Of a stretch of DNA of 64,000 nucleotides, positions 1-64,000 are shown piece by piece. The notes under the pieces were generated by a model, which worked only from the letters and a program-made list of their open reading frames with translations, was not told the DNA's origin and ran no database searches. Origin of the DNA: Tersicoccus phoenicis (GTDB lineage: Bacteria > Actinomycetota > Actinomycetes > Actinomycetales > Micrococcaceae); the NCBI RefSeq assembly GCF_001968835.1, contig NZ_MRDE01000072.1, positions 1 to 64,000 of the forward strand. The letters run 5' to 3'. A program made the position numbers and the translations under genes. Each line of letters opens with the position of its first letter. The stretch's first letter is position 1.

Positions 1-150
1 TTATCCCAGAGTCAAGGGCAGGTTACTCACGTCTTACTCACCCGTTCGCCACTAATCCATGGTGCAAGCACCACATCATCGTTCGACTTGCATGTGTTAA
101 GCACGCCGCCAGCGTTCGTCCTGAGCCAGGATCAAACTCTCCGTCAAAAA
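1..150 (-). rRNA. rrs: 16S ribosomal RNA, 5' end (partial)
   Basis: Read on the minus strand, positions about 144 down to 85 give the conserved 16S start (AGAGTTTGATCCTGGCTCAG followed by the GACGAACGCTGGCGGCGTGC block). Only the first ~150 nt are in the window; the rest of the rRNA operon lies beyond the left edge. The mature 5' end is placed near 150, next to a run of T on the minus strand. It follows glgB on the same strand but has its own promoters. Confidence 0.97.
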
Positions 151-247
151 AACAGAAAAACATGAACCCAGCCTCAACACCCAGCCACCACGGGGGTGGC
201 AGCCAAGCGCTAAAACCAGTAAAAACTGGCATCAACAAACAAAACAA

Positions 248-272
248 CACACTATTGAGTTCTCAAACAACA
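248..272 (-). promoter_or_regulatory. rRNA leader antitermination/processing element
   Basis: On the minus strand this reads TGTTTGAGAACTCAATAGTG, a sequence found in actinobacterial rRNA leaders and spacers and usually linked to boxA-type antitermination or RNase III processing. It lies about 100 nt upstream of the 16S 5' end and downstream of both promoter candidates. The role is taken from the family, not shown by the sequence alone. Confidence 0.6.
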
Positions 273-348
273 GGCACTTCCGGTTTCAGCGGCGGTTCCC
301 GATCAAATCCTTGATCGTTGCCCGTCATTCCGTTTCGCTCCGGAGCAA

Positions 349-383
349 CTTGTCTAACTTACCACTCCGATCTTCTCTGTCAA
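349..383 (-). promoter_or_regulatory. rRNA operon promoter P2
   Basis: Minus strand: -35 TTGACA (383-378), a 16-nt spacer and -10 TAAGTT (361-356), giving a start near 349, about 200 nt upstream of mature 16S. The -35 is a perfect consensus, as expected for a stable-RNA promoter. Confidence 0.75.
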
Positions 384-510
384 AATCGGCCGTTTCGTCC
401 GTTTTCTTCAGGGAATCCGGTCCATCCTCGAGGGACGGAACCCGGTGCGATCCTCGGCTTCGGCGGTGCCTCAAGGGACTTGCCGCGTCCTACCGTTCCG
501 ATCGGCGCGA

Positions 511-545
511 AAATCAACTGTACCACCGGCCTTCGGGCGGTGCAA
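511..545 (-). promoter_or_regulatory. rRNA operon promoter P1
   Basis: Minus strand: -35 TTGCAC (545-540), a 17-nt spacer and -10 TACAGT (522-517). It lies 160 nt upstream of P2 and just after the candidate glgB terminator, so the rRNA operon probably starts from two tandem promoters. Confidence 0.6.
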
Positions 546-548
546 AAC

Positions 549-607
549 GGCCCTCCCCGCCCGGTCCGCGGGCCGCGGTTGGCCTGCGGTTCCGCGCGGG
601 AAGGGCC
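549..607 (-). terminator. candidate terminator after glgB
   Basis: The arms GGCCCTCCCCGC (549-560) and GCGGGAAGGGCC (596-607) pair over 12 positions with one mismatch around a GC-rich inner region. It lies 21 nt past the glgB stop and directly before rRNA promoter P1, so it would separate glgB mRNA from the rRNA operon. There is no T-tract. Confidence 0.4.
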
Positions 608-627
608 CGCCGTCGCCGTCCCGCGCG

Positions 628-3600
628 TCAGCCGGTGCGGTCGTCGGTCGCGGGTGTCAGGTACAGAACCCCGAGCGGCGGCACCTGCACGGTGGCCGAC
701 GCGGGCTTGCCCTGGTAGGACCCTTCGACGGCGGTGATCCGTCCGAAGTTGCCGACCCCGGAACCGCCGAACTCCTCGGCGTCCGTGTTCAGCTCTTCTT
801 CCCAGGCGCCGGCCCAGGGCAGGGCCAGCTTGACGTCGTGGTGGGGCGTCCCGGCGAAGTTCGCGACCACCACCACGGGGTTGCCCTGCGGGTCCCACCG
901 GGTGAACGTGAGCATGTTACGGCCGGCGTCGTTCGCGTCGATCCACTCGAATCCGGCCGGGTCGTTGTCCCAGCGGTAGAGCGCGGGCGTCTGCGTGTAG
1001 ATGGCGTTGAGGGCCTTGACGAGCAGCTGGACCCCGCGGTGCGGCGGCGCGTCGGTCAGCCACCAGTCGAGTCCGTGCGCCTCGTTCCACTCGGCCTCCT
1101 GGCCGAACTCGGTGCCCATGAAGATCAACTGCTTGCCGGGGTGCGCCCACTGGAACGCGAGGTAGGCACGCAGGTTGGCCAGCTGCTGCCACCGGTCGCC
1201 CGGCATCTTGCGCAGCATCGACCCCTTGCCGTGGACGACCTCGTCGTGGCTGATCGGCAGCAGGAAGTTCTCCGTGTACGCGTAGACCATCGAGAACGTG
1301 GCCTTGTGGTGGTGGTACGAGCGGTTGATCGGGTTCTCGGAGATGTACGACAGGGAGTCGTGCATCCAGCCCATGTTCCACTTCAGCCCGAACCCGAGTC
1401 CGTTGTGGTCGGTCGGCCGGGTCACCCCGGGGAAGGCCGTGGATTCCTCCGCGATGGTCACGATGCCCGGGACCCGCTTGTACGCGGTGGCGTTGGCCTC
1501 CTGCAGGAAGCCGATCGCTTCCAGGTTCTCCCGGCCGCCGAAGCGGTTGGGCCGCCACTGGCCCTCCTGCCGCGAGTAGTCCAGGTAGAGCATGGAGGCG
1601 ACGGCGTCGACCCGCAGCCCGTCGATGTGGAACTCCTCGAGCCAGTAGAGCGCGTTGGCGACGAGGAAGTTGCGCACCTCCCGCCGGCCGAAGTCGAAGA
1701 TCAGTGTGCCCCAGTCCGGGTGCTCCCCCAGGAACGGATCCGGGTGCTCGTAGAGCGGCTGTCCGTCGAAGCGGGCGAGGGCGAACTCGTCCTTCGGGAA
1801 ATGGGCCGGTACCCAGTCCATGATCACGCCGATGCCCGCGCGGTGCAGGGCGTCGACGAGGTGCTTGAACTCGTCGGGATGCCCGAACCGCGACGTCGGC
1901 GCGAAGTACCCGGTGACCTGGTAGCCCCAGGACCCGCCGAAGGGATGCTCGGCGACGGGCATCAGTTCGATGTGGGTGAATCCCAGCCACGAGACGTACT
2001 GGACGAGTTGCTCGGCCAGCTCTTCGTAGCCCAGTCCGAGACGCCACGAACCGAGGTGCACCTCGTACACGCTCATCGGCCCGTTGTGGGGATCCGTCCG
2101 GGCCCGCCGGGCGATCCACTCGTCGTCGTCGAAGGTATATGTCGAGTCGACGACGCGGGAGCCGGTCCGGGGCGGCACCTCGGTGCCGCGCGCCATCGGG
2201 TCGGCCTTCATCCGCCACTGGCCGTCCTGGCCCATGATCTCGAACTTGTAGGTCGCGCCCGCGCCGACGCCGGGGAGGAAGACCTCCCAGACCCCGGAGG
2301 AGCCGAGGGACCGCATCGCGTGTGCCTTGCCGTCCCAGGCGTTGAAGTCACCGGCCACCCGCACGGCGCGGGCGTTGGGCGCCCAGACGGCGAAACTGGT
2401 GCCGTGGATGGTGCCCATCGACGACGGGTACTCCCGCACGTGCGCGCCCAGGACGGTCCACAGCGTCTCGTGCCGTCCCTCGCCGATCAGGTGCAGGTCC
2501 AGTTCCCCGAGCGTGGGCATGAACCGGTAGGGCTCGTCGACGCGGTGTGCGACCCCGTCCCCGTAGGCGACCTCGAGCCGGTAGTCGGGCACGTGCCGGT
2601 CCTCGGGGGCCTCCAGCACCGCGGTCCAGATGCCCCCGTACTCGTGGCTCATGGCGGTGTTCCCGGCGGCGGTGACGACGTCGACGGACGCCGCCATGTG
2701 CCGCAGGGTCCGTATCGTCACCGTGCCGTCGGGCGCCAGGTGGGCGCCGAGGATTCCGTGCGGGTTGTGGTACCAGCCACCGGCCACGGCGTCGAGCACG
2801 TCCGTGGAGACGGGGATCGGCCGGGCCGGCGCAGGCCGGGTCTCCGGCGCCGTGGTGGACACCGCGCCGGTGCTGACGTTCAGGTTGGCGGCCTGCGCGC
2901 GTGCCTCCGGGGAGATGTCCGGCAGGTCGGCCGACGCGTCATCCGGTGTCGCCGACGCAGCGGCCGGCCGCGCTGACGTGGCAGCCGGCTCCGCTGATGT
3001 ACCGGCCGGCCGCGCTGACGTGGCCGGCCGCGCTGATGTACCGGCCGACGCGCGAGCGGCCTTCGCCGACGCAGGCTTCGCCGGCTCGGGAGCAGGCTTC
3101 GCCGGCTCGGGAGCGGGTGGCGCCGGTTCGGGGGCGGGTGCTGCTTCGAGTGTCGGCTCGGTCCGGGATGTGCCGGTCCGTGACCGGGGCTTCCTGATCA
3201 TCGATGAACCTTCCTTCTTCGATGGTGCGGGAGGGGATGCGTGGTCGCCCACGTGCAGCGCGCGATGCACCGCGTCGACGGGAACCGCGATCCAGTCCGG
3301 CCGGTTGCGCTGTTCGTAGACCACCTCGTACAGGGCCTTGTCCAGCCACAGGCCGACGAACAGCGGGGATTCGGTGTCGATCGGCGTGCCGCTGATGCGG
3401 CGGTAGCCGTCGAGGAACGCGTCGGAGGCGGTGCTGGTCCACGCGCGGGTGCGGTCCGGGTCCGCGCCGTTCAGGACGGCGAACCCGCCCGCGTAGTCAA
3501 AGGACCGGAGCATGCCGACGACGTCCCGCAGCGGGGTGTCGGGCAGGGATCGCTCGGCCACGGGCCGCAGCGGCTCGCCTTCGAAGTCGAGCAGGATCCA

Positions 3601-4875
3601 CCCGCGCTGTGGTGAGTCGAGCACCTGGCCGAGGTGGTAGTCGCCGTGGATGCGTTGCAGCACGGGAGCGTCCCCGCCGCGGCCGAGTGCCTCGATCGCG
3701 GCGCGGACGGCGGTCTCGTGCGGGCCCACGGCGTCCGCGGCCTCGGCCCACGCCCACGCGATCCGGCTCGCCAGGGCGCGGAGCAACTCCTCGTGCTGCC
3801 CGGCGTCGGCGACGCGGGTGCCGAAGGCCTCCCGCAGACCGGCGTGCACCCGGGCGGTGGCCTCGCCGAGGGACGCGGCGGGACCGGTGAAGTCGGTGCC
3901 GGCGCGGGCCGCCGCCGTCGCGGTGCGCCACGCATCCTCACTGCCGGCCATGAACTCGCTGAGCACGGCGAGCTGACCGTGATCGAGATCCGGGCGCCCC
4001 TGGCCGGATGGGGCGTCGGCCGCACTATCGGCTCGCGCTCCGGCGGCGCTGTCGCGGGCTCCGGCGTCGGCTGCTTCGCCGGCGCCGTCGTGGCCGGAGG
4101 CACCGGTCCGGCGGTGCTGCCACGCGCCGTCGATCCACCCGTAGGTGGTGGCGACGGCGTCGACCCGGGCCTCGGTCAGCCCGATGCCGACCTCGACGTC
4201 CGGGTTGGTGCCGGCGCCGAGGACACGGAACAGTTTGATGATGGCGGGCGCGTCGGGGTCGTCGATGATGATCGACGTGTTCGACTGCTCGCCGGTGAGC
4301 ACCTTGGCGGTCGGCAGGTCGCCGGACGCCCGGGTCGAGGCCCACCGGCCGGTGGCATGCCCGGTGGGGGCGAACGCGTCCACGCCCCGGTCCGCTGCGG
4401 CGTCGGGCGCCTCACTCCCCCGGCCGGAGTCCGACCTGGTGTTCGGTGCGGTCGCCGTGGCGCTGGTGATCAGGTCCAGGTAGAGCCCGACCAGGACGGG
4501 GTCCCGGACGCCGTCGTACACGTCCACCCGCGCGTCCGGCCCGTCGCCCGCCCCGGTCTCGGCGCCCGCTCCGGTCTCGGTGCTGTCCCACCCCGAAGGC
4601 TGCGGTGCGGTGCGGGCCGGAACCGAACCGATCGGGTCGACACCGTGCAGCACGTGATCGCGTCGACGGTAGGTCAGCGGGACCTGCACGACGTCGATCC
4701 GGTCGCCCGAGTCGATGGCGACCAGGTGGACGCGCACACCGATCCGGCCGGCCGGGTCCGTCAGGTCGAAACCGCCCACCGCGCTCAGGCTGACCCCTTT
4801 GCCGCGGGCCGGGTACCACCGTTGGCCGGGGAGCCAGCGGTGCAGGAGGTCGGTCAGCTCCGCGGTCAGGGTCAC
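628..4875 (-). CDS. maltokinase-GlgB fusion (one reading frame)
   Basis: One uninterrupted frame of 1415 codons starts at GTG (4875), which overlaps the treS stop as GTGA. Residues 1 to about 558 are a maltokinase: an N-terminal cap ([12 protein letters not shown]), a Lys in AIIKLF near 212, and the phosphotransferase motifs HGDYHLGQ near 409 and DFEGEP near 429. From Met559 follow a ~110-residue Pro/Ala/Ser linker and a full branching enzyme: CBM48-type N domains, then a GH13 barrel with [17 protein letters not shown] (nucleophile Asp), [12 protein letters not shown] and [13 protein letters not shown]. Maltokinase makes maltose-1-phosphate from TreS maltose for GlgE; GlgB then adds alpha-1,6 branches. 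No stop separates the halves, yet a strong Shine-Dalgarno precedes Met559, so a separate 857-residue GlgB may also be made. The fused state is seen; whether the fusion protein accumulates is inference. Confidence 0.92.
3199..3216 (-). promoter_or_regulatory. internal Shine-Dalgarno and ATG for GlgB
   Basis: Minus strand AAGGAAGG (3216-3209), a 7-nt spacer, then ATG (3201-3199) in frame with the upstream maltokinase. This is a better ribosome site than that of most genes here and marks where glgB would begin if it were separate. Confidence 0.65.
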
Positions 4876-6644
4876 GACGGCAGCTCGGACCGGGGTGGGA
4901 TCACGGGCAGCGCCTGGGTCGCCGGCGACGCGGGATTGGAGTACGGCGAGCGCATCCGCAGCCAGAAGAAGTCGTGACTGCCCAGCGTGACCGTGATCCG
5001 CCCGTCGTCCCCGATCGGCGGGAAGGGGGTGCCGCCGAACACGTCGCGCAGCCCCCGGCCCGCGAACCGCGGCACGTTCAGAACCGCGGACGACGGGTTC
5101 TGGGCGAGGTTGAACACGCACAGCAGCACCTCGCCGTGCTCCTCCGCCTCCGCGTCCGGGATCTCCCGCAGGAACGCCAGGATGTGCTCGTTGTCCGCCG
5201 GCACGTTCTCGTACCCGCCGAGGCCGAACGCCGGGTGCGCCTTGCGGATGGCGAGCATCTGCCGCACCCAGTGCAGCAGCGAGGAGGAGTGCGCCAGTTG
5301 CGCCTCCACGTTGACGTGGTTGTAGTGGTAGACGAGCGACTGGATCACCGGCAGGTACAGCTTGCCCGGGTCCGCGACGGAGAAGCCCGCGTTGCGGTCG
5401 GGGTTCCACTGCATGGGCGTGCGGGACGCATCCCGGTCCTCGAGCCAGATGTTGTCGCCCATGCCGATCTCGTCCCCGTAGTAGAGGAACGGGCTGCCCG
5501 GCAGGGCGAGCAGCAGGGCGTGGATCAGTTCCGTCTCGGCCCGCGAGTTGTCCAGCAGGGGGGACAGGCGCCGTCGGATGCCGATGTTGGCGCGCATCCG
5601 CGCGTCCGGGGCGTACCAGCCGAGCATGGCCTGGCGTTCCTCCGTGGTGACCATCTCGAGGGTCAGCTCGTCGTGGTTCCGCAGGAACGTCCCCCACTGC
5701 GCCCCGGCCGGGATGTTCGGGGTGGCGTTCATCGTCTCCACGATCGGCGCCGCCTTCTGGTCCCGCAGGGCGTAGAACAGTCGCGGCATGATCGGGAAGT
5801 GGAAGCACATGTGGCACTCGGGGTTCTCCTCGTCCCCGAAGTACTCCACCACCTCCTGCGGCATCTGGTTCGCCTCCGCGATGATCACCCGCCCGGGGTA
5901 GAGCTCGTCCACCATGGACCGCAGGTCCTGCAGGAAGCGGTGGGTGCCGGGCAGGTTCTCGCAGTTGGTGCCGTCGTCCTCGAACAGGTACGGGATGGCG
6001 TCCGCACGGAACCCGTCCACGCCCTGGTCCAGCCAGAACTTGACGACGTCGAACACCGCCTCCACGACGGCCGGGTTCTCGAAGTTCAGGTCCGGTTGGT
6101 GGGAGAAGAACCGGTGCCAGAAGAACTGCCGCCGGACCGGGTCGAACGTCCAGTTCGACTCCTCGGTGTCCACGAAGATGATCCGCGCGTCCTGGTACTT
6201 CTCGTCGGTGTCGCTCCACACGTAGAAGTCCCCGTACGGACCCTCCGGATCCTCGCGGGAGGCCTTGAACCAGCCGTGCTGGTCCGAGGTGTGGTTCAGC
6301 GGCAGGTCGATGATCACGCGCAGACCGCGGGCGTGAGCCTCGGCGACCAGGCGTTTGAAGTCGCTGATCGTGCCGAACTCGTCCAGGACGGAGTAGTAGT
6401 CGGCGATGTCGTACCCGCCGTCACGCAGGGGGGAGTCGAAGAACGGCGGTAGCCACAGGCAGTCGATGCCGAGCCACTGCAGGTAGTCCAGCTTCTCGAT
6501 CAGTCCGGAGAAGTCCCCGGAGCCGTCCCCGTTGGCGTCCGCGAAACCACGTACGAGCACCTCGTAGAAGACCGCCTTGCGGTACCACTCGGGGTCGTGC
6601 GCGAGACCGGGGGCATTGAGCTGGAATGCCGACGGCACGCTCAT
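4872..6644 (-). CDS. treS: trehalose synthase (maltose alpha-D-glucosyltransferase)
   Basis: This 590-residue GH13 enzyme interconverts trehalose and maltose in the cytoplasm and feeds maltose to the maltokinase encoded next. The barrel motifs are visible in order: [43 protein letters not shown] (nucleophile), [11 protein letters not shown] (acid/base) and [12 protein letters not shown]. Length and order fit TreS rather than an alpha-amylase. Its ATG overlaps the glgE stop as ATGA, and its stop overlaps the GTG of the maltokinase-GlgB gene, so the three genes are likely translationally coupled. Confidence 0.95.
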
Positions 6645-8860
6645 GCGCCCCTCCTGACGTGGAAGATGTGTGCCGGCTCGACCCAGGGATCGAGCCTGAC
6701 GTAGTTCTCCCGTCCCCAGGTCCAGCTCTCCCCCGAGAGCAGGTCGTCGACCCAGAAGCGGCCGGCGCCGTCCAGGTCGCCCGGGTCCAGGTCCAGGGTG
6801 GACAGGTCCAGGGTCACCAGTCCTTCCCGGGTCGCGTGCGGGTCGAGGTTGACGACGACGATGACGGTGTCCTTCGTCCCGTCCGGGTTCGCCTTGTGCT
6901 TCGTGTAGGCCACCGTGTGGTCGTCCGTGGTCGCCTGCACGGTGAGGTTCTGCAGGTCACCGAGCGCCGGGTGGGCGCGGCGAATGGCGTTCAGGCGGGT
7001 GAGGTAGGGGGCCAGGGACCGGCCCTCCGCCTCGGCCGCCGCGTAGTCCCGCGGCCGGTACTCGAACTTCTCATTGTCGATGTACTCCTCCGCGCCGGGC
7101 CGGGCGACGTGCTCGAACAGCTCGTAGCCGGAGTAGACGCCCCACAGCGGGCTGCCGGTGGCCGCGAGCACGGCCCGGACCTTGAACCCGGCGGGCCCGG
7201 AGTACTGCAGGTACTCGGTGAGGATGTCCGGGGTGTTGACGAAGAAGTTGGGCCGGTAGAACGCCGGGGTCTGCCGGGAGACCTCGGTGAAGTACTCTTC
7301 GATCTCCTCCTTCGTGTTCCGCCACGTGAAGTACGAGTAGGACTGCTGGAAGCCGGCCTTGCCGAGGGCGTGCATCATCGGTGGCCGGGTGAACGCCTCG
7401 GCGAGGAAGACGACGTCGGGGTCGGTGGCGTTGACCTGTCCGATCAGCCACTCCCAGAACCACAGCGGCTTGGTGTGGGGGTTGTCCACCCGGAACATCC
7501 GCACGCCGTGGTCCATCCACAGCCGCACGACCCGCAGCACCTCGTTCGACAGGCCCTCGGGGTCGTTGTCGAAGTTCAGCGGATAGATGTCCTGGTACTT
7601 CTTCGGCGGGTTCTCCGCGTAGGCGATGGACCCGTCGATGCGGGTGGTGAACCACTCCGGGTGCTCGGTGACCCACGGGTGGTCCGGGGTGCACTGCAGG
7701 GCCAGGTCCAGCGCCACCTCCATGCCGAGTTCGCGGGTGCGGGCCACGAACGCGTCGAAGTCCTCGAAACCGCCCAGGTCCGGGTGGATGGCGTCGTGAC
7801 CGCCCTCGGCCGCGCCGATGGCCCAGGGCGAACCGGGGTCGCCGGGCCCGGCGACCAGCGTGTTGTTCGGGCCCTTGCGGTTGGTCCGCCCGATCGGGTG
7901 GATCGGGGGCAGGTAGACGACGTCGAACTCCATCGCCGCCACGGCCTCGAGCCGGGCCAGCGCGGTCCGGAACGTGCCCGACGTCCATTCCCCGCTGGCC
8001 GGGTCCCAGGACGCGCCCTCGGAGCGCGGGAAGAACTCGTACCAGGAGGCGCGGCCGGCGCGTTCCCGCTCGACCGTGATCCGGTGGTGGCCGGTGGCGC
8101 TGACCAGTTCCCGGACGGGCTTCCGGTCGATCACCGCGTGCACCTGCGGGCTGATCCCGGCGGTGAGGCGTTCCCCGGCCGGCAAGGTGGTGTCACCGAC
8201 CCGGGCGGCGGCGGCGCGCAGGGTCTGCGCGTCCTCGGGGTCGCGGTCCGGTTCCTGGGACGCCCGCTCGAGCAGGGCGGTCCCCTCGTCGAGCATCAGG
8301 TCGACGTCGACCCCGGCGCCCACCTTCACCGTCGCGTCGTGCTCCCAGGTGCCGTAGGGGTCGGCCCAGCTCTCGACCGTGAAGGTCCAGGCGCCGACGG
8401 CGAGGGGACGCAGCGTGGTGGTGTACCGGTCGGTGCCGGCCACCCGCTCGACCATCCGGGAGCGCTGCACCTCGGCGCCGTCCGGGTCGTACAGGACGGC
8501 GGTGGCTCCGAGCCGGTCGTGCCCCTCGCGGAAGACGGTGGCACCGACCTGCAGGTCCTCACCCGGGATGGCCTTCGCGGCGAACATCCCGCCGTCGACG
8601 ACGGGGGCGACGTCGGTGACCGGGATCCGGGCGAACCGCAGCCCCTCGGTGATCCCTCCGGGCGCCGGGTCCGATTCGCGGGTGGGTCCGCCGTGCGCTC
8701 CGGTCGGGACCGTTCCCGTGCTTCGACCCGCTGCCTTACCCTGTCCCGTCCTGTCCTGTCCTGGCTTGTCCTGTCCTGGCTTGCCCTGCCCTGGCTTGCC
8801 CTGCCCTGCGGGGCGACTCGCGGCCGCGGCGTCAGTAGTCACACGGTAGACGTTAGCCAT
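6641..8860 (-). CDS. glgE: alpha-1,4-glucan:maltose-1-phosphate maltosyltransferase
   Basis: GlgE transfers maltose from maltose-1-phosphate onto linear alpha-1,4-glucans. The 739-residue frame starts at ATG 8860 (MANVYRV); a GTG six codons later is also possible, and no clear Shine-Dalgarno precedes either. After a low-complexity N terminus (GQ-K/D-P repeats) come the GlgE N domain and GH13 barrel: [18 protein letters not shown] with the nucleophile Asp, then [14 protein letters not shown]. It is first in an operon with treS and maltokinase-glgB and diverges from glgP. Confidence 0.95.
8756..8808. repeat. 15-bp tandem repeat in the glgE 5' end
   Basis: Units CTGTCCTGGCTTGTC, CTGTCCTGGCTTGCC and CTGCCCTGGCTTGCC plus a partial copy run head to tail on the plus strand. 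On the coding strand they encode a five-residue G-Q-(G/D)-K-P repeat. Whole-codon units imply length variation without frameshift. Confidence 0.8.
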
Positions 8861-9026
8861 TGATTCCAGAGAATGCGAAGGCCGCTGCGGTTCCGTCACC
8901 GTTCCGCGTCGTCCGGCGCCGTTCGGGCACCGGGCCGGTCGTGGACCCCTCACCCACTCCGCGGTCCGCGGCGGGACACGGGCGTAAGCGTTTACTCCGG
9001 GTGCGAGCCAGGTCACGTCGATCCGC

Positions 9027-9040
9027 TACTGTTTGGCGCG
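9027..9040 (+). promoter_or_regulatory. glgP promoter, probably leaderless
   Basis: A TACTGT -10 hexamer (9027-9032) ends seven bases before the GTG start at 9040, so transcription would begin at or next to the start codon. No Shine-Dalgarno is seen. The -35 region is not recognisable. Confidence 0.45.
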
Positions 9041-11604
9041 TGAAAGCAATCCGCCGGTTCACCGTCCGTACCGTGCTGCCCGAGGCCATCGCGCCCCTGA
9101 GCACGCTCGCCACCAATCTGCGCTGGTCCTGGCACGAGCCGACCCGGCGCCTGTTCGCCGACATCGCCCCGGAGATCTGGGCCCGCACGGCCGATCCGGT
9201 CCAACTGATCGCGACCCTCACCCGCGGGCAGCTGCAGGCCGTCGCCGACGACGCCGGGCTGGTCTCTCGGATCCAGGGCCTCGGCGCGGACCTGCAGAAG
9301 TACCTCATCCGACCGCGCTGGTACCAGTCCCTGGGTGCGGAGGCGCCGGCCTGCATCGCCTACTTCTCCCCCGAGTTCGGCATCGACGCGGTGCTGCCCC
9401 AGTACTCCGGCGGGCTGGGCATCCTCGCCGGTGACCACCTGAAGTCGGCCTCCGACCTCGGCGTACCGCTGATCGGCGTGGGCCTGCTCTACCAGGCCGG
9501 CTACTTCAAGCAGTCCCTCTCCCGCGACGCCTGGCAGGAGGAGACCTACCCGGTGATCGACCCGGACGGGCTGCCGCTGTCGCTGCTGCGGGAGACCGAC
9601 GGCACCCCGGTCGAGGTGCGGCTGCCGCTGCCCGCCGGCCGCCAGCTGCTGGCCTACGTGTGGAAGGCGGACGTCGGCCGGGTCCCGCTGCTGCTGCTGG
9701 ACTCGGACGTGCCGGGCAACGACGACGCGGCGCGGACCATCACCGACCGGCTCTACGGCGGCGGCGGCGATCACCGGCTGCAGCAGGAACTGCTGCTCGG
9801 GATGGGCGGGGTCAAGGCGCTGCGCGCGTACCAGCGGCTCACCGGCGGTGCCGCCCCGGAGGTCTTCCATACCAACGAGGGGCACGCCGGTTTCCTCGGC
9901 GTCGAGCGCATCCGCGAACTGATGGACGACGGTCTGAGCTGGGACGAGGCGCTGGTGGCCACCCGCGCGTCGACCGTCTTCACCACCCACACCCCGGTGC
10001 CGGCCGGCATCGACCGGTTCGAGATCGCCCAGATCCAGCACTTCTTCCAGGCCGGTCTGGCGCCGTCCGTGCCGGTGACGAACGTCCTCGCACTCGGCGC
10101 CGAGACGTATCAGGACGGCGATGCCTCCACCTTCAACATGGCGGTGATGGGGCTGCGCCTGGCGCAGCGGGCGAACGGCGTCGCCAAACTGCACGGAGTG
10201 GTGTCGCGGGAGATGTTCGCGGGCCTGTGGCCAGGTTTCGACCAGGAGGAGATCCCGATCACCTCGGTCACCAACGGCGTGCACGTGCCGACGTGGGTGG
10301 ACCCGAAGATCGTCGATCTGGCACGGACCCGGTTCGGTCCCGCCCCGGACTGGTCCGAGGTGTTCCAGGTCGACGACGCCGACGTGTGGGTCCTGCGACG
10401 CGAGTTGCGGTCCGCCCTGATCGCGGACGTGCGGCGGCGCCTGCGCGCCTCCTGGAAGAAGCGTGGGGCAGCAGACGCGGAACTGGCCTGGACGGACGAG
10501 GTCCTGGACCCGGACGTGCTGACCATCGGTTTCGCCCGCCGCGTGCCCACCTACAAGCGGTTGACGCTGATGCTGCGCGACCCGGTCCGGCTCAAGCGGC
10601 TGCTGCTCGACCCCGAGCGGCCCATCCAGCTCGTCGTCGCCGGCAAGTCCCACCCGGCCGACGAGCAGGGCAAACGAATGATCCAGGACCTGGTCCGGTT
10701 CACCGACGACCCCGAGGTGCGGCACCGGATCGTGTTCCTGCCCAACTACGACATCGCGATGGCCCGGACCCTGTTCCCCGGCTGCGACGTGTGGCTGAAC
10801 AACCCGCTGCGCCCGCTGGAGGCGTGCGGCACGTCCGGGATGAAGTCGGCCCTGAACGGTGGCCTCAACCTCTCCGTGCGCGACGGGTGGTGGGACGAGC
10901 TGTACGACGGGCGGAACGGCTGGGCCATCCCCACCGCCGACAACCGGGCCACCCCAGAGGAGCGGGACGACATCGAGGCGGCGGCCCTGTACGAGCTGAT
11001 CGAGAAGTCGGTCGCGCCGATGTTCTACGGTTCGGAGCGGGTCGCCGGCGACTCCGGGGACGCGGTCCCCCACCAGTGGGTGGCCGCGATCAAGCACACG
11101 CTGGCCACCCTGGGGCCGGCCGTCTCGGCCGAGCGGATGGTGATGGACTACGTCAACCGGCTCTACACCCCGGCCGCGGAGTCCGGCCGGCGGGCGTCCG
11201 CGGACGACTTCGCGGCCGCCCGGACCGCCGCCCGCTGGAACGAGCGGGTGCGGGATGCGTGGCCGTCGGTGCACGTCGAGCACGTCGACGCCGAGGGTGT
11301 CACCGACGCCCCGCAGATCGGCGACGTGCTGACCATCAACGCCTACGTCTCCCTCGGCGGGCTGAGCGCCGACGACGTCGACGTGGAGGTCGGATACGGC
11401 CGGGTGTCCGAGAGCGACCACATCCACGACCGGGCGTTCGCCGACCTGGCCCCGGCCGAGGACCTCGGGAACGGGCGCGCCCGGTTCTCCGGCACCCTGG
11501 TGGTGGACCGGTCGGGCCCCTTCGGGTACACGGTGCGGGCCCTGCCGTCGACCGCCCGGATGGCGAACAAGGCCGAACTCGGCTTGATCGCCACTCCCGC
11601 CTGA
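9040..11604 (+). CDS. glgP: alpha-glucan (glycogen/maltodextrin) phosphorylase
   Basis: This protein removes glucose-1-phosphate from alpha-1,4-glucan ends. The 854-residue frame begins VKAIRRFTVRTVLPE, a start typical of the actinobacterial GlgP group with an N-terminal DUF3417-like region. Other visible motifs are ACIAYFSPEFGID, FHTNEGHAGFLGVERI, VFTTHTPVPAGIDRF, and a PLP-site segment with GTSGMKSALNGGLNLSVRDGWW. The reading frame stays open upstream to 8860, but GTG 9040 fits the family and the -10 box. It is divergent from glgE, so degradation and synthesis of glucan are encoded back to back. Confidence 0.93.
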   Translation: MKAIRRFTVRTVLPEAIAPLSTLATNLRWSWHEPTRRLFADIAPEIWARTADPVQLIATLTRGQLQAVADDAGLVSRIQGLGADLQKYLIRPRWYQSLGAEAPACIAYFSPEFGIDAVLPQYSGGLGILAGDHLKSASDLGVPLIGVGLLYQAGYFKQSLSRDAWQEETYPVIDPDGLPLSLLRETDGTPVEVRLPLPAGRQLLAYVWKADVGRVPLLLLDSDVPGNDDAARTITDRLYGGGGDHRLQQELLLGMGGVKALRAYQRLTGGAAPEVFHTNEGHAGFLGVERIRELMDDGLSWDEALVATRASTVFTTHTPVPAGIDRFEIAQIQHFFQAGLAPSVPVTNVLALGAETYQDGDASTFNMAVMGLRLAQRANGVAKLHGVVSREMFAGLWPGFDQEEIPITSVTNGVHVPTWVDPKIVDLARTRFGPAPDWSEVFQVDDADVWVLRRELRSALIADVRRRLRASWKKRGAADAELAWTDEVLDPDVLTIGFARRVPTYKRLTLMLRDPVRLKRLLLDPERPIQLVVAGKSHPADEQGKRMIQDLVRFTDDPEVRHRIVFLPNYDIAMARTLFPGCDVWLNNPLRPLEACGTSGMKSALNGGLNLSVRDGWWDELYDGRNGWAIPTADNRATPEERDDIEAAALYELIEKSVAPMFYGSERVAGDSGDAVPHQWVAAIKHTLATLGPAVSAERMVMDYVNRLYTPAAESGRRASADDFAAARTAARWNERVRDAWPSVHVEHVDAEGVTDAPQIGDVLTINAYVSLGGLSADDVDVEVGYGRVSESDHIHDRAFADLAPAEDLGNGRARFSGTLVVDRSGPFGYTVRALPSTARMANKAELGLIATPA

Positions 11605-11614
11605 GCCGCCTCCA

Positions 11615-11632
11615 TCCCGGCCCGGGCCGGGA
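11615..11632. terminator. palindrome between glgP and glgX
   Basis: TCCCGGCCCGGGCCGGGA is a perfect 18-bp palindrome 11 nt after the glgP stop and 52 nt beyond the glgX stop on the other strand. It could terminate both convergent genes, but the stem is short once a loop is allowed. Confidence 0.4.
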
Positions 11633-11683
11633 CCATATCGCGAGCACCGGGGCCGAGCCGAACCGAGCCGGACCGGCGCCGTC

Positions 11684-13812
<2,129 letters not shown>

Positions 13813-13816
<4 letters not shown>

Positions 13817-14799
13817 GTCGTCGGGCGGCTGCGCGCGACCTCGTAGAGGCAGATGCCCACCGCCATCGAGGCGTTCAGCGACTCGGTGGCCGCGTCGATC
13901 GGGATGGAGACGATCGCGTCGCAGGTCTGCCGGGTGAGCCGGGAGAGGCCCTTGCCCTCGGAGCCCACGACCACGCACAGGGGTTCCTCGCCGGCGTCCA
14001 GGGACGGCAGGGAGATATCCCCGTTCCCGTCGAGACCGATCACGCGGATGCCGAGCTTGCGGTACCCGTCGAGGGTGCGGTTCAGGTTCGCGGCCCGGTG
14101 CACCGGCACCCGGACGGCCGCCCCGGCGCTGGTCTTCCAGACGGTGGCGGTCATGGTGGCGGTGCGGCGTTCGGGGATCACGACGCCGTGGCCGCCGAAC
14201 GCGGCGACGCTGCGGATGATCGCCCCCAGGTTCCGCGGGTCGGTGACCCCGTCCAGGGCGACGATCAGGGGCGCGGCGCGCAGGTAGCCCTTCTCCCACT
14301 GATCGGTCAGCTGCCGGCCGAGATCGACGGCGTCGCCGTACTGGTAGGGCGGGATCTGCAGTGCGACGCCCTGGTGGACGGCGTCCAGGGTGAGCCGGTC
14401 CAGTTCGGTCCGGTGCACCTGCAGCACCGGGAGGGACTGCTCGGCGGCGAGCTTGAGGATGTCCCGGACCCGGTCGTCGCTCTCGATCCGCACGGCGACG
14501 TAGAGCGTGCGCGCGGGCACCGCAGCCTGCAAGGCCTCGAGCACCGCATTGCGCCCGGTGACCATCTCCTCGGCCTTGTCCCGGCGCGAGCGGGTGTGCG
14601 GGGAGGCGCCGCTCCCGGTGTCGCGGCCGCTCCGGCGCTGGTCGGCCTGCTTGGCCTTGAACGCCTTGTGGTACGGCCGGTCCTCGGCCTTCGGGGTGGG
14701 GCCCCGGCCCTCGAGAGCCTTGCGGCCGAGCCCCCCGGTGCCGGACGAGGGTCCCTTCTTGTGTTTGCGGATGGCTCCGGCGCGCGGCTTGTTCGGCAT
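13813..14799 (-). CDS. rlmB: 23S rRNA (guanosine-2'-O-)-methyltransferase, SpoU family
   Basis: RlmB-type SPOUT methyltransferases 2'-O-methylate a G in 23S rRNA. The 328-residue protein has a basic, Gly-rich N-terminal tail (~80 residues), an RNA-binding SpoU N domain (TGRNAVLEAL) and a SPOUT C domain with ALDGVTDPRNLGAIIRS, VVVGSEGKGLS and IPIDAATESLNASMAVGICL (the knot cofactor site). Its stop overlaps the glgX start. Exact target specificity (RlmB against TrmH) is by family resemblance. Confidence 0.9.
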
Positions 14800-14951
14800 G
14801 GGACCTTCCGTCGCTCATCGAGTGCTCGTCACGGCGGCCGGCGGTGGTCCGGGCGCGGGAGCCCAGTCTACCGGCCGAGGTCACGGGGATCTGCGAGGCC
14901 CCGTCGATGCCCGTCAGGCCTGGGCTGTCAGGCACCGTCAGGGCGAAGCAG

Positions 14952-16511
14952 TCAGGCCAGCGACCAGCGGGAGCCGTCCTTGCCGTCCTCGATGACGATG
15001 CCGGCGGTGGCCAGTCCGTCCCGGATGGCGTCCGCCGCGGCGAAGTCCCGGGCGCTCCGGGCCTCGGCGCGGGCGGCCAGCCGCCCGGCGATCAGGGCAT
15101 CCAGCGCCTCGTCGGCCGCCGACCGGCCTCCCCCCGCGTGCCAGGCGGGATCGAGCGGATCCAGCCCCAGCACCCCGGTCATCGCCCGCACGTCCGCCAG
15201 GGCCGCGGCGGCCGCGTCCCGGTCGCCCTCGGCGAGCGCGGAGTTGCCGCGGCGTACCGTCTCGTGCACGACGCCGAGGGCCGCGGGGACGTTCAGATCG
15301 TCGTTCATGGCGGCGGTGAACGCGGCGGGCAGCGTCTGCGCGACCGGGGTTTCCGGGTCGGCGTGGGCGACCACGTGCTCCGTCACCCCACCGGTCGGTG
15401 TTCCGGAGGCACCGGTTTCCCCGGCGCCGGTTGCCACCGCGCCGGTTCCCAGAGCGCGAGCGGCGTTACGCACGAACGTGCGGATCCGGCCGTAGGCGGC
15501 CGCGGCCTCCGCGAGGGAACCGCCGTCGTCGTCGGTGGCTGGGCGGAAGTCCAGGACCGAGCGGTAGTGAGTGGCAGCCATGAAGTACCGCACGACGACG
15601 GGGTCCGCACCGGCGAGGACGTCGGCCGCGGTGACGAAGTGGAACGCCGACTTGCTCATCTTCTCGCCGTCGAGCGTGACCAGGCCGTTGTGCATCCAGA
15701 CGTGAGCGAACGGGTGGCCGGCCGCGGTGGACTGGGCCAGCTCGTTCTCGTGGTGCGGGAATCGCAGGTCCAGGCCGCCGCCGTGGATGTCGAACTCGGT
15801 ACCGAGGTACTTGCCCGCCATCGCCGAGCACTCCAGGTGCCAGCCGGGCCGGCCGCGCAGGTCGGGCCGGCCGAGCGGGTCCGGCCAGGACGCCGTCGTC
15901 GGCTCCCCGTCCTTGTGACCCTTCCACAGCGCGAAATCGCGGGGGTCGCGCTTGCCGCGGGGATCGGCGTCGGCGGCGTCCTGCATGTCGTCGACGGACT
16001 GCCGGGTCAACGACCCGTACTCGGGCCACGACCTGACGTCGAAGTAGACGTCCCCGGAACCGTCCTCGGCCGGGTAGGCGTGACCGCGCTCGACCAGATC
16101 GCGGATCAGGGCGTGCATCTCGGTGATGTGGCCGGTCGCGCGGGGTTCGTAGGTCGGCCGCCGGACCCCGATCGCGGCGTACGCGGCCTCGAACTGCTGC
16201 TCGACGCGGTAGGCCAGCCCCCACCACGGTTCCCGCGGATGCGGCCCGGCGAAGTCCTCGGCGAAGCTGGCGGCGGAGTTGGCCAGGATCTTGTCGTCGA
16301 TGTCGGTGACGTTGCGGATCACCGTGACGGCCAGGCCCGTGGCCTCCAACCAGCGGGTGAGCAGGTCGAAGCTCAGCGCGGAGCGCAGGTGCCCCAGGTG
16401 CGGCTCGCTCTGGACGGTGGCCCCGCAGTAGTAGACGCTGGCCCGCCCCGGAATCACGGGAGCGAAGGGGACGACGGAGGCGGACTTCGAGTCGTGGAGG
16501 CGCAGCGTCAC
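14952..16511 (-). CDS. cysS: cysteinyl-tRNA synthetase
   Basis: This class I synthetase charges tRNA-Cys. The 519-residue protein starts at GTG 16511 ([10 protein letters not shown]), as in CysS homologues; the frame is open further upstream but without support. Visible are a Zn ligand Cys in YYCGATVQ, the HIGH-like [16 protein letters not shown] and [11 protein letters not shown] (remaining Zn ligands) and KMSKS in [12 protein letters not shown] Gly/Thr/Pro-rich insert lies near residue 390, so it is ~50 residues longer than usual. Confidence 0.95.
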
Positions 16512-16523
16512 CGTGTCAGTGTA
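16512..16523 (-). promoter_or_regulatory. cysS promoter, probably leaderless
   Basis: Minus strand TACACT (16523-16518) is followed by six bases and then the GTG start at 16511, so the mRNA would start at or beside the codon. No Shine-Dalgarno is present. Confidence 0.5.
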
Positions 16524-16608
16524 GCCAGCGGGGTCACGTATCTCCGGGGCGTCGGGCGGTCGGTGACGCGCTGGGACGCACGCGCCGCGCGTCATCGAAC
16601 GCCAGCCG

Positions 16609-17115
16609 TCAGGGAGTACCGACGGGGGTCCGGACCACGAGTGCGGTGGCGATCGCCGCCAGCCCCTCTCCCCGGCCGGTCAGCCCGAGGCCGTCACTCG
16701 TCGTCGCGCTGATGTTGACGGGGGCGCCGGCGGCCGCGGCGAGCACCGACGCCGACTCCGCCCGGCGGCCGGCGAAGCGCGGACGGTTGCCGATCACCTG
16801 GACGGCGACGTTTCCGATCTCGAAGCCGGCCGCCCGGACGATGCGGGCCGCGTCGGCGAGCAGCACCACGCCGGCCGCTCCCCGATACTCGGGCCGGTCG
16901 GTGCCGAAGTGGGTGCCCAGATCGCCGAGTCCGGCGGCGGAAAACAGCGCGTCGCAGCAGGCGTGCGCGGCGACATCGCCGTCGGAGTGGCCCGCCAGGC
17001 CGGTCTCCCCCGCCCAGAGCAGGCCGCCGAGCCACAGCGGGGTGCCGGGCTCACCCCACGCGTGCACGTCGACACCGATGCCGGTGCGGGGAAGAGCGGT
17101 TGCGGACGGGCTCAT
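16609..17115 (-). CDS. ispF: 2-C-methyl-D-erythritol 2,4-cyclodiphosphate synthase
   Basis: IspF forms the cyclodiphosphate in the MEP isoprenoid pathway. The protein is 168 residues, close to the usual ~160. It shows [11 protein letters not shown] (metal ligands Asp and His), [16 protein letters not shown] (third ligand His), LGDLGTHF and [16 protein letters not shown] at the C-terminal CDP site. It lies upstream of cysS with a 97-nt gap and is divergent from ispD, the enzyme two steps earlier. Confidence 0.96.
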
Positions 17116-17175
17116 GCTCGCCAGTCTCTCAGGCGGCGCGGCCGATTGCCGGGGTTACGGAGCAACGGCTCCACC

Positions 17176-17238
17176 GAGTGTGACCAGAGTGACCGCTGGG
17201 GAATCGTTCGGATCACAGGCGTCACAGCGGTCACACTC
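17176..17238. promoter_or_regulatory. operator-like nested inverted repeat, ispF/ispD
   Basis: In the 211-bp divergent gap, GAGTGTGAC (17176-17184) pairs with GTCACACTC (17230-17238), and GTGACCGCTG (17189-17198) with CAGCGGTCAC (17225-17234). Each arm is also a 9-nt tandem: GTGACCAGA-GTGACCGCT on the left and GTCACAGCG-GTCACACTC on the right. This looks like a site for a dimeric or cooperative regulator; I do not recognise which. Confidence 0.45.
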
Positions 17239-17326
17239 ACTGTCGTGGTTGCGCCGCCGGGGAGCGAAAGCGGTCGGGCGATGGTTCGATGGTCTACGTC
17301 CGTTCCCGATCCACCGGAGGTCAACC

Positions 17327-18760
17327 GTGTCCTCGACCCTCGCCCTCGTCCTGCCTGGGCTCGGCCCGTTCGAGCCGCGGCCGGGCACGGACGACATGGC
17401 GCCCCCGGGCGCCGCGGACCTGATCGCTGTCGCCGTCACGGCGTTGCGGGACGCCGGGGTCGACGAGGTCCGTGTCCTGGTCTCGGGTGGGGGGGATGAC
17501 TTCCCACTGCCGGCGGGGGCGGACGAGCTGGGTGCGGGAAGCACCGTGGCCGAGGTACTGGCGGCGGCCGCGGCGGCCGAACGCGGCGGGCACGACCGGA
17601 TCCTTCTGCACCGGTTGGACCATGCCCGCACCCCGCCGACGCAGATCGCCCGGGTGCTGACCGCCCTGGCCGACGGCGCGCCCGTGGCCGTGCCGGCGCT
17701 CCCGGTCACCGACACGGTCACCGCGGTGGCCGACGGCGTGCTCGGCCGGACGATCGACCGCACGACCGTGCGGGCGGTGTGCTCGCCCTGGGGGTTCACG
17801 GCGGACGCGCTGCGGGCCGGGCTCACGACGGTGCGCTCCCTCTCCGCGTCGCGAGAAGGGTTCGGCTCGATGGACGAATCGCTCTCGCCGGACGAACTGT
17901 TCCGTCGGGCCGCGATCGCGGGCGCCGGCCGCGGCGTCGTGGCCGTGGTCGCCGGCGAACCCGCGGGTGCCGGCCTCGGCGACATGGCTCCGGCGGCTGT
18001 GAACGCGCACGCGGCCGATCCGGGACCGGGCCGTCCTCCGGCCGGGCGGGCGGCCGCCGTCGTGCTCGCCGCCGGATCGGGCACCCGGTTCGGGGCGCCG
18101 GTCAACAAGGCGTACCTGCCGCTGGCGGGGACGACGGTGCTCGCCCACTCCCTGCGCCGGTTCGCCGCGCTGCCGGAGGTGGGACCGGTGGTTCTTGTGA
18201 TCCGGGAGCAGGACGACGCGGTGGCGCGGGAGGTGATCGCGCAGGTTGGGGCGCCCGTGGAGATCGTGATCGGAGATGCCACCCGGCAGGGCTCCGAACT
18301 GGCCGCGCTGCGCCACCTGGGCCGGCGGATCAACGACGGCAGTGTGGATCTGGTCGCGATCCACGACTCGGCCCGGCCTCTGGCCGACTCCGGGCTCTGC
18401 CGCGCGGTGCTGAGCGCCGCCCGTCGCCACGGTGGCGCGGTTCCCGGGGTGCTCCGCCCGGAGCTGGCCGTCGTCACCGGTGACGGCACCGGGCTGTTGC
18501 CGGACGTGACCGGCCCCCTGGTCGCCGTCCAGACGCCGCAAGCGTTTACCGCTCGTCTGCTGCGGGAGGCCTATGAAAAGGCGCGCGCCGAGGGCTTCGA
18601 GGGCACCGACACGGCGAGCGTCGTCGCCGCCCACGGCGGCCTGCGCGCGCACTGGGTGCCGGCCCCGGCGACCAACCTGAAGATCACCTTCGCCGAGGAC
18701 CTCTCCCTGGCGGAGCACCTGCTCCGGCGGGGGGTGGGGGGACTGATCGGGAGGGACTGA
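17327..18760 (+). CDS. ispD: IspD with an extra degenerate IspD-like N-terminal half
   Basis: The C-terminal half (residues ~242-477) is a full 2-C-methyl-D-erythritol 4-phosphate cytidylyltransferase: VVLAAGSGTRFGAPVNKAYLPL (CTP loop), VAIHDSARPL, VAVQTPQAF, FEGTDTASVV and NLKITFAEDL. It makes CDP-methylerythritol in the MEP pathway. Residues 1-170 repeat the fold's pattern in degenerate form: RILLHRLDHARTPP in place of HDAARP, VPALPVTDTV, and VCSPWGFTADALRAGL in place of the TPQAF segment, with no GxGxR loop. The 477-residue length is about twice normal. GTG 17327 follows GGAGG at six bases; an internal GTG at 17999 could make the C half alone. Whether the N half stabilises, regulates or is inert is unknown. 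Confidence 0.88.
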   Translation: MSSTLALVLPGLGPFEPRPGTDDMAPPGAADLIAVAVTALRDAGVDEVRVLVSGGGDDFPLPAGADELGAGSTVAEVLAAAAAAERGGHDRILLHRLDHARTPPTQIARVLTALADGAPVAVPALPVTDTVTAVADGVLGRTIDRTTVRAVCSPWGFTADALRAGLTTVRSLSASREGFGSMDESLSPDELFRRAAIAGAGRGVVAVVAGEPAGAGLGDMAPAAVNAHAADPGPGRPPAGRAAAVVLAAGSGTRFGAPVNKAYLPLAGTTVLAHSLRRFAALPEVGPVVLVIREQDDAVAREVIAQVGAPVEIVIGDATRQGSELAALRHLGRRINDGSVDLVAIHDSARPLADSGLCRAVLSAARRHGGAVPGVLRPELAVVTGDGTGLLPDVTGPLVAVQTPQAFTARLLREAYEKARAEGFEGTDTASVVAAHGGLRAHWVPAPATNLKITFAEDLSLAEHLLRRGVGGLIGRD

Positions 18761-18826
18761 CCGGGAAGGACACGGAGGGCTTCACGCGGACCGGGTCCCG
18801 GCTGCTGCGCACGTCCCTGGAGACGA

Positions 18827-18863
18827 CGACGGGGCCCTCCGATCACCTCGGAGGGCCCCGTCG
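18827..18863. terminator. bidirectional terminator between ispD and carD
   Basis: A perfect 16-bp stem (18827-18842 with 18848-18863) closes a TCACC loop. It lies between the convergent ispD and carD stops and has no T-tract, as is common for high-GC terminators. Confidence 0.8.
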
Positions 18864-18884
18864 GGCATTGTCTGTTCTCGAACG

Positions 18885-19370
18885 TCAGGCGGAGGCCAGA
18901 ACCTCGTCCAGGACGCCGGCGGCCTTCTCCTCGTCCGTCTTCTCCGCCAGGGCCAACTCGGAGATCAGGATCTGCCGTGCCTTGGCGAGCATCCGCTTCT
19001 CGCCCGCGGACAGGCCACGGTCGTTGTCACGCCGCCACAGGTCGCGAACCACTTCGGCCACCTTGACGACGTCACCCGAGGCGAGCTTCTCCAGATTGGC
19101 CTTGTAACGGCGGGACCAATTGGTCGGCTCCTCCGTGAACTCGGCCCGCAACACGTCGAACACGTGCTCCAGGCCTTCCTTGCCGACCACGTCGCGGACG
19201 CCGACCAGGTCCACGTTCTCGGCCGGAACCTCGATCGTCAGATCACCCTGGGCGACCTTCAACTTGAGGTACATCTTCTCTTCGCCGCGTACGGTGCGTA
19301 GCTTGATCTCCTCGATCTTCGCTGCCCCGTGGTGGGGATAGACAACCGTCTCGCCGACCTCGAACACCAT
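18885..19370 (-). CDS. carD: CarD/CdnL RNA polymerase-binding transcription factor
   Basis: CarD binds the RNA polymerase beta subunit and stabilises open complexes, mainly at rRNA and housekeeping promoters. The 161-residue protein has the N-terminal RNAP-interaction domain ([18 protein letters not shown], then [16 protein letters not shown]) and a helical C domain with the conserved Trp of [13 protein letters not shown]. The ATG at 19370 is preceded by AAAGGGGAA; the frame is open upstream to 19568 but has no support. Confidence 0.95.
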
Positions 19371-19396
19371 AGGTATATTCCCCTTTCCCGGAGACG

Positions 19397-19402
19397 AGTT
19401 TA
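19397..19402 (-). promoter_or_regulatory. carD -10 box
   Basis: Minus strand TAAACT sits 27 nt upstream of the carD ATG, with the GGGGAA ribosome site between. No good -35 is seen. Confidence 0.4.
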
Positions 19403-19581
19403 TCACGTGCCGTCCCGCCGACTTCGGCGTCATCCCGGGGCTGGCGCCGTCTCCGCCGGCGACGTGGGGGCGGAGCGTCGGGACGGAGCGCGCGGGTCGC
19501 GGGTTCGTCGTCGGCTCCGGGCCGGCCGCACACCGGGGACGGTGCTCGGCCGGTGCGGGACCGATCACGCCGGAGAACGGC

Positions 19582-19587
19582 TAGTCT
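19582..19587 (+). promoter_or_regulatory. -10 box for the lipoprotein gene
   Basis: TAGTCT lies 53 nt upstream of the GTG at 19641 in the divergent gap with carD. A GAC-containing hexamer 17 nt upstream is a weak -35. Confidence 0.4.
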
Positions 19588-19640
19588 GGAGGCTGTTTCC
19601 ACCCATTTCCGCGAGCACCGTCGACGAGGAGCGCCTGACC

Positions 19641-20189
19641 GTGAGAACCGCTGCGAGCACCCGCCTCCGCCAGGTCGGCATCGTCCTGGTCGCCTCCCTG
19701 TCCGTGCTGGGAACCACCGGCTGCCAGGTGGTCAATCCGCAGGCAACCACGACGATGTACCCCCCGTCCGACGGCGTCTCCGGCTCGGTGGGCGACGTCC
19801 AGCTGCGCAACATCTTCGTGGCGGCCGCCGCGAAGGGCGACCCCGGCCGGCTCGGCGGTGCGCTGTTCAACGGAGCGGATCGGCAGATCGCGGTGACCCT
19901 GCGCGGCGCGTCCGGCGCCGAGACCCGGGTGGACCTGCCCGCGAACGCCGACTACTACCTGGCGCAGGAACCGAAGGTGACCTTCGATGCGGTGGGTCAG
20001 CGCCCGGGTGCGCTGATCGAGATGACCGTCACCGTGGCCGGGTCCGGTGCCTCGACCAAACTGCAGGTCCCGGTTGTGGACGGCACGCTCGAGGAGTACC
20101 GCACGCTCGTGCCGGGCACCCCGACGCCGACCGGCACGCCCACCAGCACACCGACGGCCACCACCTCGCCGAGCCCCGGCCAGGGCTGA
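19641..20189 (+). CDS. secreted lipoprotein of unknown function
   Basis: The 182-residue protein begins with a basic segment and a hydrophobic stretch ending in the lipobox LGTTGC (Cys near 31), so it should be lipid-anchored outside the membrane. The middle resembles a beta-rich domain: DVQLRNIFVAAAAKGDPGRL, then VTLRGASGAETRVDLPA. The tail is a Pro/Thr/Ser stretch. Similar small lipoproteins occur next to carD or phosphate-response genes in actinomycetes. GTG 19641 is chosen because it gives a proper signal peptide and has GAGGAG upstream. Confidence 0.8.
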   Translation: MRTAASTRLRQVGIVLVASLSVLGTTGCQVVNPQATTTMYPPSDGVSGSVGDVQLRNIFVAAAAKGDPGRLGGALFNGADRQIAVTLRGASGAETRVDLPANADYYLAQEPKVTFDAVGQRPGALIEMTVTVAGSGASTKLQVPVVDGTLEEYRTLVPGTPTPTGTPTSTPTATTSPSPGQG

Positions 20190-20218
20190 GCCCCCCGGCT
20201 GACCCCCCGTTCTTGACG

Positions 20219-20254
20219 ACGCCGCCCCGCCCGGATCACCGGGCGGGGCGGCGT
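20219..20254. terminator. bidirectional terminator, lipoprotein/regX3
   Basis: A 16-bp GC-rich stem (20219-20234 with 20239-20254) with an ATCA loop stands between the convergent lipoprotein and regX3 stops, followed by TCGTTCGT. Confidence 0.8.
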
Positions 20255-20272
20255 TCGTTCGTGCCGGTTCGG

Positions 20273-20953
20273 TCAGACGTCGAACTTGTACCCCAGGCCC
20301 CGCACCGTCACCAGGTGCCGCGGTGCGGGCGGGTCGGGTTCGATCTTCGACCGGAGTCGCTTGACGTGCACGTCGAGAGTCTTGGTGTCGCCGACGTAGT
20401 CGGATCCCCAGACCCGGTCGATCAGCTGCCCGCGGGTGAGTACCCGGCCGGCGTTGCGCAGCAGCATCTCGAGCAGCTCGAACTCCTTCAGGGGCAGGGT
20501 CACCTGCTCGCCGTTGACGGTGACGACGTGCCGGTCGATGTCCATCCGCACGGGACCGGCCTCCACCGTGGCGCTGATCAGCTCGTCCGGCTCGCCCTGC
20601 CGGCGCAGCACCGCCCGCACCCGGGCCACCAGTTCCCGGGACGAGTACGGCTTGGTGACGTAGTCGTCGGCCCCGAGTTCCAGGCCGACGACCTTGTCGA
20701 TCTCCGCGTCCTTGGCGGTGAGCATGATCACCGGGACGTTGGAGCGCTGCCGGAGCTGCCGGCAGACCTCGGTGCCGGGCAGGCCGGGCAGCATCAGGTC
20801 GAGCAGGACCAGGTCCGCGCCGTCCCGGTCGAACTCGCTGATCGCGTCGGTGCCGTTGTCGACGACGGCGACCTCGTAGCCCTCCTTGCCCAGCAGGTAG
20901 GACAACGGGTCGCTGAAGGACTCCTCGTCCTCCACGATCAAGATCTTGCTCAC
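20273..20953 (-). CDS. regX3: OmpR-family response regulator RegX3
   Basis: RegX3 is the DNA-binding partner of SenX3 in phosphate limitation. The 226-residue protein has a receiver domain with the acidic pair in VEDEE, phospho-acceptor Asp52 in LVLLDLMLPG and Lys in YVTKPYSSREL, followed by a winged-helix domain (LTRGQLIDRVWG, then VHVKRLRSKIEPDP and VRGLGYKFDV). Its ATG overlaps the senX3 stop (ATGA). Assignment rests on the senX3-regX3/phoU context as well as sequence. Confidence 0.93.
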   Translation of the reverse strand: MSKILIVEDEESFSDPLSYLLGKEGYEVAVVDNGTDAISEFDRDGADLVLLDLMLPGLPGTEVCRQLRQRSNVPVIMLTAKDAEIDKVVGLELGADDYVTKPYSSRELVARVRAVLRRQGEPDELISATVEAGPVRMDIDRHVVTVNGEQVTLPLKEFELLEMLLRNAGRVLTRGQLIDRVWGSDYVGDTKTLDVHVKRLRSKIEPDPPAPRHLVTVRGLGYKFDV

Positions 20954-22308
20954 GGGCGGGCTCCTTCACGGCGATCGGGGTCGGCACTGGACGGGTCGGG
21001 GCTCGACGGGTCGGGGCTCGACGGGTCGGGGCTGGACGGGTCGGAGCTGGACGGGTCGGAGCTCGACGGGTCGGGGCTCGACGGCTCGGGGGTGAGGATG
21101 GCGGGCACGCGCAGGCGGCTGGATCCGCGCACCGGCACGGAGCGGCGCGGGCGTTCGGGGCGGTCGGCCGGACCGGGGCGTTCCTGGGTGTCGATCTGCG
21201 GCAACCGGACGGTGAACGTGGATCCGTGACCGACGCGCGACCACACGCCGACCTCCCCGCCGTGCCGGGCGATGACGTGCTTGACGATGCTCAGGCCGAG
21301 ACCGGTGCCTCCGGTCGCCCGCGACCGCGCCGCGTCGATGCGGTAGAACCGCTCAAAGATGCGGTCCTGCTCGTCCGCCGGGATCCCGGGCCCCTGGTCG
21401 GAGACGGAGACGAGGGCGACGTCGTCGCGCGACCGCAGCCCCACGCCGACCTTCGTCCCGGGCGGGGAGTACCGGATGGCGTTGTCGATGAGGTTCCGGA
21501 ACGCGGTCATCAGCAGGTCGGCGTCGCCGTGCACCGCCCGCTCCACCCGGCCCCCGACGTCGACCCGGATCTGCCGGGCGTCGGCGGCGAGCCGGTTCCG
21601 GTCCACCGCCTCGGCGATCACCGCGTTGATGTCGACGATCGAGCCGGCGGAGACGACGTCGGCGCTCTGCAGGCGGGACAGCTCGATGATGTCCTGGACC
21701 AGGGAGCTGAGCCGGCCGGACTCGCGGTGGATCCGGCCCGCGAACCGGCGCACCGCCTCCTCGTCGTCGGCGGCGTCGTCGAGCGCCTCGGAGAGCAGGG
21801 AGATCGCGCCCACCGGGGTCTTCAGCTCGTGAGAGACGTTGGCGACGAAGTCGTTGCGCACCTGTTCCGTGCGGATGATCTCGGTGCGGTCGTCCGCAAG
21901 GATGAGACAGTACTCGGCCCCGAGGGGGGCGACCCGCACCTGGACGATGCTGGTCGACTCCCCGAGCGGGCCCCGGGAGAGTTCGAACTGGCGTTCCTCG
22001 ATCACCCCGTCCTGCCGCACGCGCGCCACGATGGCCAGGATCTCCTGATGCACGACGGTGTGCCCGCGGACCAGACCGTGGGCGTAGGCGGCGGGGCTGG
22101 CCCGCACGACGCCGTCGACGTCGTCGACCACGATGAACGCCATGCCCAGCACCGAGAGCACCTCCAGGGCGCCGTCCGGCAGGGCCGGTTCGTCGACGTC
22201 CACGACGGACCGCCGACTGCGGCCGCTGAACCGGTACGCCAACAGACCGACGGCGCCGAGCGCCAGCCCGACCACGCCGCCGCCGACCGCAAGCACCACC
22301 GGATCCAC
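20950..22308 (-). CDS. senX3: sensor histidine kinase SenX3
   Basis: The 452-residue membrane kinase has an N-terminal hydrophobic segment (residues ~4-26), a PAS-like domain (AFIVVDDVDGVVRASPAAYAHGL), a HisKA domain with phospho-His near 160 in NVSHELKTPVGAI, and an HATPase domain with FRNLIDNAIRYSPPG, SVSDQGPGIP and GTGLGLSIVKHV. It should phosphorylate RegX3 and be held in check by PhoU/Pst when phosphate is ample. The C terminus carries about seven five-residue (P)SS(P/S)D repeats not typical of SenX3. Confidence 0.93.
   Translation of the reverse strand: MDPVVLAVGGGVVGLALGAVGLLAYRFSGRSRRSVVDVDEPALPDGALEVLSVLGMAFIVVDDVDGVVRASPAAYAHGLVRGHTVVHQEILAIVARVRQDGVIEERQFELSRGPLGESTSIVQVRVAPLGAEYCLILADDRTEIIRTEQVRNDFVANVSHELKTPVGAISLLSEALDDAADDEEAVRRFAGRIHRESGRLSSLVQDIIELSRLQSADVVSAGSIVDINAVIAEAVDRNRLAADARQIRVDVGGRVERAVHGDADLLMTAFRNLIDNAIRYSPPGTKVGVGLRSRDDVALVSVSDQGPGIPADEQDRIFERFYRIDAARSRATGGTGLGLSIVKHVIARHGGEVGVWSRVGHGSTFTVRLPQIDTQERPGPADRPERPRRSVPVRGSSRLRVPAILTPEPSSPDPSSSDPSSSDPSSPDPSSPDPSSPDPSSADPDRREGARP
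20986..21091. repeat. 15-bp tandem repeat in the senX3 3' end
   Basis: About seven head-to-tail copies of a GACGGGTCGGGGCTC-like unit. They encode a Ser/Asp/Pro pentapeptide repeat at the SenX3 C terminus; unit length keeps the frame. Confidence 0.85.
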
Positions 22309-22368
22309 GCGCTCAGTCTAGGCACGGCACGGTTCGTGCTCGTGTCCCTCCGCCACCACCGCCGGGCC

Positions 22369-22412
22369 GTTCAGCTAACGTTCATCTCAGCAGCGATTCT
22401 CGTTCACACCCG
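22369..22412. promoter_or_regulatory. PHO-box-like 11-nt direct repeats, senX3/phoU
   Basis: Four 11-nt units stand in register: GTTCAGCTAAC, GTTCATCTCAG, CAGCGATTCTC (degenerate) and GTTCACACCCG. Eleven-nt GTTCA repeats are the known binding form of phosphate-response regulators such as PhoP in Streptomyces. The position between senX3 and phoU fits autoregulation by RegX3 or a PhoP homologue. Confidence 0.6.
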
Positions 22413-22518
22413 ACTGCGACGCTGCTGGCTGGTGTTCTGCCGATCGCCCGGGCGACGGCCCGGGGACGAAACGGACGACGGCGGGACGGGACGACGGGTC
22501 ATCACGAGAGGACGCCAC

Positions 22519-23199
22519 GTGCGCAAGGTTTTCCAGGCAGAGCTGCATCAGGTGGGCGACGAGCTGATCCAGATCGCGACGCTCGTGCGGGCGGCGGTCG
22601 AGAAGGCCGCCACCGCGTTCGAGAACGCCGACGTCGAACTCGCCGAGGACGTCATCACGGCCGACGCGCGGATCGACTTCCTGCAGACCGAGCTCGACGA
22701 GCGGGCCATCGACATCCTGGCCCGGCAGGGCCCGGTGGCCAGCGATCTGCGGATGATCGTCGGCGCCCTGCGGATGAGCACGTCGCTGGAGCGGATGGGG
22801 GACCTGGCCCGGCACATCGCCCAGCTGGCCCGGCTGCGCTACCCGCGCCCGGTGGCGGCGGACAGCCTGGTGGCGACGTTCGAGGAGATGGCCCGGCTCG
22901 ACACCGACATCGCCGGCGCCGTCGTCGAGCTGCTCGACACCCGGGACCTCACCCACGCCACCCGGATCCAGCAGTTGAAGACCCGGATCAACGAGCTGCA
23001 CCGCAGCGTGTTCGACGCCGTGGCCGGCCCGGACTGGCAGGAGTCGTCGGCGCGGACCGCCGACGTCGTACTCGCCAGCCGCTATTTCGAACGCTTCGCC
23101 GACCATGGCGTCTCCGTCTCCCGCAAGGTCACCTACCTGGTGACGGGCGAGTGGGACCCCGACGCACTGGAAGGACGGGTCGGCGCCGACGACGCCTGA
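22519..23199 (+). CDS. phoU: phosphate signalling protein PhoU
   Basis: PhoU couples the Pst phosphate transporter to the SenX3-type kinase and represses signalling when phosphate is plentiful. The 226-residue protein is all helical with two PhoU repeats: FQAELHQVGDELIQIATLV, then MIVGALRMSTSLERMGDLARHIA and, in the second half, VVLASRYFERFADHGVSVS. The GTG start at 22519 follows GAGAGG. Pst genes are not in the window. Confidence 0.94.
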   Translation: MRKVFQAELHQVGDELIQIATLVRAAVEKAATAFENADVELAEDVITADARIDFLQTELDERAIDILARQGPVASDLRMIVGALRMSTSLERMGDLARHIAQLARLRYPRPVAADSLVATFEEMARLDTDIAGAVVELLDTRDLTHATRIQQLKTRINELHRSVFDAVAGPDWQESSARTADVVLASRYFERFADHGVSVSRKVTYLVTGEWDPDALEGRVGADDA

Positions 23200-23217
23200 C
23201 CCGGTGCGCTGACGCGC

Positions 23218-23248
23218 AGGGCCCCCGGACGGTTCGTCCGGGGGCCCT
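23218..23248. terminator. bidirectional terminator, phoU/gpmA
   Basis: A perfect 13-bp stem (AGGGCCCCCGGAC with its complement) and a GGTTC loop lie between the convergent phoU and gpmA stops. Confidence 0.8.
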
Positions 23249-23271
23249 CGTGGTCCTTCCGCGCGTTCGGC

Positions 23272-24021
23272 CTACTTCTTCCGGCCCTGGTTCGCAACGG
23301 CCTGGATGGCCTCCGCCGCGGCGTCGGGGTCGAGGTAGGTGCCGCCCGGCTCGACCGGCCGCAAGTCCTCGTCCAGCTCGTAGTGCAGCGGGATGCCGGT
23401 GGGGATGTTCAGGCCGGCGATGTCGTCGTCGCTGATCCCGTCCAGGTGCTTGACCATGGCGCGCAGGGAGTTGCCGTGCGCGGTGACGAGCACCTTCTTC
23501 CCGGCTCGCAGGTCCGCGCTGATGTCGGACTCCCAGTAGGGCATCAGCCGTTCGAGGACGTCCTTGAGGCACTCGGTGCGCGGCATCTCCGCGCCGAGGT
23601 CGGCGTACCGGGGGTCGTGCGCCTGGCTGAACTGGTCGTCGTCGGCGATCGGCGGCGGCGGGGTGTCGTACGACCGGCGCCACAGCATGAACTGGTCCTC
23701 GCCGAACTCGGCGAGGGTCTGCGCCTTGTCCTTGCCCTGCAGCGCCCCGTAGTGCCGCTCGTTGAGCCGCCAGTCCCGCTTGACGGGGATCCACAGCCGG
23801 TCCGCGACGTCCAGCGCGAGGTCGGCGGTGATGATCGCGCGGCGCAGCAGCGAGGTGTAGAGGACGTCCGGCAGCAGCCCGCGCTGCGCCAGCAGCTCCC
23901 CGCCTTGGACGGCCTCGGTGCGTCCCAGGTCGGTGAGCGGGACATCCACCCAGCCGGTGAAGAAGTTCTTCTCGTTCCAGTCGCTCTGCCCGTGACGAAG
24001 CAGGATCAGCGTGTACGTCAT
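23272..24021 (-). CDS. gpmA: 2,3-bisphosphoglycerate-dependent phosphoglycerate mutase
   Basis: GpmA interconverts 3- and 2-phosphoglycerate in glycolysis and gluconeogenesis. The 249-residue protein has the phospho-His motif [18 protein letters not shown] (His10), [14 protein letters not shown], and the second His in [15 protein letters not shown], followed by [14 protein letters not shown]. The ATG at 24021 gives the family N terminus; an in-frame ATG 12 codons upstream is less likely. Confidence 0.96.
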
Positions 24022-24194
24022 GGCACTCAGTCTGCCCCACGGCGTGGACGGCGCCAATCGTCACCCGCCTGTGGCATCGGTCACCCGTGGCGTCGGGCGT
24101 CCCCGAGGCCCGCGCAGGGTACCGAGGTGCGCAGCAGGCCGGTCGGGACCATCACCAGGGGCACCACCGGCCTTCGCCGGTCAGGCGAGTCGGG

Positions 24195-24533
24195 TCACCA
24201 GGGCCCGTACGGGCCGGTGTTGCCCGTGGTCCCGCGCACGGACTTCAGGGCCGGCCGCACGTCGGCGAGGTACACGCACGCCGCCGTCACGGCGATCAAC
24301 TGCAGGAAGATCGGCAGCAGTCCCAGACCGATGGGCGGCGGGAGGGCGAGGAACCCGCCGGCTGCGGCGGCTCCGGTCACGCCCAGCCAGAAGCTCTTGG
24401 TCCGCTTGAAGGCCCGCTGGAAGTCGGTGGTCTTGTTACGCGCACAGTCGATCAACGCCCACAACTCGATGACGAAGGCGACGAGCGAGAGGATGACGAA
24501 GAGGATCGTCTGGGACCACGCGATGAGAGCCAC
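24195..24533 (-). CDS. DUF2516-type small membrane protein
   Basis: The 112-residue protein has three or four hydrophobic helices: an N-terminal one (ILFVILSLVAFVIELWALID), then SFWLGVTGAAAAGGFLAL and IFLQLIAVTAACVYLADVRP. The pattern matches the actinobacterial DUF2516 family, for which no function is established. It ends in a Gly/Pro tail. Neighbours (gpmA downstream on the same strand, the PLP enzyme upstream) give no functional hint. Confidence 0.75.
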   Translation of the reverse strand: MALIAWSQTILFVILSLVAFVIELWALIDCARNKTTDFQRAFKRTKSFWLGVTGAAAAGGFLALPPPIGLGLLPIFLQLIAVTAACVYLADVRPALKSVRGTTGNTGPYGPW

Positions 24534-24579
24534 GGGCCCAGTGTATCGGGCGGACCCGACGCCGCGCCGGGAACCGCCC

Positions 24580-24641
24580 GCGTCGAGTCCGGTCGAGTCG
24601 GTCGCCCGGTCGGCGTCGAGTCCGGTCGCCCGGTCGGCGTC
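24580..24641. repeat. 24-bp direct repeat at the PLP gene 3' end
   Basis: GTCGCCCGGTCGGCGTC recurs 24 bases apart (24601 and 24625), with further partial copies of CGTCGAGTCCGGTCG upstream. It fills the short gap after the Cys/Met PLP gene. Confidence 0.5.
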
Positions 24642-25845
24642 AGGCGAGTGCCTGGACCAGATCGGCCCAGAGGTCCTCGGCGTTCTCGATCCCCACCGAG
24701 AGACGGAGCAGGTTACCCGGCACGGTCAGGGCCTCGGTCGGGTGCCGGCGTCGCCGTTCGATCAGGGACTCGACGCCTCCGAGCGACGTCGCCGGTATCC
24801 ACAGCCGGACCCGCTCGGTCAGCTGCTCCGCCGCGAACGTCCCGGCGGCGACCTCGAAGGCGAGGATCGAACCGAACCCGCCCATCTGGGTCTCCGCGCG
24901 GGCGTGTCCGGGATCGTCGGGCAGGCCCGGGTAGCGCACCCGACTGACCGCCGGGTGCTCGGCGAGCCGGGCCGCGAGCAGGCGCGCCGTCGCCTCGGAC
25001 CGCTCCAGCCGGATCGCGAGGGTCCGCAGCCCCCGCAACGCCAGCCAGGCCTCGACCGAACCGGCGATCGCACCCCGCGTCGTCCGCGTCCGCCACAGCC
25101 GGGCGCGCAGTTCGACGTCGGAGGTGACCACGGCGCCGAGGATCACGTCCGAGTGCCCGGCGAGGTATTTGGTCACCGAGTGCACGACGACGTCGACGTC
25201 GAGGTCGAGGGGCCGCTGCAGCAGGGGGGTGCAGAAGGTGTTGTCGGCGACGACGAGTGCGCCGGCGTCGTGCGCCGCCCGGGTCAGGACCGCGATCTCG
25301 GCGATCTCCATCATCGGGTTGGTCGGGCTCTCCAGCCACAGCATCGCGGCTCCGGGCAGCGCCGCGATCACCGCGGCGGTGTCGGCGACGTCCACCTCCA
25401 CGACGGAGAGCTGGCCGCGGGACTCCGCCTCGTGCGCCGCGACGAGGCTGCCCTGGTAGCTGTGCCGCGGGATGACCAGCGTGCCTCCGGGCGGTAGCAG
25501 GCTGAGCGCCGCGTCGACGGCGGCCATCCCGGAGGAGAACAACAGTGCCGGCAGGGAGGCGTGCTCGAGTTGGCCGAGGGCCTCCTCGAACGGCTCCCAG
25601 CTCGGATTCTCGGACCGGCCGTAGGAACGGCGCCCGGGTTGCACCGGGCCGACGGAGTGGTACGTCGACGAGAGCACGATCGGCGGGTTGACCGGCGCCT
25701 CCTCGACCCGACCGGGTCGGCCGGCGGCGACGACGAGGGTGTCCGGGGCGAACGCCGGGTGGCCGTCCTTGCCGCTCCCCTCTTCTGCGGGCGTCGCGGG
25801 GCGCTGGGGTTCTTCCGGTAGTGGCTGCGGGGTGCGGTCGGTCAT
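24640..25845 (-). CDS. cystathionine gamma-synthase/lyase family PLP enzyme
   Basis: The 401-residue fold-type I enzyme of Cys/Met metabolism has YGRSENPSWEPFEEALGQLE near the N terminus, a PLP-stacking region in LLFSSGMAAVDAALSLL, the cofactor Asp in LVVADNTFCTPLLQRPL, and the Schiff-base lysine Lys226 in SVTKYLAGHSD. It could form cystathionine (MetB), cleave it (MetC/CGL) or act in sulfhydrylation; sequence alone does not decide. A polar 40-residue N-terminal tail is unusual for the family. Confidence 0.85.
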   Translation of the reverse strand: MTDRTPQPLPEEPQRPATPAEEGSGKDGHPAFAPDTLVVAAGRPGRVEEAPVNPPIVLSSTYHSVGPVQPGRRSYGRSENPSWEPFEEALGQLEHASLPALLFSSGMAAVDAALSLLPPGGTLVIPRHSYQGSLVAAHEAESRGQLSVVEVDVADTAAVIAALPGAAMLWLESPTNPMMEIAEIAVLTRAAHDAGALVVADNTFCTPLLQRPLDLDVDVVVHSVTKYLAGHSDVILGAVVTSDVELRARLWRTRTTRGAIAGSVEAWLALRGLRTLAIRLERSEATARLLAARLAEHPAVSRVRYPGLPDDPGHARAETQMGGFGSILAFEVAAGTFAAEQLTERVRLWIPATSLGGVESLIERRRRHPTEALTVPGNLLRLSVGIENAEDLWADLVQALA

Positions 25846-25999
25846 GCCCGTCAGCCTAGACGTGCCCTGGTCACGTCACGCCTTCCTCCGCGTGACATAG
25901 CCACTTCTGCCCGGGAACCGTACTCAAAGAGCCTCCTGCTCGGGCGCGAGCAGCTGACTCACCGCGATCACCGTGCCGGACGCCGTCCCGCGGCCTGCC

Positions 26000-26794
26000 C
26001 TACCGGCGGATGAGTTTGTGCGGGGCGGCCTGCGCCACGGGCTTGACGGTGACCAGGTCCAGGTTGACGTGGTGCGGAAGGGTGACGGCAAAGGCGCACA
26101 CCTGCGCGACGTCGTCGCTGGTCAGCGGCTTATCGACACCCTCATACACGGCGTCCGCGGCCGCGGCGTCGCCCCCGAGCCGGTTGAGGGAGAACTCGGG
26201 AGTGCGCACGAGCCCGGGGGCGATCTCGATCACCCGGACGTTGTGCTCGGCCTCCTCCAGCCGGAGGGCCTCGGTCATGGCGTGCTCGGCGAACTTCGCC
26301 GCGTTGTACCCGGCGCCGCCCTCGTAGGCGCGCTGCGCGGCCAGCGACGTCAGGTTCAGCACCGTGCCCTCCCCGTTCGTCCGCAGCGCCGGTAGGAACG
26401 CCCGCGTCAGTCGCATGGTGCCGAGGACGTTGACCTCGTACATCCAGGCCCAGTCCTCGTCCGTCGCGTCGGCGACCGGGTCGGTGCCGCGGGCGCCGCC
26501 GGAGATGTTCAGCAGCGCATCGACGCGGCCCTGCTCGGCCAGCACCCGGTCCCGCAGGCCGGTCACCGCGGCCTCGACCGTGATGTCGCACGCGGCGGCG
26601 ATCACGCCGGTCTCCTCCGCGAGCGCGGTCAGCCGGTCCTGGCGGCGGGCGACGGCGTACACGGTCCAGCCCGCCTGACGCAGCCGGCGGGCGGTCGCCT
26701 CACCGATGCCGGTGGAGGCGCCGGTGACGACGGCGACCGGAGCGGAGGTGCGCGCGGACGGTGCGGGTTGTGGGTGCGCGGTGCTCTCGATCAT
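26000..26794 (-). CDS. short-chain dehydrogenase/reductase, YdfG-like
   Basis: The 264-residue classical SDR has the NADP(H) motif VTGASTGIGEATARRL near residue 25, an Arg-rich dinucleotide pocket (AVARRQDRL) that favours NADP, the NISGG segment and the catalytic YxxxK in GYNAAKFAEHAM. It resembles serine/3-hydroxy-acid dehydrogenases (YdfG type). The substrate is not predicted by its neighbours. The 154-nt gap upstream of its stop holds no gene. Confidence 0.8.
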   Translation of the reverse strand: MIESTAHPQPAPSARTSAPVAVVTGASTGIGEATARRLRQAGWTVYAVARRQDRLTALAEETGVIAAACDITVEAAVTGLRDRVLAEQGRVDALLNISGGARGTDPVADATDEDWAWMYEVNVLGTMRLTRAFLPALRTNGEGTVLNLTSLAAQRAYEGGAGYNAAKFAEHAMTEALRLEEAEHNVRVIEIAPGLVRTPEFSLNRLGGDAAAADAVYEGVDKPLTSDDVAQVCAFAVTLPHHVNLDLVTVKPVAQAAPHKLIRR

Positions 26795-26885
26795 GGTCCT
26801 CAGCTAATCACGCGCCGGACGCACCTGTACCCGTGGGGCACACCCCAGCCCCACGATCCCTCTCCTGCCCTCCCTCCCCCTGCCC

Positions 26886-26948
26886 CGTTGAATATCGCCG
26901 ATCTGGGGTCAAACGGGCCCCGGAACACCAGAACGGCGATATTCAACG
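26886..26948. repeat. 15-bp perfect inverted repeat upstream of tmk
   Basis: CGTTGAATATCGCCG (26886-26900) and CGGCGATATTCAACG (26934-26948) are perfect complements separated by 33 nt; after one mismatch the stem continues for five more pairs (TCTGG/CCAGA). The arms have an AT-rich core unusual for this GC-rich region. It could be an operator, a large hairpin or a dispersed repeat element. The rest of the 257-nt SDR-tmk gap shows only the tmk -10 box. Confidence 0.75.
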
Positions 26949-27039
26949 CGAAGGAGCAGAGCGCGACGGTCCACGGAAGGGAGGAGGGGTGCAGCGGGCG
27001 ACGGGGAAGAACGCGGCGCGAACGGTCGGGGGCGGCCGA

Positions 27040-27051
27040 TACGCTGGATCC
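27040..27051 (+). promoter_or_regulatory. tmk promoter, probably leaderless
   Basis: TACGCT (27040-27045) is followed by six bases and the GTG start at 27052, the same geometry as at cysS. No Shine-Dalgarno is seen. Confidence 0.5.
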
Positions 27052-27906
27052 GTGAGCAGTACCGCGCCGGGCTCGAGCCCGGTTCCCTTCGCCGGCGAGG
27101 ATGGCCGCACCGACAACGACCCTGCCCCGGCGGGATCGATCGCGCCCGGACCGACACCGGTGGCACCGGGGGCAGCGCCGGAGGGGCGTGGCGTGTTCGT
27201 CGCGTTCGAGGGCGGCGACGGGGCCGGCAAGTCCACCCAGGTTCGACTGTTGGCCGACCGGCTGAGGACGGTCGGCCAACGGGTGCTGACCACGCGGGAG
27301 CCCGGGGGCACGCCCGTCGGTGAACGGCTGCGGGACCTGGTGCTCGAACCCGGCGACGCCGTCGTCGACCCGCGCACCGAGGCGTTGATCTTCGCGGCCG
27401 CCCGTGCCGCGCACGTCGAGCAGGTGATCCGGCCGGCCCTGACCGCGGGCCGCGCCGTCGTCACCGACCGCTACGTCGACTCCTCCGTCGCCTACCAAGG
27501 GGCCGGCCGCGGGCTCGGCATCGCCGACGTCGAGGCGATCAACGCGTGGGCGACGGGCGCGTTGCACCCGGACCTGACCGTGTTGCTCGACGTCGAACCC
27601 GAGGCCGGTCGGGACCGACGTGCCGACCGCGCCGCCGAGGACCGGATGGAAGCCGAGTCCGACGACTTCCACCGGCTGATCCGCCTGACCTTCCTGCAGC
27701 GTGCCGCCGCGGACCCGGTCCGGTACCTGGTCCTGGACGCCACCCTGCCCGTGGCCACGATCGCTCGGCGCGTGGCGGAGCGGGTGCTGACACTGGCCGA
27801 CGGACCACTTCCGGCCCTGTCGGAAGCCGGTACCGCCGCGGCCCCGGTCGCGGAGGAGAGGGCAGACGTCATCCTTGTACCCGAATCCGTGGCGGAGCAC
27901 CGGTGA
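27052..27906 (+). CDS. tmk: thymidylate kinase
   Basis: Tmk phosphorylates dTMP to dTDP. The 284-residue protein has a ~45-residue low-complexity N-terminal tail and then the kinase: VAFEGGDGAGKSTQ (P-loop), TTREPGGTPVGERLRDL, VVTDRYVDSSVAYQGAGRG (DRY motif) and a lid with DRRADRAAEDRME. A ~35-residue C-terminal tail is also extra; typical length is ~210. It overlaps holB by GTGA, the usual tmk-holB pairing. Confidence 0.93.
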   Translation: MSSTAPGSSPVPFAGEDGRTDNDPAPAGSIAPGPTPVAPGAAPEGRGVFVAFEGGDGAGKSTQVRLLADRLRTVGQRVLTTREPGGTPVGERLRDLVLEPGDAVVDPRTEALIFAAARAAHVEQVIRPALTAGRAVVTDRYVDSSVAYQGAGRGLGIADVEAINAWATGALHPDLTVLLDVEPEAGRDRRADRAAEDRMEAESDDFHRLIRLTFLQRAAADPVRYLVLDATLPVATIARRVAERVLTLADGPLPALSEAGTAAAPVAEERADVILVPESVAEHR

Positions 27907-29045
27907 GCGTCTGGGACGAGCTGCAGGGCCAGGCGCCCGTGGTCAGCGCCCTGCGCCGGGCCGCGGGACAGGCCGCTCCGACGCACGCGTGGCTCTTCAC
28001 CGGGCCGCCCGGTTCCGGCCGGTCCAACGCCGCCCGCGCGTTCGCCGCGGCCCTGCAGTGCGAACAGCCGGCCGTCGTCGACCGCGGCTGCGGACACTGC
28101 CGCGCCTGCCACACGGTGCTCGCCGGCACGCACGCCGACGTCACCCGGGTCGCCACCGACAAGGTGACGATCTCGATCGCCGAGGTCAGAGCGTTGATCG
28201 CCCGGGCGCAGGACAAACCGTCTTCGGGTCGGTGGCGGATCGTCGTCATCGAGGACGCCGATCGCATGGTGGAGCGGACCACGAACGTGCTGCTCAAAGC
28301 CATCGAGGAGCCGCCACCGCGGACGATCTGGATGTTCTGTGCGCCCAGCCCGGCCGACGTCATCGTCACCATCCGGTCCCGGTGCCGGCCCGTCGGACTG
28401 CGGATCCCGCCGGTGGACGACGTCGCCGCCCTGCTCACGCGGCGCGACGGCGTCGACGAGGACACCGCCCGCACGGTGGCGCGGATGGCGCAGAGCCACA
28501 TCGGTGTCGCCCGCCGGCTGGCGCGGGACCCTGCGACGCGGACGCGGCGGGACGAGATCGTCACCCTACCGCTGCGGCTGACGAACGTCAGCGGCGCGGT
28601 CCGTGCGGCCGGAACGCTGATGGAGGTCGCCCAGGCCGACGCCGAGGCGGCGAGCGCCGCCCGGAACGCCGCGGAGAAGGCCGAGCTGCTCACCGCCCTG
28701 GGCCTGGCCGACGAGGGCAAGGTCCCACCCGCCGTCCGCTCCCAGCTCAAGCACCTGGCGGACGAGCAGAAGCGACGCGCCACCCGCAGTCAACGGGACG
28801 CCCTGGATCGGGCGATGACCGACCTGACCACCTTCTACCGGGACGTGCTCGTCCTGCAGCTGGGCGCGCGCAGCGACCTCGTGAACGGTCACCTCGACGC
28901 CGCACTGCGGGACTTCGCTGCGGGCAGCTCGCCGGAGACGACGCTGCGCCGGATCGATGCGATCGCTGCGGCTCGCGAACGCCTGGCCGCCAACGTCGCC
29001 CCGCTGCTCGCTCTCGAGGCGATGACCGTCAGCCTGATCTCGTGA
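27903..29045 (+). CDS. holB: DNA polymerase III delta' subunit
   Basis: The delta' subunit is part of the clamp loader that opens the beta clamp. The 380-residue protein has a AAA+ N domain with GPPGSGRSN (Arg in place of the P-loop Lys), the zinc cysteines CGHCRACH, a Walker-B-like VVIEDADRM, and KAIEEPPPRTIWMFCA followed by the SRC-type sensor IRSRCRP. The Lys-to-Arg change fits delta', which is not an active ATPase. The GTG start overlaps the tmk stop. Confidence 0.92.
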   Translation: MSVWDELQGQAPVVSALRRAAGQAAPTHAWLFTGPPGSGRSNAARAFAAALQCEQPAVVDRGCGHCRACHTVLAGTHADVTRVATDKVTISIAEVRALIARAQDKPSSGRWRIVVIEDADRMVERTTNVLLKAIEEPPPRTIWMFCAPSPADVIVTIRSRCRPVGLRIPPVDDVAALLTRRDGVDEDTARTVARMAQSHIGVARRLARDPATRTRRDEIVTLPLRLTNVSGAVRAAGTLMEVAQADAEAASAARNAAEKAELLTALGLADEGKVPPAVRSQLKHLADEQKRRATRSQRDALDRAMTDLTTFYRDVLVLQLGARSDLVNGHLDAALRDFAAGSSPETTLRRIDAIAAARERLAANVAPLLALEAMTVSLIS

Positions 29046-29053
29046 GGATCCCG

Positions 29054-30616
29054 ATGCGCCACCTGCCCGGCCCGACCTTTCCGTCGGCCCGCCCGGCGAG
29101 CCCGCACCACCGGGCGGCGGTGGTGGCGCTGCTGTGCGTCGTCGTCCTGGCCCTGAGCGCGTGCGTGCAGCTGCCCGCGCCGGACGCGGCACCGTCGGCC
29201 AACCCGTCGGCGACGGCGGGCACCCCCGACAACCTCCAGACCTACTACACCCAGCAGGCGCAGTGGTCCCGGTGTGAGAACTCCTTCGAGTGTGCCCGCA
29301 TCACCGTGCCGGTGGACTACGCCCGGCCGAGCGGCGAGACGATCGCCCTGCAGCTCATCCGCAAGCGTGCCAGCGGCAAACGGGTCGGCTCGCTGGTGAT
29401 GAACCCGGGCGGGCCCGGCGGGTCGGGCTACACCATGGTGCGGGACAACCTCGACCAGGTCACCTCGAAGAAGCTGCGGCAACGGTTCGACATCGTCAGT
29501 TTCGACCCGCGCGGCGTCGACCGGTCGGCCGGCATCACCTGCCTGACGGACGAGCAGCGGGACGCCTACCGGCAGGACGACTCGGACCCCGGGACCGCCG
29601 CCGGGCTGGCCCGCGCGACCGCGCTGCAGCGGCAACTGGCGGCGGCGTGCCAGCAGAAGAGCGGGCCGGTGCTCGGTCACATGGACACCGTCAGCGCCGC
29701 GCGGGACCTGGACATCATCCGCGCCGTCCTCGGCGAGACCACGCTGAACTATCTGGGGTACTCGTACGGCACCCAACTGGGCGCCACCTTCGCGGATCTC
29801 TTCCCGGACCGGGCCGGCCGGTTGGTGCTCGACGGCGCGGTCGACCCGGCCCTGAGCAACGAGCAGCTCACCCTCGACCAGGCGCGCGCCTTCGAGACGG
29901 CACTGCGCCACTGGGCCGAAGCGTGCACCCGGGCATCGTCCTGTGCGTTCTCCTCCGCCGACGAGGGCATCGCCCTGGTCCGGCAGCTGCTCTCCGACGC
30001 CGAACAGAACCCGAGGACGGTCGCGGACGGCCGGAAGGCAACCGTGTCGATACTCGCGTCCGGGCTGATCCTGCCGCTGTACAACGAGCAGAGCTGGGAG
30101 GCGCTGAACGTGGCGGTCGCGAACGCCGCCTCCGGCGACGTCGGAGATCTCGTCCGGTTCTCGGACCTCGGCGCGGACCGGAACCAGGACGGCCGGTACA
30201 CGGCCAACAGCATGCTCGCGTTCCAGGCGGTCACCTGCTTGGACTATCCCGTCCAGACCGATCCGACGGCGATGCGGCGCGACGCCGCGGCGTTGACGAA
30301 GGCCTCTCCCACGCTCGGCCGGTACTTCGCTTACGGCGGGCTCTCCTGCGCGTCATGGCCGTTCAAGCCCGTCGGCACGCCGCGCCCGCTGCCGGCGGCC
30401 GGGGCGGCGCCGATCGTCGTCATCGGCACCACGGGCGACCCGGCGACGCCGGTCGGCTGGGCCCGGTCGCTCGCGGACCAGTTGGAGAGCGGCCGCCTGA
30501 TCACCTTCGAGGGCGAGGGGCACACCGCCTACGGGCAGGGCAACACCTGCGTGGTGGGCGCGGTGGACGGATATCTGGTCGACGGCACGGTGCCGCAGGA
30601 CGGCCTGCGCTGCTGA
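29054..30616 (+). CDS. secreted alpha/beta-hydrolase lipoprotein, TAP family
   Basis: The 520-residue lipoprotein has a signal peptide ending in the lipobox LALSAC (Cys near 36). The hydrolase shows an oxyanion segment NPGGPGGSGY, the nucleophile elbow YLGYSYGTQLGAT, and near the C terminus VIGTTGDPATPVGWA (Asp) and EGEGHTAYGQG (His), followed by a TAP-like C-terminal domain. Relatives are tripeptidyl or proline aminopeptidases (SlpD/E type) that act outside the membrane. ATG 29054 has GAGG six bases upstream; a GTG at 29042 overlapping the holB stop is an alternative. Confidence 0.88.
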   Translation: MRHLPGPTFPSARPASPHHRAAVVALLCVVVLALSACVQLPAPDAAPSANPSATAGTPDNLQTYYTQQAQWSRCENSFECARITVPVDYARPSGETIALQLIRKRASGKRVGSLVMNPGGPGGSGYTMVRDNLDQVTSKKLRQRFDIVSFDPRGVDRSAGITCLTDEQRDAYRQDDSDPGTAAGLARATALQRQLAAACQQKSGPVLGHMDTVSAARDLDIIRAVLGETTLNYLGYSYGTQLGATFADLFPDRAGRLVLDGAVDPALSNEQLTLDQARAFETALRHWAEACTRASSCAFSSADEGIALVRQLLSDAEQNPRTVADGRKATVSILASGLILPLYNEQSWEALNVAVANAASGDVGDLVRFSDLGADRNQDGRYTANSMLAFQAVTCLDYPVQTDPTAMRRDAAALTKASPTLGRYFAYGGLSCASWPFKPVGTPRPLPAAGAAPIVVIGTTGDPATPVGWARSLADQLESGRLITFEGEGHTAYGQGNTCVVGAVDGYLVDGTVPQDGLRC

Positions 30617-30650
30617 GGAGCGCGCGGACCCTTCTCCCGTACGCACCGTT

Positions 30651-30679
30651 TTGCCTGCCCATCGACGCTGCCGTAGAGT
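30651..30679 (+). promoter_or_regulatory. tRNA-Thr promoter
   Basis: TTGCCT (30651-30656), a 17-nt spacer and TAGAGT (30674-30679) place a start about 17 nt upstream of the tRNA. Confidence 0.65.
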
Positions 30680-30702
30680 GTCGTGGGCGCTGCCGCGCCC
30701 GC

Positions 30703-30775
30703 GCCTCCTTAGCTCAGTCGGTAGAGCGTCTCACTCGTAATGAGAAGGTCGCCAGTTCGATTCTGGCAGGAGGCT
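30703..30775 (+). tRNA. tRNA-Thr (anticodon CGT)
   Basis: A full cloverleaf of 73 nt: acceptor GCCTCCT with AGGAGGC, D arm, anticodon stem TCTCA/TGAGA with loop CTCGTAA (anticodon CGT, reading ACG), and T arm GCCAG-TTCGATT-CTGGC. CCA is not encoded. Confidence 0.96.
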
Positions 30776-30784
30776 CGCACCGAA

Positions 30785-30825
30785 GACGAGGACCCCCTGA
30801 CCGGTCAGGTCAGGGGGTCCTCGTC
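30785..30825. terminator. bidirectional terminator, tRNA-Thr/fliA
   Basis: A perfect 17-bp stem (30785-30801 with 30809-30825) and a CGGTCAG loop, 9 nt after the tRNA. fliA reads toward it from the other side. Confidence 0.85.
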
Positions 30826-30874
30826 ATCCACGGGACGACGGCCGCAGGCCGCGGCCCGCAGGACAGGAGGCGGC

Positions 30875-31723
30875 TCAGCCGGCGGCCGCGATCACCGGAG
30901 CCTGGCGGTGCGACGGAGCGCGGTGGAACGCCGTGGTCAGGTCGGCCAGGGCCCCGAGGTAGGCGCTCCGGCGCCCGGCGGCGAGCTGCGGGCTCGGAGT
31001 CGGCTCGGCGCCGGCCGGGTCGTCGGCGTAGTGCACGGCCAGGCCGTCGCGCAGCAGGCGGATCCCCTCCGCCCGACGCTGAGAGACCGCAGCGTGGGTG
31101 ACACCGAGTTCGGCCGCGACGTCCTTGACCGTCCGGCCCTGCAGGTAGACCGCCTCGACGACGACCCGGACGATCTCCGGCAACGCGTGGACGGCGGCCG
31201 CGAGGTAGCGGGAGCGTTCCGCGGCGAGGGTCGCCTCTTCCGGGCCCACGGTAGCGGACGCGACCCGGTCCTCGACCGTCTCGTCGATCGTGGAGACCGT
31301 GCGGGCGGCGTCCGCCAGCGCCGCATCCACCTCGGCGCGGGTCGAGCCCAGCGCCGCCGCGATCTCGTCGGAGGTCGGTGTCCGGCCGAGGGACGCCGTG
31401 AGCGTTTCCACCACGGCGAGTGTGCTCTTGATCCGTTTTCGCGCCGAACGGGTGGCCCAGTCCGCCGCCCGAAGGTCGTCCAGGAAGGCGCCCTGGATGC
31501 GCCGTCGGGCGAAGGCCCCGAAGGGGACGCCCAGTTCTTCGTCGAAGGCGTCGGCGGCAAGCACCAGAGCGAGCGAACCGGCGGCGGCGAGATCGTCGCG
31601 CGAGAGGTGAGTGGCTCGCGCGCACAGGTCGGAAACGAGATAGCCGACGAGGGGCAGGTTCTCCACCACCAGCCGGTTACGGCGTTCGATATCCAATTTT
31701 CCCCACTTGAGACCAGGGGTCAT
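30875..31723 (-). CDS. fliA: flagellar sigma factor FliA (sigma28 family)
   Basis: FliA directs RNA polymerase to flagellar promoters. The 282-residue protein lacks region 1 and has region 2 (NLPLVGYLVSDLCARA, then FARRRIQGAFLDDLRAADWA, the typical FliA/WhiG block), region 3 (LGRTPTSDEIAAALG) and region 4 with helix-turn-helix VKDVAAELGVTHAAVSQRR. WhiG is a close alternative, but the flagellar cluster and four sigma28-like sites favour FliA. A ~40-residue C-terminal tail follows region 4. FlgM, the usual anti-sigma factor, was not found. Confidence 0.9.
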   Translation of the reverse strand: MTPGLKWGKLDIERRNRLVVENLPLVGYLVSDLCARATHLSRDDLAAAGSLALVLAADAFDEELGVPFGAFARRRIQGAFLDDLRAADWATRSARKRIKSTLAVVETLTASLGRTPTSDEIAAALGSTRAEVDAALADAARTVSTIDETVEDRVASATVGPEEATLAAERSRYLAAAVHALPEIVRVVVEAVYLQGRTVKDVAAELGVTHAAVSQRRAEGIRLLRDGLAVHYADDPAGAEPTPSPQLAAGRRSAYLGALADLTTAFHRAPSHRQAPVIAAAG

Positions 31724-31820
31724 CCGCTCCCCGCAGCGCGAGGCGTCGTCCGACCTGATGGGAGCCCGTCCGCGGTGCGGCCCGGGCGGCGCCGGGATCA
31801 GCCCCCAAGCCGTTCCTGCG

Positions 31821-31847
31821 CTATGGGTAAAATATCACAAGCTTCAA
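31821..31847 (-). promoter_or_regulatory. weak sigma28-like site upstream of fliA
   Basis: Minus strand TTGA (31847-31844), 15 nt, then ACCCATAG (31828-31821) has the spacing of the other flagellar sites but matches only 6 of 8 in the -10 and 2 of 4 in the -35. It would allow fliA autoregulation. The surrounding ~70 bp is AT-rich for this genome. Confidence 0.25.
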
Positions 31848-31941
31848 GTTTTGGGGCGGGCAGTATTTCATGCGTTCGGGTGTTGTCCGGGAAGGCGCGC
31901 CGCCGGTGTGTCGTCGCAGGTCGGACGCGAGAGGAGAAACC

Positions 31942-32472
31942 GTGGTCCCCGCGGATCTGTCCAGCCTCGTGTGGCGCGAGCGGCGCGCACTCGACGGGGT
32001 GCTGTTCGCGCTGCAGACGGTGCGGCTGCACCTCGAACACTCCGGGGAACGCTGGCTGGACCGCACGCTCGACCAGTTGCGGCTGGCGGTCGACGCCCTC
32101 CGGGTGGCCACGCTCGAACGCACGGTGATGTCCACGGCCGACGGCGAACGCTCCCTGCGGGAGTTGGCCGCGACCGCGGCGGCGCCGCTGGACGGGATCC
32201 TGGCCGAGCACCGGGCCGCGATGCGGGAACGCGTGCGAGAGATCGACGCGGAACGGACCCGGGTCCTGACGCTGCTGACGGTGCGGGAAACCACGGGCGC
32301 CACTGCCCCGTCCACTGCCGTCGGGCCGGGTCCGGACGTGCGGTCCCCCATCGACCCCCACGCCGGCATCGACGCGGACCTCAGTTCCGCGCTGGCGGCA
32401 CAGACACGGGTGAGGGCGCGGCTGGCCCTGACCGATCTGGTGCCCTCGGAACTGGGCGACCTGCTGCACTGA
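31942..32472 (+). CDS. FlgN-like flagellar chaperone paralogue
   Basis: The 176-residue helical protein clearly resembles the flgN product at 59233: both begin DLS-x(2)-(V/L)WRER and share LERTVM and, later, SLRELA/TLRELA with a following HRAAM/HLAAM. FlgN proteins hold hook-filament junction subunits FlgK and FlgL before export. This copy stands alone, divergent from fliA and convergent with csrA, away from flgK/flgL. It may serve another substrate or regulate FliA. GTG 31942 follows GAGGAG at five bases. The flgN relation is by direct comparison within the window; the role is inference. Confidence 0.7.
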   Translation: MVPADLSSLVWRERRALDGVLFALQTVRLHLEHSGERWLDRTLDQLRLAVDALRVATLERTVMSTADGERSLRELAATAAAPLDGILAEHRAAMRERVREIDAERTRVLTLLTVRETTGATAPSTAVGPGPDVRSPIDPHAGIDADLSSALAAQTRVRARLALTDLVPSELGDLLH

Positions 32473-32584
32473 GTCCTCCGGCATTGAGTGCTCCGGCGGC
32501 CCGGGGGTTCCCCGGCGGTCGCACGATCTCCTGCCGGCCGCGTCGCGATGCCGGTCCGGCCGCCGTCGTGTGTTGCCGACGACC

Positions 32585-32830
32585 TCAGCCGTGACCCGGA
32601 ACCGCCGGTAGCTGTCCGAGCAACGTGTGTTCCGTGTCCGTCGATTCCGCGGCGGCCTGCCGGTTGGCGTCGGCGACCGCCGTGAAGATCTCGTGTCGTT
32701 TGATCTGCACGTGCCGGGGAGCGTCGATCCCGATCCGGATGCCCTCGCCTCCGCGGTTCTCGAGGAACGTGATCACGATGTCCTCCCCCAGCATGATCTT
32801 CTCACCGGGCTTGCGGGTCAGGACCAGCAT
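32585..32830 (-). CDS. csrA: carbon storage/translation regulator CsrA
   Basis: CsrA dimers bind GGA motifs in mRNA leaders and block translation; in flagellated Gram-positives the main target is flagellin mRNA and FliW is the antagonist. The 81-residue protein starts MLVLTRKPGEKIMLG and contains GIRIGIDAPRHVQIKRHEI, both RNA-contact segments. It is the last gene of the export operon after flhF-like. fliW and a fitting fliC leader are in the same cluster. Confidence 0.95.
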   Translation of the reverse strand: MLVLTRKPGEKIMLGEDIVITFLENRGGEGIRIGIDAPRHVQIKRHEIFTAVADANRQAAAESTDTEHTLLGQLPAVPGHG

Positions 32831-32856
32831 CGGCGGACTCCCTTCCCTGACTGGCG

Positions 32857-32892
32857 CGGTGGCGGTCCCGGTGGCGGTCCCGGTGGCGGTGG
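32857..32892. repeat. 12-bp tandem repeat between flhF-like and csrA
   Basis: Three head-to-tail copies of CGGTGGCGGTCC (the last ends GG) in the 79-nt gap upstream of csrA. Confidence 0.7.
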
Positions 32893-32909
32893 CGACACGG
32901 TGGACCCGG

Positions 32910-33959
32910 TCACAGGAACGCCCGGGCGGCCGGGCCGCCGTCGACCCAGCCTACCGGTAGGCCGAGATCGTTGACGGTTCCCGGGGTCGCGGTCTCCTGC
33001 ACACCGACCACGGCGAGTGCGTCGACGGGGACGCGCGATCCGACGCGCCGCGCCCAGGGGGCGATGTCCTCGGGCTTGTGCCTGGCGTCGACGACCAGCC
33101 ACACCTGGTCCGCACCCAGACCGACTGCGGTGGAGAGTTGAGCGGTCACCTCGGCGCGGGTGCCCAGGCTGGCCGGAGAGCCCAGTCCGTAACCGACCAC
33201 CGCGCTGGTGCCCGCACGGACGGCGCCCGCGCGGGCGGCGATCGCCGAGCGGGGGGTCTGCACCCGGGGCAGGGTGGGATCCGCACAGGTGCCGGCCGTG
33301 TGCAGCTGGCCGCCGGTGGCCGTGGCCATGGTCCGGGCCGCGCCCAGGGCGCGGTCGCCCACTCCGAGGACGAGGACGAGGTCCCCGGCGGCGTCCAGTA
33401 CCCGGGGCACCGACGGCCCGGGACGCGGCCCGGGGGCAGGGATGTAGCCCTCGTCGCCGTCGAGCCGGGTCAGCAGCGCCGCGAAGTCCCGGCCACGGGT
33501 GGCCGGGGTGTCGGCCTCGGGACCGACCGGACCCGACGCCGGGTCCGCGGTCTCCGGGTCCACGGTCTCCGGGTCCGTGGTCTCCGGGTCCGTGGTCTCC
33601 GGCTTTGGCTCCGCCCCGGCGCGCAGCAGGTCCTCCTCGTCGTCCGCCGCCGCGAGCAGGGCCGCCAGCCCCGACCGGCCGGTCAGGGCGTGGGCGGCCG
33701 CACCGCGCGCCGCGGTCTCCCGGGCAGCCTCCGCGGGATCGGCAACGGCGGTTCCGCCCACCGTCTCGGCGTCGTCGACGATCACGCCGTCGGGCAGCTC
33801 GGCGACCACCTCGACGTGCCACCGGCCCAGCAGACCGGCCAGCCCGCCGTCGCGCACCTTGTCGGCCGAGACGAGCCGGGCCGCTCCGCCGTACCGGGTG
33901 TGCAGGGTCTCGCGGACCTGTTCGAGCGTGTCACCGCTCAGATGCAAGTGCGGCGCCAA
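32910..33959 (-). CDS. FlhF-like protein without a P-loop
   Basis: The 349-residue protein lies where flhF sits, directly after flhA (29-nt overlap). Its N terminus has the FlhF pattern (GDTLEQVRETLHTRYG, VSADKV, GLLGRWHVEVVAE). An Asp/Pro/Thr-rich linker with TDPET repeats follows. The C-terminal ~170 residues follow an SRP-GTPase layout (LVLVLGVGDRALGAARTMA, VWLVVDARHKPED, PVGWVDGGPAA) but GxxGxGKT is absent, as is a clear DTAGR. FlhF GTPases place or number flagella; this one probably cannot hydrolyse GTP. Assignment is inference from order plus partial motifs. Confidence 0.65.
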   Translation of the reverse strand: MAPHLHLSGDTLEQVRETLHTRYGGAARLVSADKVRDGGLAGLLGRWHVEVVAELPDGVIVDDAETVGGTAVADPAEAARETAARGAAAHALTGRSGLAALLAAADDEEDLLRAGAEPKPETTDPETTDPETVDPETADPASGPVGPEADTPATRGRDFAALLTRLDGDEGYIPAPGPRPGPSVPRVLDAAGDLVLVLGVGDRALGAARTMATATGGQLHTAGTCADPTLPRVQTPRSAIAARAGAVRAGTSAVVGYGLGSPASLGTRAEVTAQLSTAVGLGADQVWLVVDARHKPEDIAPWARRVGSRVPVDALAVVGVQETATPGTVNDLGLPVGWVDGGPAARAFL

Positions 33960-35967
33960 GGCGGACCACTCCGATCGTCTCGATGGTGACCGCGCTCGCG
34001 GTCACCTCGCTGTACGACAGCACGGGCACACCCGACGGGGGTGCGGGCAGCAGTCGCCGCAACGCAGGTCGCAGTGCCGGCGCACACACCAGCACTCCCG
34101 GCCGTCCGGTCTGTTCGGCGGCGGACACGGCCGCGGTGAAGGCGCCCATGAACGCGTCCAACCGCGGCGCCTCGAGCACCAGCTGGGTGCCGTTCTCTCC
34201 CGGCCGCAGGTCGGCCAGCAGGCTCATCTCCAGTGCCGGGTCGAGGGTGATGACCGGCAGGACGCCGCCGTCGGTGTGTTTCTGCACGATCACCGGGCCC
34301 AGTGCCTGGCGGGCCGCCTCGATCAGGCTCTCCGGGTCGGTGGACGACCTGGCCCGCAGCGACAGTGCCTCGAGAATGCGCGGCAGGTCGTTGATCGGGA
34401 CCTGTTCGGCGAGCAGCCCCTGCAGGACGCGGTGCAGCTCCGGCAGGGTGAGCAGCGTCGGGACCAGGCCGTCGACGGCCGCCGGGTGGGCCTCCTTGAC
34501 CGCGTCGGTGAGCGCCTTGACGTCGTCACTGGAGAGCAGCCGGGACGCGTGTGCGGTCACGATCGCGGACAGGTGCGTGACGATCACCGAGACCCGATCG
34601 ATCACGGTGGCGCCCGTCATCTCGGCGCTGTGAGCGAGTTCAGCGGGGATCCAGCGGCCGGCCAGCCCGAAGACAGGTTCGACGACGGGGGTGCCCGGTA
34701 GGGCGTCGAGGAACTCGCCGAGGGCCAGTACGGACCCGGCCGGGGCGGTGCCGCGGCCGGCGTCGACCCCGGCCACCCGGATCAGGTAGGTCGCCGGGGG
34801 CAGCTCCACGCTGTCCCGCGTGCGCACCGGCGGGAGCACCATGCCCAGTTGCATCGCGATCTCCTGCCGCAGCACCTTGACCCGGGACAACAGGTCGTCA
34901 CCGCCCGCGCCGACCAGGTCGATCAGGTCCGGTGCGAGCAGGATCTCGACCGGTTGGGCGCGCATCTGCCGCATCAGGACCGCCGTCGGGTCGGGTTCCG
35001 GCTCGACCTGCGCCTCGGCGTCGACCGGTTCGCCGCGGTCCTTGATCCGGCGGGACGCGACGATCAACACGGCCCCGACGACGAGGAACGGCAGGGGCGG
35101 CATGCCGGGGATGAGCGCCATCACGATCGCGCCGATCCCGGCGATGAACAGCGCCGTCCGGGACTGGCCCAGCTGCGCCGACGCGGTCCGCCCGAGGTCG
35201 GCCTCCGCGTTGGAGCGGGTGACGATCATGCCGGTGGAGACCGCCATCAGCAGGGCGGGGATCTGGGTGACCAGCCCGTCACCGATGGTGAGCAGGCTGT
35301 AGGTGTTGACGGCGTCGAGCAGGGTCTGGCCGCGCTGCAGCATGCCGATCGCCATGCCGCCGATGATGTTGATGACGATGATCACGATGCCGGCGATGGC
35401 GTCGCCCTTGACGAACTTGGACGCACCGTCCATCGCGCCGTAGAAGTCGGCCTCCGCCGAGACATCCGCCCGCCGCTCCCGGGCCTGGGTGTCCGTGATC
35501 AGCCCCGCGTTCAGGTCCGCGTCGATGGCCATCTGCTTGCCGGGCATCGCGTCCAGGGTGAACCGGGCCCCCACTTCGGCGACCCGCTCGGCGCCCTTGG
35601 TGACGACGATGAACTGGATGACGACGAGGATCAGGAACACCACGGCGCCGATGATCAGGGATCCGCCGACGGTCACCGAGCCGAACGCGGCGATCACCTG
35701 ACCGGCGTGTCCCTGACCGAGGACGAGCCGGGTGGAGGCGACGTTCAGGCCGAGCCGGAACAGGGTGGCCACCAGCAGCAGTGACGGGAACACCGAGAAG
35801 TCGAGTGGCTTCTTGACGAACATGCTGGTGAGCAGGATGACGAGCGCCAACAGGATGTTGCAGACGATGAGCACGTCCAGCAGGGGGGCCGGGACCGGCA
35901 CCACGAGCAGCAGGACGATGCCGACGATACCGACGGGCACCGCCATGCGGAGCAGTCCTCGATTCAC
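33931..35967 (-). CDS. flhA: flagellar export gate protein FlhA
   Basis: FlhA forms the nonameric ring of the type III flagellar export gate. The 678-residue protein has about eight membrane helices in the first ~310 residues, including FPSLLLVATLFRLGLNVASTRLVL and the FHIPEP-type loop GKQMAIDADLNAGLI, then a ~350-residue cytoplasmic domain that docks substrates and chaperones. GTG 35967 overlaps the flhB stop and has AAGGAG seven bases upstream; upstream in-frame codons are not used by the family. Confidence 0.95.
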   Translation of the reverse strand: MNRGLLRMAVPVGIVGIVLLLVVPVPAPLLDVLIVCNILLALVILLTSMFVKKPLDFSVFPSLLLVATLFRLGLNVASTRLVLGQGHAGQVIAAFGSVTVGGSLIIGAVVFLILVVIQFIVVTKGAERVAEVGARFTLDAMPGKQMAIDADLNAGLITDTQARERRADVSAEADFYGAMDGASKFVKGDAIAGIVIIVINIIGGMAIGMLQRGQTLLDAVNTYSLLTIGDGLVTQIPALLMAVSTGMIVTRSNAEADLGRTASAQLGQSRTALFIAGIGAIVMALIPGMPPLPFLVVGAVLIVASRRIKDRGEPVDAEAQVEPEPDPTAVLMRQMRAQPVEILLAPDLIDLVGAGGDDLLSRVKVLRQEIAMQLGMVLPPVRTRDSVELPPATYLIRVAGVDAGRGTAPAGSVLALGEFLDALPGTPVVEPVFGLAGRWIPAELAHSAEMTGATVIDRVSVIVTHLSAIVTAHASRLLSSDDVKALTDAVKEAHPAAVDGLVPTLLTLPELHRVLQGLLAEQVPINDLPRILEALSLRARSSTDPESLIEAARQALGPVIVQKHTDGGVLPVITLDPALEMSLLADLRPGENGTQLVLEAPRLDAFMGAFTAAVSAAEQTGRPGVLVCAPALRPALRRLLPAPPSGVPVLSYSEVTASAVTIETIGVVRLGAALASER

Positions 35968-37064
35968 GGCCGTACTCCTTCGACAGCGACGGTGGGGATC
36001 TCGTGCACGCCGCCGGTGACGCCACGGGCGGCCAGGGCCATGACGAAGGCGAGCACCCCGGCGACGGCCGTGTACAGCTCGAGCGGGATCTCCTGGCCCA
36101 GCTCGCACGCGCCGTGCAGGGCGCGGGCGAGCGGGACGTCCTTGACCATGGGCACTCCCTTGTCCGTCGCCTCGGCGCGGATCCGGTCGGCGATCCGGTC
36201 GGCACCCTTGGCGACGACCCGGGGGGCGGACCGGCCCGGCTCGTAACGCAGCGCCACGGCCACGTGCGTGGGATTGATCAGCACGACGTCGGCGTCCCCG
36301 ATCGCCGCGATCATCCGGTTCCGGCTCATCGACATCTGCCGGGCCCGGCGCTGAGAGCGGATCAGCGGGTCGCCCTCACTGGTCTTCGTCTCGTCCTTGA
36401 CTTCGCGCCTGGTCATCCGGGTCTGTTTGCGGTTGCGGCGGGCGACGACGAGGACGTCGAGGGCGGCGAGCGCCAGACCGGCGACGATCGCGCCCTGCAG
36501 CAGCGACACGGCGCCACCACCGGCCGCCGACATCAGGCCCGAGATGGGCAGACCGCCGGCGGTCATCAGCAGGGGGGTGAGGGCCTGGATCGTGAACAGC
36601 AACACGATTGCGACGACGCCGGTCTTCAGCAGCGCCTTGGCCCCGCCCCACAGCGCCTGACCGCCGAACATCCGGCCGAACCCGGCGACCAGGTTGAAGT
36701 GCTCACCGGTGAGGCGGAACCGGCGCGCGTGGATGCCGCCCTGCAGCACGGATCCGGCGAGCACGGCGGCCACGACAACGGCGAACAGGGGCCCGAGCAC
36801 ACCACCGAGGTCAGCGAACGCGGCGCTCAGCGCGCGGGTCGCCGCCTCCGGATCCGGGTGGGCGATCACCTGCGGGACAACCGCGAGTTGCCGGCGCAGC
36901 GCGGTCGTCGCGGCGCTGATCGTCGGCACGACCATGACGGCGGCGGCCCCGACAGCCAACCATGCGGTGGCGTCCTGGGATCTGGCGAGCTTGCCCTTCG
37001 AACGGACCTCCCGCATCCGCTTGTCGGTGGCCTGCTCGGTTCTCTCCTGTGCGTCGGCGGCCAC
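35964..37064 (-). CDS. flhB: flagellar export switch protein FlhB
   Basis: FlhB switches export from hook to filament substrates after autocleavage. The 366-residue protein has an N-terminal basic segment (ERTEQATDKRMREVRSKG), four membrane helices, and the cytoplasmic domain with the cleavage motif NPTH near residue 264 (VVLINPTHVAVALRY). Its GTG start is one base from the fliR stop, and its stop overlaps flhA. Confidence 0.95.
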   Translation of the reverse strand: MAADAQERTEQATDKRMREVRSKGKLARSQDATAWLAVGAAAVMVVPTISAATTALRRQLAVVPQVIAHPDPEAATRALSAAFADLGGVLGPLFAVVVAAVLAGSVLQGGIHARRFRLTGEHFNLVAGFGRMFGGQALWGGAKALLKTGVVAIVLLFTIQALTPLLMTAGGLPISGLMSAAGGGAVSLLQGAIVAGLALAALDVLVVARRNRKQTRMTRREVKDETKTSEGDPLIRSQRRARQMSMSRNRMIAAIGDADVVLINPTHVAVALRYEPGRSAPRVVAKGADRIADRIRAEATDKGVPMVKDVPLARALHGACELGQEIPLELYTAVAGVLAFVMALAARGVTGGVHEIPTVAVEGVRP

Positions 37065-37065
37065 G

Positions 37066-37821
37066 TCACCGCACCCCCGTCAGCACCTGAGCGGCGTCAC
37101 CGGCGAGGGTGGAGACGACGCGCGGCAGCGCGAGGAACAGGATCGAGCCGAGGGCCAGGGTGAGCAGGATCTTCAGCGGGAAGCCGAGGGAGAACGCGTT
37201 CAACGCCGGGGCCACCCGGGTCAGCAGCCCCAGCCCGACGTCGGCCAGGAAGAGGACGACCACCAGGGGACCGGCGATCTGCACCGCGGCGACCATCATG
37301 CCGCCCACGGCGTTCGTCATCGCCTCCACCGGCCGGGCCAGGTCCAGTCCGCCCGCCACCGGGACGGCGCCGAAAGAGCCGATCAAGCCGTTCAACACCA
37401 GTTGGTAGCCGTCGGAGGCGATCAGCAGGGCGAGCGCCGACATCTGCAGCAACCGGGTGAACTGGGCGCCGTTGACCATCGTCTGCGGGTCGTAGACCTG
37501 GGCCAGCTGGAAGCCGCTGAACAGGTCGATCAGTGAGCCGGCGGCCTGCACTGCGGAGAAGATGACGGCCACGAGAAATCCGAGGGCGAACCCGGTGGCG
37601 GCCTCGAGCACCAGGCCGGTGGTCAGGGTGACCGCGTCCACCTCGCCGGGCCGGTGGATCCGGCCGGTCACCGCGAGGGCCAGCCCGACGCCGAGCATGG
37701 CCTTGATCCGGACGGGGAACGCGGTCGAGGAGAACGGCGGCGCGACCACCAGGAACGCGGTGAATCGCACGGCCGCCAGCGCGAGGGTCTGCAGCCAGGC
37801 GAAGTCGAGGGGCAGCGTCAT
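37066..37821 (-). CDS. fliR: flagellar export protein FliR
   Basis: FliR is part of the FliP-FliQ-FliR export pore. The 251-residue membrane protein has about six hydrophobic segments (LAAVRFTAFLVVAPPFSS, LAVTGRI, GFALGFLVAVIFSAVQAAGS, then LALLIASDGYQLVLNGLI). Its ATG overlaps the fliQ stop. Confidence 0.93.
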   Translation of the reverse strand: MTLPLDFAWLQTLALAAVRFTAFLVVAPPFSSTAFPVRIKAMLGVGLALAVTGRIHRPGEVDAVTLTTGLVLEAATGFALGFLVAVIFSAVQAAGSLIDLFSGFQLAQVYDPQTMVNGAQFTRLLQMSALALLIASDGYQLVLNGLIGSFGAVPVAGGLDLARPVEAMTNAVGGMMVAAVQIAGPLVVVLFLADVGLGLLTRVAPALNAFSLGFPLKILLTLALGSILFLALPRVVSTLAGDAAQVLTGVR

Positions 37822-38099
37822 CCGACGGTCCCCGCGAGCAGGCCGGGAAGGCGGTTCATCATGTCCTGCGTGAAGCCGACCATCTCGGTGATCATCCAGT
37901 TGCCGCAGATCAGCAGCGCGACGGCGACGGCGATGACCTTCGGCACGAAGGAGAGGGTCATCTCCTGGATCTGGGTGATCGACTGCAGCAGGGAGATGGC
38001 CAGCCCGACGACGAGCGCGGTGACGAGGACCGGTGCGGAGAGCTTGGCGGCGATCAGCAGCGACTGCAGGCCGATGTCGAGGACGGCACTGGTGTTCAT
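37818..38099 (-). CDS. fliQ: flagellar export protein FliQ
   Basis: The 93-residue protein has two hydrophobic hairpin helices: LLIAAKLSAPVLVTALVVGL, then VIAVAVALLICGNWMITEM, joined by SLLQSITQIQEMTLSFVPK, the family signature. It is a pore subunit with FliP and FliR. The ATG overlaps the fliP stop (ATGA). Confidence 0.94.
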   Translation of the reverse strand: MNTSAVLDIGLQSLLIAAKLSAPVLVTALVVGLAISLLQSITQIQEMTLSFVPKVIAVAVALLICGNWMITEMVGFTQDMMNRLPGLLAGTVG

Positions 38100-38929
38100 C
38101 CGGTCCCCTGGTAACTCTGCACGAGCGCGGTGATGATCAGGCCCCAGCCGTCGACGAGCACGAACAGCAGGATCTTGAACGGCAGCGAGATGATCACCGG
38201 CGGCAGCATCATCATGCCCATCGACATCAGGGCGGCGGACACGACCAGGTCGATGACGAGGAACGGGACGAAGATGACGAAGCCGATGATGAACGCCGCC
38301 CGCAGCTCCGAGATCATGAACGCGGGGATCAGCGTCTGCAGCGGCACCGCGGCCGGGGTCGTCGGGTTCTCCAGGCCGGCGGCGCGGGTCATCAGGGCGA
38401 TGTCCTCCTGCCGGGTGTGCGCGACCATGAAGCTCTGCAGCGGAGCCGAGCCCAGCCGCAGCGCCGTGTCGACGCCGATGGTCCCGTTCAGGTAGGGCTG
38501 GATCGCCTCCGTGTTGATCTGCGAGAGCACGGGGAACATGACGAACAGGGAGAGGAACAGCGCCAGACCGGCGAGCACCTGGTTGGGCGGGATACTCGGC
38601 AGGGACAATGCGTTCCGGGTCATGGCGAGGACGACGAAGATCTTGGTGAACGACGTCATCATCAGCAGCAGCGCCGGCGCCACCGAGAGCAGCGTGATCC
38701 CGACCAGGGTGACCACGGCCGCCGAAGGGGTGCCGTTGGCGCCGTTGATCTGCACGTTCAGCCCTCCGGTGCCCGGGCTGGCCGGGGCTGCGGGAGGGCT
38801 GGGGACGGCGGGGGCGGTCGGGGCCGCGTGCACGCCGGCCGCGGAGAGCAGCAGCACCGCGATCACCAGGGCGGCGACCAGTCCGAGCGGGACGAGCACG
38901 GACGGGCGGCGGATCCGCCCGGCGGTCAC
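38096..38929 (-). CDS. fliP: flagellar export protein FliP
   Basis: FliP is the main subunit of the export pore. The 277-residue protein has a cleavable signal sequence, a Pro/Ala linker, LVGITLLSVAPALLLMMTSF, FVVLAMTRNALSLPSIPPNQ, and C-terminal helices FVPFLVIDLVVSAALMSMGM and LPFKILLFVLVDGW. GTG 38929 overlaps the fliO stop as GTGA and matches the coupling seen throughout; an ATG 8 codons upstream is an alternative. Confidence 0.94.
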   Translation of the reverse strand: MTAGRIRRPSVLVPLGLVAALVIAVLLLSAAGVHAAPTAPAVPSPPAAPASPGTGGLNVQINGANGTPSAAVVTLVGITLLSVAPALLLMMTSFTKIFVVLAMTRNALSLPSIPPNQVLAGLALFLSLFVMFPVLSQINTEAIQPYLNGTIGVDTALRLGSAPLQSFMVAHTRQEDIALMTRAAGLENPTTPAAVPLQTLIPAFMISELRAAFIIGFVIFVPFLVIDLVVSAALMSMGMMMLPPVIISLPFKILLFVLVDGWGLIITALVQSYQGTG

Positions 38930-39651
38930 GGCCGTCGCCCGCCGGCGACCCACCGGGCGGCGTCGCGGGCCTGCCGCCAGGTGCCCAGGTCGAGAATGGA
39001 GCCGCTGAGCGGGCCCGGCGACAGGGGTGTGCTCGCCGCATGCCGCCCGCGGGGCCGGACGGGCTCGCCGGTGATCGCCTCCGGCCGGGGCGGCCGGCTT
39101 CCGGCCCTCGCGGGGACCGTGGCCCCGAGCAGGACGCTGCCGTGGTCGGGATCGCTGATGGACGTGGTGACCGCCGCGGTGCCGGCGGGCAGGTGGAGAC
39201 CGGCCGCGTCGAGCGAGTCGGAGAAGGCATCCGCGGACCGGCGTCCCCGCACCGCGGAGACGGGCTCCGGGACGGAGAACGGGTGCGCCGTCGCCGCGGC
39301 GACGGCCGGAACGGTGACCGGCCGGGTGTCGCTCGAGCGCCTGTCCGCGACCACCGGGGTGGCCGCGGCCGAGCGCGCGGGTGCGGGGGTGCCGCCATCG
39401 TCGGTGGCGGTGCCGCGCAGGACGGAGACGCCGTGCTCGGTGACGCCGAGCAGCAGCCGCTGCCCGTCGGCGTCGAGCAGCACGACGGAGGCCTTGTGGC
39501 CGACGCCCTGCCGGCTGAGCACGCTGATCGCGGGGGCGGCGGTGCGGACGAGGCTGCCGCGTCGCTTGAGTCGCCGTTGCAGCACCCAGATCAGGCCGAG
39601 CACGGCACCGAGGGAGACGAGGACCCGCAGGGCCAGGACGAACGAGTCCAT
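38926..39651 (-). CDS. fliO: flagellar biosynthesis protein FliO
   Basis: FliO helps assemble the FliP complex. The 241-residue protein has one N-terminal helix (LRVLVSLGAVLGLIWVLQRRL), a basic stop, the FliO domain (ISVLSRQGVGHKASVVLLDADGQRLLLGVT) and a long variable Pro/Ala/Ser tail. Its ATG shares one base with the fliN stop (TGATG). Confidence 0.82.
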   Translation of the reverse strand: MDSFVLALRVLVSLGAVLGLIWVLQRRLKRRGSLVRTAAPAISVLSRQGVGHKASVVLLDADGQRLLLGVTEHGVSVLRGTATDDGGTPAPARSAAATPVVADRRSSDTRPVTVPAVAAATAHPFSVPEPVSAVRGRRSADAFSDSLDAAGLHLPAGTAAVTTSISDPDHGSVLLGATVPARAGSRPPRPEAITGEPVRPRGRHAASTPLSPGPLSGSILDLGTWRQARDAARWVAGGRRP

Positions 39652-40358
39652 CAGTTCGGCGCCTCGGCGACGTCGAGGATGCGGGTGATGCGCACCCCGT
39701 AGTCCTGGTCGACGACGACGACCTCGCCCAGGGCGATCCGCCGCCCGTTGAGCATGATGTCCGCCGGGGCGCCGGCGGAGCGGTCCAGCTCGATGACGTG
39801 CCCGGGTTCGAGCGCGAGCGCGTCGATGATCCGCATCCGGGCGCGGCCGATCTCGACGGTCAGGTTCATCTCGACGTCGTTGATCCGGCCCAGCCGGTCC
39901 GCGAACGAGGCGTCCAGCACGCCGACCGGACCGGACACCCCGGCGACGGCCGCGCGGACCCGGATCGCGAACCAGCCGAAGACGGCCAGCCCGTCGGAGA
40001 GCTCGAAGATCTCGGTCTGGGGGTCGAGCAGCAGGTCGGTGGCGTCCGTCTCGGTCAGGTCGGAGAGCGCCCCCGGGGCGAACGGTTCGACGGCGTGTTC
40101 CAGGGCGGGCCGCAGCACGTCGGTGGCCTGAACCAGGTCCCCGGCACCGGCGCCGGCCGCGGCGGCCAGGAAGGCGGTGTCGCGCAGCAGCACGGCCAGG
40201 TCGACGGTGTCGGCGCCGACGTGGCCGGCGGTCACCGCGCGGGCGGCAACGGCGAGCGCGGCACCGGCGTCGGTGCGGCCGCTCACGGCCAGACCGGGGT
40301 GCGGCAGGTAGGCGGCCAGCAGGTCGGCGGCCTGGGCGCCGGTGGTGGTGACGGTCAA
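39651..40358 (-). CDS. fliN: flagellar motor switch protein FliN
   Basis: FliN forms the lower C-ring. The 235-residue protein is longer than the usual ~130: the C-terminal ~80 residues are the SpoA domain (NDVEMNLTVEIGRARMRI, then LELD-type and VVVDQDYGVRI), and the N-terminal ~150 residues are Ala-rich and helical, recalling FliY proteins without a clear CheC phosphatase motif. TTG 40358 with GAGGAG eight bases upstream overlaps the fliM stop (TTGA). Confidence 0.88.
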   Translation of the reverse strand: MTVTTTGAQAADLLAAYLPHPGLAVSGRTDAGAALAVAARAVTAGHVGADTVDLAVLLRDTAFLAAAAGAGAGDLVQATDVLRPALEHAVEPFAPGALSDLTETDATDLLLDPQTEIFELSDGLAVFGWFAIRVRAAVAGVSGPVGVLDASFADRLGRINDVEMNLTVEIGRARMRIIDALALEPGHVIELDRSAGAPADIMLNGRRIALGEVVVVDQDYGVRITRILDVAEAPN

Positions 40359-41251
40359 CGCGGGTTCTCCTCGGTGCTGGTGATCAGGGCGCCGGTGCGG
40401 GCGCCCGTGCGGGTGACGGTGGCACCGGCGAGGGGGACGCCGTCGACGGTCACCCGAAAGGGCTGGTGCGTCCCGTGCGGGAGCATCACGGTGTCGCCGA
40501 CCGCGAGCCGGAGCACCTCGTGGCTGGTCACCGCGCGCGGGGCGAGCGACACGGCCAGGTTCAGCGGCACCTCGGCGAGCTGGGCGCGCACCTGCGCGGC
40601 GCCGTCGTCGGCGACGACGGTCGGGTTGACGGCGCCGAGTCGCGGCAGCAGCGCTGACGCGGGCAGCACCACGGTGGCCGGTGCGGCACTGTGGGCCACG
40701 CGGACGATGAACGTCGCCACGACCATCACGTCGCCGGGTGCGGCGGCCTGCGCGAACTGGGGGTGGTGCTGGATCGATTCGACGCGGGAGGAGCCCGGCA
40801 GCAGGTGCCCGAGTGAGTAGTGCAGGTCCTCCAGCGCCTCGTTGATCAGCCGTTGCACGAGTTCCTTCTCGACCGGGGTGAAGATCCGGTCGCCGTCCTG
40901 CCGTTCCCCCGTGCCGCCGAGCATCCGGGCGATCCAGCCCAGGGCGGCGGCCGTCGGGAACTGGACGATGATCGTGTCCTCGCTGTCCACCGGGACGCAC
41001 AGCACCATCGCCGTCGTCGCGGGCAGACTCGCCACGTACTCGTCGTAGGTCTGCATGATCAGGGACTGCAGGGCAACCGTGGAGGTGACCCGCACCCGGG
41101 CCGTCAGTTGCGTGCCCCACTGCCGGGCGAACGTCTCGAACCCGAGCTCGAGGATCCGGCTGTGCCGACGGGCCAGGGTGGTGGGCCGACGGAAGTCGTA
41201 GACCGCCACCGACCGGTCCTTGACCGGCACCTCCGCTTCCTGCACGCTCAC
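40355..41251 (-). CDS. fliM: flagellar motor switch protein FliM
   Basis: FliM is the middle C-ring protein. The 298-residue protein contains the FliM middle domain (FRRPTTLARRHSRILELGFE, MLGGTGERQ) and a C-terminal SpoA domain (LRLAVGDTVMLPHG). The N-terminal EIDALL-type CheY-binding peptide is missing: the protein begins VSVQEAEVPVKDRSVAVYDF. GTG 41251 is only a few bases from the sigma28 start, so GTG 41230, with AGGAAG upstream, is a real alternative. Confidence 0.9.
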   Translation of the reverse strand: MSVQEAEVPVKDRSVAVYDFRRPTTLARRHSRILELGFETFARQWGTQLTARVRVTSTVALQSLIMQTYDEYVASLPATTAMVLCVPVDSEDTIIVQFPTAAALGWIARMLGGTGERQDGDRIFTPVEKELVQRLINEALEDLHYSLGHLLPGSSRVESIQHHPQFAQAAAPGDVMVVATFIVRVAHSAAPATVVLPASALLPRLGAVNPTVVADDGAAQVRAQLAEVPLNLAVSLAPRAVTSHEVLRLAVGDTVMLPHGTHQPFRVTVDGVPLAGATVTRTGARTGALITSTEENPR

Positions 41252-41259
41252 GCCCGTGA

Positions 41260-41286
41260 CTATCGGCGCAGATCGGGCCCGGGTAA
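41260..41286 (-). promoter_or_regulatory. sigma28-type promoter of the fliM operon
   Basis: Minus strand TTAC (41286-41283), exactly 15 nt, GCCGATAG (41267-41260). This matches the TAAA-N15-GCCGATA(T/A) form known for sigma28/SigD and the other three sites here. It lies in the 62-bp gap between motB and fliM and would drive fliM through csrA. Confidence 0.75.
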
Positions 41287-41313
41287 GGGCGGGGCGGGCG
41301 AGCAGGCCCGGGG

Positions 41314-42129
41314 TCAGCGTCCGGCGCCGCCGGATGCGCTCGCGGTGCCGCCGGCCGGCAACAGTTTCCGCACGGCCTCGGGCTGGTCGGACAGGAGCAC
41401 GATGTCGACGCGCCGGTTCTGCTCGTGTTCGGCCGGGGTGCGGCCGGGGGTGAGCGGGCGGGAGGACCCGAATCCGGTGGCGCGGATCACGGTCGCCGGG
41501 ACGCCGTCGCCCTCCACCAGGCGGCGCAACACGGTCGTGGCGCGCGCGGTGGAGAGCTCCCACACCGACGGGTAGGCGGTGAGCAGGTTGGCGGTGTGCC
41601 CCTCGACCGAGATCTGCTTGCCCGACGAGGTGAGAGTCGGAGCGATCGCGTCCAGGACCCGCTCCGCGTGCCGGTTGAGGTCGGCACTGTCCGGCTGGAA
41701 GAACGTCTGCGCCCCGACCAGGCGCACCGTCAGCCCGCGGGAGTCGATGCTCATCTGCACGTTCCCGGCGAGACCCGCCGCGTCGAGCCGCTGCTGCATC
41801 TGTTGCTTCAGGCCGGTCAACTTCTTCGTCTCCGCGACGGCGAGCGCCTGATTGCCGCTGAAGCCCTCCGCGTTCTTCCCGGCGTCCTCCGCGCGCACGA
41901 CGGTGCCCTCGGCCGTGTCGACGCTGGTGGAGACGGTGGTGCCGAAACCGGTGGCCAGGGAGTTGCGCAGCTTCTCGAACTTGGCCTGGTCGACGGTGGA
42001 CATCGCGTACAGCACGATGAACATGCACATGAGCACGGTGACCATGTCCATGTAGGACGCCATCCACCGCTCGTCGACGTGGTGCTCCGCCGTCTCCTGC
42101 GTCGGGCGCCGCCGACGTCGGGCGCTCAC
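41314..42129 (-). CDS. motB: flagellar motor stator protein MotB
   Basis: MotB anchors the stator to peptidoglycan and carries the proton-site Asp. The 271-residue protein has one N-terminal helix (SYMDMVTVLMCMFIVLYAMS, with the key Asp), a plug and linker, and an OmpA-type C domain (ISVEGHTANLLTAYPSVWELS, then RATGFGSSRPL and NRRVDIVLL). GTG 42129 overlaps the motA stop. Confidence 0.94.
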   Translation of the reverse strand: MSARRRRRPTQETAEHHVDERWMASYMDMVTVLMCMFIVLYAMSTVDQAKFEKLRNSLATGFGTTVSTSVDTAEGTVVRAEDAGKNAEGFSGNQALAVAETKKLTGLKQQMQQRLDAAGLAGNVQMSIDSRGLTVRLVGAQTFFQPDSADLNRHAERVLDAIAPTLTSSGKQISVEGHTANLLTAYPSVWELSTARATTVLRRLVEGDGVPATVIRATGFGSSRPLTPGRTPAEHEQNRRVDIVLLSDQPEAVRKLLPAGGTASASGGAGR

Positions 42130-42953
42130 GCCGCGTCCAGGCTGAGCGAGTCGGCGGCGCCCGACCCGGGCTGCGCCCCTGCCGACTTCGCCTTGCCGTT
42201 CTTGCGCTGGGTGACCGGCACCATGGCCTTGAGCCGCTCGGCGAGCAGCAGCGGCTGGGTGCCGGACTGGACGGCGAGGACGCCTTCCATCAGGAGATTC
42301 ATCCGCTCGCCCTCGAGTTCGGCCAGCCGGTTGAGGCGGGCGGAGAGCGGGAGCCAGATGAAGTTGGCCGAGAGCAGTCCCCACAGGGTGGCCACGAACG
42401 CGCTGGCGATCATCTCCCCGAGCTGCTCGGGTTTCGACAGGTTCTCCAGGACGTGGGTGAGGGAGATGACGGTGCCGACGATGCCGATGGTGGGGGCGTA
42501 GCCGCCGAGTGCGGAGAAGAACCTGGCGTCGGTCCGGTCGGACCGGGACCGGGTGGCGATTTCGTCCTCGAGCAGGACCCGCAGCTCCTCCGGGTCCGTT
42601 CCGTCGGCGATGTTCTGCAGCGCGCCCGCGAGGAACGGGTCCGTGGCGTCGGAGGCCTCGGACTCGAGCGCGAGCAGGCCGTCGGCGCGGGCCTTCTCGG
42701 CCAGGCCGATGATCGTGTCGATGCTCCGCTGCGGCGGTGTAGTGCGGCCGATCAGGGCCCGCGGGATCGCCGCGAACGCGTGCAGGCTGTCCTTGAGGGT
42801 GTTGCCGGCGAGCCCGACGGCGATGGTGGCACCGAACACGAGGATCATCGGGGCCGGCAGCAGCAAGGAGGTGATCGAGGCACCCTCGAGGGTGACCATC
42901 GCGAAGACGGAACCGAAGGCGAGCACCAGGCCGAGCAGGGTGGCGGGATCCAA
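42126..42953 (-). CDS. motA: flagellar motor stator protein MotA
   Basis: MotA forms the proton channel with MotB. The 275-residue protein has four hydrophobic helices: LLGLVLAFGSVFAMVTLEG, SLLLPAPMILVFGATIAVGL, and the pair YAPTIGIVGTVISLTHVLEN (conserved Pro) and IASAFVATLWGLLSANFIWL, with the cytoplasmic loop between. Confidence 0.94.
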   Translation of the reverse strand: MDPATLLGLVLAFGSVFAMVTLEGASITSLLLPAPMILVFGATIAVGLAGNTLKDSLHAFAAIPRALIGRTTPPQRSIDTIIGLAEKARADGLLALESEASDATDPFLAGALQNIADGTDPEELRVLLEDEIATRSRSDRTDARFFSALGGYAPTIGIVGTVISLTHVLENLSKPEQLGEMIASAFVATLWGLLSANFIWLPLSARLNRLAELEGERMNLLMEGVLAVQSGTQPLLLAERLKAMVPVTQRKNGKAKSAGAQPGSGAADSLSLDAA

Positions 42954-43011
42954 AGGTGCTCCTCGTGCTGGTGCTGTCGTGCGGTGTGCGGGCCGGTGCG
43001 GCGGTACCCGA

Positions 43012-43356
43012 TCAGGGTGCCGGATGCAGGACGTCGGGTACCACGCCGACGGGCAGGTCGGTGCCGGGGATCGCGGTGACGACGGCCACCGGGTCCGGGG
43101 TGCGGCCGGGGCCGGCCACCGAGTCCGGTACGAGGCTCAGCCGCGGGGCTTCCCCGTCGCTGAGCGCGCGGGCGGTCGCGACCACCCGGGCCCGGTAGCG
43201 GGCGATCAGGTCGATGACGGTGTCCATCGGCTCGGAGACCACGTACGTGGTGCCGTCGACCATGACCAGATACGTGTCGGGGCTGGCGTGGACCCGCTCG
43301 ATCAGATCGGGATTCACCGCGAAGCGGGTCCCGTTCAACCGGGTGACGACGATCAT
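43012..43356 (-). CDS. FlbD-type flagellar protein
   Basis: The 114-residue protein begins MIVVTRLNGTRFAVNPDLIE and continues VMVDGTTYVVSEPMDTVIDL, the FlbD/SwrD pattern. In Bacillus the SwrD homologue raises motor power; it sits between hook and motA genes as here. The ~45-residue C-terminal extension is not typical. ATG 43356 gives the conserved start. Confidence 0.85.
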   Translation of the reverse strand: MIVVTRLNGTRFAVNPDLIERVHASPDTYLVMVDGTTYVVSEPMDTVIDLIARYRARVVATARALSDGEAPRLSLVPDSVAGPGRTPDPVAVVTAIPGTDLPVGVVPDVLHPAP

Positions 43357-43496
43357 GGGTGCGGTTCCTGGTCCGTGGCTGGGGCGGCGTCCGGTCGGGC
43401 GCGTCACCGATCACTGTCGGCAGCCCGGGGCCCTGCGGTAAGGCCGACGCGCCGTCCTGCACGAAGCCGCCGACGCCACGACCGTCCCGCCGCTGG

Positions 43497-44672
43497 TCAG
43501 CGCTTGAGCTCGACGAGTTCCTGCAGCACCTGGTCCGACGTGGTGACGATCCGGGCGTTGGCCTGGAAGCCGCGCTGCGCGACGATCAGGTTGGTGAACT
43601 GCTGGGAAAGGTCGACGTTGGACATCTCCAGCTGGCCGCCGGAGAGGCTGCCGAAACCACCGGAGCCGGCGGTGCCGAGTTGCGGCGCCCCGGAGTTGGC
43701 GGTCGGCTGGTAGGCGGTGCCACCGACCTTCTCCAGGCCCGCGGGGTTGGTGAAGCGGGCGAGCGCGACCTGGCCGATGACGTGTTTGCCGCCGTTGCTG
43801 AACGATCCGACGAGCGTGCCGTCCGCACCGAGGCTGAAGGACTGCAGGGTGCCGGCCGCCGATCCGTCGACGGCGCTGCCGGTCACGGTGTTCACCCCGG
43901 CGTAGCCGGTCAGTTCGGTCATGTCGACGGTGACCCCGCCCACGGTCAGCGGGCCGGCCGGCTGCAGGCGTCCACCGGACAGGGTGAGGTTCGCCGAGCC
44001 GGTCCCCCCGTTGCCGTCCGCGCCGGCGATGCTCCAGCCGCCTGCGGTCCGGGTGAGGGTGAGGGTGAGCGTCCGGGCGGCACCGAGCGCGTCGAAGACG
44101 CGGACGTCCTTCGTCGTCGACTGCCCCACGGCCGTCTCCGCCGACAGGTTGCCCTCGAGCTTGGCCTGCGTCGTCGCGCTGGCCGGCATGGTCAGCGTCC
44201 GCGGGACCGTCATCGCGGTGGGCTGGGCCCCGGTGATGACGTTGCCGTTGGCGTCGGCGGTCCAGCCCTGCAGGATCGAGCCGTCGGGGCTGACCAACCG
44301 TCCCATGCCGTCGAAGTCGAAAGCACCGGCGCGGGTGTAGGTGGTGGCACCGGCCTTGTCGGTGACGAAGAATCCGTCGCCGGAGATCATCATGTCCGTC
44401 GCCCGGCCGGTGGACTGGGCGGAGCCCGGCGTGAAGTCGGTGGTGACGGCGGCGACCTTCACGCCGAGGCCCACCTGGGCGGGGTTGGTGCCCCCGGTCT
44501 CGGCCTGCGGTCCGCCGGCGGCCTGGGTCAGCTGGGACAGGGTGTCCTGGAACTGGGTGGTGGATGCCTTGAACCCGGTGGAGTTGGCGTTGGCGATGTT
44601 GTTGCCGGTGACGTCCAGCATCGTCTGGTGCGCGCGCAGGCCGGAGATGCCGGAGTAGAGGGAGCGGAGCAT
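43497..44672 (-). CDS. flgE: flagellar hook protein FlgE
   Basis: FlgE forms the hook. The 391-residue protein has the N-terminal flagellar rod signature SLYSGISGLRAHQ and GNNIANANSTGFKAS, a beta-rich middle, and C-terminal ELVELK-type coiled segment preceded by FTNLIVAQRGFQANARIV. No FlgF or FlgG homologue is present in the window, so FlgE with FlgB and FlgC are the only rod/hook proteins here. The 140-nt gap downstream holds no gene. Confidence 0.93.
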   Translation of the reverse strand: MLRSLYSGISGLRAHQTMLDVTGNNIANANSTGFKASTTQFQDTLSQLTQAAGGPQAETGGTNPAQVGLGVKVAAVTTDFTPGSAQSTGRATDMMISGDGFFVTDKAGATTYTRAGAFDFDGMGRLVSPDGSILQGWTADANGNVITGAQPTAMTVPRTLTMPASATTQAKLEGNLSAETAVGQSTTKDVRVFDALGAARTLTLTLTRTAGGWSIAGADGNGGTGSANLTLSGGRLQPAGPLTVGGVTVDMTELTGYAGVNTVTGSAVDGSAAGTLQSFSLGADGTLVGSFSNGGKHVIGQVALARFTNPAGLEKVGGTAYQPTANSGAPQLGTAGSGGFGSLSGGQLEMSNVDLSQQFTNLIVAQRGFQANARIVTTSDQVLQELVELKR

Positions 44673-44785
44673 GGTGGCGCCTTTCGTGCGGAGGGACCGG
44701 CCGTGGCGGCTGGTCGCCGTGGGTGGTGAGGTGACGGGTGGAGTGCGGGTCGGGCGTGGCGGGTACGGGGCGAGCGGGATGCGGT

Positions 44786-45223
44786 TCAGCGCCCGACGCC
44801 GAGCACGTCGGCGTAGCGGACGCGGGTGCCGCCGATGGTCAATGTGGGGTCGGCACCCTTCTGGGTGTCGGAGCCGGCGTAGGTGACGCCGTCCACGATG
44901 CCGGTGGTCGTGGTGCCGTCGGCGGCACGGTAGGACACGGACGCGCCCACCAGTGCGGCGGACGCGGCGCGGACCTGGGTGTCCCGGGCGGTGGTGGTGT
45001 CCTCGGCCAGTTGGGTGAGCTTCTCCATCATCGACAACTGGGTGGTCTGGTTGATCATCTGACCGGTGTCCATGGGGGAGCTCGGGTCCTGGTTCTTCAG
45101 CTGGGTCACGAGCAAGGACATGAAGACCTCCGAGCCCATGGTCTGCACCGGGGTGCGCGGCGTCGCTGTTGTAGTGGTGGCGCCGGTGGCGCCGCCGGTG
45201 CCGGTGACGGAGTCGATCGGCAT
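44786..45223 (-). CDS. flgD: flagellar hook cap protein FlgD
   Basis: FlgD caps the growing hook. The 145-residue protein is short but keeps the N-terminal block MGSEVFMSLLVTQLKNQDPS, MDTGQMINQTTQLSMMEKLTQL and a small C-terminal beta domain (GASVSYRAADGTTTTGIVDGV). It sits between fliK and flgE, the usual place. Confidence 0.92.
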   Translation of the reverse strand: MPIDSVTGTGGATGATTTTATPRTPVQTMGSEVFMSLLVTQLKNQDPSSPMDTGQMINQTTQLSMMEKLTQLAEDTTTARDTQVRAASAALVGASVSYRAADGTTTTGIVDGVTYAGSDTQKGADPTLTIGGTRVRYADVLGVGR

Positions 45224-45283
45224 GGTGCTCCTTGCTCTGCGGTCGGGGACCGATGGTGGGTGGATGGTTGGTGGTGGTCTCGG

Positions 45284-46819
45284 TCAGGCCAGAACGTCCA
45301 GGCGGCCTCGGGCTCGGCCCGTCAGCGGCGTCCCGGTCGGCGTGGGCTCGGTGGCCGCTGCGGCCCGGCCGGTCCCGCCGGCCCGGCCGCTGTCGTCGTC
45401 GGGGACGTCCGGACGGCTGCCCCAGCCGTCCTGCGGCGCTGACCGGTCGGACAGGTCCAGGTCGGCGGTCAGCCCGGTCTCCGCCAGGGTGCGCCGGAGA
45501 TCCGCGAGTGCGGACCGGACGGCGTCGCGCCCGGCATCCGTCGGGGCGAACAACTCGATCCGCACCGTGCCGCCCTCGATCCGGGCCCGGACGGTGACGG
45601 GCCCCAGATCGTCGGGGTGCACGGCGACGGTCAGTTCGTGTCGTCCCTCCCCCGCGGTCCGCAAGGCCCCGAGGGCACGCCCGAGTTGGGCGTACAACAG
45701 CGGATCGCCCGACGGCAGCGGTGCGGGGGTGGACGGCGCCGTGCCGCTGCCGGCGACCGCTGATCCGATGACCGGGGCACCGATGACCGGGGCACCGATG
45801 ACGGGGACGGCGGTAGCCGACGGCCCGGCCGATGCAGACTCGCCGGTCCCGGCGACCGGACGGGCTCCGGCATCGGGCGCCGCCGGCACGGCCGACGCCG
45901 ACGCGCCGGGCGCCGTCACCGGGGCCCCGACACCCGCCGGACCGGCAGTCACCGCGGGGGCACCCGGGGCGACGCTCGTCGCCGGGCCGGTGGACCAGTT
46001 CACCGGCCGAGCGGGACCGCCGGGGGTCGTGCTGTCGGACGCTCCATCGGCGAGCACCGGCGCAGCGCCGGCGCGCGCCGGGTCCGTGCTCGCCACCGGA
46101 GGGCGGTCACCGCCCGTCGTGACCCGTCCCGCCGCGTCACCGCCGGTGGTGGAGCGGGCGCTCGGAGGCGTCGTCACCGGCACGGCAACTCCGGCCGGCG
46201 TCGGCTCCACCGCAGTGCCGCCGGTGGGACGAGCCGACGACGAACCGGGAGCGAGTGAGGGCACCGGTGCACCCGCGAGCGCTGCATCGGCCTGCGGCAC
46301 GGTCTGGCCCCGGCTCGTGCTGCCGACCGGCGGAGTCGCGCCCCCCGTCCCGGGTACCACCGCGATCCCGGGCAGCGCACCGGCGGGGTCGCCCACCGTG
46401 CCCGGGGCGATGCCCGCGACCGTGTCGGTCGACACGGCCGCGACGGTGTCGACCGGCTGGCCGCCGTCGCTGGCCACCTCGGCGCGGTCGGCCGCGGCGC
46501 CCGGTCCGGTGGCGAGCCCGGCCGGCGTCATCGTCGCGGGGACCGTGACCGGCAGCGACCGGAGGGGACCGCGCGGGAACGCCCCGGGGTCGGCCGAACG
46601 CGGCGCGCCGGACAGCCGGACGCCGGCCGCGGCGACCGGAGCCGCGTCGGGCGCGCCGCCGAGCACGTCGTGCAGCCGGGCGGCGAATCGCCGGCCGGAG
46701 GTCGCCTCGCCCGCCGCGCCGGACCGGCCATCGGTCGTGCCGGTGGCGGAGCCGGGCGTGGCGTCGGTCGCCGTCGGTGGGAGCTTCGGCGTGCTCGGTC
46801 TCGTCGTGGGAACGCTCAT
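45284..46819 (-). CDS. fliK: flagellar hook-length control protein FliK
   Basis: FliK measures the hook and triggers the FlhB switch. The 511-residue protein is mostly a disordered Ala/Pro/Thr/Gly-rich ruler; repeats such as PVIGAPVIGAPVIG near 365 are visible. The C-terminal ~110 residues are the Flg_hook domain (HELTVAVHPDDLGPVTVRAR, then IELFAPTDAGRDAVRSAL). ATG 46819 overlaps the upstream stop (ATGA). Confidence 0.87.
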   Translation of the reverse strand: MSVPTTRPSTPKLPPTATDATPGSATGTTDGRSGAAGEATSGRRFAARLHDVLGGAPDAAPVAAAGVRLSGAPRSADPGAFPRGPLRSLPVTVPATMTPAGLATGPGAAADRAEVASDGGQPVDTVAAVSTDTVAGIAPGTVGDPAGALPGIAVVPGTGGATPPVGSTSRGQTVPQADAALAGAPVPSLAPGSSSARPTGGTAVEPTPAGVAVPVTTPPSARSTTGGDAAGRVTTGGDRPPVASTDPARAGAAPVLADGASDSTTPGGPARPVNWSTGPATSVAPGAPAVTAGPAGVGAPVTAPGASASAVPAAPDAGARPVAGTGESASAGPSATAVPVIGAPVIGAPVIGSAVAGSGTAPSTPAPLPSGDPLLYAQLGRALGALRTAGEGRHELTVAVHPDDLGPVTVRARIEGGTVRIELFAPTDAGRDAVRSALADLRRTLAETGLTADLDLSDRSAPQDGWGSRPDVPDDDSGRAGGTGRAAAATEPTPTGTPLTGRARGRLDVLA

Positions 46820-48024
46820 GCTGGTGCCACCACGCTCAGATCGCGGGCCAGCTGCCGGGCCTGCCCCTCCCACTTGGCGTAGGCGTCCGGGAAAGCGGAG
46901 ACCTGGACACGTTGTGCGGCCACGGTCAACGGCAGCTGCTGCCAGCCCGGAATGGTCTGCAGCCGGTCGAGGAACATGTCGGTGGACCGGGTCGGGCTCA
47001 TGGCGTCGGAGACGGTGCCCCACGAGAACATCGAGCCGTTGACCTGCTGCTGGAACAGGCCCACGGAGAAGCCGTCCACCCCGCGCGCCGACTGGTCCGG
47101 CGTCAGCGCCTGCGAACCGGGCACCTTCGGGTTCCAGTACATCCGCAGGTTGGACTCCTGCATGGCGGTGGCGAGTGCGACCTCGGCCGCGCGCTGGGGC
47201 AGCCCCCGCTCGCGCACCCGGTTGACGATCTGCTGGGCGTACTGCTTCTGGTCGACGGTCAGCGGCAGCGACGTCGCCCCCACGGTGACCGGTGCGGCCG
47301 CGGCGGCGACCCCGACGGTGACCCCCGCCGGCGTCGTGCCCGTCAGCGCCGTGCCCGTCGGGCCGGTGATCGCACCGGCGGGAACGTCCGGCGCCCCCGG
47401 CACGATGCGGCGGATCGCCGTCAGGTTGCTGTACTGCTCCCAGGCGTCCCGCACCTGGACGGTCTTGCCGGGCACGGGAGCGTCGATGGCCTTCCCGTCG
47501 CCGAGGTAGAGGGCGATGTGGTCGCCGCCGAAACTGATCAGCAGGTCGCCCGGCTTCGCGTCGGCCAGGGAGGCCACCGGTGTGCCCTGTGTCATCTGGT
47601 CGCGGACCAGCCGGGGCAGGTCGATGCCCACGTCCTTGAACACGCGTTGGACGAAACTCGAGCAGTCCATGCCGACCGCCGGGTCCGTCCCGCCCCACAC
47701 GTAGGGGACGCCCACGTACTTCTTCGCGGCGCCGACGACGTCGGCGCCGGTCACCCCGCCGGCCGTGGATCCGAGCGCGGCGGCGACGGACGTGCCGGTG
47801 GCACCGCCCGCTGTGGCCAGGGCCGCGCCGGCGGACAGGCCGGCGCTGGTCGCGACGGCACGGCCGAGTTCGGTCGCGAATGCCGGTGAGCCGTCCGTGG
47901 CCGCGCGGGCACCGGTGCTCGACCCGGCCGTACCCGCCGCGACGGCGGTGGTGCGCTGCGGCGTGAGCGCGGCGATGGTGGCGTGGATCTGCGCCACCCG
48001 GCCGAGGGTCTCGGTCATGCTCAT
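46816..48024 (-). CDS. NlpC/P60 plus lysozyme-like wall hydrolase in the flagellar operon
   Basis: The 402-residue protein joins two wall-degrading domains. Residues ~95-210 are NlpC/P60 with catalytic Cys in VGMDCSSFVQRVF and His in GDHIALYLGDGK. After a Ala/Val/Gly linker, residues ~255-395 form a lysozyme-like domain with a candidate acid Glu in TAMQESNLRMYWNP and GLFQQQVNGSMF. There is no obvious signal peptide, so it may leave through the flagellar export gate. Between fliJ and fliK it probably replaces FlgJ in opening peptidoglycan for the rod. That role is inference from domains and position. Confidence 0.8.
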   Translation of the reverse strand: MSMTETLGRVAQIHATIAALTPQRTTAVAAGTAGSSTGARAATDGSPAFATELGRAVATSAGLSAGAALATAGGATGTSVAAALGSTAGGVTGADVVGAAKKYVGVPYVWGGTDPAVGMDCSSFVQRVFKDVGIDLPRLVRDQMTQGTPVASLADAKPGDLLISFGGDHIALYLGDGKAIDAPVPGKTVQVRDAWEQYSNLTAIRRIVPGAPDVPAGAITGPTGTALTGTTPAGVTVGVAAAAAPVTVGATSLPLTVDQKQYAQQIVNRVRERGLPQRAAEVALATAMQESNLRMYWNPKVPGSQALTPDQSARGVDGFSVGLFQQQVNGSMFSWGTVSDAMSPTRSTDMFLDRLQTIPGWQQLPLTVAAQRVQVSAFPDAYAKWEGQARQLARDLSVVAPA

Positions 48025-48446
48025 GGCGCCTCCGCCCGTCCGTGCCCGGTGACGGCGAGTTCGTCCAGGGCGGCTTGCTCGGCGGCCAACTCCTGTTCCA
48101 CCGTCCGCGCGTCGTGCCGTTCCTCGAGCTTCTCCAGGCCCGCGGTCGCGATCCGCGCCGCGGTCCACGCGTCCCGCAGGGCCCGCTCCTCGTCCGCGGC
48201 GGTCGCGACGGCGGCGTCCAGTTCGGCCAGCAGGGCGATCGTCGAGGACCGCGCCGCCGCGATCGCGCGCAGGCTCACCATGCTGTCCGGGGCGGCGGAA
48301 CCGGCGGCGGCGTGGCCGTACATGCCGTCCCGCCGCGCCCGGACGGCACGGTGCTCGGCCGCTGCGGCGCCCCAGCGCGCCGCGGCGGTGTCCTCGTTCA
48401 GCCGGCGCAGGCGGAGCAGCCCGGCCAACCGGAACGGGGCGGTCAT
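48021..48446 (-). CDS. fliJ: flagellar export chaperone FliJ
   Basis: FliJ is the coiled-coil stalk of the export ATPase and an escort for chaperones. The 141-residue protein is nearly all Ala/Glu/Arg-rich helix (FRLAGLLRLRRLNEDTAAAR, later EERHDARTVEQELAAEQAAL). It directly follows fliI with an ATGA overlap. Sequence signal is weak; length, coiled-coil pattern and position decide. Confidence 0.78.
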   Translation of the reverse strand: MTAPFRLAGLLRLRRLNEDTAAARWGAAAAEHRAVRARRDGMYGHAAAGSAAPDSMVSLRAIAAARSSTIALLAELDAAVATAADEERALRDAWTAARIATAGLEKLEERHDARTVEQELAAEQAALDELAVTGHGRAEAP

Positions 48447-49864
48447 GCCGCCACGCCCAGCAGCTCGCACAGGTCGCCGAGCCGGCGCCACGCCTCGTCC
48501 GGGGCCGTGCTCTGATCCATCGGCTGGCGCAGGAACCCGTCGATCGCGTCCCGGTGGGCGACGGCCGCGTCGACCAGCGGGTTGCTTCCCGGCTGGTAGG
48601 CGCCGACGTCGAGCAGGTCCTGCGCGGAGCGGCGCGCCGCGAGCACCCGGCGCAGGCCGGTGGCAAGGGCCCGCTGCCGTGGGTCGGTGACCTTCGCCGC
48701 GAGCCGGGAGATGGAGCCGAGGGCGTCGACGGACGGGAAGTGGCCGGACACGGCGAGCGCCCGGTCCAGGACCACGTGCCCGTCCAGGATGGACCGCGCG
48801 GAGTCGGCGACCGGGTCGTTGTGGTCGTCCCCGTCGACGAGGACCGTGTAGATACCGGTGATGGACCCGGTGGTGGCGGTGCCGGCGCGCTCGAGCAGCC
48901 GGGCCAGCACGGCGAATGTCGAGGGCGGGTAGCCGCGGGTGGCGGGCGGTTCCCCGGCGGACAGGCCGATCTCTCGCTGCGCCATGGCGACGCGGGTGAG
49001 TGAGTCCATCATCAGTAGCACGTCGGCGCCCTCGTCGCGCAGGGCCTCGGCGATCCGGGTGGCGGTGCCCGCGGCGCGCAGCCGCATCAGCGCGGGCTCG
49101 TCCCCGGTCGCGACGACGACGACGGACCGGGCCAGGCCGGCCGCGCCGAGGTCGTCCTCGAGGAATTCGCGGACCTCGCGACCGCGCTCGCCGACGAGGG
49201 CGATGACGGCGACGTCGGCGGCGGTGCCCCGCGTGACCATGGACAGCAGGGACGACTTGCCGACGCCGGAGCCGGCGAACAGGCCCAGCCGCTGGCCCCG
49301 GCCGATCGTGGTCAGGGTGTCGAGCACCCGCACCCCGGTCGCGATCGGGGCGGTGATCCGGGCGCGTCCCATGGCGGGGGGCGCCGTGTTGGCCCACGGG
49401 ACGGAGCGGACGCCGGTGAGGGGGCCGCGGCCGTCGACGGGCCGGCCCGACCCGTCGATGACCCGGCCGAGCAGGCCGCGGCCGGCGGGCACGGTTGAGC
49501 CACCCGAACGGCGACGGACGGGGTCGCCGACCCGGATCCCGGCCAGCGAGCCGAGCGGCATGCAGCTCAGTGTCCGGTCGGCGGCGACGACCTCGACGTC
49601 GACGGGGTTCGCCTCCCCCACGGCCAGGACGTCACCGACGGAACCGGGCAGCCCGGCCACGGTCAGCCCGAGGCCGCGGACCGCGGTCACGGCGCCACGG
49701 CGTTCGGGGGTTGCGGCGCGCACCGCGACCGCGAGCCGGGCCGGCAGCACCGGCCGGCGAGCACCGGGTCCGGTGCCGTCCTCGAGACCGGTGTCCGGGC
49801 CGGGACCGCGGTCGGACCGGACCTGCGGCTCGGGGGCCGCGCCGAGCAGCGTGGCAGTGCTCAT
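48443..49864 (-). CDS. fliI: flagellar export ATPase FliI
   Basis: FliI is the hexameric ATPase of the export apparatus. The 473-residue protein resembles F1 beta: Walker A GLFAGSGVGKSSLLSMV, Walker B VLLMMDSLTRVAMAQREIGL, GEPPATRGYPPS and the C-terminal helical domain. The first ~40 residues are a variable Gly/Pro tail. Starts with ATG overlapping fliH. Confidence 0.95.
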   Translation of the reverse strand: MSTATLLGAAPEPQVRSDRGPGPDTGLEDGTGPGARRPVLPARLAVAVRAATPERRGAVTAVRGLGLTVAGLPGSVGDVLAVGEANPVDVEVVAADRTLSCMPLGSLAGIRVGDPVRRRSGGSTVPAGRGLLGRVIDGSGRPVDGRGPLTGVRSVPWANTAPPAMGRARITAPIATGVRVLDTLTTIGRGQRLGLFAGSGVGKSSLLSMVTRGTAADVAVIALVGERGREVREFLEDDLGAAGLARSVVVVATGDEPALMRLRAAGTATRIAEALRDEGADVLLMMDSLTRVAMAQREIGLSAGEPPATRGYPPSTFAVLARLLERAGTATTGSITGIYTVLVDGDDHNDPVADSARSILDGHVVLDRALAVSGHFPSVDALGSISRLAAKVTDPRQRALATGLRRVLAARRSAQDLLDVGAYQPGSNPLVDAAVAHRDAIDGFLRQPMDQSTAPDEAWRRLGDLCELLGVAA

Positions 49865-50517
49865 CCGACCCCCTCCTCGCGGACGGCATCTTCCAGAGCC
49901 GTGCGGACCCGGGCCACGGCAGTGCCCAGCCGGGCGTCCAGTGTGCCGGCCGGGTAGTCGGCGAGCGCGTCGCCGGGGGCGACCAGGGGGTCGGCGATCA
50001 GCGCCGCCCCGTCGGGCAGCAGGTCGGCGGCGAGCCCGGATTCTCTCAGCAGCGCGACGTCGGCGGGGTTGAGCCGTACCCGGACCATGTCGTCGGCGTC
50101 GTCCGCCGCGACGGCCCGGGTCAGAGCGGCGCGGGCGGCGGCGAACGGGTCCCGGCGGGTGTGGTCGCCCAGCAGGGCCTCGGCCAGGTCGACGACCGCG
50201 TCGGCGAACCGGGCGTCCCAGTCGGCCAGCACCGGTGCGGTGCGGGCGCGCAGCTGCCCGGCGGCCGCCTGCAGGGCGGCGGCCGCGGCGTCGAGCCGGG
50301 CCCGGGCAGCGGCCGCCTGGGCGCGCTGCTCCGCCTCGTGCCGTTCCTGGCTCAACCGGGCCGCGACCTCGGCGCTGCGCAGACCGGCGGCGTACCCGGC
50401 GGCGTGGCCACGGGTGAAGCCCTCGGTCCGGGTCCGGTCGGCGCCCGGCGCCGCAACGCGCGGGAAGACCACCGGGACGGGCCGGGACCGGCGGGCGGCC
50501 TGCGTGTCAGTCGACAT
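49861..50517 (-). CDS. fliH: flagellar assembly protein FliH
   Basis: FliH is the regulator and stator-like partner of FliI. The 218-residue protein has FTRGHAAGYAAGLRSAEVAA (Gly-xxx-Gly repeats typical of FliH), an Ala/Arg/Gln-rich coiled coil and a C domain (VRLNPADVALLRESG). The ATG lies inside the fliG 3' end (11-nt overlap). Confidence 0.87.
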   Translation of the reverse strand: MSTDTQAARRSRPVPVVFPRVAAPGADRTRTEGFTRGHAAGYAAGLRSAEVAARLSQERHEAEQRAQAAAARARLDAAAAALQAAAGQLRARTAPVLADWDARFADAVVDLAEALLGDHTRRDPFAAARAALTRAVAADDADDMVRVRLNPADVALLRESGLAADLLPDGAALIADPLVAPGDALADYPAGTLDARLGTAVARVRTALEDAVREEGVG

Positions 50518-51526
50518 AGTCGTCCTCCCCGCGACGCAGCGTGATCTCACCGTCGGCCTCCAGGGCGCGGATGCCGCGCACCACCTCGGCGCGGGCCTGT
50601 TCGACCTCGGACGCACGCACCGGTCCGGTGGACGCCGCCTCGGCCTGCAGGATCTCCCGGTTGCGGTCGGAGACGTTGCCCAGGACGACCTCGACGACGG
50701 GCTCCGGTGCACCCTTCATGGCGCGGGCCAGCACGGTCGGGTCCAGGCCACGCAGGATCCGCTGCACGTCGCGCCGGTCGAAGGTGACGAGGTCCTCGAA
50801 CGTGAGCATCCGCGACCGCACCTCCTCGGCGAGCGCCGGATCCCGTTCGGTCAGCCCGTCCAGGACGGCCCGCTCGGTGGCCACGTCGGCGCGGTTGATG
50901 ATGTTCAGCAGCGGCTGCAGCCCGCCGACCATGGCGGCTCGGCGGGGCACTCCGGAGGTGCCGACGCGGGCGCGCAGGGTCTCCGCGACCACGCCCACCG
51001 CCTCCGGCGTGGCGGTCCCCATCACCGCGATGGCGCGAGCGACCTCCACCGACCGGGCGCGCTCCAGCCCGGCGAGCACGGCGGACGCCTGCTGCGGGTC
51101 CAGGTGCGCGAGGACGAGCGCCGCCGTCTCCGGCAGCTCCCCGTCGAGCAGGTTGACCAGGTCGCCGGCCTCGATGTCCTCCAGGAAGTCGAAGGAGCGA
51201 CCGGCGGCGGTCGACGTCACGCGATCCATCACACCGGCGGCCCGCTCGGCCCCGAAGGATGCGGCCAGCAGGTTCGCGGCGACGCCGCGCCCCCCCGCCG
51301 GGGCGCGCCTGCCGGAGAGGGCGATGTCGTGGAACTCGGAGATGACCGACTCGGCCGTCTCGGTATCCACCCGGTTCAGCCGCACGATCTCGGCGGCGAT
51401 CCCTTCGGCCTCCGCCTCGCTGAACTGTGCGAGTACCCGAGCGGCGTTCTCGGCGCTCATCTGCATCAGCACGACGGCGGCCTTCTGGGTGCCGGTGAGC
51501 GCGCGCGGCACGGTCTGCTGATTCAC
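50507..51526 (-). CDS. fliG: flagellar motor switch protein FliG
   Basis: FliG transmits stator force to the rotor. The 339-residue protein has the N domain (ALTGTQKAAVVLMQMSAENA), a middle domain and the C-terminal torque helix (EEVRSRMLTFEDLVTFDRRD) with its charged residues; DPTVLARAMKG precedes the C end. Overlaps fliF by four bases. Confidence 0.95.
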   Translation of the reverse strand: MNQQTVPRALTGTQKAAVVLMQMSAENAARVLAQFSEAEAEGIAAEIVRLNRVDTETAESVISEFHDIALSGRRAPAGGRGVAANLLAASFGAERAAGVMDRVTSTAAGRSFDFLEDIEAGDLVNLLDGELPETAALVLAHLDPQQASAVLAGLERARSVEVARAIAVMGTATPEAVGVVAETLRARVGTSGVPRRAAMVGGLQPLLNIINRADVATERAVLDGLTERDPALAEEVRSRMLTFEDLVTFDRRDVQRILRGLDPTVLARAMKGAPEPVVEVVLGNVSDRNREILQAEAASTGPVRASEVEQARAEVVRGIRALEADGEITLRRGEDDYVD

Positions 51527-53172
51527 ACCCGGGCCCGCTCATCCATCATGCCGCGCAGGTAGTCGGCGGCGACCCGGGGGTCCGTGCCGCCCAGGGCGTC
51601 GACCTCGTTGCGGCGCAGGTCGCCGCTCGCGTCGATCGGCGTGATGGTCTCCAGCGGGGTCGCCAGGGGGATCGCCGAGGTCATCGGGGCGGCGCCGATC
51701 GCCTCCACCGCGGGCCCCCCCACCGCCGCGGGCGTGTCGACCATCTCCTGCAGATGCAGCGGCGAACCACCCAGCTCCAGGGGCTGACGGGCGGTGCGGC
51801 GGGACCGCAACCAGAGGACGCCGACGATGACCAACAGCAGGAACAGGCCCCCGACACCGAGGAAGATGTTGGTCCACATCTGCTGGTCGGCGCGGGCGGC
51901 GGCCTCGGCCTGCGCGGCCTTGAGGGCGGCGTCTGCCTGCTGCGCGGCGCTCGTACTGAACGGCACCACCTGCAGGGACAGGGTGTCACCCCGCTTGACG
52001 TCGATGCCCGCTGCAGCGGAGACGAGCTGGTTGAGGGAGGCGACGTTCAGCCCACCGGCGGCGGTCTGGTTCACGGCCACCGAGACGAACTGCCGTTTCA
52101 GGGCGCCGGCCGGGACGGTACGCTGCTCGGTCTGCTTGCTGACCGCGTTGTTCCGGGTCGTCGAGCTGGACGTGTAGTTGCCGTTGCCCCCCTTCGGGTT
52201 CGCCTGACCCGGCGACTGCGCACCGGGCACGGCGATGTTGTCCGGGCCGAGCACCCCGGCGGACCCGGCCGCGCCCGTGCCCTGGTAGGCCTCGGTGGTC
52301 GTGGTCTCGCTGAGCGGCTCGGTGCCCTTGCTGGTGGTGAACGACTCGCTCGTCTGCTCGGCGGACTGGGTGTCGATCTCGGGGGTGACGGCGACGGTCG
52401 CGTTGCCGGGCCCGACCACCCGGTCGAGCACCGCTTGCACGGAGGCCTGGGTCTGCTTCTGGTAATCGGCGGCCTGGGCCCCGGTGGTGCCCGTGGTGCC
52501 GGTGCCGACGGCGGAGAGCACGGCGCCCGCGCTGTCGACCACGGACACGTTCTTCGGGGTGAGCTTCTCCACGGAGGCGCTGGTGAGGTGAACGATCGCC
52601 TGCACCTGCTCGGTGCTCAGCTGCTGACCCGGGCGGGCCTTGATGAACACGGAAGCGGTGGGGTCGGCGGCCTGGGCGGTGAACACCGTCTTGTCCGGGA
52701 TGGCCAGCTGCACGGAGGCGGTCTCGACCCCGTCGAGGGAGCCGATGGTGGCGGCCAGCTCACCTTCGATGGCGCGTTTGTACGTCACCTTCTGCTGGAA
52801 CTCCGACGAGGTGACGCCCATCTTGTCGAGCAGGGAGTACCCGGTGGCGGGTGCGGCCGGCAAGCCCGCGGCGGCGGCCTTGAGCCGCTCGTCGTACACC
52901 TTGTCCTCCGGGACCAGCACCGTGGAGCCGCCGTCGGCGAGTTGGTAGGGCACGTTGTCCTTGCGCAGTTGCTCCACGACGGCGCTCGCGTCGGCGTCCT
53001 TCATCCCCGAGAACAGGGGGCTGTAGGTGGGCCGGGTCAGCCAGCTGGTCAGCGCGACACCGCCCAGCACGAGCACGGCGATGCCGATCAGGGCGATGGT
53101 GCGCTGGGCGACGCTGAACCGGCCCACGGTCGCCGAGAGACGGCGGGCGAGACCACTCAGGGCGGGAGGCAT
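51523..53172 (-). CDS. fliF: flagellar MS-ring protein FliF
   Basis: FliF forms the MS ring in the membrane. The 549-residue protein has an N-terminal helix (IALIGIAVLVLGGVALTSWL), YscJ/RBM domains (YSPLFSGMKDADASAVVEQL, KAAAAGLPAAPATGYSLLDK), a Gly/Ser/Asn-rich variable loop near 330 and a C-terminal helix (NIFLGVGGLFLLLVIVGVLW). The C-tail that binds FliG is present. Confidence 0.95.
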   Translation of the reverse strand: MPPALSGLARRLSATVGRFSVAQRTIALIGIAVLVLGGVALTSWLTRPTYSPLFSGMKDADASAVVEQLRKDNVPYQLADGGSTVLVPEDKVYDERLKAAAAGLPAAPATGYSLLDKMGVTSSEFQQKVTYKRAIEGELAATIGSLDGVETASVQLAIPDKTVFTAQAADPTASVFIKARPGQQLSTEQVQAIVHLTSASVEKLTPKNVSVVDSAGAVLSAVGTGTTGTTGAQAADYQKQTQASVQAVLDRVVGPGNATVAVTPEIDTQSAEQTSESFTTSKGTEPLSETTTTEAYQGTGAAGSAGVLGPDNIAVPGAQSPGQANPKGGNGNYTSSSTTRNNAVSKQTEQRTVPAGALKRQFVSVAVNQTAAGGLNVASLNQLVSAAAGIDVKRGDTLSLQVVPFSTSAAQQADAALKAAQAEAAARADQQMWTNIFLGVGGLFLLLVIVGVLWLRSRRTARQPLELGGSPLHLQEMVDTPAAVGGPAVEAIGAAPMTSAIPLATPLETITPIDASGDLRRNEVDALGGTDPRVAADYLRGMMDERARV

Positions 53173-53501
53173 CAGGCCTGCATCCTCATCATCTCGTTGA
53201 AGCCGCTGACGGCCTGGTTCCGCACCGCGGCGACGAGTTCCATGGTGGTCTGGGCCCGGCCGGCGGCGAGGGTGGCCCGGTGGATGTCGGTCAGGTCACC
53301 GGTGACGGCCTGCAGGGCGAGCGTGTTCGACGTCGTCTGCTGCTGCTGCAGGCCACCGAGCACACCGGACAAAGTGCCGGCGAACGTGCCGTCGGAGGGG
53401 CCGGAGCCACCGGCCGACCCCGCCCCGGCGGCGCGCCCCACGTACCCGGTGCCGGTGACGCCGCTGACTCCGTTCACGGCGCCCAGCGCCAGCTCGCTCA
53501 T
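53172..53501 (-). CDS. fliE: flagellar hook-basal body protein FliE
   Basis: FliE joins the MS ring to the rod. The 109-residue protein has a Gly-rich N half and the conserved C half (VTGDLTDIHRATLAAGRAQT, ELVAAVRNQAVSGFNEMMRM). The stop shares a base with the fliF ATG (TGATG). Confidence 0.92.
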   Translation of the reverse strand: MSELALGAVNGVSGVTGTGYVGRAAGAGSAGGSGPSDGTFAGTLSGVLGGLQQQQTTSNTLALQAVTGDLTDIHRATLAAGRAQTTMELVAAVRNQAVSGFNEMMRMQA

Positions 53502-53893
53502 CCGTTCTTCCCGATCTGCAGGGCGGCCTGGTAGATCTGTTTGGCCTGGTCCACGACCTGGGCGTTGGCCTGGTAGCCGCGCTGAGCCATGATCAGGGCC
53601 GTCATCTGCTCGTTGAGGTCGATGTCCGGGTAGCGCACGTTGCCGTTCGCGTCCGCGAGCGGGTGGTCCGGCTGGTTCACGATGCGCCCGTTCGCATCGC
53701 CCATCGGCGTGCTGCGGACGTAGACGCCGCTCGTGCCCGCTCCGGCCTGCGCCTCGATGTACCGTGCGCGGAACGCCTGGTCGCTGGTGCGGGTGACGGT
53801 GTTGACGTTGGCGATGTTGTCGGAGATCGCGTCCAGCCATTTCCGGTGCACGGTCAGGGCGGTGCCGGCGATACCGATCGCGTCGAACGTCAC
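53498..53893 (-). CDS. flgC: flagellar rod protein FlgC
   Basis: FlgC is a proximal rod subunit. The 131-residue protein has the rod signature LTVHRKWLDAISDNIANVNT and the C-terminal block MTALIMAQRGYQANAQVV. GTG 53893 overlaps the flgB stop (GTGA). Confidence 0.93.
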   Translation of the reverse strand: MTFDAIGIAGTALTVHRKWLDAISDNIANVNTVTRTSDQAFRARYIEAQAGAGTSGVYVRSTPMGDANGRIVNQPDHPLADANGNVRYPDIDLNEQMTALIMAQRGYQANAQVVDQAKQIYQAALQIGKNG

Positions 53894-54234
53894 GACGTGG
53901 TCCTCAGGGCGGCGCGCAGCGCCGCGGACTGGTTGCCGATCGCGGAGCTGGCGAACTGGTAGCGCAGCACCGTGTCGACGTTGGCGAGAGTCTCGGTCTC
54001 CAGGTTGACGTTGTTGCCGTTCAACTGGGTGGGTTCGACGGACAGCGACGTCGTCGGCGTCGTCCGCCCGCTGCCGGTGCGCACGGAGGCGGTGAGAGCC
54101 TCCTCGAAGGCCACCCGCTGGGCCCGGTAGCCCGGGGTGTTGACGTTGGCGATGTTGTCCGCTATGGCACGCTGCCGCGCCGCCAGCCCGTCGAGGGCGC
54201 TGGTGAGCGCGGTGTTCGTCACGGATTCGAGCAC
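53890..54234 (-). CDS. flgB: flagellar rod protein FlgB
   Basis: FlgB is the first rod subunit on FliE. The 114-residue protein has ALDGLAARQRAIADNIANVN and TPGYRAQRVAFEEAL, then NNVNLETETLANVDTVLRYQ. GTG 54234 is chosen for the family N terminus; the frame is open to 54309 but the sigma28 site there would cut it. First gene of the main basal-body operon. Confidence 0.93.
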   Translation of the reverse strand: MLESVTNTALTSALDGLAARQRAIADNIANVNTPGYRAQRVAFEEALTASVRTGSGRTTPTTSLSVEPTQLNGNNVNLETETLANVDTVLRYQFASSAIGNQSAALRAALRTTS

Positions 54235-54308
54235 GGCTGTCCTGCCTGTCCTGCAGCAATGACGGCCGATCCGTGGCCGGGTGATGAGCGATCCGTGCTC
54301 ACCGGCCA

Positions 54309-54335
54309 CTATCGGCGGGTGCCGCCGAGGCGTTA
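54309..54335 (-). promoter_or_regulatory. sigma28-type promoter of the flgB operon
   Basis: Minus strand TAAC (54335-54332), 15 nt, GCCGATAG (54316-54309), about 70 nt upstream of the flgB GTG. It would transcribe flgB through motB. Confidence 0.8.
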
Positions 54336-54434
54336 GCCGTGGTCAGCGGGCAGATCGGACGTCGGTCCCGCGGACCCGGCCGACCGCCCGGGTCCGGTCA
54401 CCGGGTTCGGTCGCCGGCGAGTCCGGCCCCGGGC

Positions 54435-54893
54435 TCAGCCGACCACGTCGACGTAGGCCGGACCGAGCCGGCCCGTGCCGGATCGGACGGCGTCCACCGT
54501 GGCCAGATGCCGTGCCGTGGCACCCTTGGCCGCCTCCAGCAGGGCCGCCGTGGCACGCTGTCGCGTGATCAGGCGCTGGATCCGGCCGCGCAGGTACTCG
54601 GGCACCGGGCCCAGTCCCGGCGGCGGGACCCATCGGGTGCGCCGCAGCGCGAGACCGGCCGCGTCGGCACCGGCAGCCACCGGTGCCGACGCGTCGGTGG
54701 GTACCGGTCCCCCGACCGGCACCGCCCGTGAGACCGCCGGCGACCCAGGTCCCCCCAATCCGGCGGCTGACGGATCCGCGAGCAGTCGGTCCGCCTCGTC
54801 GAGCGCGTGCTCGAGCGCGTCCAGGACCGCGAGCCAGCGGACGATGTTGTGTTCCTCGAACGAGACGAACGGGTCGGGGGCCGGCTCAGCCAA
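54435..54893 (-). CDS. unknown protein in the fliT position
   Basis: The 152-residue protein follows fliS, where a FliT-type FliD chaperone often lies. The N part is helical (FEEHNIVRWLAVLDALEHAL, DEADRLLADP); a Pro/Ala linker follows, then a basic helix (YLRGRIQRLITRQRATAALL). I do not recognise a family. TTG 54893 has GGAGG eight bases upstream and overlaps the fliS stop; the frame is open to 54968 without support. FliT-like function is a guess from order. Confidence 0.6.
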   Translation of the reverse strand: MAEPAPDPFVSFEEHNIVRWLAVLDALEHALDEADRLLADPSAAGLGGPGSPAVSRAVPVGGPVPTDASAPVAAGADAAGLALRRTRWVPPPGLGPVPEYLRGRIQRLITRQRATAALLEAAKGATARHLATVDAVRSGTGRLGPAYVDVVG

Positions 54894-55317
54894 CGCTCCA
54901 GCCTCCGAGCGCCGGAGACGGCGTCGCGGGGGCGGGAACGGCGTCGGCGGCGGCGTGCCAGCTCTCATGCAGCGGGGCCAGCAGGGCGATGGCCTCCCGG
55001 GTACGCTCGACGTCGCGGCGCACGTTCGCGGTGATCAGGGCGGTGTGCACGTACGTGTAGATGCCGCGCAGGCTCTCGGCCCCGTCCCACACGTCCGTGC
55101 GGAGGCTGGCGGACAGCTCGGTGATGATGTCTTGGGCGTGCACGAGGTCGACGGCCGCGGCCGGCCAGCGTTGCTCCACCTGGGCCGCCTCGGCGCGGCG
55201 CAGGTCGAGCAGCAGCCGGTCGTACAGCATGGTCAGCAGGCGTGCGGGGCTGGCGGAGAGGACGGCGTCACGGGTGTACTGGGCGCGTTGCCGGGCCTGC
55301 ATCAGGGTGGTGCTCAT
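54886..55317 (-). CDS. fliS: flagellin chaperone FliS
   Basis: FliS binds the flagellin C terminus and prevents early polymerisation. The 143-residue helical protein has QYTRDAVLSASPARLLTMLY, DRLLLDLRRAE, and LVHAQDIITELSASLRTDVW, the family blocks. It follows fliD by five bases. Confidence 0.93.
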   Translation of the reverse strand: MSTTLMQARQRAQYTRDAVLSASPARLLTMLYDRLLLDLRRAEAAQVEQRWPAAAVDLVHAQDIITELSASLRTDVWDGAESLRGIYTYVHTALITANVRRDVERTREAIALLAPLHESWHAAADAVPAPATPSPALGGWSVG

Positions 55318-55322
55318 CGACG

Positions 55323-56723
55323 TCACTGTCCTTGGCTGGAGTTGTAGGTCGGGAGGCTGGCGATCTGGCTGGTGAGCCACGTCTGCTGGCTCTTGAGGAC
55401 CCCGAGGGAGCCCTCCATGGCGTCGAACAAGGACTTCAGGGAATCCCGCCGGGCGGACAGGCGCAGGTCCCAGTCCCCGATCCGGTTCGCCAGGTCCGAG
55501 ACTTCCGCCTGCCGGCCCTGGATCAGACTGGACAGGGCACCGGTCGCCGGGGCCGAGGCGTCCGTGGCGGCGGCAGTCACCCGGACGGCGATGTCGGCGA
55601 GCGCCCGTTGCGTTCCGGCCGGGTCGGCAGCCAGGGCGGCTCGCAGCTTCCCCTCCTGGAACGTCAACGTCCCGTCCCGGTTCAGCTCGATGCCCCACCG
55701 GGCCGGTGAGTCGCCGTTCACCGGCCGGTACGCGGCGGCGGCGATCCGGTCGTTGACCATCGTCACCGTCGAGTTGGCAGTGAACACGCCCGCGTTCACA
55801 CTGGTCGCGCCGCTGGTGGTGCTGGTGGTAATGCTGCGCTGGGCCGCGATGGAGGAGAGCACACCGTTCAGCGCATCCACCAGGGCGGACGCCCGACTGA
55901 TCACGCCCTCCTCGTCCAGGCCGACGGTGACCGTGACGGGGGCATCCGGTACGGTCGTCGCGGTCACGTCCACTCCGGGCAGCACACCGGTGAACGTGTT
56001 GGTGGCGGAGGTGAGCACCTGCTCCGCCGCGGTGCCGGCGTAGAGGCGCGCGGAGGCGTCCTGGGCCGCGGTCACGACGGCGGCCCCGGGTTCGGTCATC
56101 AGGTCGGTCGCGGTGCCGGCGTCCAGGTCGGCGGCGGTGCCCCGGTAGACGCTGAAGCCGCCGGCCGCCCCGGAGCCGGCCGCGGTGAACTGGATCCGGT
56201 ACTGCGCGGTGCCGTCCGCGGCGGTCCCCGCCGCGACGCGCACCGCCGTGACCGGGCCACCGGCCGCGTTGACCGCGTCGGCGACGTCCTGGACCGCGGT
56301 CGATGCGGGGGTGATCTCGGTACGCTTGCCGGTCGCGTCGACGAGGGTCAGCGCCACGACCGAACCGTCAGGGTTCGTCGGCCACGCGCTCATCACGCCG
56401 GTCACGGCGACCTGGGCCTGCGCGAGCCGGTCGACGGTCAGTGCGAAACTGCCGCCGGGAGCACCCTTGGCGGCGGTCGCCGTCACCGACGCGGCCGACG
56501 TGGTGGCCGCCAGCGCCGATGCGGCGGTCGGACCGCCGAGCGTGCGCCCGATGTCCGCCAGGCCCGCGACCTTCGCGTTCAGTTGCTGCAGCGCGGCGAT
56601 GAGGGTCTGCCCGCTCTGCCGGCGCGCCTGCATCTGCTGCTGCGGCAGCTGCTCCACCTTCATCAAGGAGTTGATCAGCGACGTCGTGTCCAGTCCGCTG
56701 GCAAGTCCGTCGATCGAGGCCAT
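55323..56723 (-). CDS. fliD: flagellar filament cap protein FliD
   Basis: FliD caps the filament and folds exported flagellin. The 466-residue protein starts SIDGLASGLDTTSLINSLMK, has a variable middle and the C-terminal FliD_C block (SRASALVDALNGVLSSIAAQ, ... LANRIGDWDLRLSARRDSL). Downstream of fliC and just before fliS. Confidence 0.93.
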   Translation of the reverse strand: MASIDGLASGLDTTSLINSLMKVEQLPQQQMQARRQSGQTLIAALQQLNAKVAGLADIGRTLGGPTAASALAATTSAASVTATAAKGAPGGSFALTVDRLAQAQVAVTGVMSAWPTNPDGSVVALTLVDATGKRTEITPASTAVQDVADAVNAAGGPVTAVRVAAGTAADGTAQYRIQFTAAGSGAAGGFSVYRGTAADLDAGTATDLMTEPGAAVVTAAQDASARLYAGTAAEQVLTSATNTFTGVLPGVDVTATTVPDAPVTVTVGLDEEGVISRASALVDALNGVLSSIAAQRSITTSTTSGATSVNAGVFTANSTVTMVNDRIAAAAYRPVNGDSPARWGIELNRDGTLTFQEGKLRAALAADPAGTQRALADIAVRVTAAATDASAPATGALSSLIQGRQAEVSDLANRIGDWDLRLSARRDSLKSLFDAMEGSLGVLKSQQTWLTSQIASLPTYNSSQGQ

Positions 56724-56783
56724 GGGTCCTCCGTAGCCGATGGGTTCTACCGGCCCCGGTCAGCGGGGTCGGCTCGCCCCGGC

Positions 56784-56825
56784 GACGGCGGCGGCCGGCG
56801 CACTGTCGTGCCGGCCGCCGCCGTC
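56784..56825 (-). terminator. fliC terminator
   Basis: A perfect 16-bp stem (56784-56799 with 56810-56825) lies about 40 nt after the fliC stop. It should separate abundant fliC mRNA from fliD and the genes beyond; some read-through may feed fliD, which has no sigma28 site of its own. Confidence 0.8.
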
Positions 56826-56862
56826 CCGGTCACCGGGTCCGCCCCGCGGGGCGGTCCGGTCA

Positions 56863-57735
56863 TCAGCCCAGGAGTTTGAGCACGCCCTGGCCGGACTGGT
56901 TCGCCTGCGCCAGCATCGCGGTACCGGCCTGCGCGATGATGGAGTCCTTGGTGTAGGTCACCATCTCCGCCGCCATGTCGGTGTCCGTGATGTGGGAGCG
57001 GGCCGCGGACAGGTTCTGCGCGGTCACGTTCAGCGAGTTGATCGCGTTCTGGAACCGGTTGGCCACGGCGCCCAGGGACGCACGCGCGGTGGACACGTCC
57101 CCGATCTTGGTGTCCACGGTCGCGATCGTGGTCAGCGCGGTGGCGGCGCTCGCGAAGCCGTCGGTCGTGACGATGGCCGTCTTCAGATCGGCCGCGAGAG
57201 TCTTGATGTCCGCACCGGTCAGCCCCCCGAGATCCACCGAGATCTGATCGGCGGAGGTCGACCCCGCGCCCACCTGGAAGGTGAGCTTGCCGTCACCGGC
57301 GGGGCCCGACGTGGCGCCCTGCAGCAGGTTGATGCCGTTGAAGTTGGTGTTGTCGGCGAGCCGGCCGAGCTCGTCGACCAGGCCCGTGACCTCGGTGGTG
57401 ATCGCGGCGCGGGACGCGGTGTTGTTCGAGTCGTTGCCGGCCTGAACCGCCAGGTCGCGGACGCGCTGCAGGATGGAGTTCACCTCGGTGAGGGCGCCTT
57501 CCGCGGTCTGCAGCACGTTCATGCCGTCCTGAGCGTTCCGGGCGGCGATGTTGTAGCCGTTGACCTGGGAGCGCAGGCCCTCGGAGATCGCCATGCCCGC
57601 GGCGTCGTCGGACGCGGTGTTGATGCGCAGGCCGCTGGAGAGCTTCGCCATCGACTTGGACATGTCCGTCTGCGTGCGGGACAGGTTCAGGTACGCGTTG
57701 CTCGCGGCCGTGTTGGTGTTGATGGTCATCGCCAT
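56863..57735 (-). CDS. fliC: flagellin FliC
   Basis: The filament subunit. The 290-residue protein has the conserved D0/D1 ends: MAMTINTNTAASNAYLNLSR and MAKLSSGLRINTASDDAAGM at the N terminus, and SAARSHITDTDMAAEMVTYT and AQANQSGQGVLKLLG at the C terminus. The central variable domain is short (~90 residues), as in compact flagellins. The leader (see separate entries) carries a sigma28-type promoter and CsrA-type sites. Confidence 0.97.
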   Translation of the reverse strand: MAMTINTNTAASNAYLNLSRTQTDMSKSMAKLSSGLRINTASDDAAGMAISEGLRSQVNGYNIAARNAQDGMNVLQTAEGALTEVNSILQRVRDLAVQAGNDSNNTASRAAITTEVTGLVDELGRLADNTNFNGINLLQGATSGPAGDGKLTFQVGAGSTSADQISVDLGGLTGADIKTLAADLKTAIVTTDGFASAATALTTIATVDTKIGDVSTARASLGAVANRFQNAINSLNVTAQNLSAARSHITDTDMAAEMVTYTKDSIIAQAGTAMLAQANQSGQGVLKLLG

Positions 57736-57740
57736 GACAG

Positions 57741-57792
57741 GTCATCCTCCGTGATTGTTGTTCGGGTACTGCCTGAGCCCGTCCGTGGGCTC
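57741..57792 (-). promoter_or_regulatory. fliC leader with two CsrA-type sites
   Basis: In the ~60-nt leader, GAGCCC-ACGGAC-GGGCTC (57792-57775) forms a six-pair hairpin with GGA in a six-base loop, the preferred CsrA form. A second GGA lies in the Shine-Dalgarno (ACGGAGGATG, 57752-57743). Two such sites match the hag leader of Bacillus, where CsrA blocks translation and FliW relieves it. Confidence 0.7.
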
Positions 57793-57802
57793 GCATCTGG
57801 AT

Positions 57803-57829
57803 CTATCGGCAGGCCCGGAGGGATCGTTA
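57803..57829 (-). promoter_or_regulatory. sigma28-type promoter of fliC
   Basis: Minus strand TAAC (57829-57826), 15 nt, GCCGATAG (57810-57803); start near 57796, about 60 nt before the ATG. Confidence 0.8.
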
Positions 57830-58082
57830 GGCACGGGACAAGAAGGATCTGACCAGGACAGACTGAGGCAAGGAGGATGCAGCCAGTGAAGTAGGCGAAG
57901 CCGACCCTGAACCATCAGCGTCGACGATGCATGCACCGGGTCCCTGCAGACAGAGGAGACAGGGAGCCAACTCATGCCGCCGAATGGGCCCGAGAGATCG
58001 TCGCGACCGGGGACGACGACGTCGGTCAGGGTCGCGAAGCGCCTCTCCGCTCGGGAACTGGCCGCCGTCGGTCAGGGCCGCC
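57830..58082. other. gap between the fliC promoter and the zeta toxin gene
   Basis: No supported gene, RNA or strong hairpin is seen here. A few short open frames exist but lack ribosome sites and recognisable sequence. Confidence 0.5.
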
Positions 58083-58655
58083 CTACCGCAGCAGTTCGGG
58101 AGGGGTCCACGTCGGCCACTGCGCCTCCCCCACCGCGACACCGTGCTCGAGGATAGCGGCAAGGCGGAACGGGTTCGCCGCTCTGCTGTTGTCGTAGAAC
58201 CGCGCCCGGTCCGCGATCAGCCGCGCCGCCGCGACGTGGGTCCAGAGCCGCGCATACCGCCCGCGGATCTTCGCCTCGCGAACGGCATGTCCGCCGTGTG
58301 CCGTGCGATAGTCGACACGCCGCACCGCCACCTCCTCGGGGACCATGATCACGTGCAGCGTCACGAGATACTCAAGGGCCGCGGCCTGCTCGACCAGGTC
58401 GACCTTGCTCGGGTGGCTGAACACGGTCTCCGTGATGAACGATGCCCCCACGGCCAGCAGCCGCGCACGCTGTTCCGCCGCCTCCCGCGACGCCTCGTAG
58501 GCGTGCTCGGACTCACTCCCGGGCCATCTCCTCGCCGCAATCGCAGCCGCGTTGATGAACGGAAGCACGAGGTTCGGCGCGAGGACGCGTTCGACGAAGG
58601 TCGTCTTCCCCGACCCGTTCGGACCGGCCAGCAGGTGCAGGACCGGCGAACTCAC
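58083..58655 (-). CDS. zeta-toxin family kinase
   Basis: The 190-residue protein has Walker A LLAGPNGSGKTTFVERVL and further zeta-family blocks: PFINAAAIAARRWPG, FITETVFSHPSKVDLV, LHVIMVPEEVAVRRV, KIRGRYARLW and ARFYDNSRAANPF. Zeta toxins phosphorylate UDP-activated sugars and halt wall synthesis. In relatives the segment reads N-A-D; here the Asp is Ala (INAAAIA), so activity may be reduced or different. It overlaps the antitoxin stop by ATGA. The pair sits between two flagellar operons. Confidence 0.8.
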   Translation of the reverse strand: MSSPVLHLLAGPNGSGKTTFVERVLAPNLVLPFINAAAIAARRWPGSESEHAYEASREAAEQRARLLAVGASFITETVFSHPSKVDLVEQAAALEYLVTLHVIMVPEEVAVRRVDYRTAHGGHAVREAKIRGRYARLWTHVAAARLIADRARFYDNSRAANPFRLAAILEHGVAVGEAQWPTWTPPELLR

Positions 58656-58993
58656 TCCCCGCCCCTGATGACGAGGTTGCCCTCCTCGTCACCCTCCGCC
58701 CACGGCTCGCCGGCCGCAGTCAACTCCTGCTCGAGATCCAACGAGGCGATGGCGCCGGCGATCCGCTCATTCCAGGCCGCCCGAACCATCGCCTGCTCAC
58801 GCCCGGCCAGCGCGTCGTACGAACCGTTGCCGGCAAGAACCCTGGCCACCACCGCTCCGCTGCCCGTCGCCTCCAATTCCCGCCCGATCCGCGCCCACCG
58901 ATTGATCCGCTCGGACGCGCTTCCGTCCTCGGCCCTGGCGGCCTCGTAGACGTCGTGGTCGATCCGGGTAGGGTGGGTCGGCATCGCAGGCAT
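58652..58993 (-). CDS. ParD-like antitoxin paired with the zeta-type toxin
   Basis: The 113-residue protein has a ribbon-helix-helix-like N terminus (IDHDVYEAARAEDGSASERI, NRWARIGRELEA) and an acidic C half (LDLEQELTAAGEPWAEGDEE). It precedes and overlaps the toxin, the usual antitoxin-first order. Naming rests on pairing and the ParD-like N terminus. Confidence 0.72.
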   Translation of the reverse strand: MPAMPTHPTRIDHDVYEAARAEDGSASERINRWARIGRELEATGSGAVVARVLAGNGSYDALAGREQAMVRAAWNERIAGAIASLDLEQELTAAGEPWAEGDEEGNLVIRGGE

Positions 58994-58999
58994 GGGCCT

Positions 59000-59005
59000 A
59001 TCGTA
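59000..59005 (-). promoter_or_regulatory. toxin-antitoxin promoter, probably leaderless
   Basis: Minus strand TACGAT ends six bases before the ATG at 58993, the same geometry as at cysS and tmk. Confidence 0.5.
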
Positions 59006-59118
59006 GCGTTCTGCTACACGCTTCGGTCGCGCCGAACGAGAACTGGTCCTTCCGGCGGGGAGAGGCGCAGTACGCCCAGTGACACCCGAAATGGACGTCC
59101 CGGGCCAGGTGCGTGGCC

Positions 59119-59145
59119 TTACCGGCGGGCGTCGACTGCCAATAG
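59119..59145 (+). promoter_or_regulatory. sigma28-type promoter of flgN-flgK-flgL-fliW
   Basis: TTAC (59119-59122), 15 nt, GCCAATAG (59138-59145), one base from the -10 of the other three sites. The start would be near 59151, about 80 nt upstream of flgN. Confidence 0.72.
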
Positions 59146-59232
59146 TGATCGGTGCCGGCGTCGGAGACGAGGTCGGTCCCGGGAACCGATGTCACGGCCC
59201 CGGCCCCCGGTACCCGAAGGAGACGCCCAGGC

Positions 59233-59715
59233 ATGTCGTTCACCGACCTGTCGGCCCAGCTGTGGCGCGAACGCGAACTGCTGGACACGCTGACCTTCCG
59301 CCTGGAGGTGGAACAGCTGCTGCTGACCGCCGGACGGACCCGGCGCCTGCCCCAGGCCACCGCGGAGGTGGAGCAGGTCGTCGACCAACTCGCCGTCGCC
59401 GGCCTGGAACGCACCGTGATGGTGGCCGCGCTGGCGACCGAGTGGGGCGCACCGACCGAGGCGACCCTCCGCGAGCTGGCCGAGGTCACCCCGGACGGCG
59501 CCTGGCAGGACATTCTCCGCTCGCACCTGGCCGCCATGGTCGAGCAGACCGCCACGATCCGCTCCCTGCGCGACGCCAACGAACAGTTCCTGCGGGCCGC
59601 GGCCCGCGCCACCGAGGAGACGATGGCGACCATGGCGCCGTCGTCGCGCACGTACGACGCGACCGGGTCGGCGGCGCCGTCGTCGTTGTCCCGGTTCCTC
59701 GACCAGAACCTCTGA
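59233..59715 (+). CDS. flgN: flagellar export chaperone FlgN
   Basis: FlgN chaperones FlgK and FlgL. The 160-residue helical protein starts MSFTDLSAQLWRERELLDTL, has VDQLAVAGLERTVMVAALA and ends in a helical tail. It heads the flgN-flgK-flgL-fliW operon. Sequence in this family is weak; context is decisive. A paralogue lies at 31942. Confidence 0.85.
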   Translation: MSFTDLSAQLWRERELLDTLTFRLEVEQLLLTAGRTRRLPQATAEVEQVVDQLAVAGLERTVMVAALATEWGAPTEATLRELAEVTPDGAWQDILRSHLAAMVEQTATIRSLRDANEQFLRAAARATEETMATMAPSSRTYDATGSAAPSSLSRFLDQNL

Positions 59716-59731
59716 GCTCCGGGAAGGCGTC

Positions 59732-61150
59732 ATGAGCAGCTTCGCGGGACTCCAGCTCGCCCAGCGCGGGCTGGGCGCCGCTCAGCAGACCCTGCTGATC
59801 GCGGCGCAGAACGTCGACAACGTCGCCACCCCCGGCTACACCCGGCAGCGGGTCGAACAGAGCGCACTAGCGCCGGCCGCCGTCACCCGGGGCAGCCTCG
59901 CCTCCCCCGTCGGCGCCGGCCTCACCGTCACCGGGATCAGCCGGCTCGGTGACGCCCTGCTCGACGCCGGGGTGCGCACCAGCGCCGCCGCCGCCGGGTA
60001 CGCCGAGGTCCGCGCCACCACCTACGGCTCCCTCGAGGACGCGTACGGTGAGCCGGGCACCACCGCGCTGTCCGGACGGTTGAGCGCCTTCTGGTCCGCG
60101 TGGTCGGATCTGGCGAACAACCCGGACGAGCCCGGGGCGGGTGTCGCCGTCCTGCAGGCCGGCCGGGACCTCGGGGCGAGCCTGGCCACCGCTCGCACCG
60201 CCGTCACCACCCAGTGGCGGGACCGCCGCGCCGACGTGGATGCCTTGACGTCACAGGTCAACGCGGCGGCCGGTCGGCTCGCCGAGCTGAACCGGGTGAT
60301 CGGTTCCACCACCGCCGCCGGCGGAACCGCGAACGAGCTGATCGACGAACGGGCGCGGCTGGCGGAGACCCTCGCGTCGACCGCCGGGGCGACCGCCCAG
60401 CTTCAGCCCGACGGCGGGATGACCGTCCGGCTGAACGGGACCTGGCTGGTCAGCGGCACCGCGGCCCGCGTCCTCACCGTCACCGGCCCGGCCGATCCGG
60501 CGTCCGGGGCGCCCGTGCGCGTCAGCTGGCAGGACACGCCCGGCACACCGGTCGCCCTGACCGGCGGCGAGCTGGCCGCGACGCTGAGCGTGCTCGCGCC
60601 CGCGGACGACGCCGGGACCGGGGGGCCGATCGCCGAGGCCGCAGCCGCTCTCGACGGCATCGCCGGCGACCTGGCCACCGCCGTGAACACCGCGCACAAC
60701 GCCGGGACGACCCGTTCCGGTTCGCCGGCCGGTGACTTCTTCGCTCTCGACCCCCGCCGCCCCGCGGCCGCCGGCCTGACCGTGGTGCCCACCGATCCGG
60801 CCGCGCTGGCCACCGCCGCCCGCGGCTCCGGTCCGCTGGACGGCACGGCCGCCGCAGGCCTGGCGCGGGTCGGCAGCGGTCCCGACTCCCCCGACCGGCG
60901 TTGGGCCACCGCCGTCGCGGCCCTCGGCGCGGCCGCACGCTCCGCGACCGGGCAGCAGACCATCACGGCGGCCGCGGCCGGGGCCGCCCGCAGCAGCCAG
61001 ACCTCGTCGGGCTCCGTCAGCCTCGACGAGGAGAACGTCACCCTCGTCTCCGCCCAGTACGCCTACCAGGCGGCGGCCCGGGTGCTGACGACCATGGACG
61101 AGACGCTCGACATCCTGATCAACCGCACCGGTACCGTAGGACTGCGATGA
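59732..61150 (+). CDS. flgK: hook-filament junction protein FlgK
   Basis: FlgK is the first junction protein. The 472-residue protein has LLIAAQNVDNVATPGYTRQR (rod-type signature) and SAFWSAWSDLANNPDEPGAG at the N end, and ENVTLVSAQYAYQAAARVLT at the C end. GGAAGG precedes the ATG. The stop overlaps flgL. Confidence 0.95.
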   Translation: MSSFAGLQLAQRGLGAAQQTLLIAAQNVDNVATPGYTRQRVEQSALAPAAVTRGSLASPVGAGLTVTGISRLGDALLDAGVRTSAAAAGYAEVRATTYGSLEDAYGEPGTTALSGRLSAFWSAWSDLANNPDEPGAGVAVLQAGRDLGASLATARTAVTTQWRDRRADVDALTSQVNAAAGRLAELNRVIGSTTAAGGTANELIDERARLAETLASTAGATAQLQPDGGMTVRLNGTWLVSGTAARVLTVTGPADPASGAPVRVSWQDTPGTPVALTGGELAATLSVLAPADDAGTGGPIAEAAAALDGIAGDLATAVNTAHNAGTTRSGSPAGDFFALDPRRPAAAGLTVVPTDPAALATAARGSGPLDGTAAAGLARVGSGPDSPDRRWATAVAALGAAARSATGQQTITAAAAGAARSSQTSSGSVSLDEENVTLVSAQYAYQAAARVLTTMDETLDILINRTGTVGLR

Positions 61151-62034
61151 CCCTCCGCATCACCACCCAGACCATGGCCGCCTCCGCGAGCCGGCAACTC
61201 GCCGCCGCGCAGGGCCGGCTCGCCGACGCCCAGGAGACGGCCACGTCCCTGCGCCGGATCACCCGGCCCTCGGACGACCCGGCCGGCACCGCACAGGCGC
61301 TCCGCGTGCGGGCCGAGACCGCGGCGAACGCCCAGTACGGGCGCAACATCGACAACGGCACCGCGTGGCTGACCCGGGTCGACGCCGCCCTCGGCAACGC
61401 CACCGACGCGATCATCTCGGCGCGCGACAGCGTTCAGCAGTCCCTGAACGCCTCCCGCACCCCCGCCGACCGGGCCGCGTTCGCGCAACAGATCGACGCC
61501 CTCCGGGCGGATCTGCTCGCCGCCGCCAACACCACCCACCAGGGCCGCAACCTGTTCGCCGCGACGGCGGACACCCCGGCCGCCTTCACCGACGGCCAGC
61601 CCCCGGTGTACACCGGGGTCGCCGGAGACGCGGTGCAACGGCGGTTCGGCCCCGAGCAGACGGTGCGGGTCGACGCCGACGGCGCCGCGATCTTCGGTAC
61701 GGGCGGCGGGTCCGTGTTCGCGCTCCTGGATGCGATCTCCACCGAGTTGCGCGCGGGCGGCACCGGGACCGGGCGGCTGGCCGAACTGGACACGGCGCTG
61801 CGCACCGTCACCACCGCCCGCGCCGACGCCGGAGCCCGGCTGTCCACGCTGACCGCCGCGAAGGACGCCAACGCGGCGGCGAAGGTGTCCCTGGAATCGA
61901 ACCGGGCTGCGATCGAGGACGTCGACCTCGGCACCGCGGTCCTGGATCTGCAGTTGCAGCAGACGAGCTACCAGGCGGCGCTGGCCGTGACCGCCAAGAC
62001 CCTGCAGTCGACCTTGATGGACTTCCTGCGATGA
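61147..62034 (+). CDS. flgL: hook-filament junction protein FlgL
   Basis: FlgL is the second junction protein and resembles flagellin. The 295-residue protein has LRITTQTMAASASRQLAAAQ, SLRRITRPSDDPAGTAQALR and the C end VLDLQLQQTSYQAALAVTAK. ATG overlaps the flgK stop (ATGA), and its stop overlaps fliW. Confidence 0.95.
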   Translation: MTLRITTQTMAASASRQLAAAQGRLADAQETATSLRRITRPSDDPAGTAQALRVRAETAANAQYGRNIDNGTAWLTRVDAALGNATDAIISARDSVQQSLNASRTPADRAAFAQQIDALRADLLAAANTTHQGRNLFAATADTPAAFTDGQPPVYTGVAGDAVQRRFGPEQTVRVDADGAAIFGTGGGSVFALLDAISTELRAGGTGTGRLAELDTALRTVTTARADAGARLSTLTAAKDANAAAKVSLESNRAAIEDVDLGTAVLDLQLQQTSYQAALAVTAKTLQSTLMDFLR

Positions 62035-62399
62035 GTGCTCTGACCCTCGTCGAGCCGATGCCGGGCCTGGCCCCCTGGACCGCCTACACGCTGGACGCCG
62101 TGACCGGCGCACCCGGACTGTTCAGCCTCCGCCCGGCCGCGGAGACCGATCTGCGGCTGTACCTGCTCGATGCCTCCGTCTACGTGCCGGGGTACGCCCC
62201 GGATCTCACGGACGCTGCCGAGGGACTGGGCCTGGCCGCGGGCGAGTCCGTCCGCGTGCTCGTCGTCGCCACGCCCGGGGAGGACGCGACCACCGTCAAC
62301 CTGCTCGCTCCCGTCATCGTCAACGAGCGGACGGGCACGGGCGCTCAGGTGATCCTCTCCGACCAGGACTACCCGCTGCGGGCACCGCTGGCTCGTTGA
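62031..62399 (+). CDS. fliW: flagellar assembly factor FliW
   Basis: FliW binds free flagellin or CsrA. When flagellin is exported, FliW traps CsrA and frees fliC translation. The 122-residue protein has PGLAPWTAYTLDAVTGAPGL, then FSLRP, DASVYVPGYAPDL and TVNLLAPVIVNERTGTGAQV, the family blocks. Last gene of the flgN operon. Confidence 0.94.
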   Translation: MSALTLVEPMPGLAPWTAYTLDAVTGAPGLFSLRPAAETDLRLYLLDASVYVPGYAPDLTDAAEGLGLAAGESVRVLVVATPGEDATTVNLLAPVIVNERTGTGAQVILSDQDYPLRAPLAR

Positions 62400-62425
62400 G
62401 TACCGGCCTGCACGGCTGATCCTTG

Positions 62426-62463
62426 CCCCGTAGCCCGGCCCGGTGGCGAGCCGGGCTACGGGG
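62426..62463. terminator. terminator after fliW
   Basis: A perfect 14-bp stem (62426-62439 with 62450-62463) and a 10-base loop, 27 nt after the fliW stop and facing the convergent hypothetical gene. Confidence 0.8.
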
Positions 62464-62543
62464 ACGACATGCCACGATCCTCGGCGATCGCCCCATGTCC
62501 GAGGCGACCGGCGACCAACGCGGCAATCGCCGGCTTGGCGGCC

Positions 62544-62999
62544 TCAGTCGGTGGACTCCCCGGCGATCCGCTCCTCCGCCTCCCGGACGAATTCGACGAC
62601 GTTGGCCGCCCGGCGGTGGACGGCGTCGAGCCCGCCCGCGCCGAGCCGCACCATCGCGGCGGCCTCCGCGGTCGCGGCCAACGCGTTGCCGCTGCGCGTC
62701 AGGGCCCGATGCACGTCGGACAGCCGTCCGCGGGCCGAGGCCGGGATGTCGCTGCCCTCGCTGGGTGCGGCCCGATGGGCGGCCGCGCAGACGGCGCGCA
62801 CCCGGGGCAGCAGGTCGGCGAGCTCGTCACCGGTGAGCACCAGCGCGTTGGCGGTCACGGCGTCGGCCACCTCCTCGGTCACCTGGTGGTACCGGTCGAG
62901 CCCCCGCCGGAACCGGTCGTGCGCCCGGCGCCACACCCCGCGACCCAGCGCCGCGTCGTCCCGCCGGGCGGCACGCGCCGCGGAGAAGAAGCCGGCCAT
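62544..62999 (-). CDS. hypothetical helical protein downstream of ybdD
   Basis: The 151-residue Ala/Arg-rich protein is predicted mostly helical: RRAHDRFRRGLDRYHQVTEE, VLTGDELADLLPRVRAVCAA, then SDVHRALTRSGNALAATAEA and VEFVREAEERIAGESTD. It has no signal peptide or membrane helix. ATG 62999 is two bases past the ybdD stop, so it is probably co-transcribed with cstA-ybdD. I do not recognise the family. Confidence 0.72.
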   Translation of the reverse strand: MAGFFSAARAARRDDAALGRGVWRRAHDRFRRGLDRYHQVTEEVADAVTANALVLTGDELADLLPRVRAVCAAAHRAAPSEGSDIPASARGRLSDVHRALTRSGNALAATAEAAAMVRLGAGGLDAVHRRAANVVEFVREAEERIAGESTD

Positions 63000-63001
63000 G
63001 C

Positions 63002-63250
63002 TCAGCAGCAGCGCCCCTGCGGATTCTTCTCCTGCCAGTCGGTGCGTGCCCGCCAGTACTCCCGCTCGCTCAACACCGGACCCTCGGGGTGGGTAGCCGC
63101 ACGGTGCGCCACGTAGGCGTCGTACACGTCTTCCCCCAGGACGCCGCGGACGTACCAGCGCAGGGTCGCCCACCACCCGCGCGGCCGCCGGGCGGAACCG
63201 ACGGCTCTCCCGGCAGCGGGCGTCCCCGGTCGGAACGACGATGACGCCAT
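63002..63250 (-). CDS. YbdD/YjiX family protein
   Basis: The 82-residue protein has WWATLRWYVRGVLGEDVYDA, YVAHRAATHPEGPVLSEREY and ends in PQGRCC, the YbdD signature. YbdD is usually encoded right after CstA-type pyruvate/peptide transporters and is needed for their function in E. coli. The ATG shares a base with the cstA stop (TGATG). Confidence 0.88.
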   Translation of the reverse strand: MASSSFRPGTPAAGRAVGSARRPRGWWATLRWYVRGVLGEDVYDAYVAHRAATHPEGPVLSEREYWRARTDWQEKNPQGRCC

Positions 63251-64000
63251 CAGTGGCCCACTCGCTGCGGCTGCGCCCCGGCCGGCACGGTCGCCCACCG
63301 CTCCTCCAGCTCCTTCTCCGCCCGGTTCGGGACGAACCCGGCCGGCGCGTAGATCCGGGAGGGAACCGGGGCGTCCTCCGTGTCCGCACCACCACCGGCA
63401 CGCAACGCCCGCACGGTGGTCACGATCGCGGCGACGATGACGATGATCGACAACGTCACGAACACGATCGACAGGGTGCCCTGGATGACGGTGTTGCGGA
63501 CCACCGCCTCCATGGCGGCGGTGGTCTTGGCGGTGCCGAAGCTGGTCTTCCCGGCGGCGAGCGCATCGCGGAAGGCGGCGTTCTGGGCCCAGTAGCCCAC
63601 GGCGGGCACCGGGGAGAAGATCTTGAACATCGACGCGGTGATCGTCACGACGGCGGCGAATGCGAGCGGGAGGGCCACCACCCAGAGCCGACCGACCACG
63701 CCGCGTTTGGCGATGATCGCCATGCAGACCGCGAGCGCGATGGCCGCCAGGAGCTGGTTGGCGATGCCGAACAGCGGGAACAGCGTGTTGATCCCGCCCA
63801 GCGGGTCGGTGACGCCCATGATCAGGATGGCGCCCCAGGCGGCCACCATGATCGCCGTCGTGATCCACGAACCGGCGGTCCAGGAGGTGTCCCGGAACCG
63901 CGGGAACACGTTGCCGAGGGAGTCCTGCAGCATGAACCGGGCGACCCGGGTGCCCGCGTCCACGGCCGTGAGGATGAACAGCGCCTCGAACATGATGGCG
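63250..64000 (-). CDS. cstA: CstA-family carbon starvation transporter (3' part)
   Basis: This is the C-terminal ~250 residues of a large membrane transporter; the start is beyond the right edge. Visible are FEALFILTAVDAGTRVARFM, GGINTLFPLFGIANQLLAAI (family signature), several hydrophobic helices (LWVVALPLAFAAVVTITASM, LSIVFVTLSIIVIVAAIV) and a polar tail. CstA proteins take up pyruvate or peptides under carbon limitation. CstA and the neighbouring ybdD are a standard pair. Confidence 0.92.
   Translation of the reverse strand, partial: AIMFEALFILTAVDAGTRVARFMLQDSLGNVFPRFRDTSWTAGSWITTAIMVAAWGAILIMGVTDPLGGINTLFPLFGIANQLLAAIALAVCMAIIAKRGVVGRLWVVALPLAFAAVVTITASMFKIFSPVPAVGYWAQNAAFRDALAAGKTSFGTAKTTAAMEAVVRNTVIQGTLSIVFVTLSIIVIVAAIVTTVRALRAGGGADTEDAPVPSRIYAPAGFVPNRAEKELEERWATVPAGAQPQRVGH

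Follow-up and report, generated by a model that had tools for sequence, protein, structure and literature searches.

Sigma28-type promoters and predicted CsrA-type leader hairpins in the FlgM-less flagellar regulon of Tersicoccus phoenicis

Introduction

How do flagellated Actinobacteria that lack FlgM order the assembly of the flagellum? The question has been open since at least the 2008 report on Kineococcus radiotolerans (PMC2587704). It is raised again by the flagellar genes in the first 64,000 nucleotides of Tersicoccus phoenicis contig NZ_MRDE01000072.1 (the window). An initial annotation of this DNA described near-identical sigma28 sites upstream of fliM, flgB, fliC and flgN. On its reading, the genes for the basal body and export seem to use the same promoter type as the filament gene, and the usual early/late order may be missing or imposed only after transcription.

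Flagellar operons and their promoters

The flgB unit begins with flgB, the first gene of the basal-body operon (53890–54234, minus strand, GTG start at about 54234), and continues with flgC-fliF-fliG-fliH-fliI-fliK-flgD-flgE (43497–53840, minus strand). The latter names rest partly on homology to relatives and on gene order, and the fliE region is unresolved. The flbD, motA and motB genes (41314–43356) and the fliM-fliN-fliO-fliP-fliQ-fliR-flhB-flhA-flhF-like-csrA unit (32585–41251) are also on the minus strand; fliQ was assigned by position only, and CsrA is encoded at the end of the fliM unit (32830–32585, minus strand). The fliC, fliD and fliS genes and a small ORF occupy 54435–57735 (minus strand), and flgN, flgK, flgL and fliW occupy 59233–62399 (plus strand), with FliW at 62031–62399. 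The fliA gene for a sigma factor of the FliA/WhiG family (30875–31723, minus strand) has no sigma28-type site upstream. It encodes the one FliA-type sigma factor of the genome, a second match being probably RpoD. It adjoins csrA in Tersicoccus and lies between fliC and flgN in several other genera. A FlgN paralogue adjoins fliA; an anti-sigma role was considered for it, with evidence neither for nor against. Scanning with an alignment of FliG returned Tersicoccus sp. Bi-70 and T. solisilvae at 92% identity; the window thus comes from a third member of this genus (Micrococcaceae).

The four sites described earlier were confirmed, each with a spacer of exactly 15 nt (41286–41260, 54335–54309 and 57829–57803 on the minus strand; 59119–59145 on the plus strand), and a profile search of the genes 3′ of them agreed with the names FliM, FlgB and FlgN. 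The flgB (54309–54336, serving flgB to flgE) and fliC (57803–57830) promoters on the minus strand read CTAAC-N15-GCCGATAG, and the flgN operon promoter (59118–59145, plus strand) reads CTTAC-N15-GCCAATAG. The promoter of the fliM/export operon (41260–41287, minus strand) was assigned by motif match and conservation. A further site, absent from the initial annotation, precedes flbD-motA-motB and is also conserved (CTTAC-N16-GCCGACAG, 43441–43414, minus strand). The sigma28 consensus of Helmann, as quoted in PMC8325347, has TAAA at −35, GCCGATAA at −10 and a spacer of about 15 nt; TWAC-N15-GCCRATAG fits it as a lineage variant with CTWAC at −35 and a final G.

These sites are rare. Pattern and model searches covered the whole genome, and TWAC-N15-GCCRATAG gave five matches in 3.21 Mb, compared with none for the reversed control. 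The fifth match is on contig C44 without flagellar genes nearby and may be due to chance. The pattern CTWAC-N15-GCCRATAG matched four times in the window versus 0.00 times in 100 dinucleotide-preserving shuffles, and CTWAC-N15-GCCRATAR with one mismatch allowed added just two more places in the whole genome.

Conservation was examined in 79 loci of Micrococcaceae and Microbacteriaceae by taking the best site within 260 nt upstream, with reversed patterns as controls; a locus labelled Vibrio cholerae (L123), obviously a mislabelled actinobacterial contig, was left out. Among the relatives, a site with at most one mismatch preceded flgB in 77 of 77 loci and fliM in 30 of 32. With at most two mismatches, a site was found for all fliC (63/63), flgN (55/55) and flbD (45/45) loci examined. 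The reversed-pattern controls had two to six mismatches. Upstream of fliA (n = 26), no site rose above control level, with one exception. By this measure, fliA is apparently the sole flagellar gene outside its own regulon. Because the GTG of fliM lies only about 8 nt 3′ of the −10 element, in the window and in most genomes, fliM is probably leaderless. The use of the sigma28-type sites by FliA is inferred from their sequences, there being no data on FliA dependence.

Absence of FlgM

A FlgM-gated hierarchy requires the anti-sigma factor FlgM, and this requirement is not met. No FlgM profile match exceeded the cut-off in any of 297 genomes of the order, including that of T. phoenicis; the FlgM proteins of E. 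coli, B. subtilis and T. maritima, used as positive controls, were all detected. This absence accords with published work (Zhu et al.; PMC10746217). The sharing of the filament promoter type by basal-body and export genes is supported by site conservation at five operons. Likewise, the absence of FlgM and the single FliA-type sigma factor support the proposal of an order that is absent or post-transcriptional, and the leaders of fliC and flgB, with their CsrA-type hairpins (see below), give a separate structural basis for sorting after transcription. The transcriptional conclusion of the initial annotation is therefore sound, and partly already known. A missing early/late transcriptional order is not new, as simultaneous transcription of the flagellar genes without hierarchy has been reported in a relative, Actinoplanes missouriensis, according to a review that cites Jang 2016 (PMC8306008).

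Leader of fliC

In B. subtilis, translation of hag is blocked by CsrA at the Shine-Dalgarno sequence and relieved by FliW (PMC7652899). Such a checkpoint requires CsrA, FliW and flagellin in one genome and, in the flagellin leader, GGA both in a hairpin and over the Shine-Dalgarno sequence. T. phoenicis satisfies both requirements. From promoter to start, its fliC leader contains the hairpin GAGCCC-ACGGAC-GGGCUC (57775–57792, minus strand; BS1-like) and then UCACGGAGGA, with ACGGAGG as a second CsrA-type site over the fliC Shine-Dalgarno sequence (57746–57752, minus strand; BS2-like). Covariation of the hairpin was 0.359 against a shuffle mean of 0.158, with none of 500 shuffles as high, and slid structures reached at most 0.086. 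In 47 distinct leaders, seven of the nine stem pairs had changes on both sides. In nearly all leaders, the loop retained ANGGA, and the Shine-Dalgarno region retained ACGGAGG or AUGGAGG. Repression of fliC by CsrA is thus very likely, with the binding itself inferred.

Leader of flgB

Where the flgB mRNA is predicted to begin, the window carries a tandem element of two ANGGA hairpins (54264–54300, minus strand), namely GAGC-ACGGAUC-GCUC (hairpin 1, 54300–54286) and GGCC-ACGGAUC-GGCC (hairpin 2, 54278–54264). It is the only tandem ANGGA hairpin pair in the window (none in 20 shuffles) and, by pattern search, is unique in the genome. An Rfam search returned no family above the gathering score. 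In general form, the pair reads GAGC-ANGGANN-GCUC and then GGCC-ANGGANN-GGCC, and its distance from the promoter is fixed. ANGGA occurs at both places in 76 of 78 leaders, as A(C/U/G)GGA in loop 1 and A(C/U)GGA in loop 2, and only the N of this motif and the two final bases of the loop vary freely. Hairpin 1 starts 8 nt after the −10 element in 66 of 76 leaders (sd 0.58 nt), near the expected mRNA start; the spacing between hairpin 2 and the gene region is tenfold more variable (sd 5.8 nt). The element is therefore anchored to the 5′ end of the mRNA rather than to the gene.

A leader bound by CsrA is expected to have ANGGA in hairpin loops and two sites tens of nucleotides apart, and one protected in the manner of flhDC is expected to have its sites at the 5′ end and away from the Shine-Dalgarno sequence. 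The flgB leader fits both descriptions, the 5′ end being predicted and unmapped. We regard binding of CsrA to this leader as highly probable, although it is an inference without binding data. As for the direction of the effect, nothing shows its sign, and a positive effect on flgB is inferred on evenly balanced grounds.

The core stems are invariant in the two closest families, and covariation is silent there. In a free fold of the window's leader, hairpin 1 did not appear; in the minimum-energy structure, the flgB start is paired with GAGCACGG. Sequestration of the start codon by hairpin 1 and its release by CsrA were not supported by accessibility modelling of 69 leaders. Accessibility of the start region rose from 0.33 to 0.38 with the hairpins held, a shuffled 5′ part did as much, and in the window's own leader accessibility dropped. 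In two Arthrobacter loci (L087 and L088), both flgB stems are kept with loops without GGA (GCCG in both), and the fliC loop is still AAGGA. Loss of csrA as the cause was ruled out, since csrA is present.

Distribution of the element

Of 396 genomes from the order, 70 gave a match to a covariance model of the element (E ≤ 1.5e-5), and 68 of these 70 have CsrA. Order-wide, flgB lay within 200 nt downstream in 67 of 86 examined match loci, the remainder being extra copies, contig ends or weak matches. A second model found the element 5′ of flgB in ten more genomes from five families of the class outside the order. Across the order, covariation of the flgB element was 0.112 against 0.078 in shuffles (0/500), with compensatory core changes such as GGCC/GGCC to CGCC/GGCG. 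Families missed by the model have two ANGGA loops on different stems, for example UGGCC-AUGGAU-GGCCA and GCCGCC-AAGGACG-GGUGGC. The pair was missing in three sampled genomes of one family (f14) and in one genome of another (f2). Among the 396 genomes, CsrA is present in 102 and FliG in 104, and 101 have both; therefore, CsrA is in effect a flagellar protein here.

Copies of the element precede other genes as well. One genome (G314) has three, each 3′ of a sigma28-like promoter, in front of flgB, fliH and fliP. In five loci labelled Frigoribacterium, fliH, identified by position and resemblance, is preceded by a second copy that has its own promoter. The fliH start in these loci, ML(D/E)SV, resembles that of flgB, and this sequence similarity suggests that the promoter-leader cassette of flgB has been duplicated. 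A further copy, in another genus, lies 5′ of an NlpC/P60 hydrolase gene, whose product is by inference a wall-cutting rod protein. All genes behind these copies that can be named have early or basal-body functions. The element therefore marks a class of messages rather than a single gene.

A model for ordered assembly

No FlgM is available to split early from late genes, and we therefore propose that FliA transcribes five units as one tier and that order is imposed on their mRNAs by a CsrA-FliW switch that replaces FlgM. We consider this reading moderately probable. FliA, expressed from a different type of promoter, would appear first and would then transcribe the flgB (basal body and hook), flbD-mot, fliM (switch and export, csrA last), fliC (filament) and flgN (junction proteins, fliW last) units together. 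Free CsrA would bridge the fliC hairpin and the Shine-Dalgarno sequence, and flagellin translation would be blocked. Bound to the pair of hairpins at the very start of the flgB mRNA, CsrA would most likely protect or activate the message; it is above all this positive effect that is inferred. Once the hook is complete and flagellin is exported, FliW would be freed and would capture CsrA, so that fliC would be translated and the early message released. The switch would thus work in two ways, with early genes on and filament off, and then the reverse, as proposed from the resemblance of the flgB layout to that of E. coli flhDC (5′ end, away from the Shine-Dalgarno sequence).

More tentatively, and somewhat short of probable, the scheme may hold across the class Actinomycetia. 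A promoter-anchored pair of CsrA hairpins would label early messages, would form with the fliC leader a two-way switch replacing FlgM in a one-sigma regulon, and would be a portable label, duplicated together with its promoter in front of fliH, fliP and the NlpC/P60 gene. If this is true, a flagellar programme can keep its order with one promoter type by means of labelled messages, not promoters. One protein, CsrA, and two short RNAs would suffice to test the proposal.

Alternative explanations

CsrA is more often a repressor (PMC7652899) and the flgB leader is short, so CsrA might repress fliC and flgB alike, as a general brake without sorting. We find this unlikely, since the flgB sites are clear of the Shine-Dalgarno sequence and start codon and vary in distance to the gene, unlike those of fliC. 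It is just as unlikely, in our estimate, that the flgB leader is a decoy, the abundant basal-body mRNA titrating CsrA and delaying flagellin translation until enough has been made. Two sites 22 nt apart would fit one CsrA dimer, their position away from the Shine-Dalgarno sequence suits a decoy, and so do the copies on several early transcripts in one genome. However, FliW already serves as antagonist, one dimer per mRNA gives poor capacity, and a sponge needs no fixed position at the 5′ end.

The flgB hairpins might also not be meant for CsrA, but be a DNA operator 3′ of the start, a 5′ stabiliser or the site of another protein. The core stems are nearly invariant palindromes, and in L087 and L088 they are kept without GGA. 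Yet the asymmetric ANGGA present in each spacer would be superfluous in a palindromic operator, ANGGA loops persist on different stems in other families, and compensatory changes are present, which makes this reading rather improbable. Least credible by far is a reading in which the four promoter-like matches arose by chance or are weak and another regulator controls the genes for the basal body and export. The evidence for the sites consists of sequence matches only, and fliA is controlled otherwise, but the sites are rare genome-wide and conserved at fixed positions in up to 77 other loci. The two-way CsrA-FliW switch remains our preferred reading.

Comparison with known systems

The fliC leader resembles that of B. 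subtilis hag, with an ANGGA hairpin and a second site over the Shine-Dalgarno sequence in the flagellin leader, and with CsrA and FliW encoded in the cluster. Unlike Tersicoccus, B. subtilis has FlgM, and its basal-body genes are mainly driven by sigmaA. To our knowledge, no paired element occurs on its basal-body message, and we know of no leader element in Actinoplanes missouriensis. As in the window, all tiers are transcribed together in the latter with FliA-family sigma factors (Jang 2016 and Hashiguchi 2020, as represented in the citing papers); according to the same citing papers, it has three FliA sigma factors and other developmental regulators, versus one FliA here. The motility island of K. 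radiotolerans likewise has FliA and csrA without FlgM, and a match to hag BS2 in its flagellin leader was noted in 2008; by contrast, that report could not make out the regulation, and its accessible part describes no flgB leader element (PMC2587704). Finally, CsrA at the 5′ end of E. coli flhDC shields the message from RNase E (PMC7652899). As in flgB, where they are inferred, the two CsrA sites of this early flagellar mRNA are at its 5′ end and clear of the Shine-Dalgarno sequence. However, flhDC encodes a master regulator of transcription, whereas here a structural basal-body operon itself carries the element, which has also been copied in front of fliH, fliP and an NlpC/P60 gene.

Promoters and leaders of the flagellar operons

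The GTG start codon of fliM (position 41251, minus strand) lies about 8 nt downstream of the predicted sigma28 -10 element, as it does in most genomes. The export operon, which starts at fliM, is probably leaderless and, if so, would be beyond leader-based control. In the flgB leaders of two Arthrobacter loci (L087:7268-7314 and L088:7261-7308), both stems of the tandem hairpins, which are proposed CsrA sites, are kept and the GGA of both loops is replaced (AGCCGUU, GCCGAUC/GCCGACC). csrA is nevertheless present at both loci.

Outside the flagellar cluster, an additional sigma28-like site is common to two Tersicoccus genomes (L047:5032-5058 and L048:5316-5342); the gene downstream resembles DUF3145. 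The only non-flagellar promoter match in the T. phoenicis genome itself, of unknown function and relevance, is located on another contig, C44 (L001:1501-1527), 139 nt upstream of a 691-aa ORF.

Gene content and neighbourhood

T. phoenicis has flagella without MCP receptors: its genome encodes a full flagellar set, and a domain search of this genome detected no methyl-accepting chemotaxis protein domain (PF00015). Each of the three Tersicoccus genomes has a FlgN paralogue adjoining both fliA and csrA; here it occupies 31870-32472 (plus strand), divergent from fliA, and is separate from the true flgN, which remains at 59233. Its role is unknown; it might act on FliA.

The FliG of L123, a contig labelled Vibrio cholerae strain 35D, shows 61% identity to Tersicoccus FliG, and this record is evidently actinobacterial, being mislabelled or contaminated.

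A Zeta-toxin-like AAA gene and a small partner gene (58083-58993, minus strand) are inserted between fliC and flgN. The fliC-flgN gap extends to 26-54 kb in other Tersicoccus genomes, and the interval holds fliA in other genera, whereas here it holds the Zeta-toxin-like gene.
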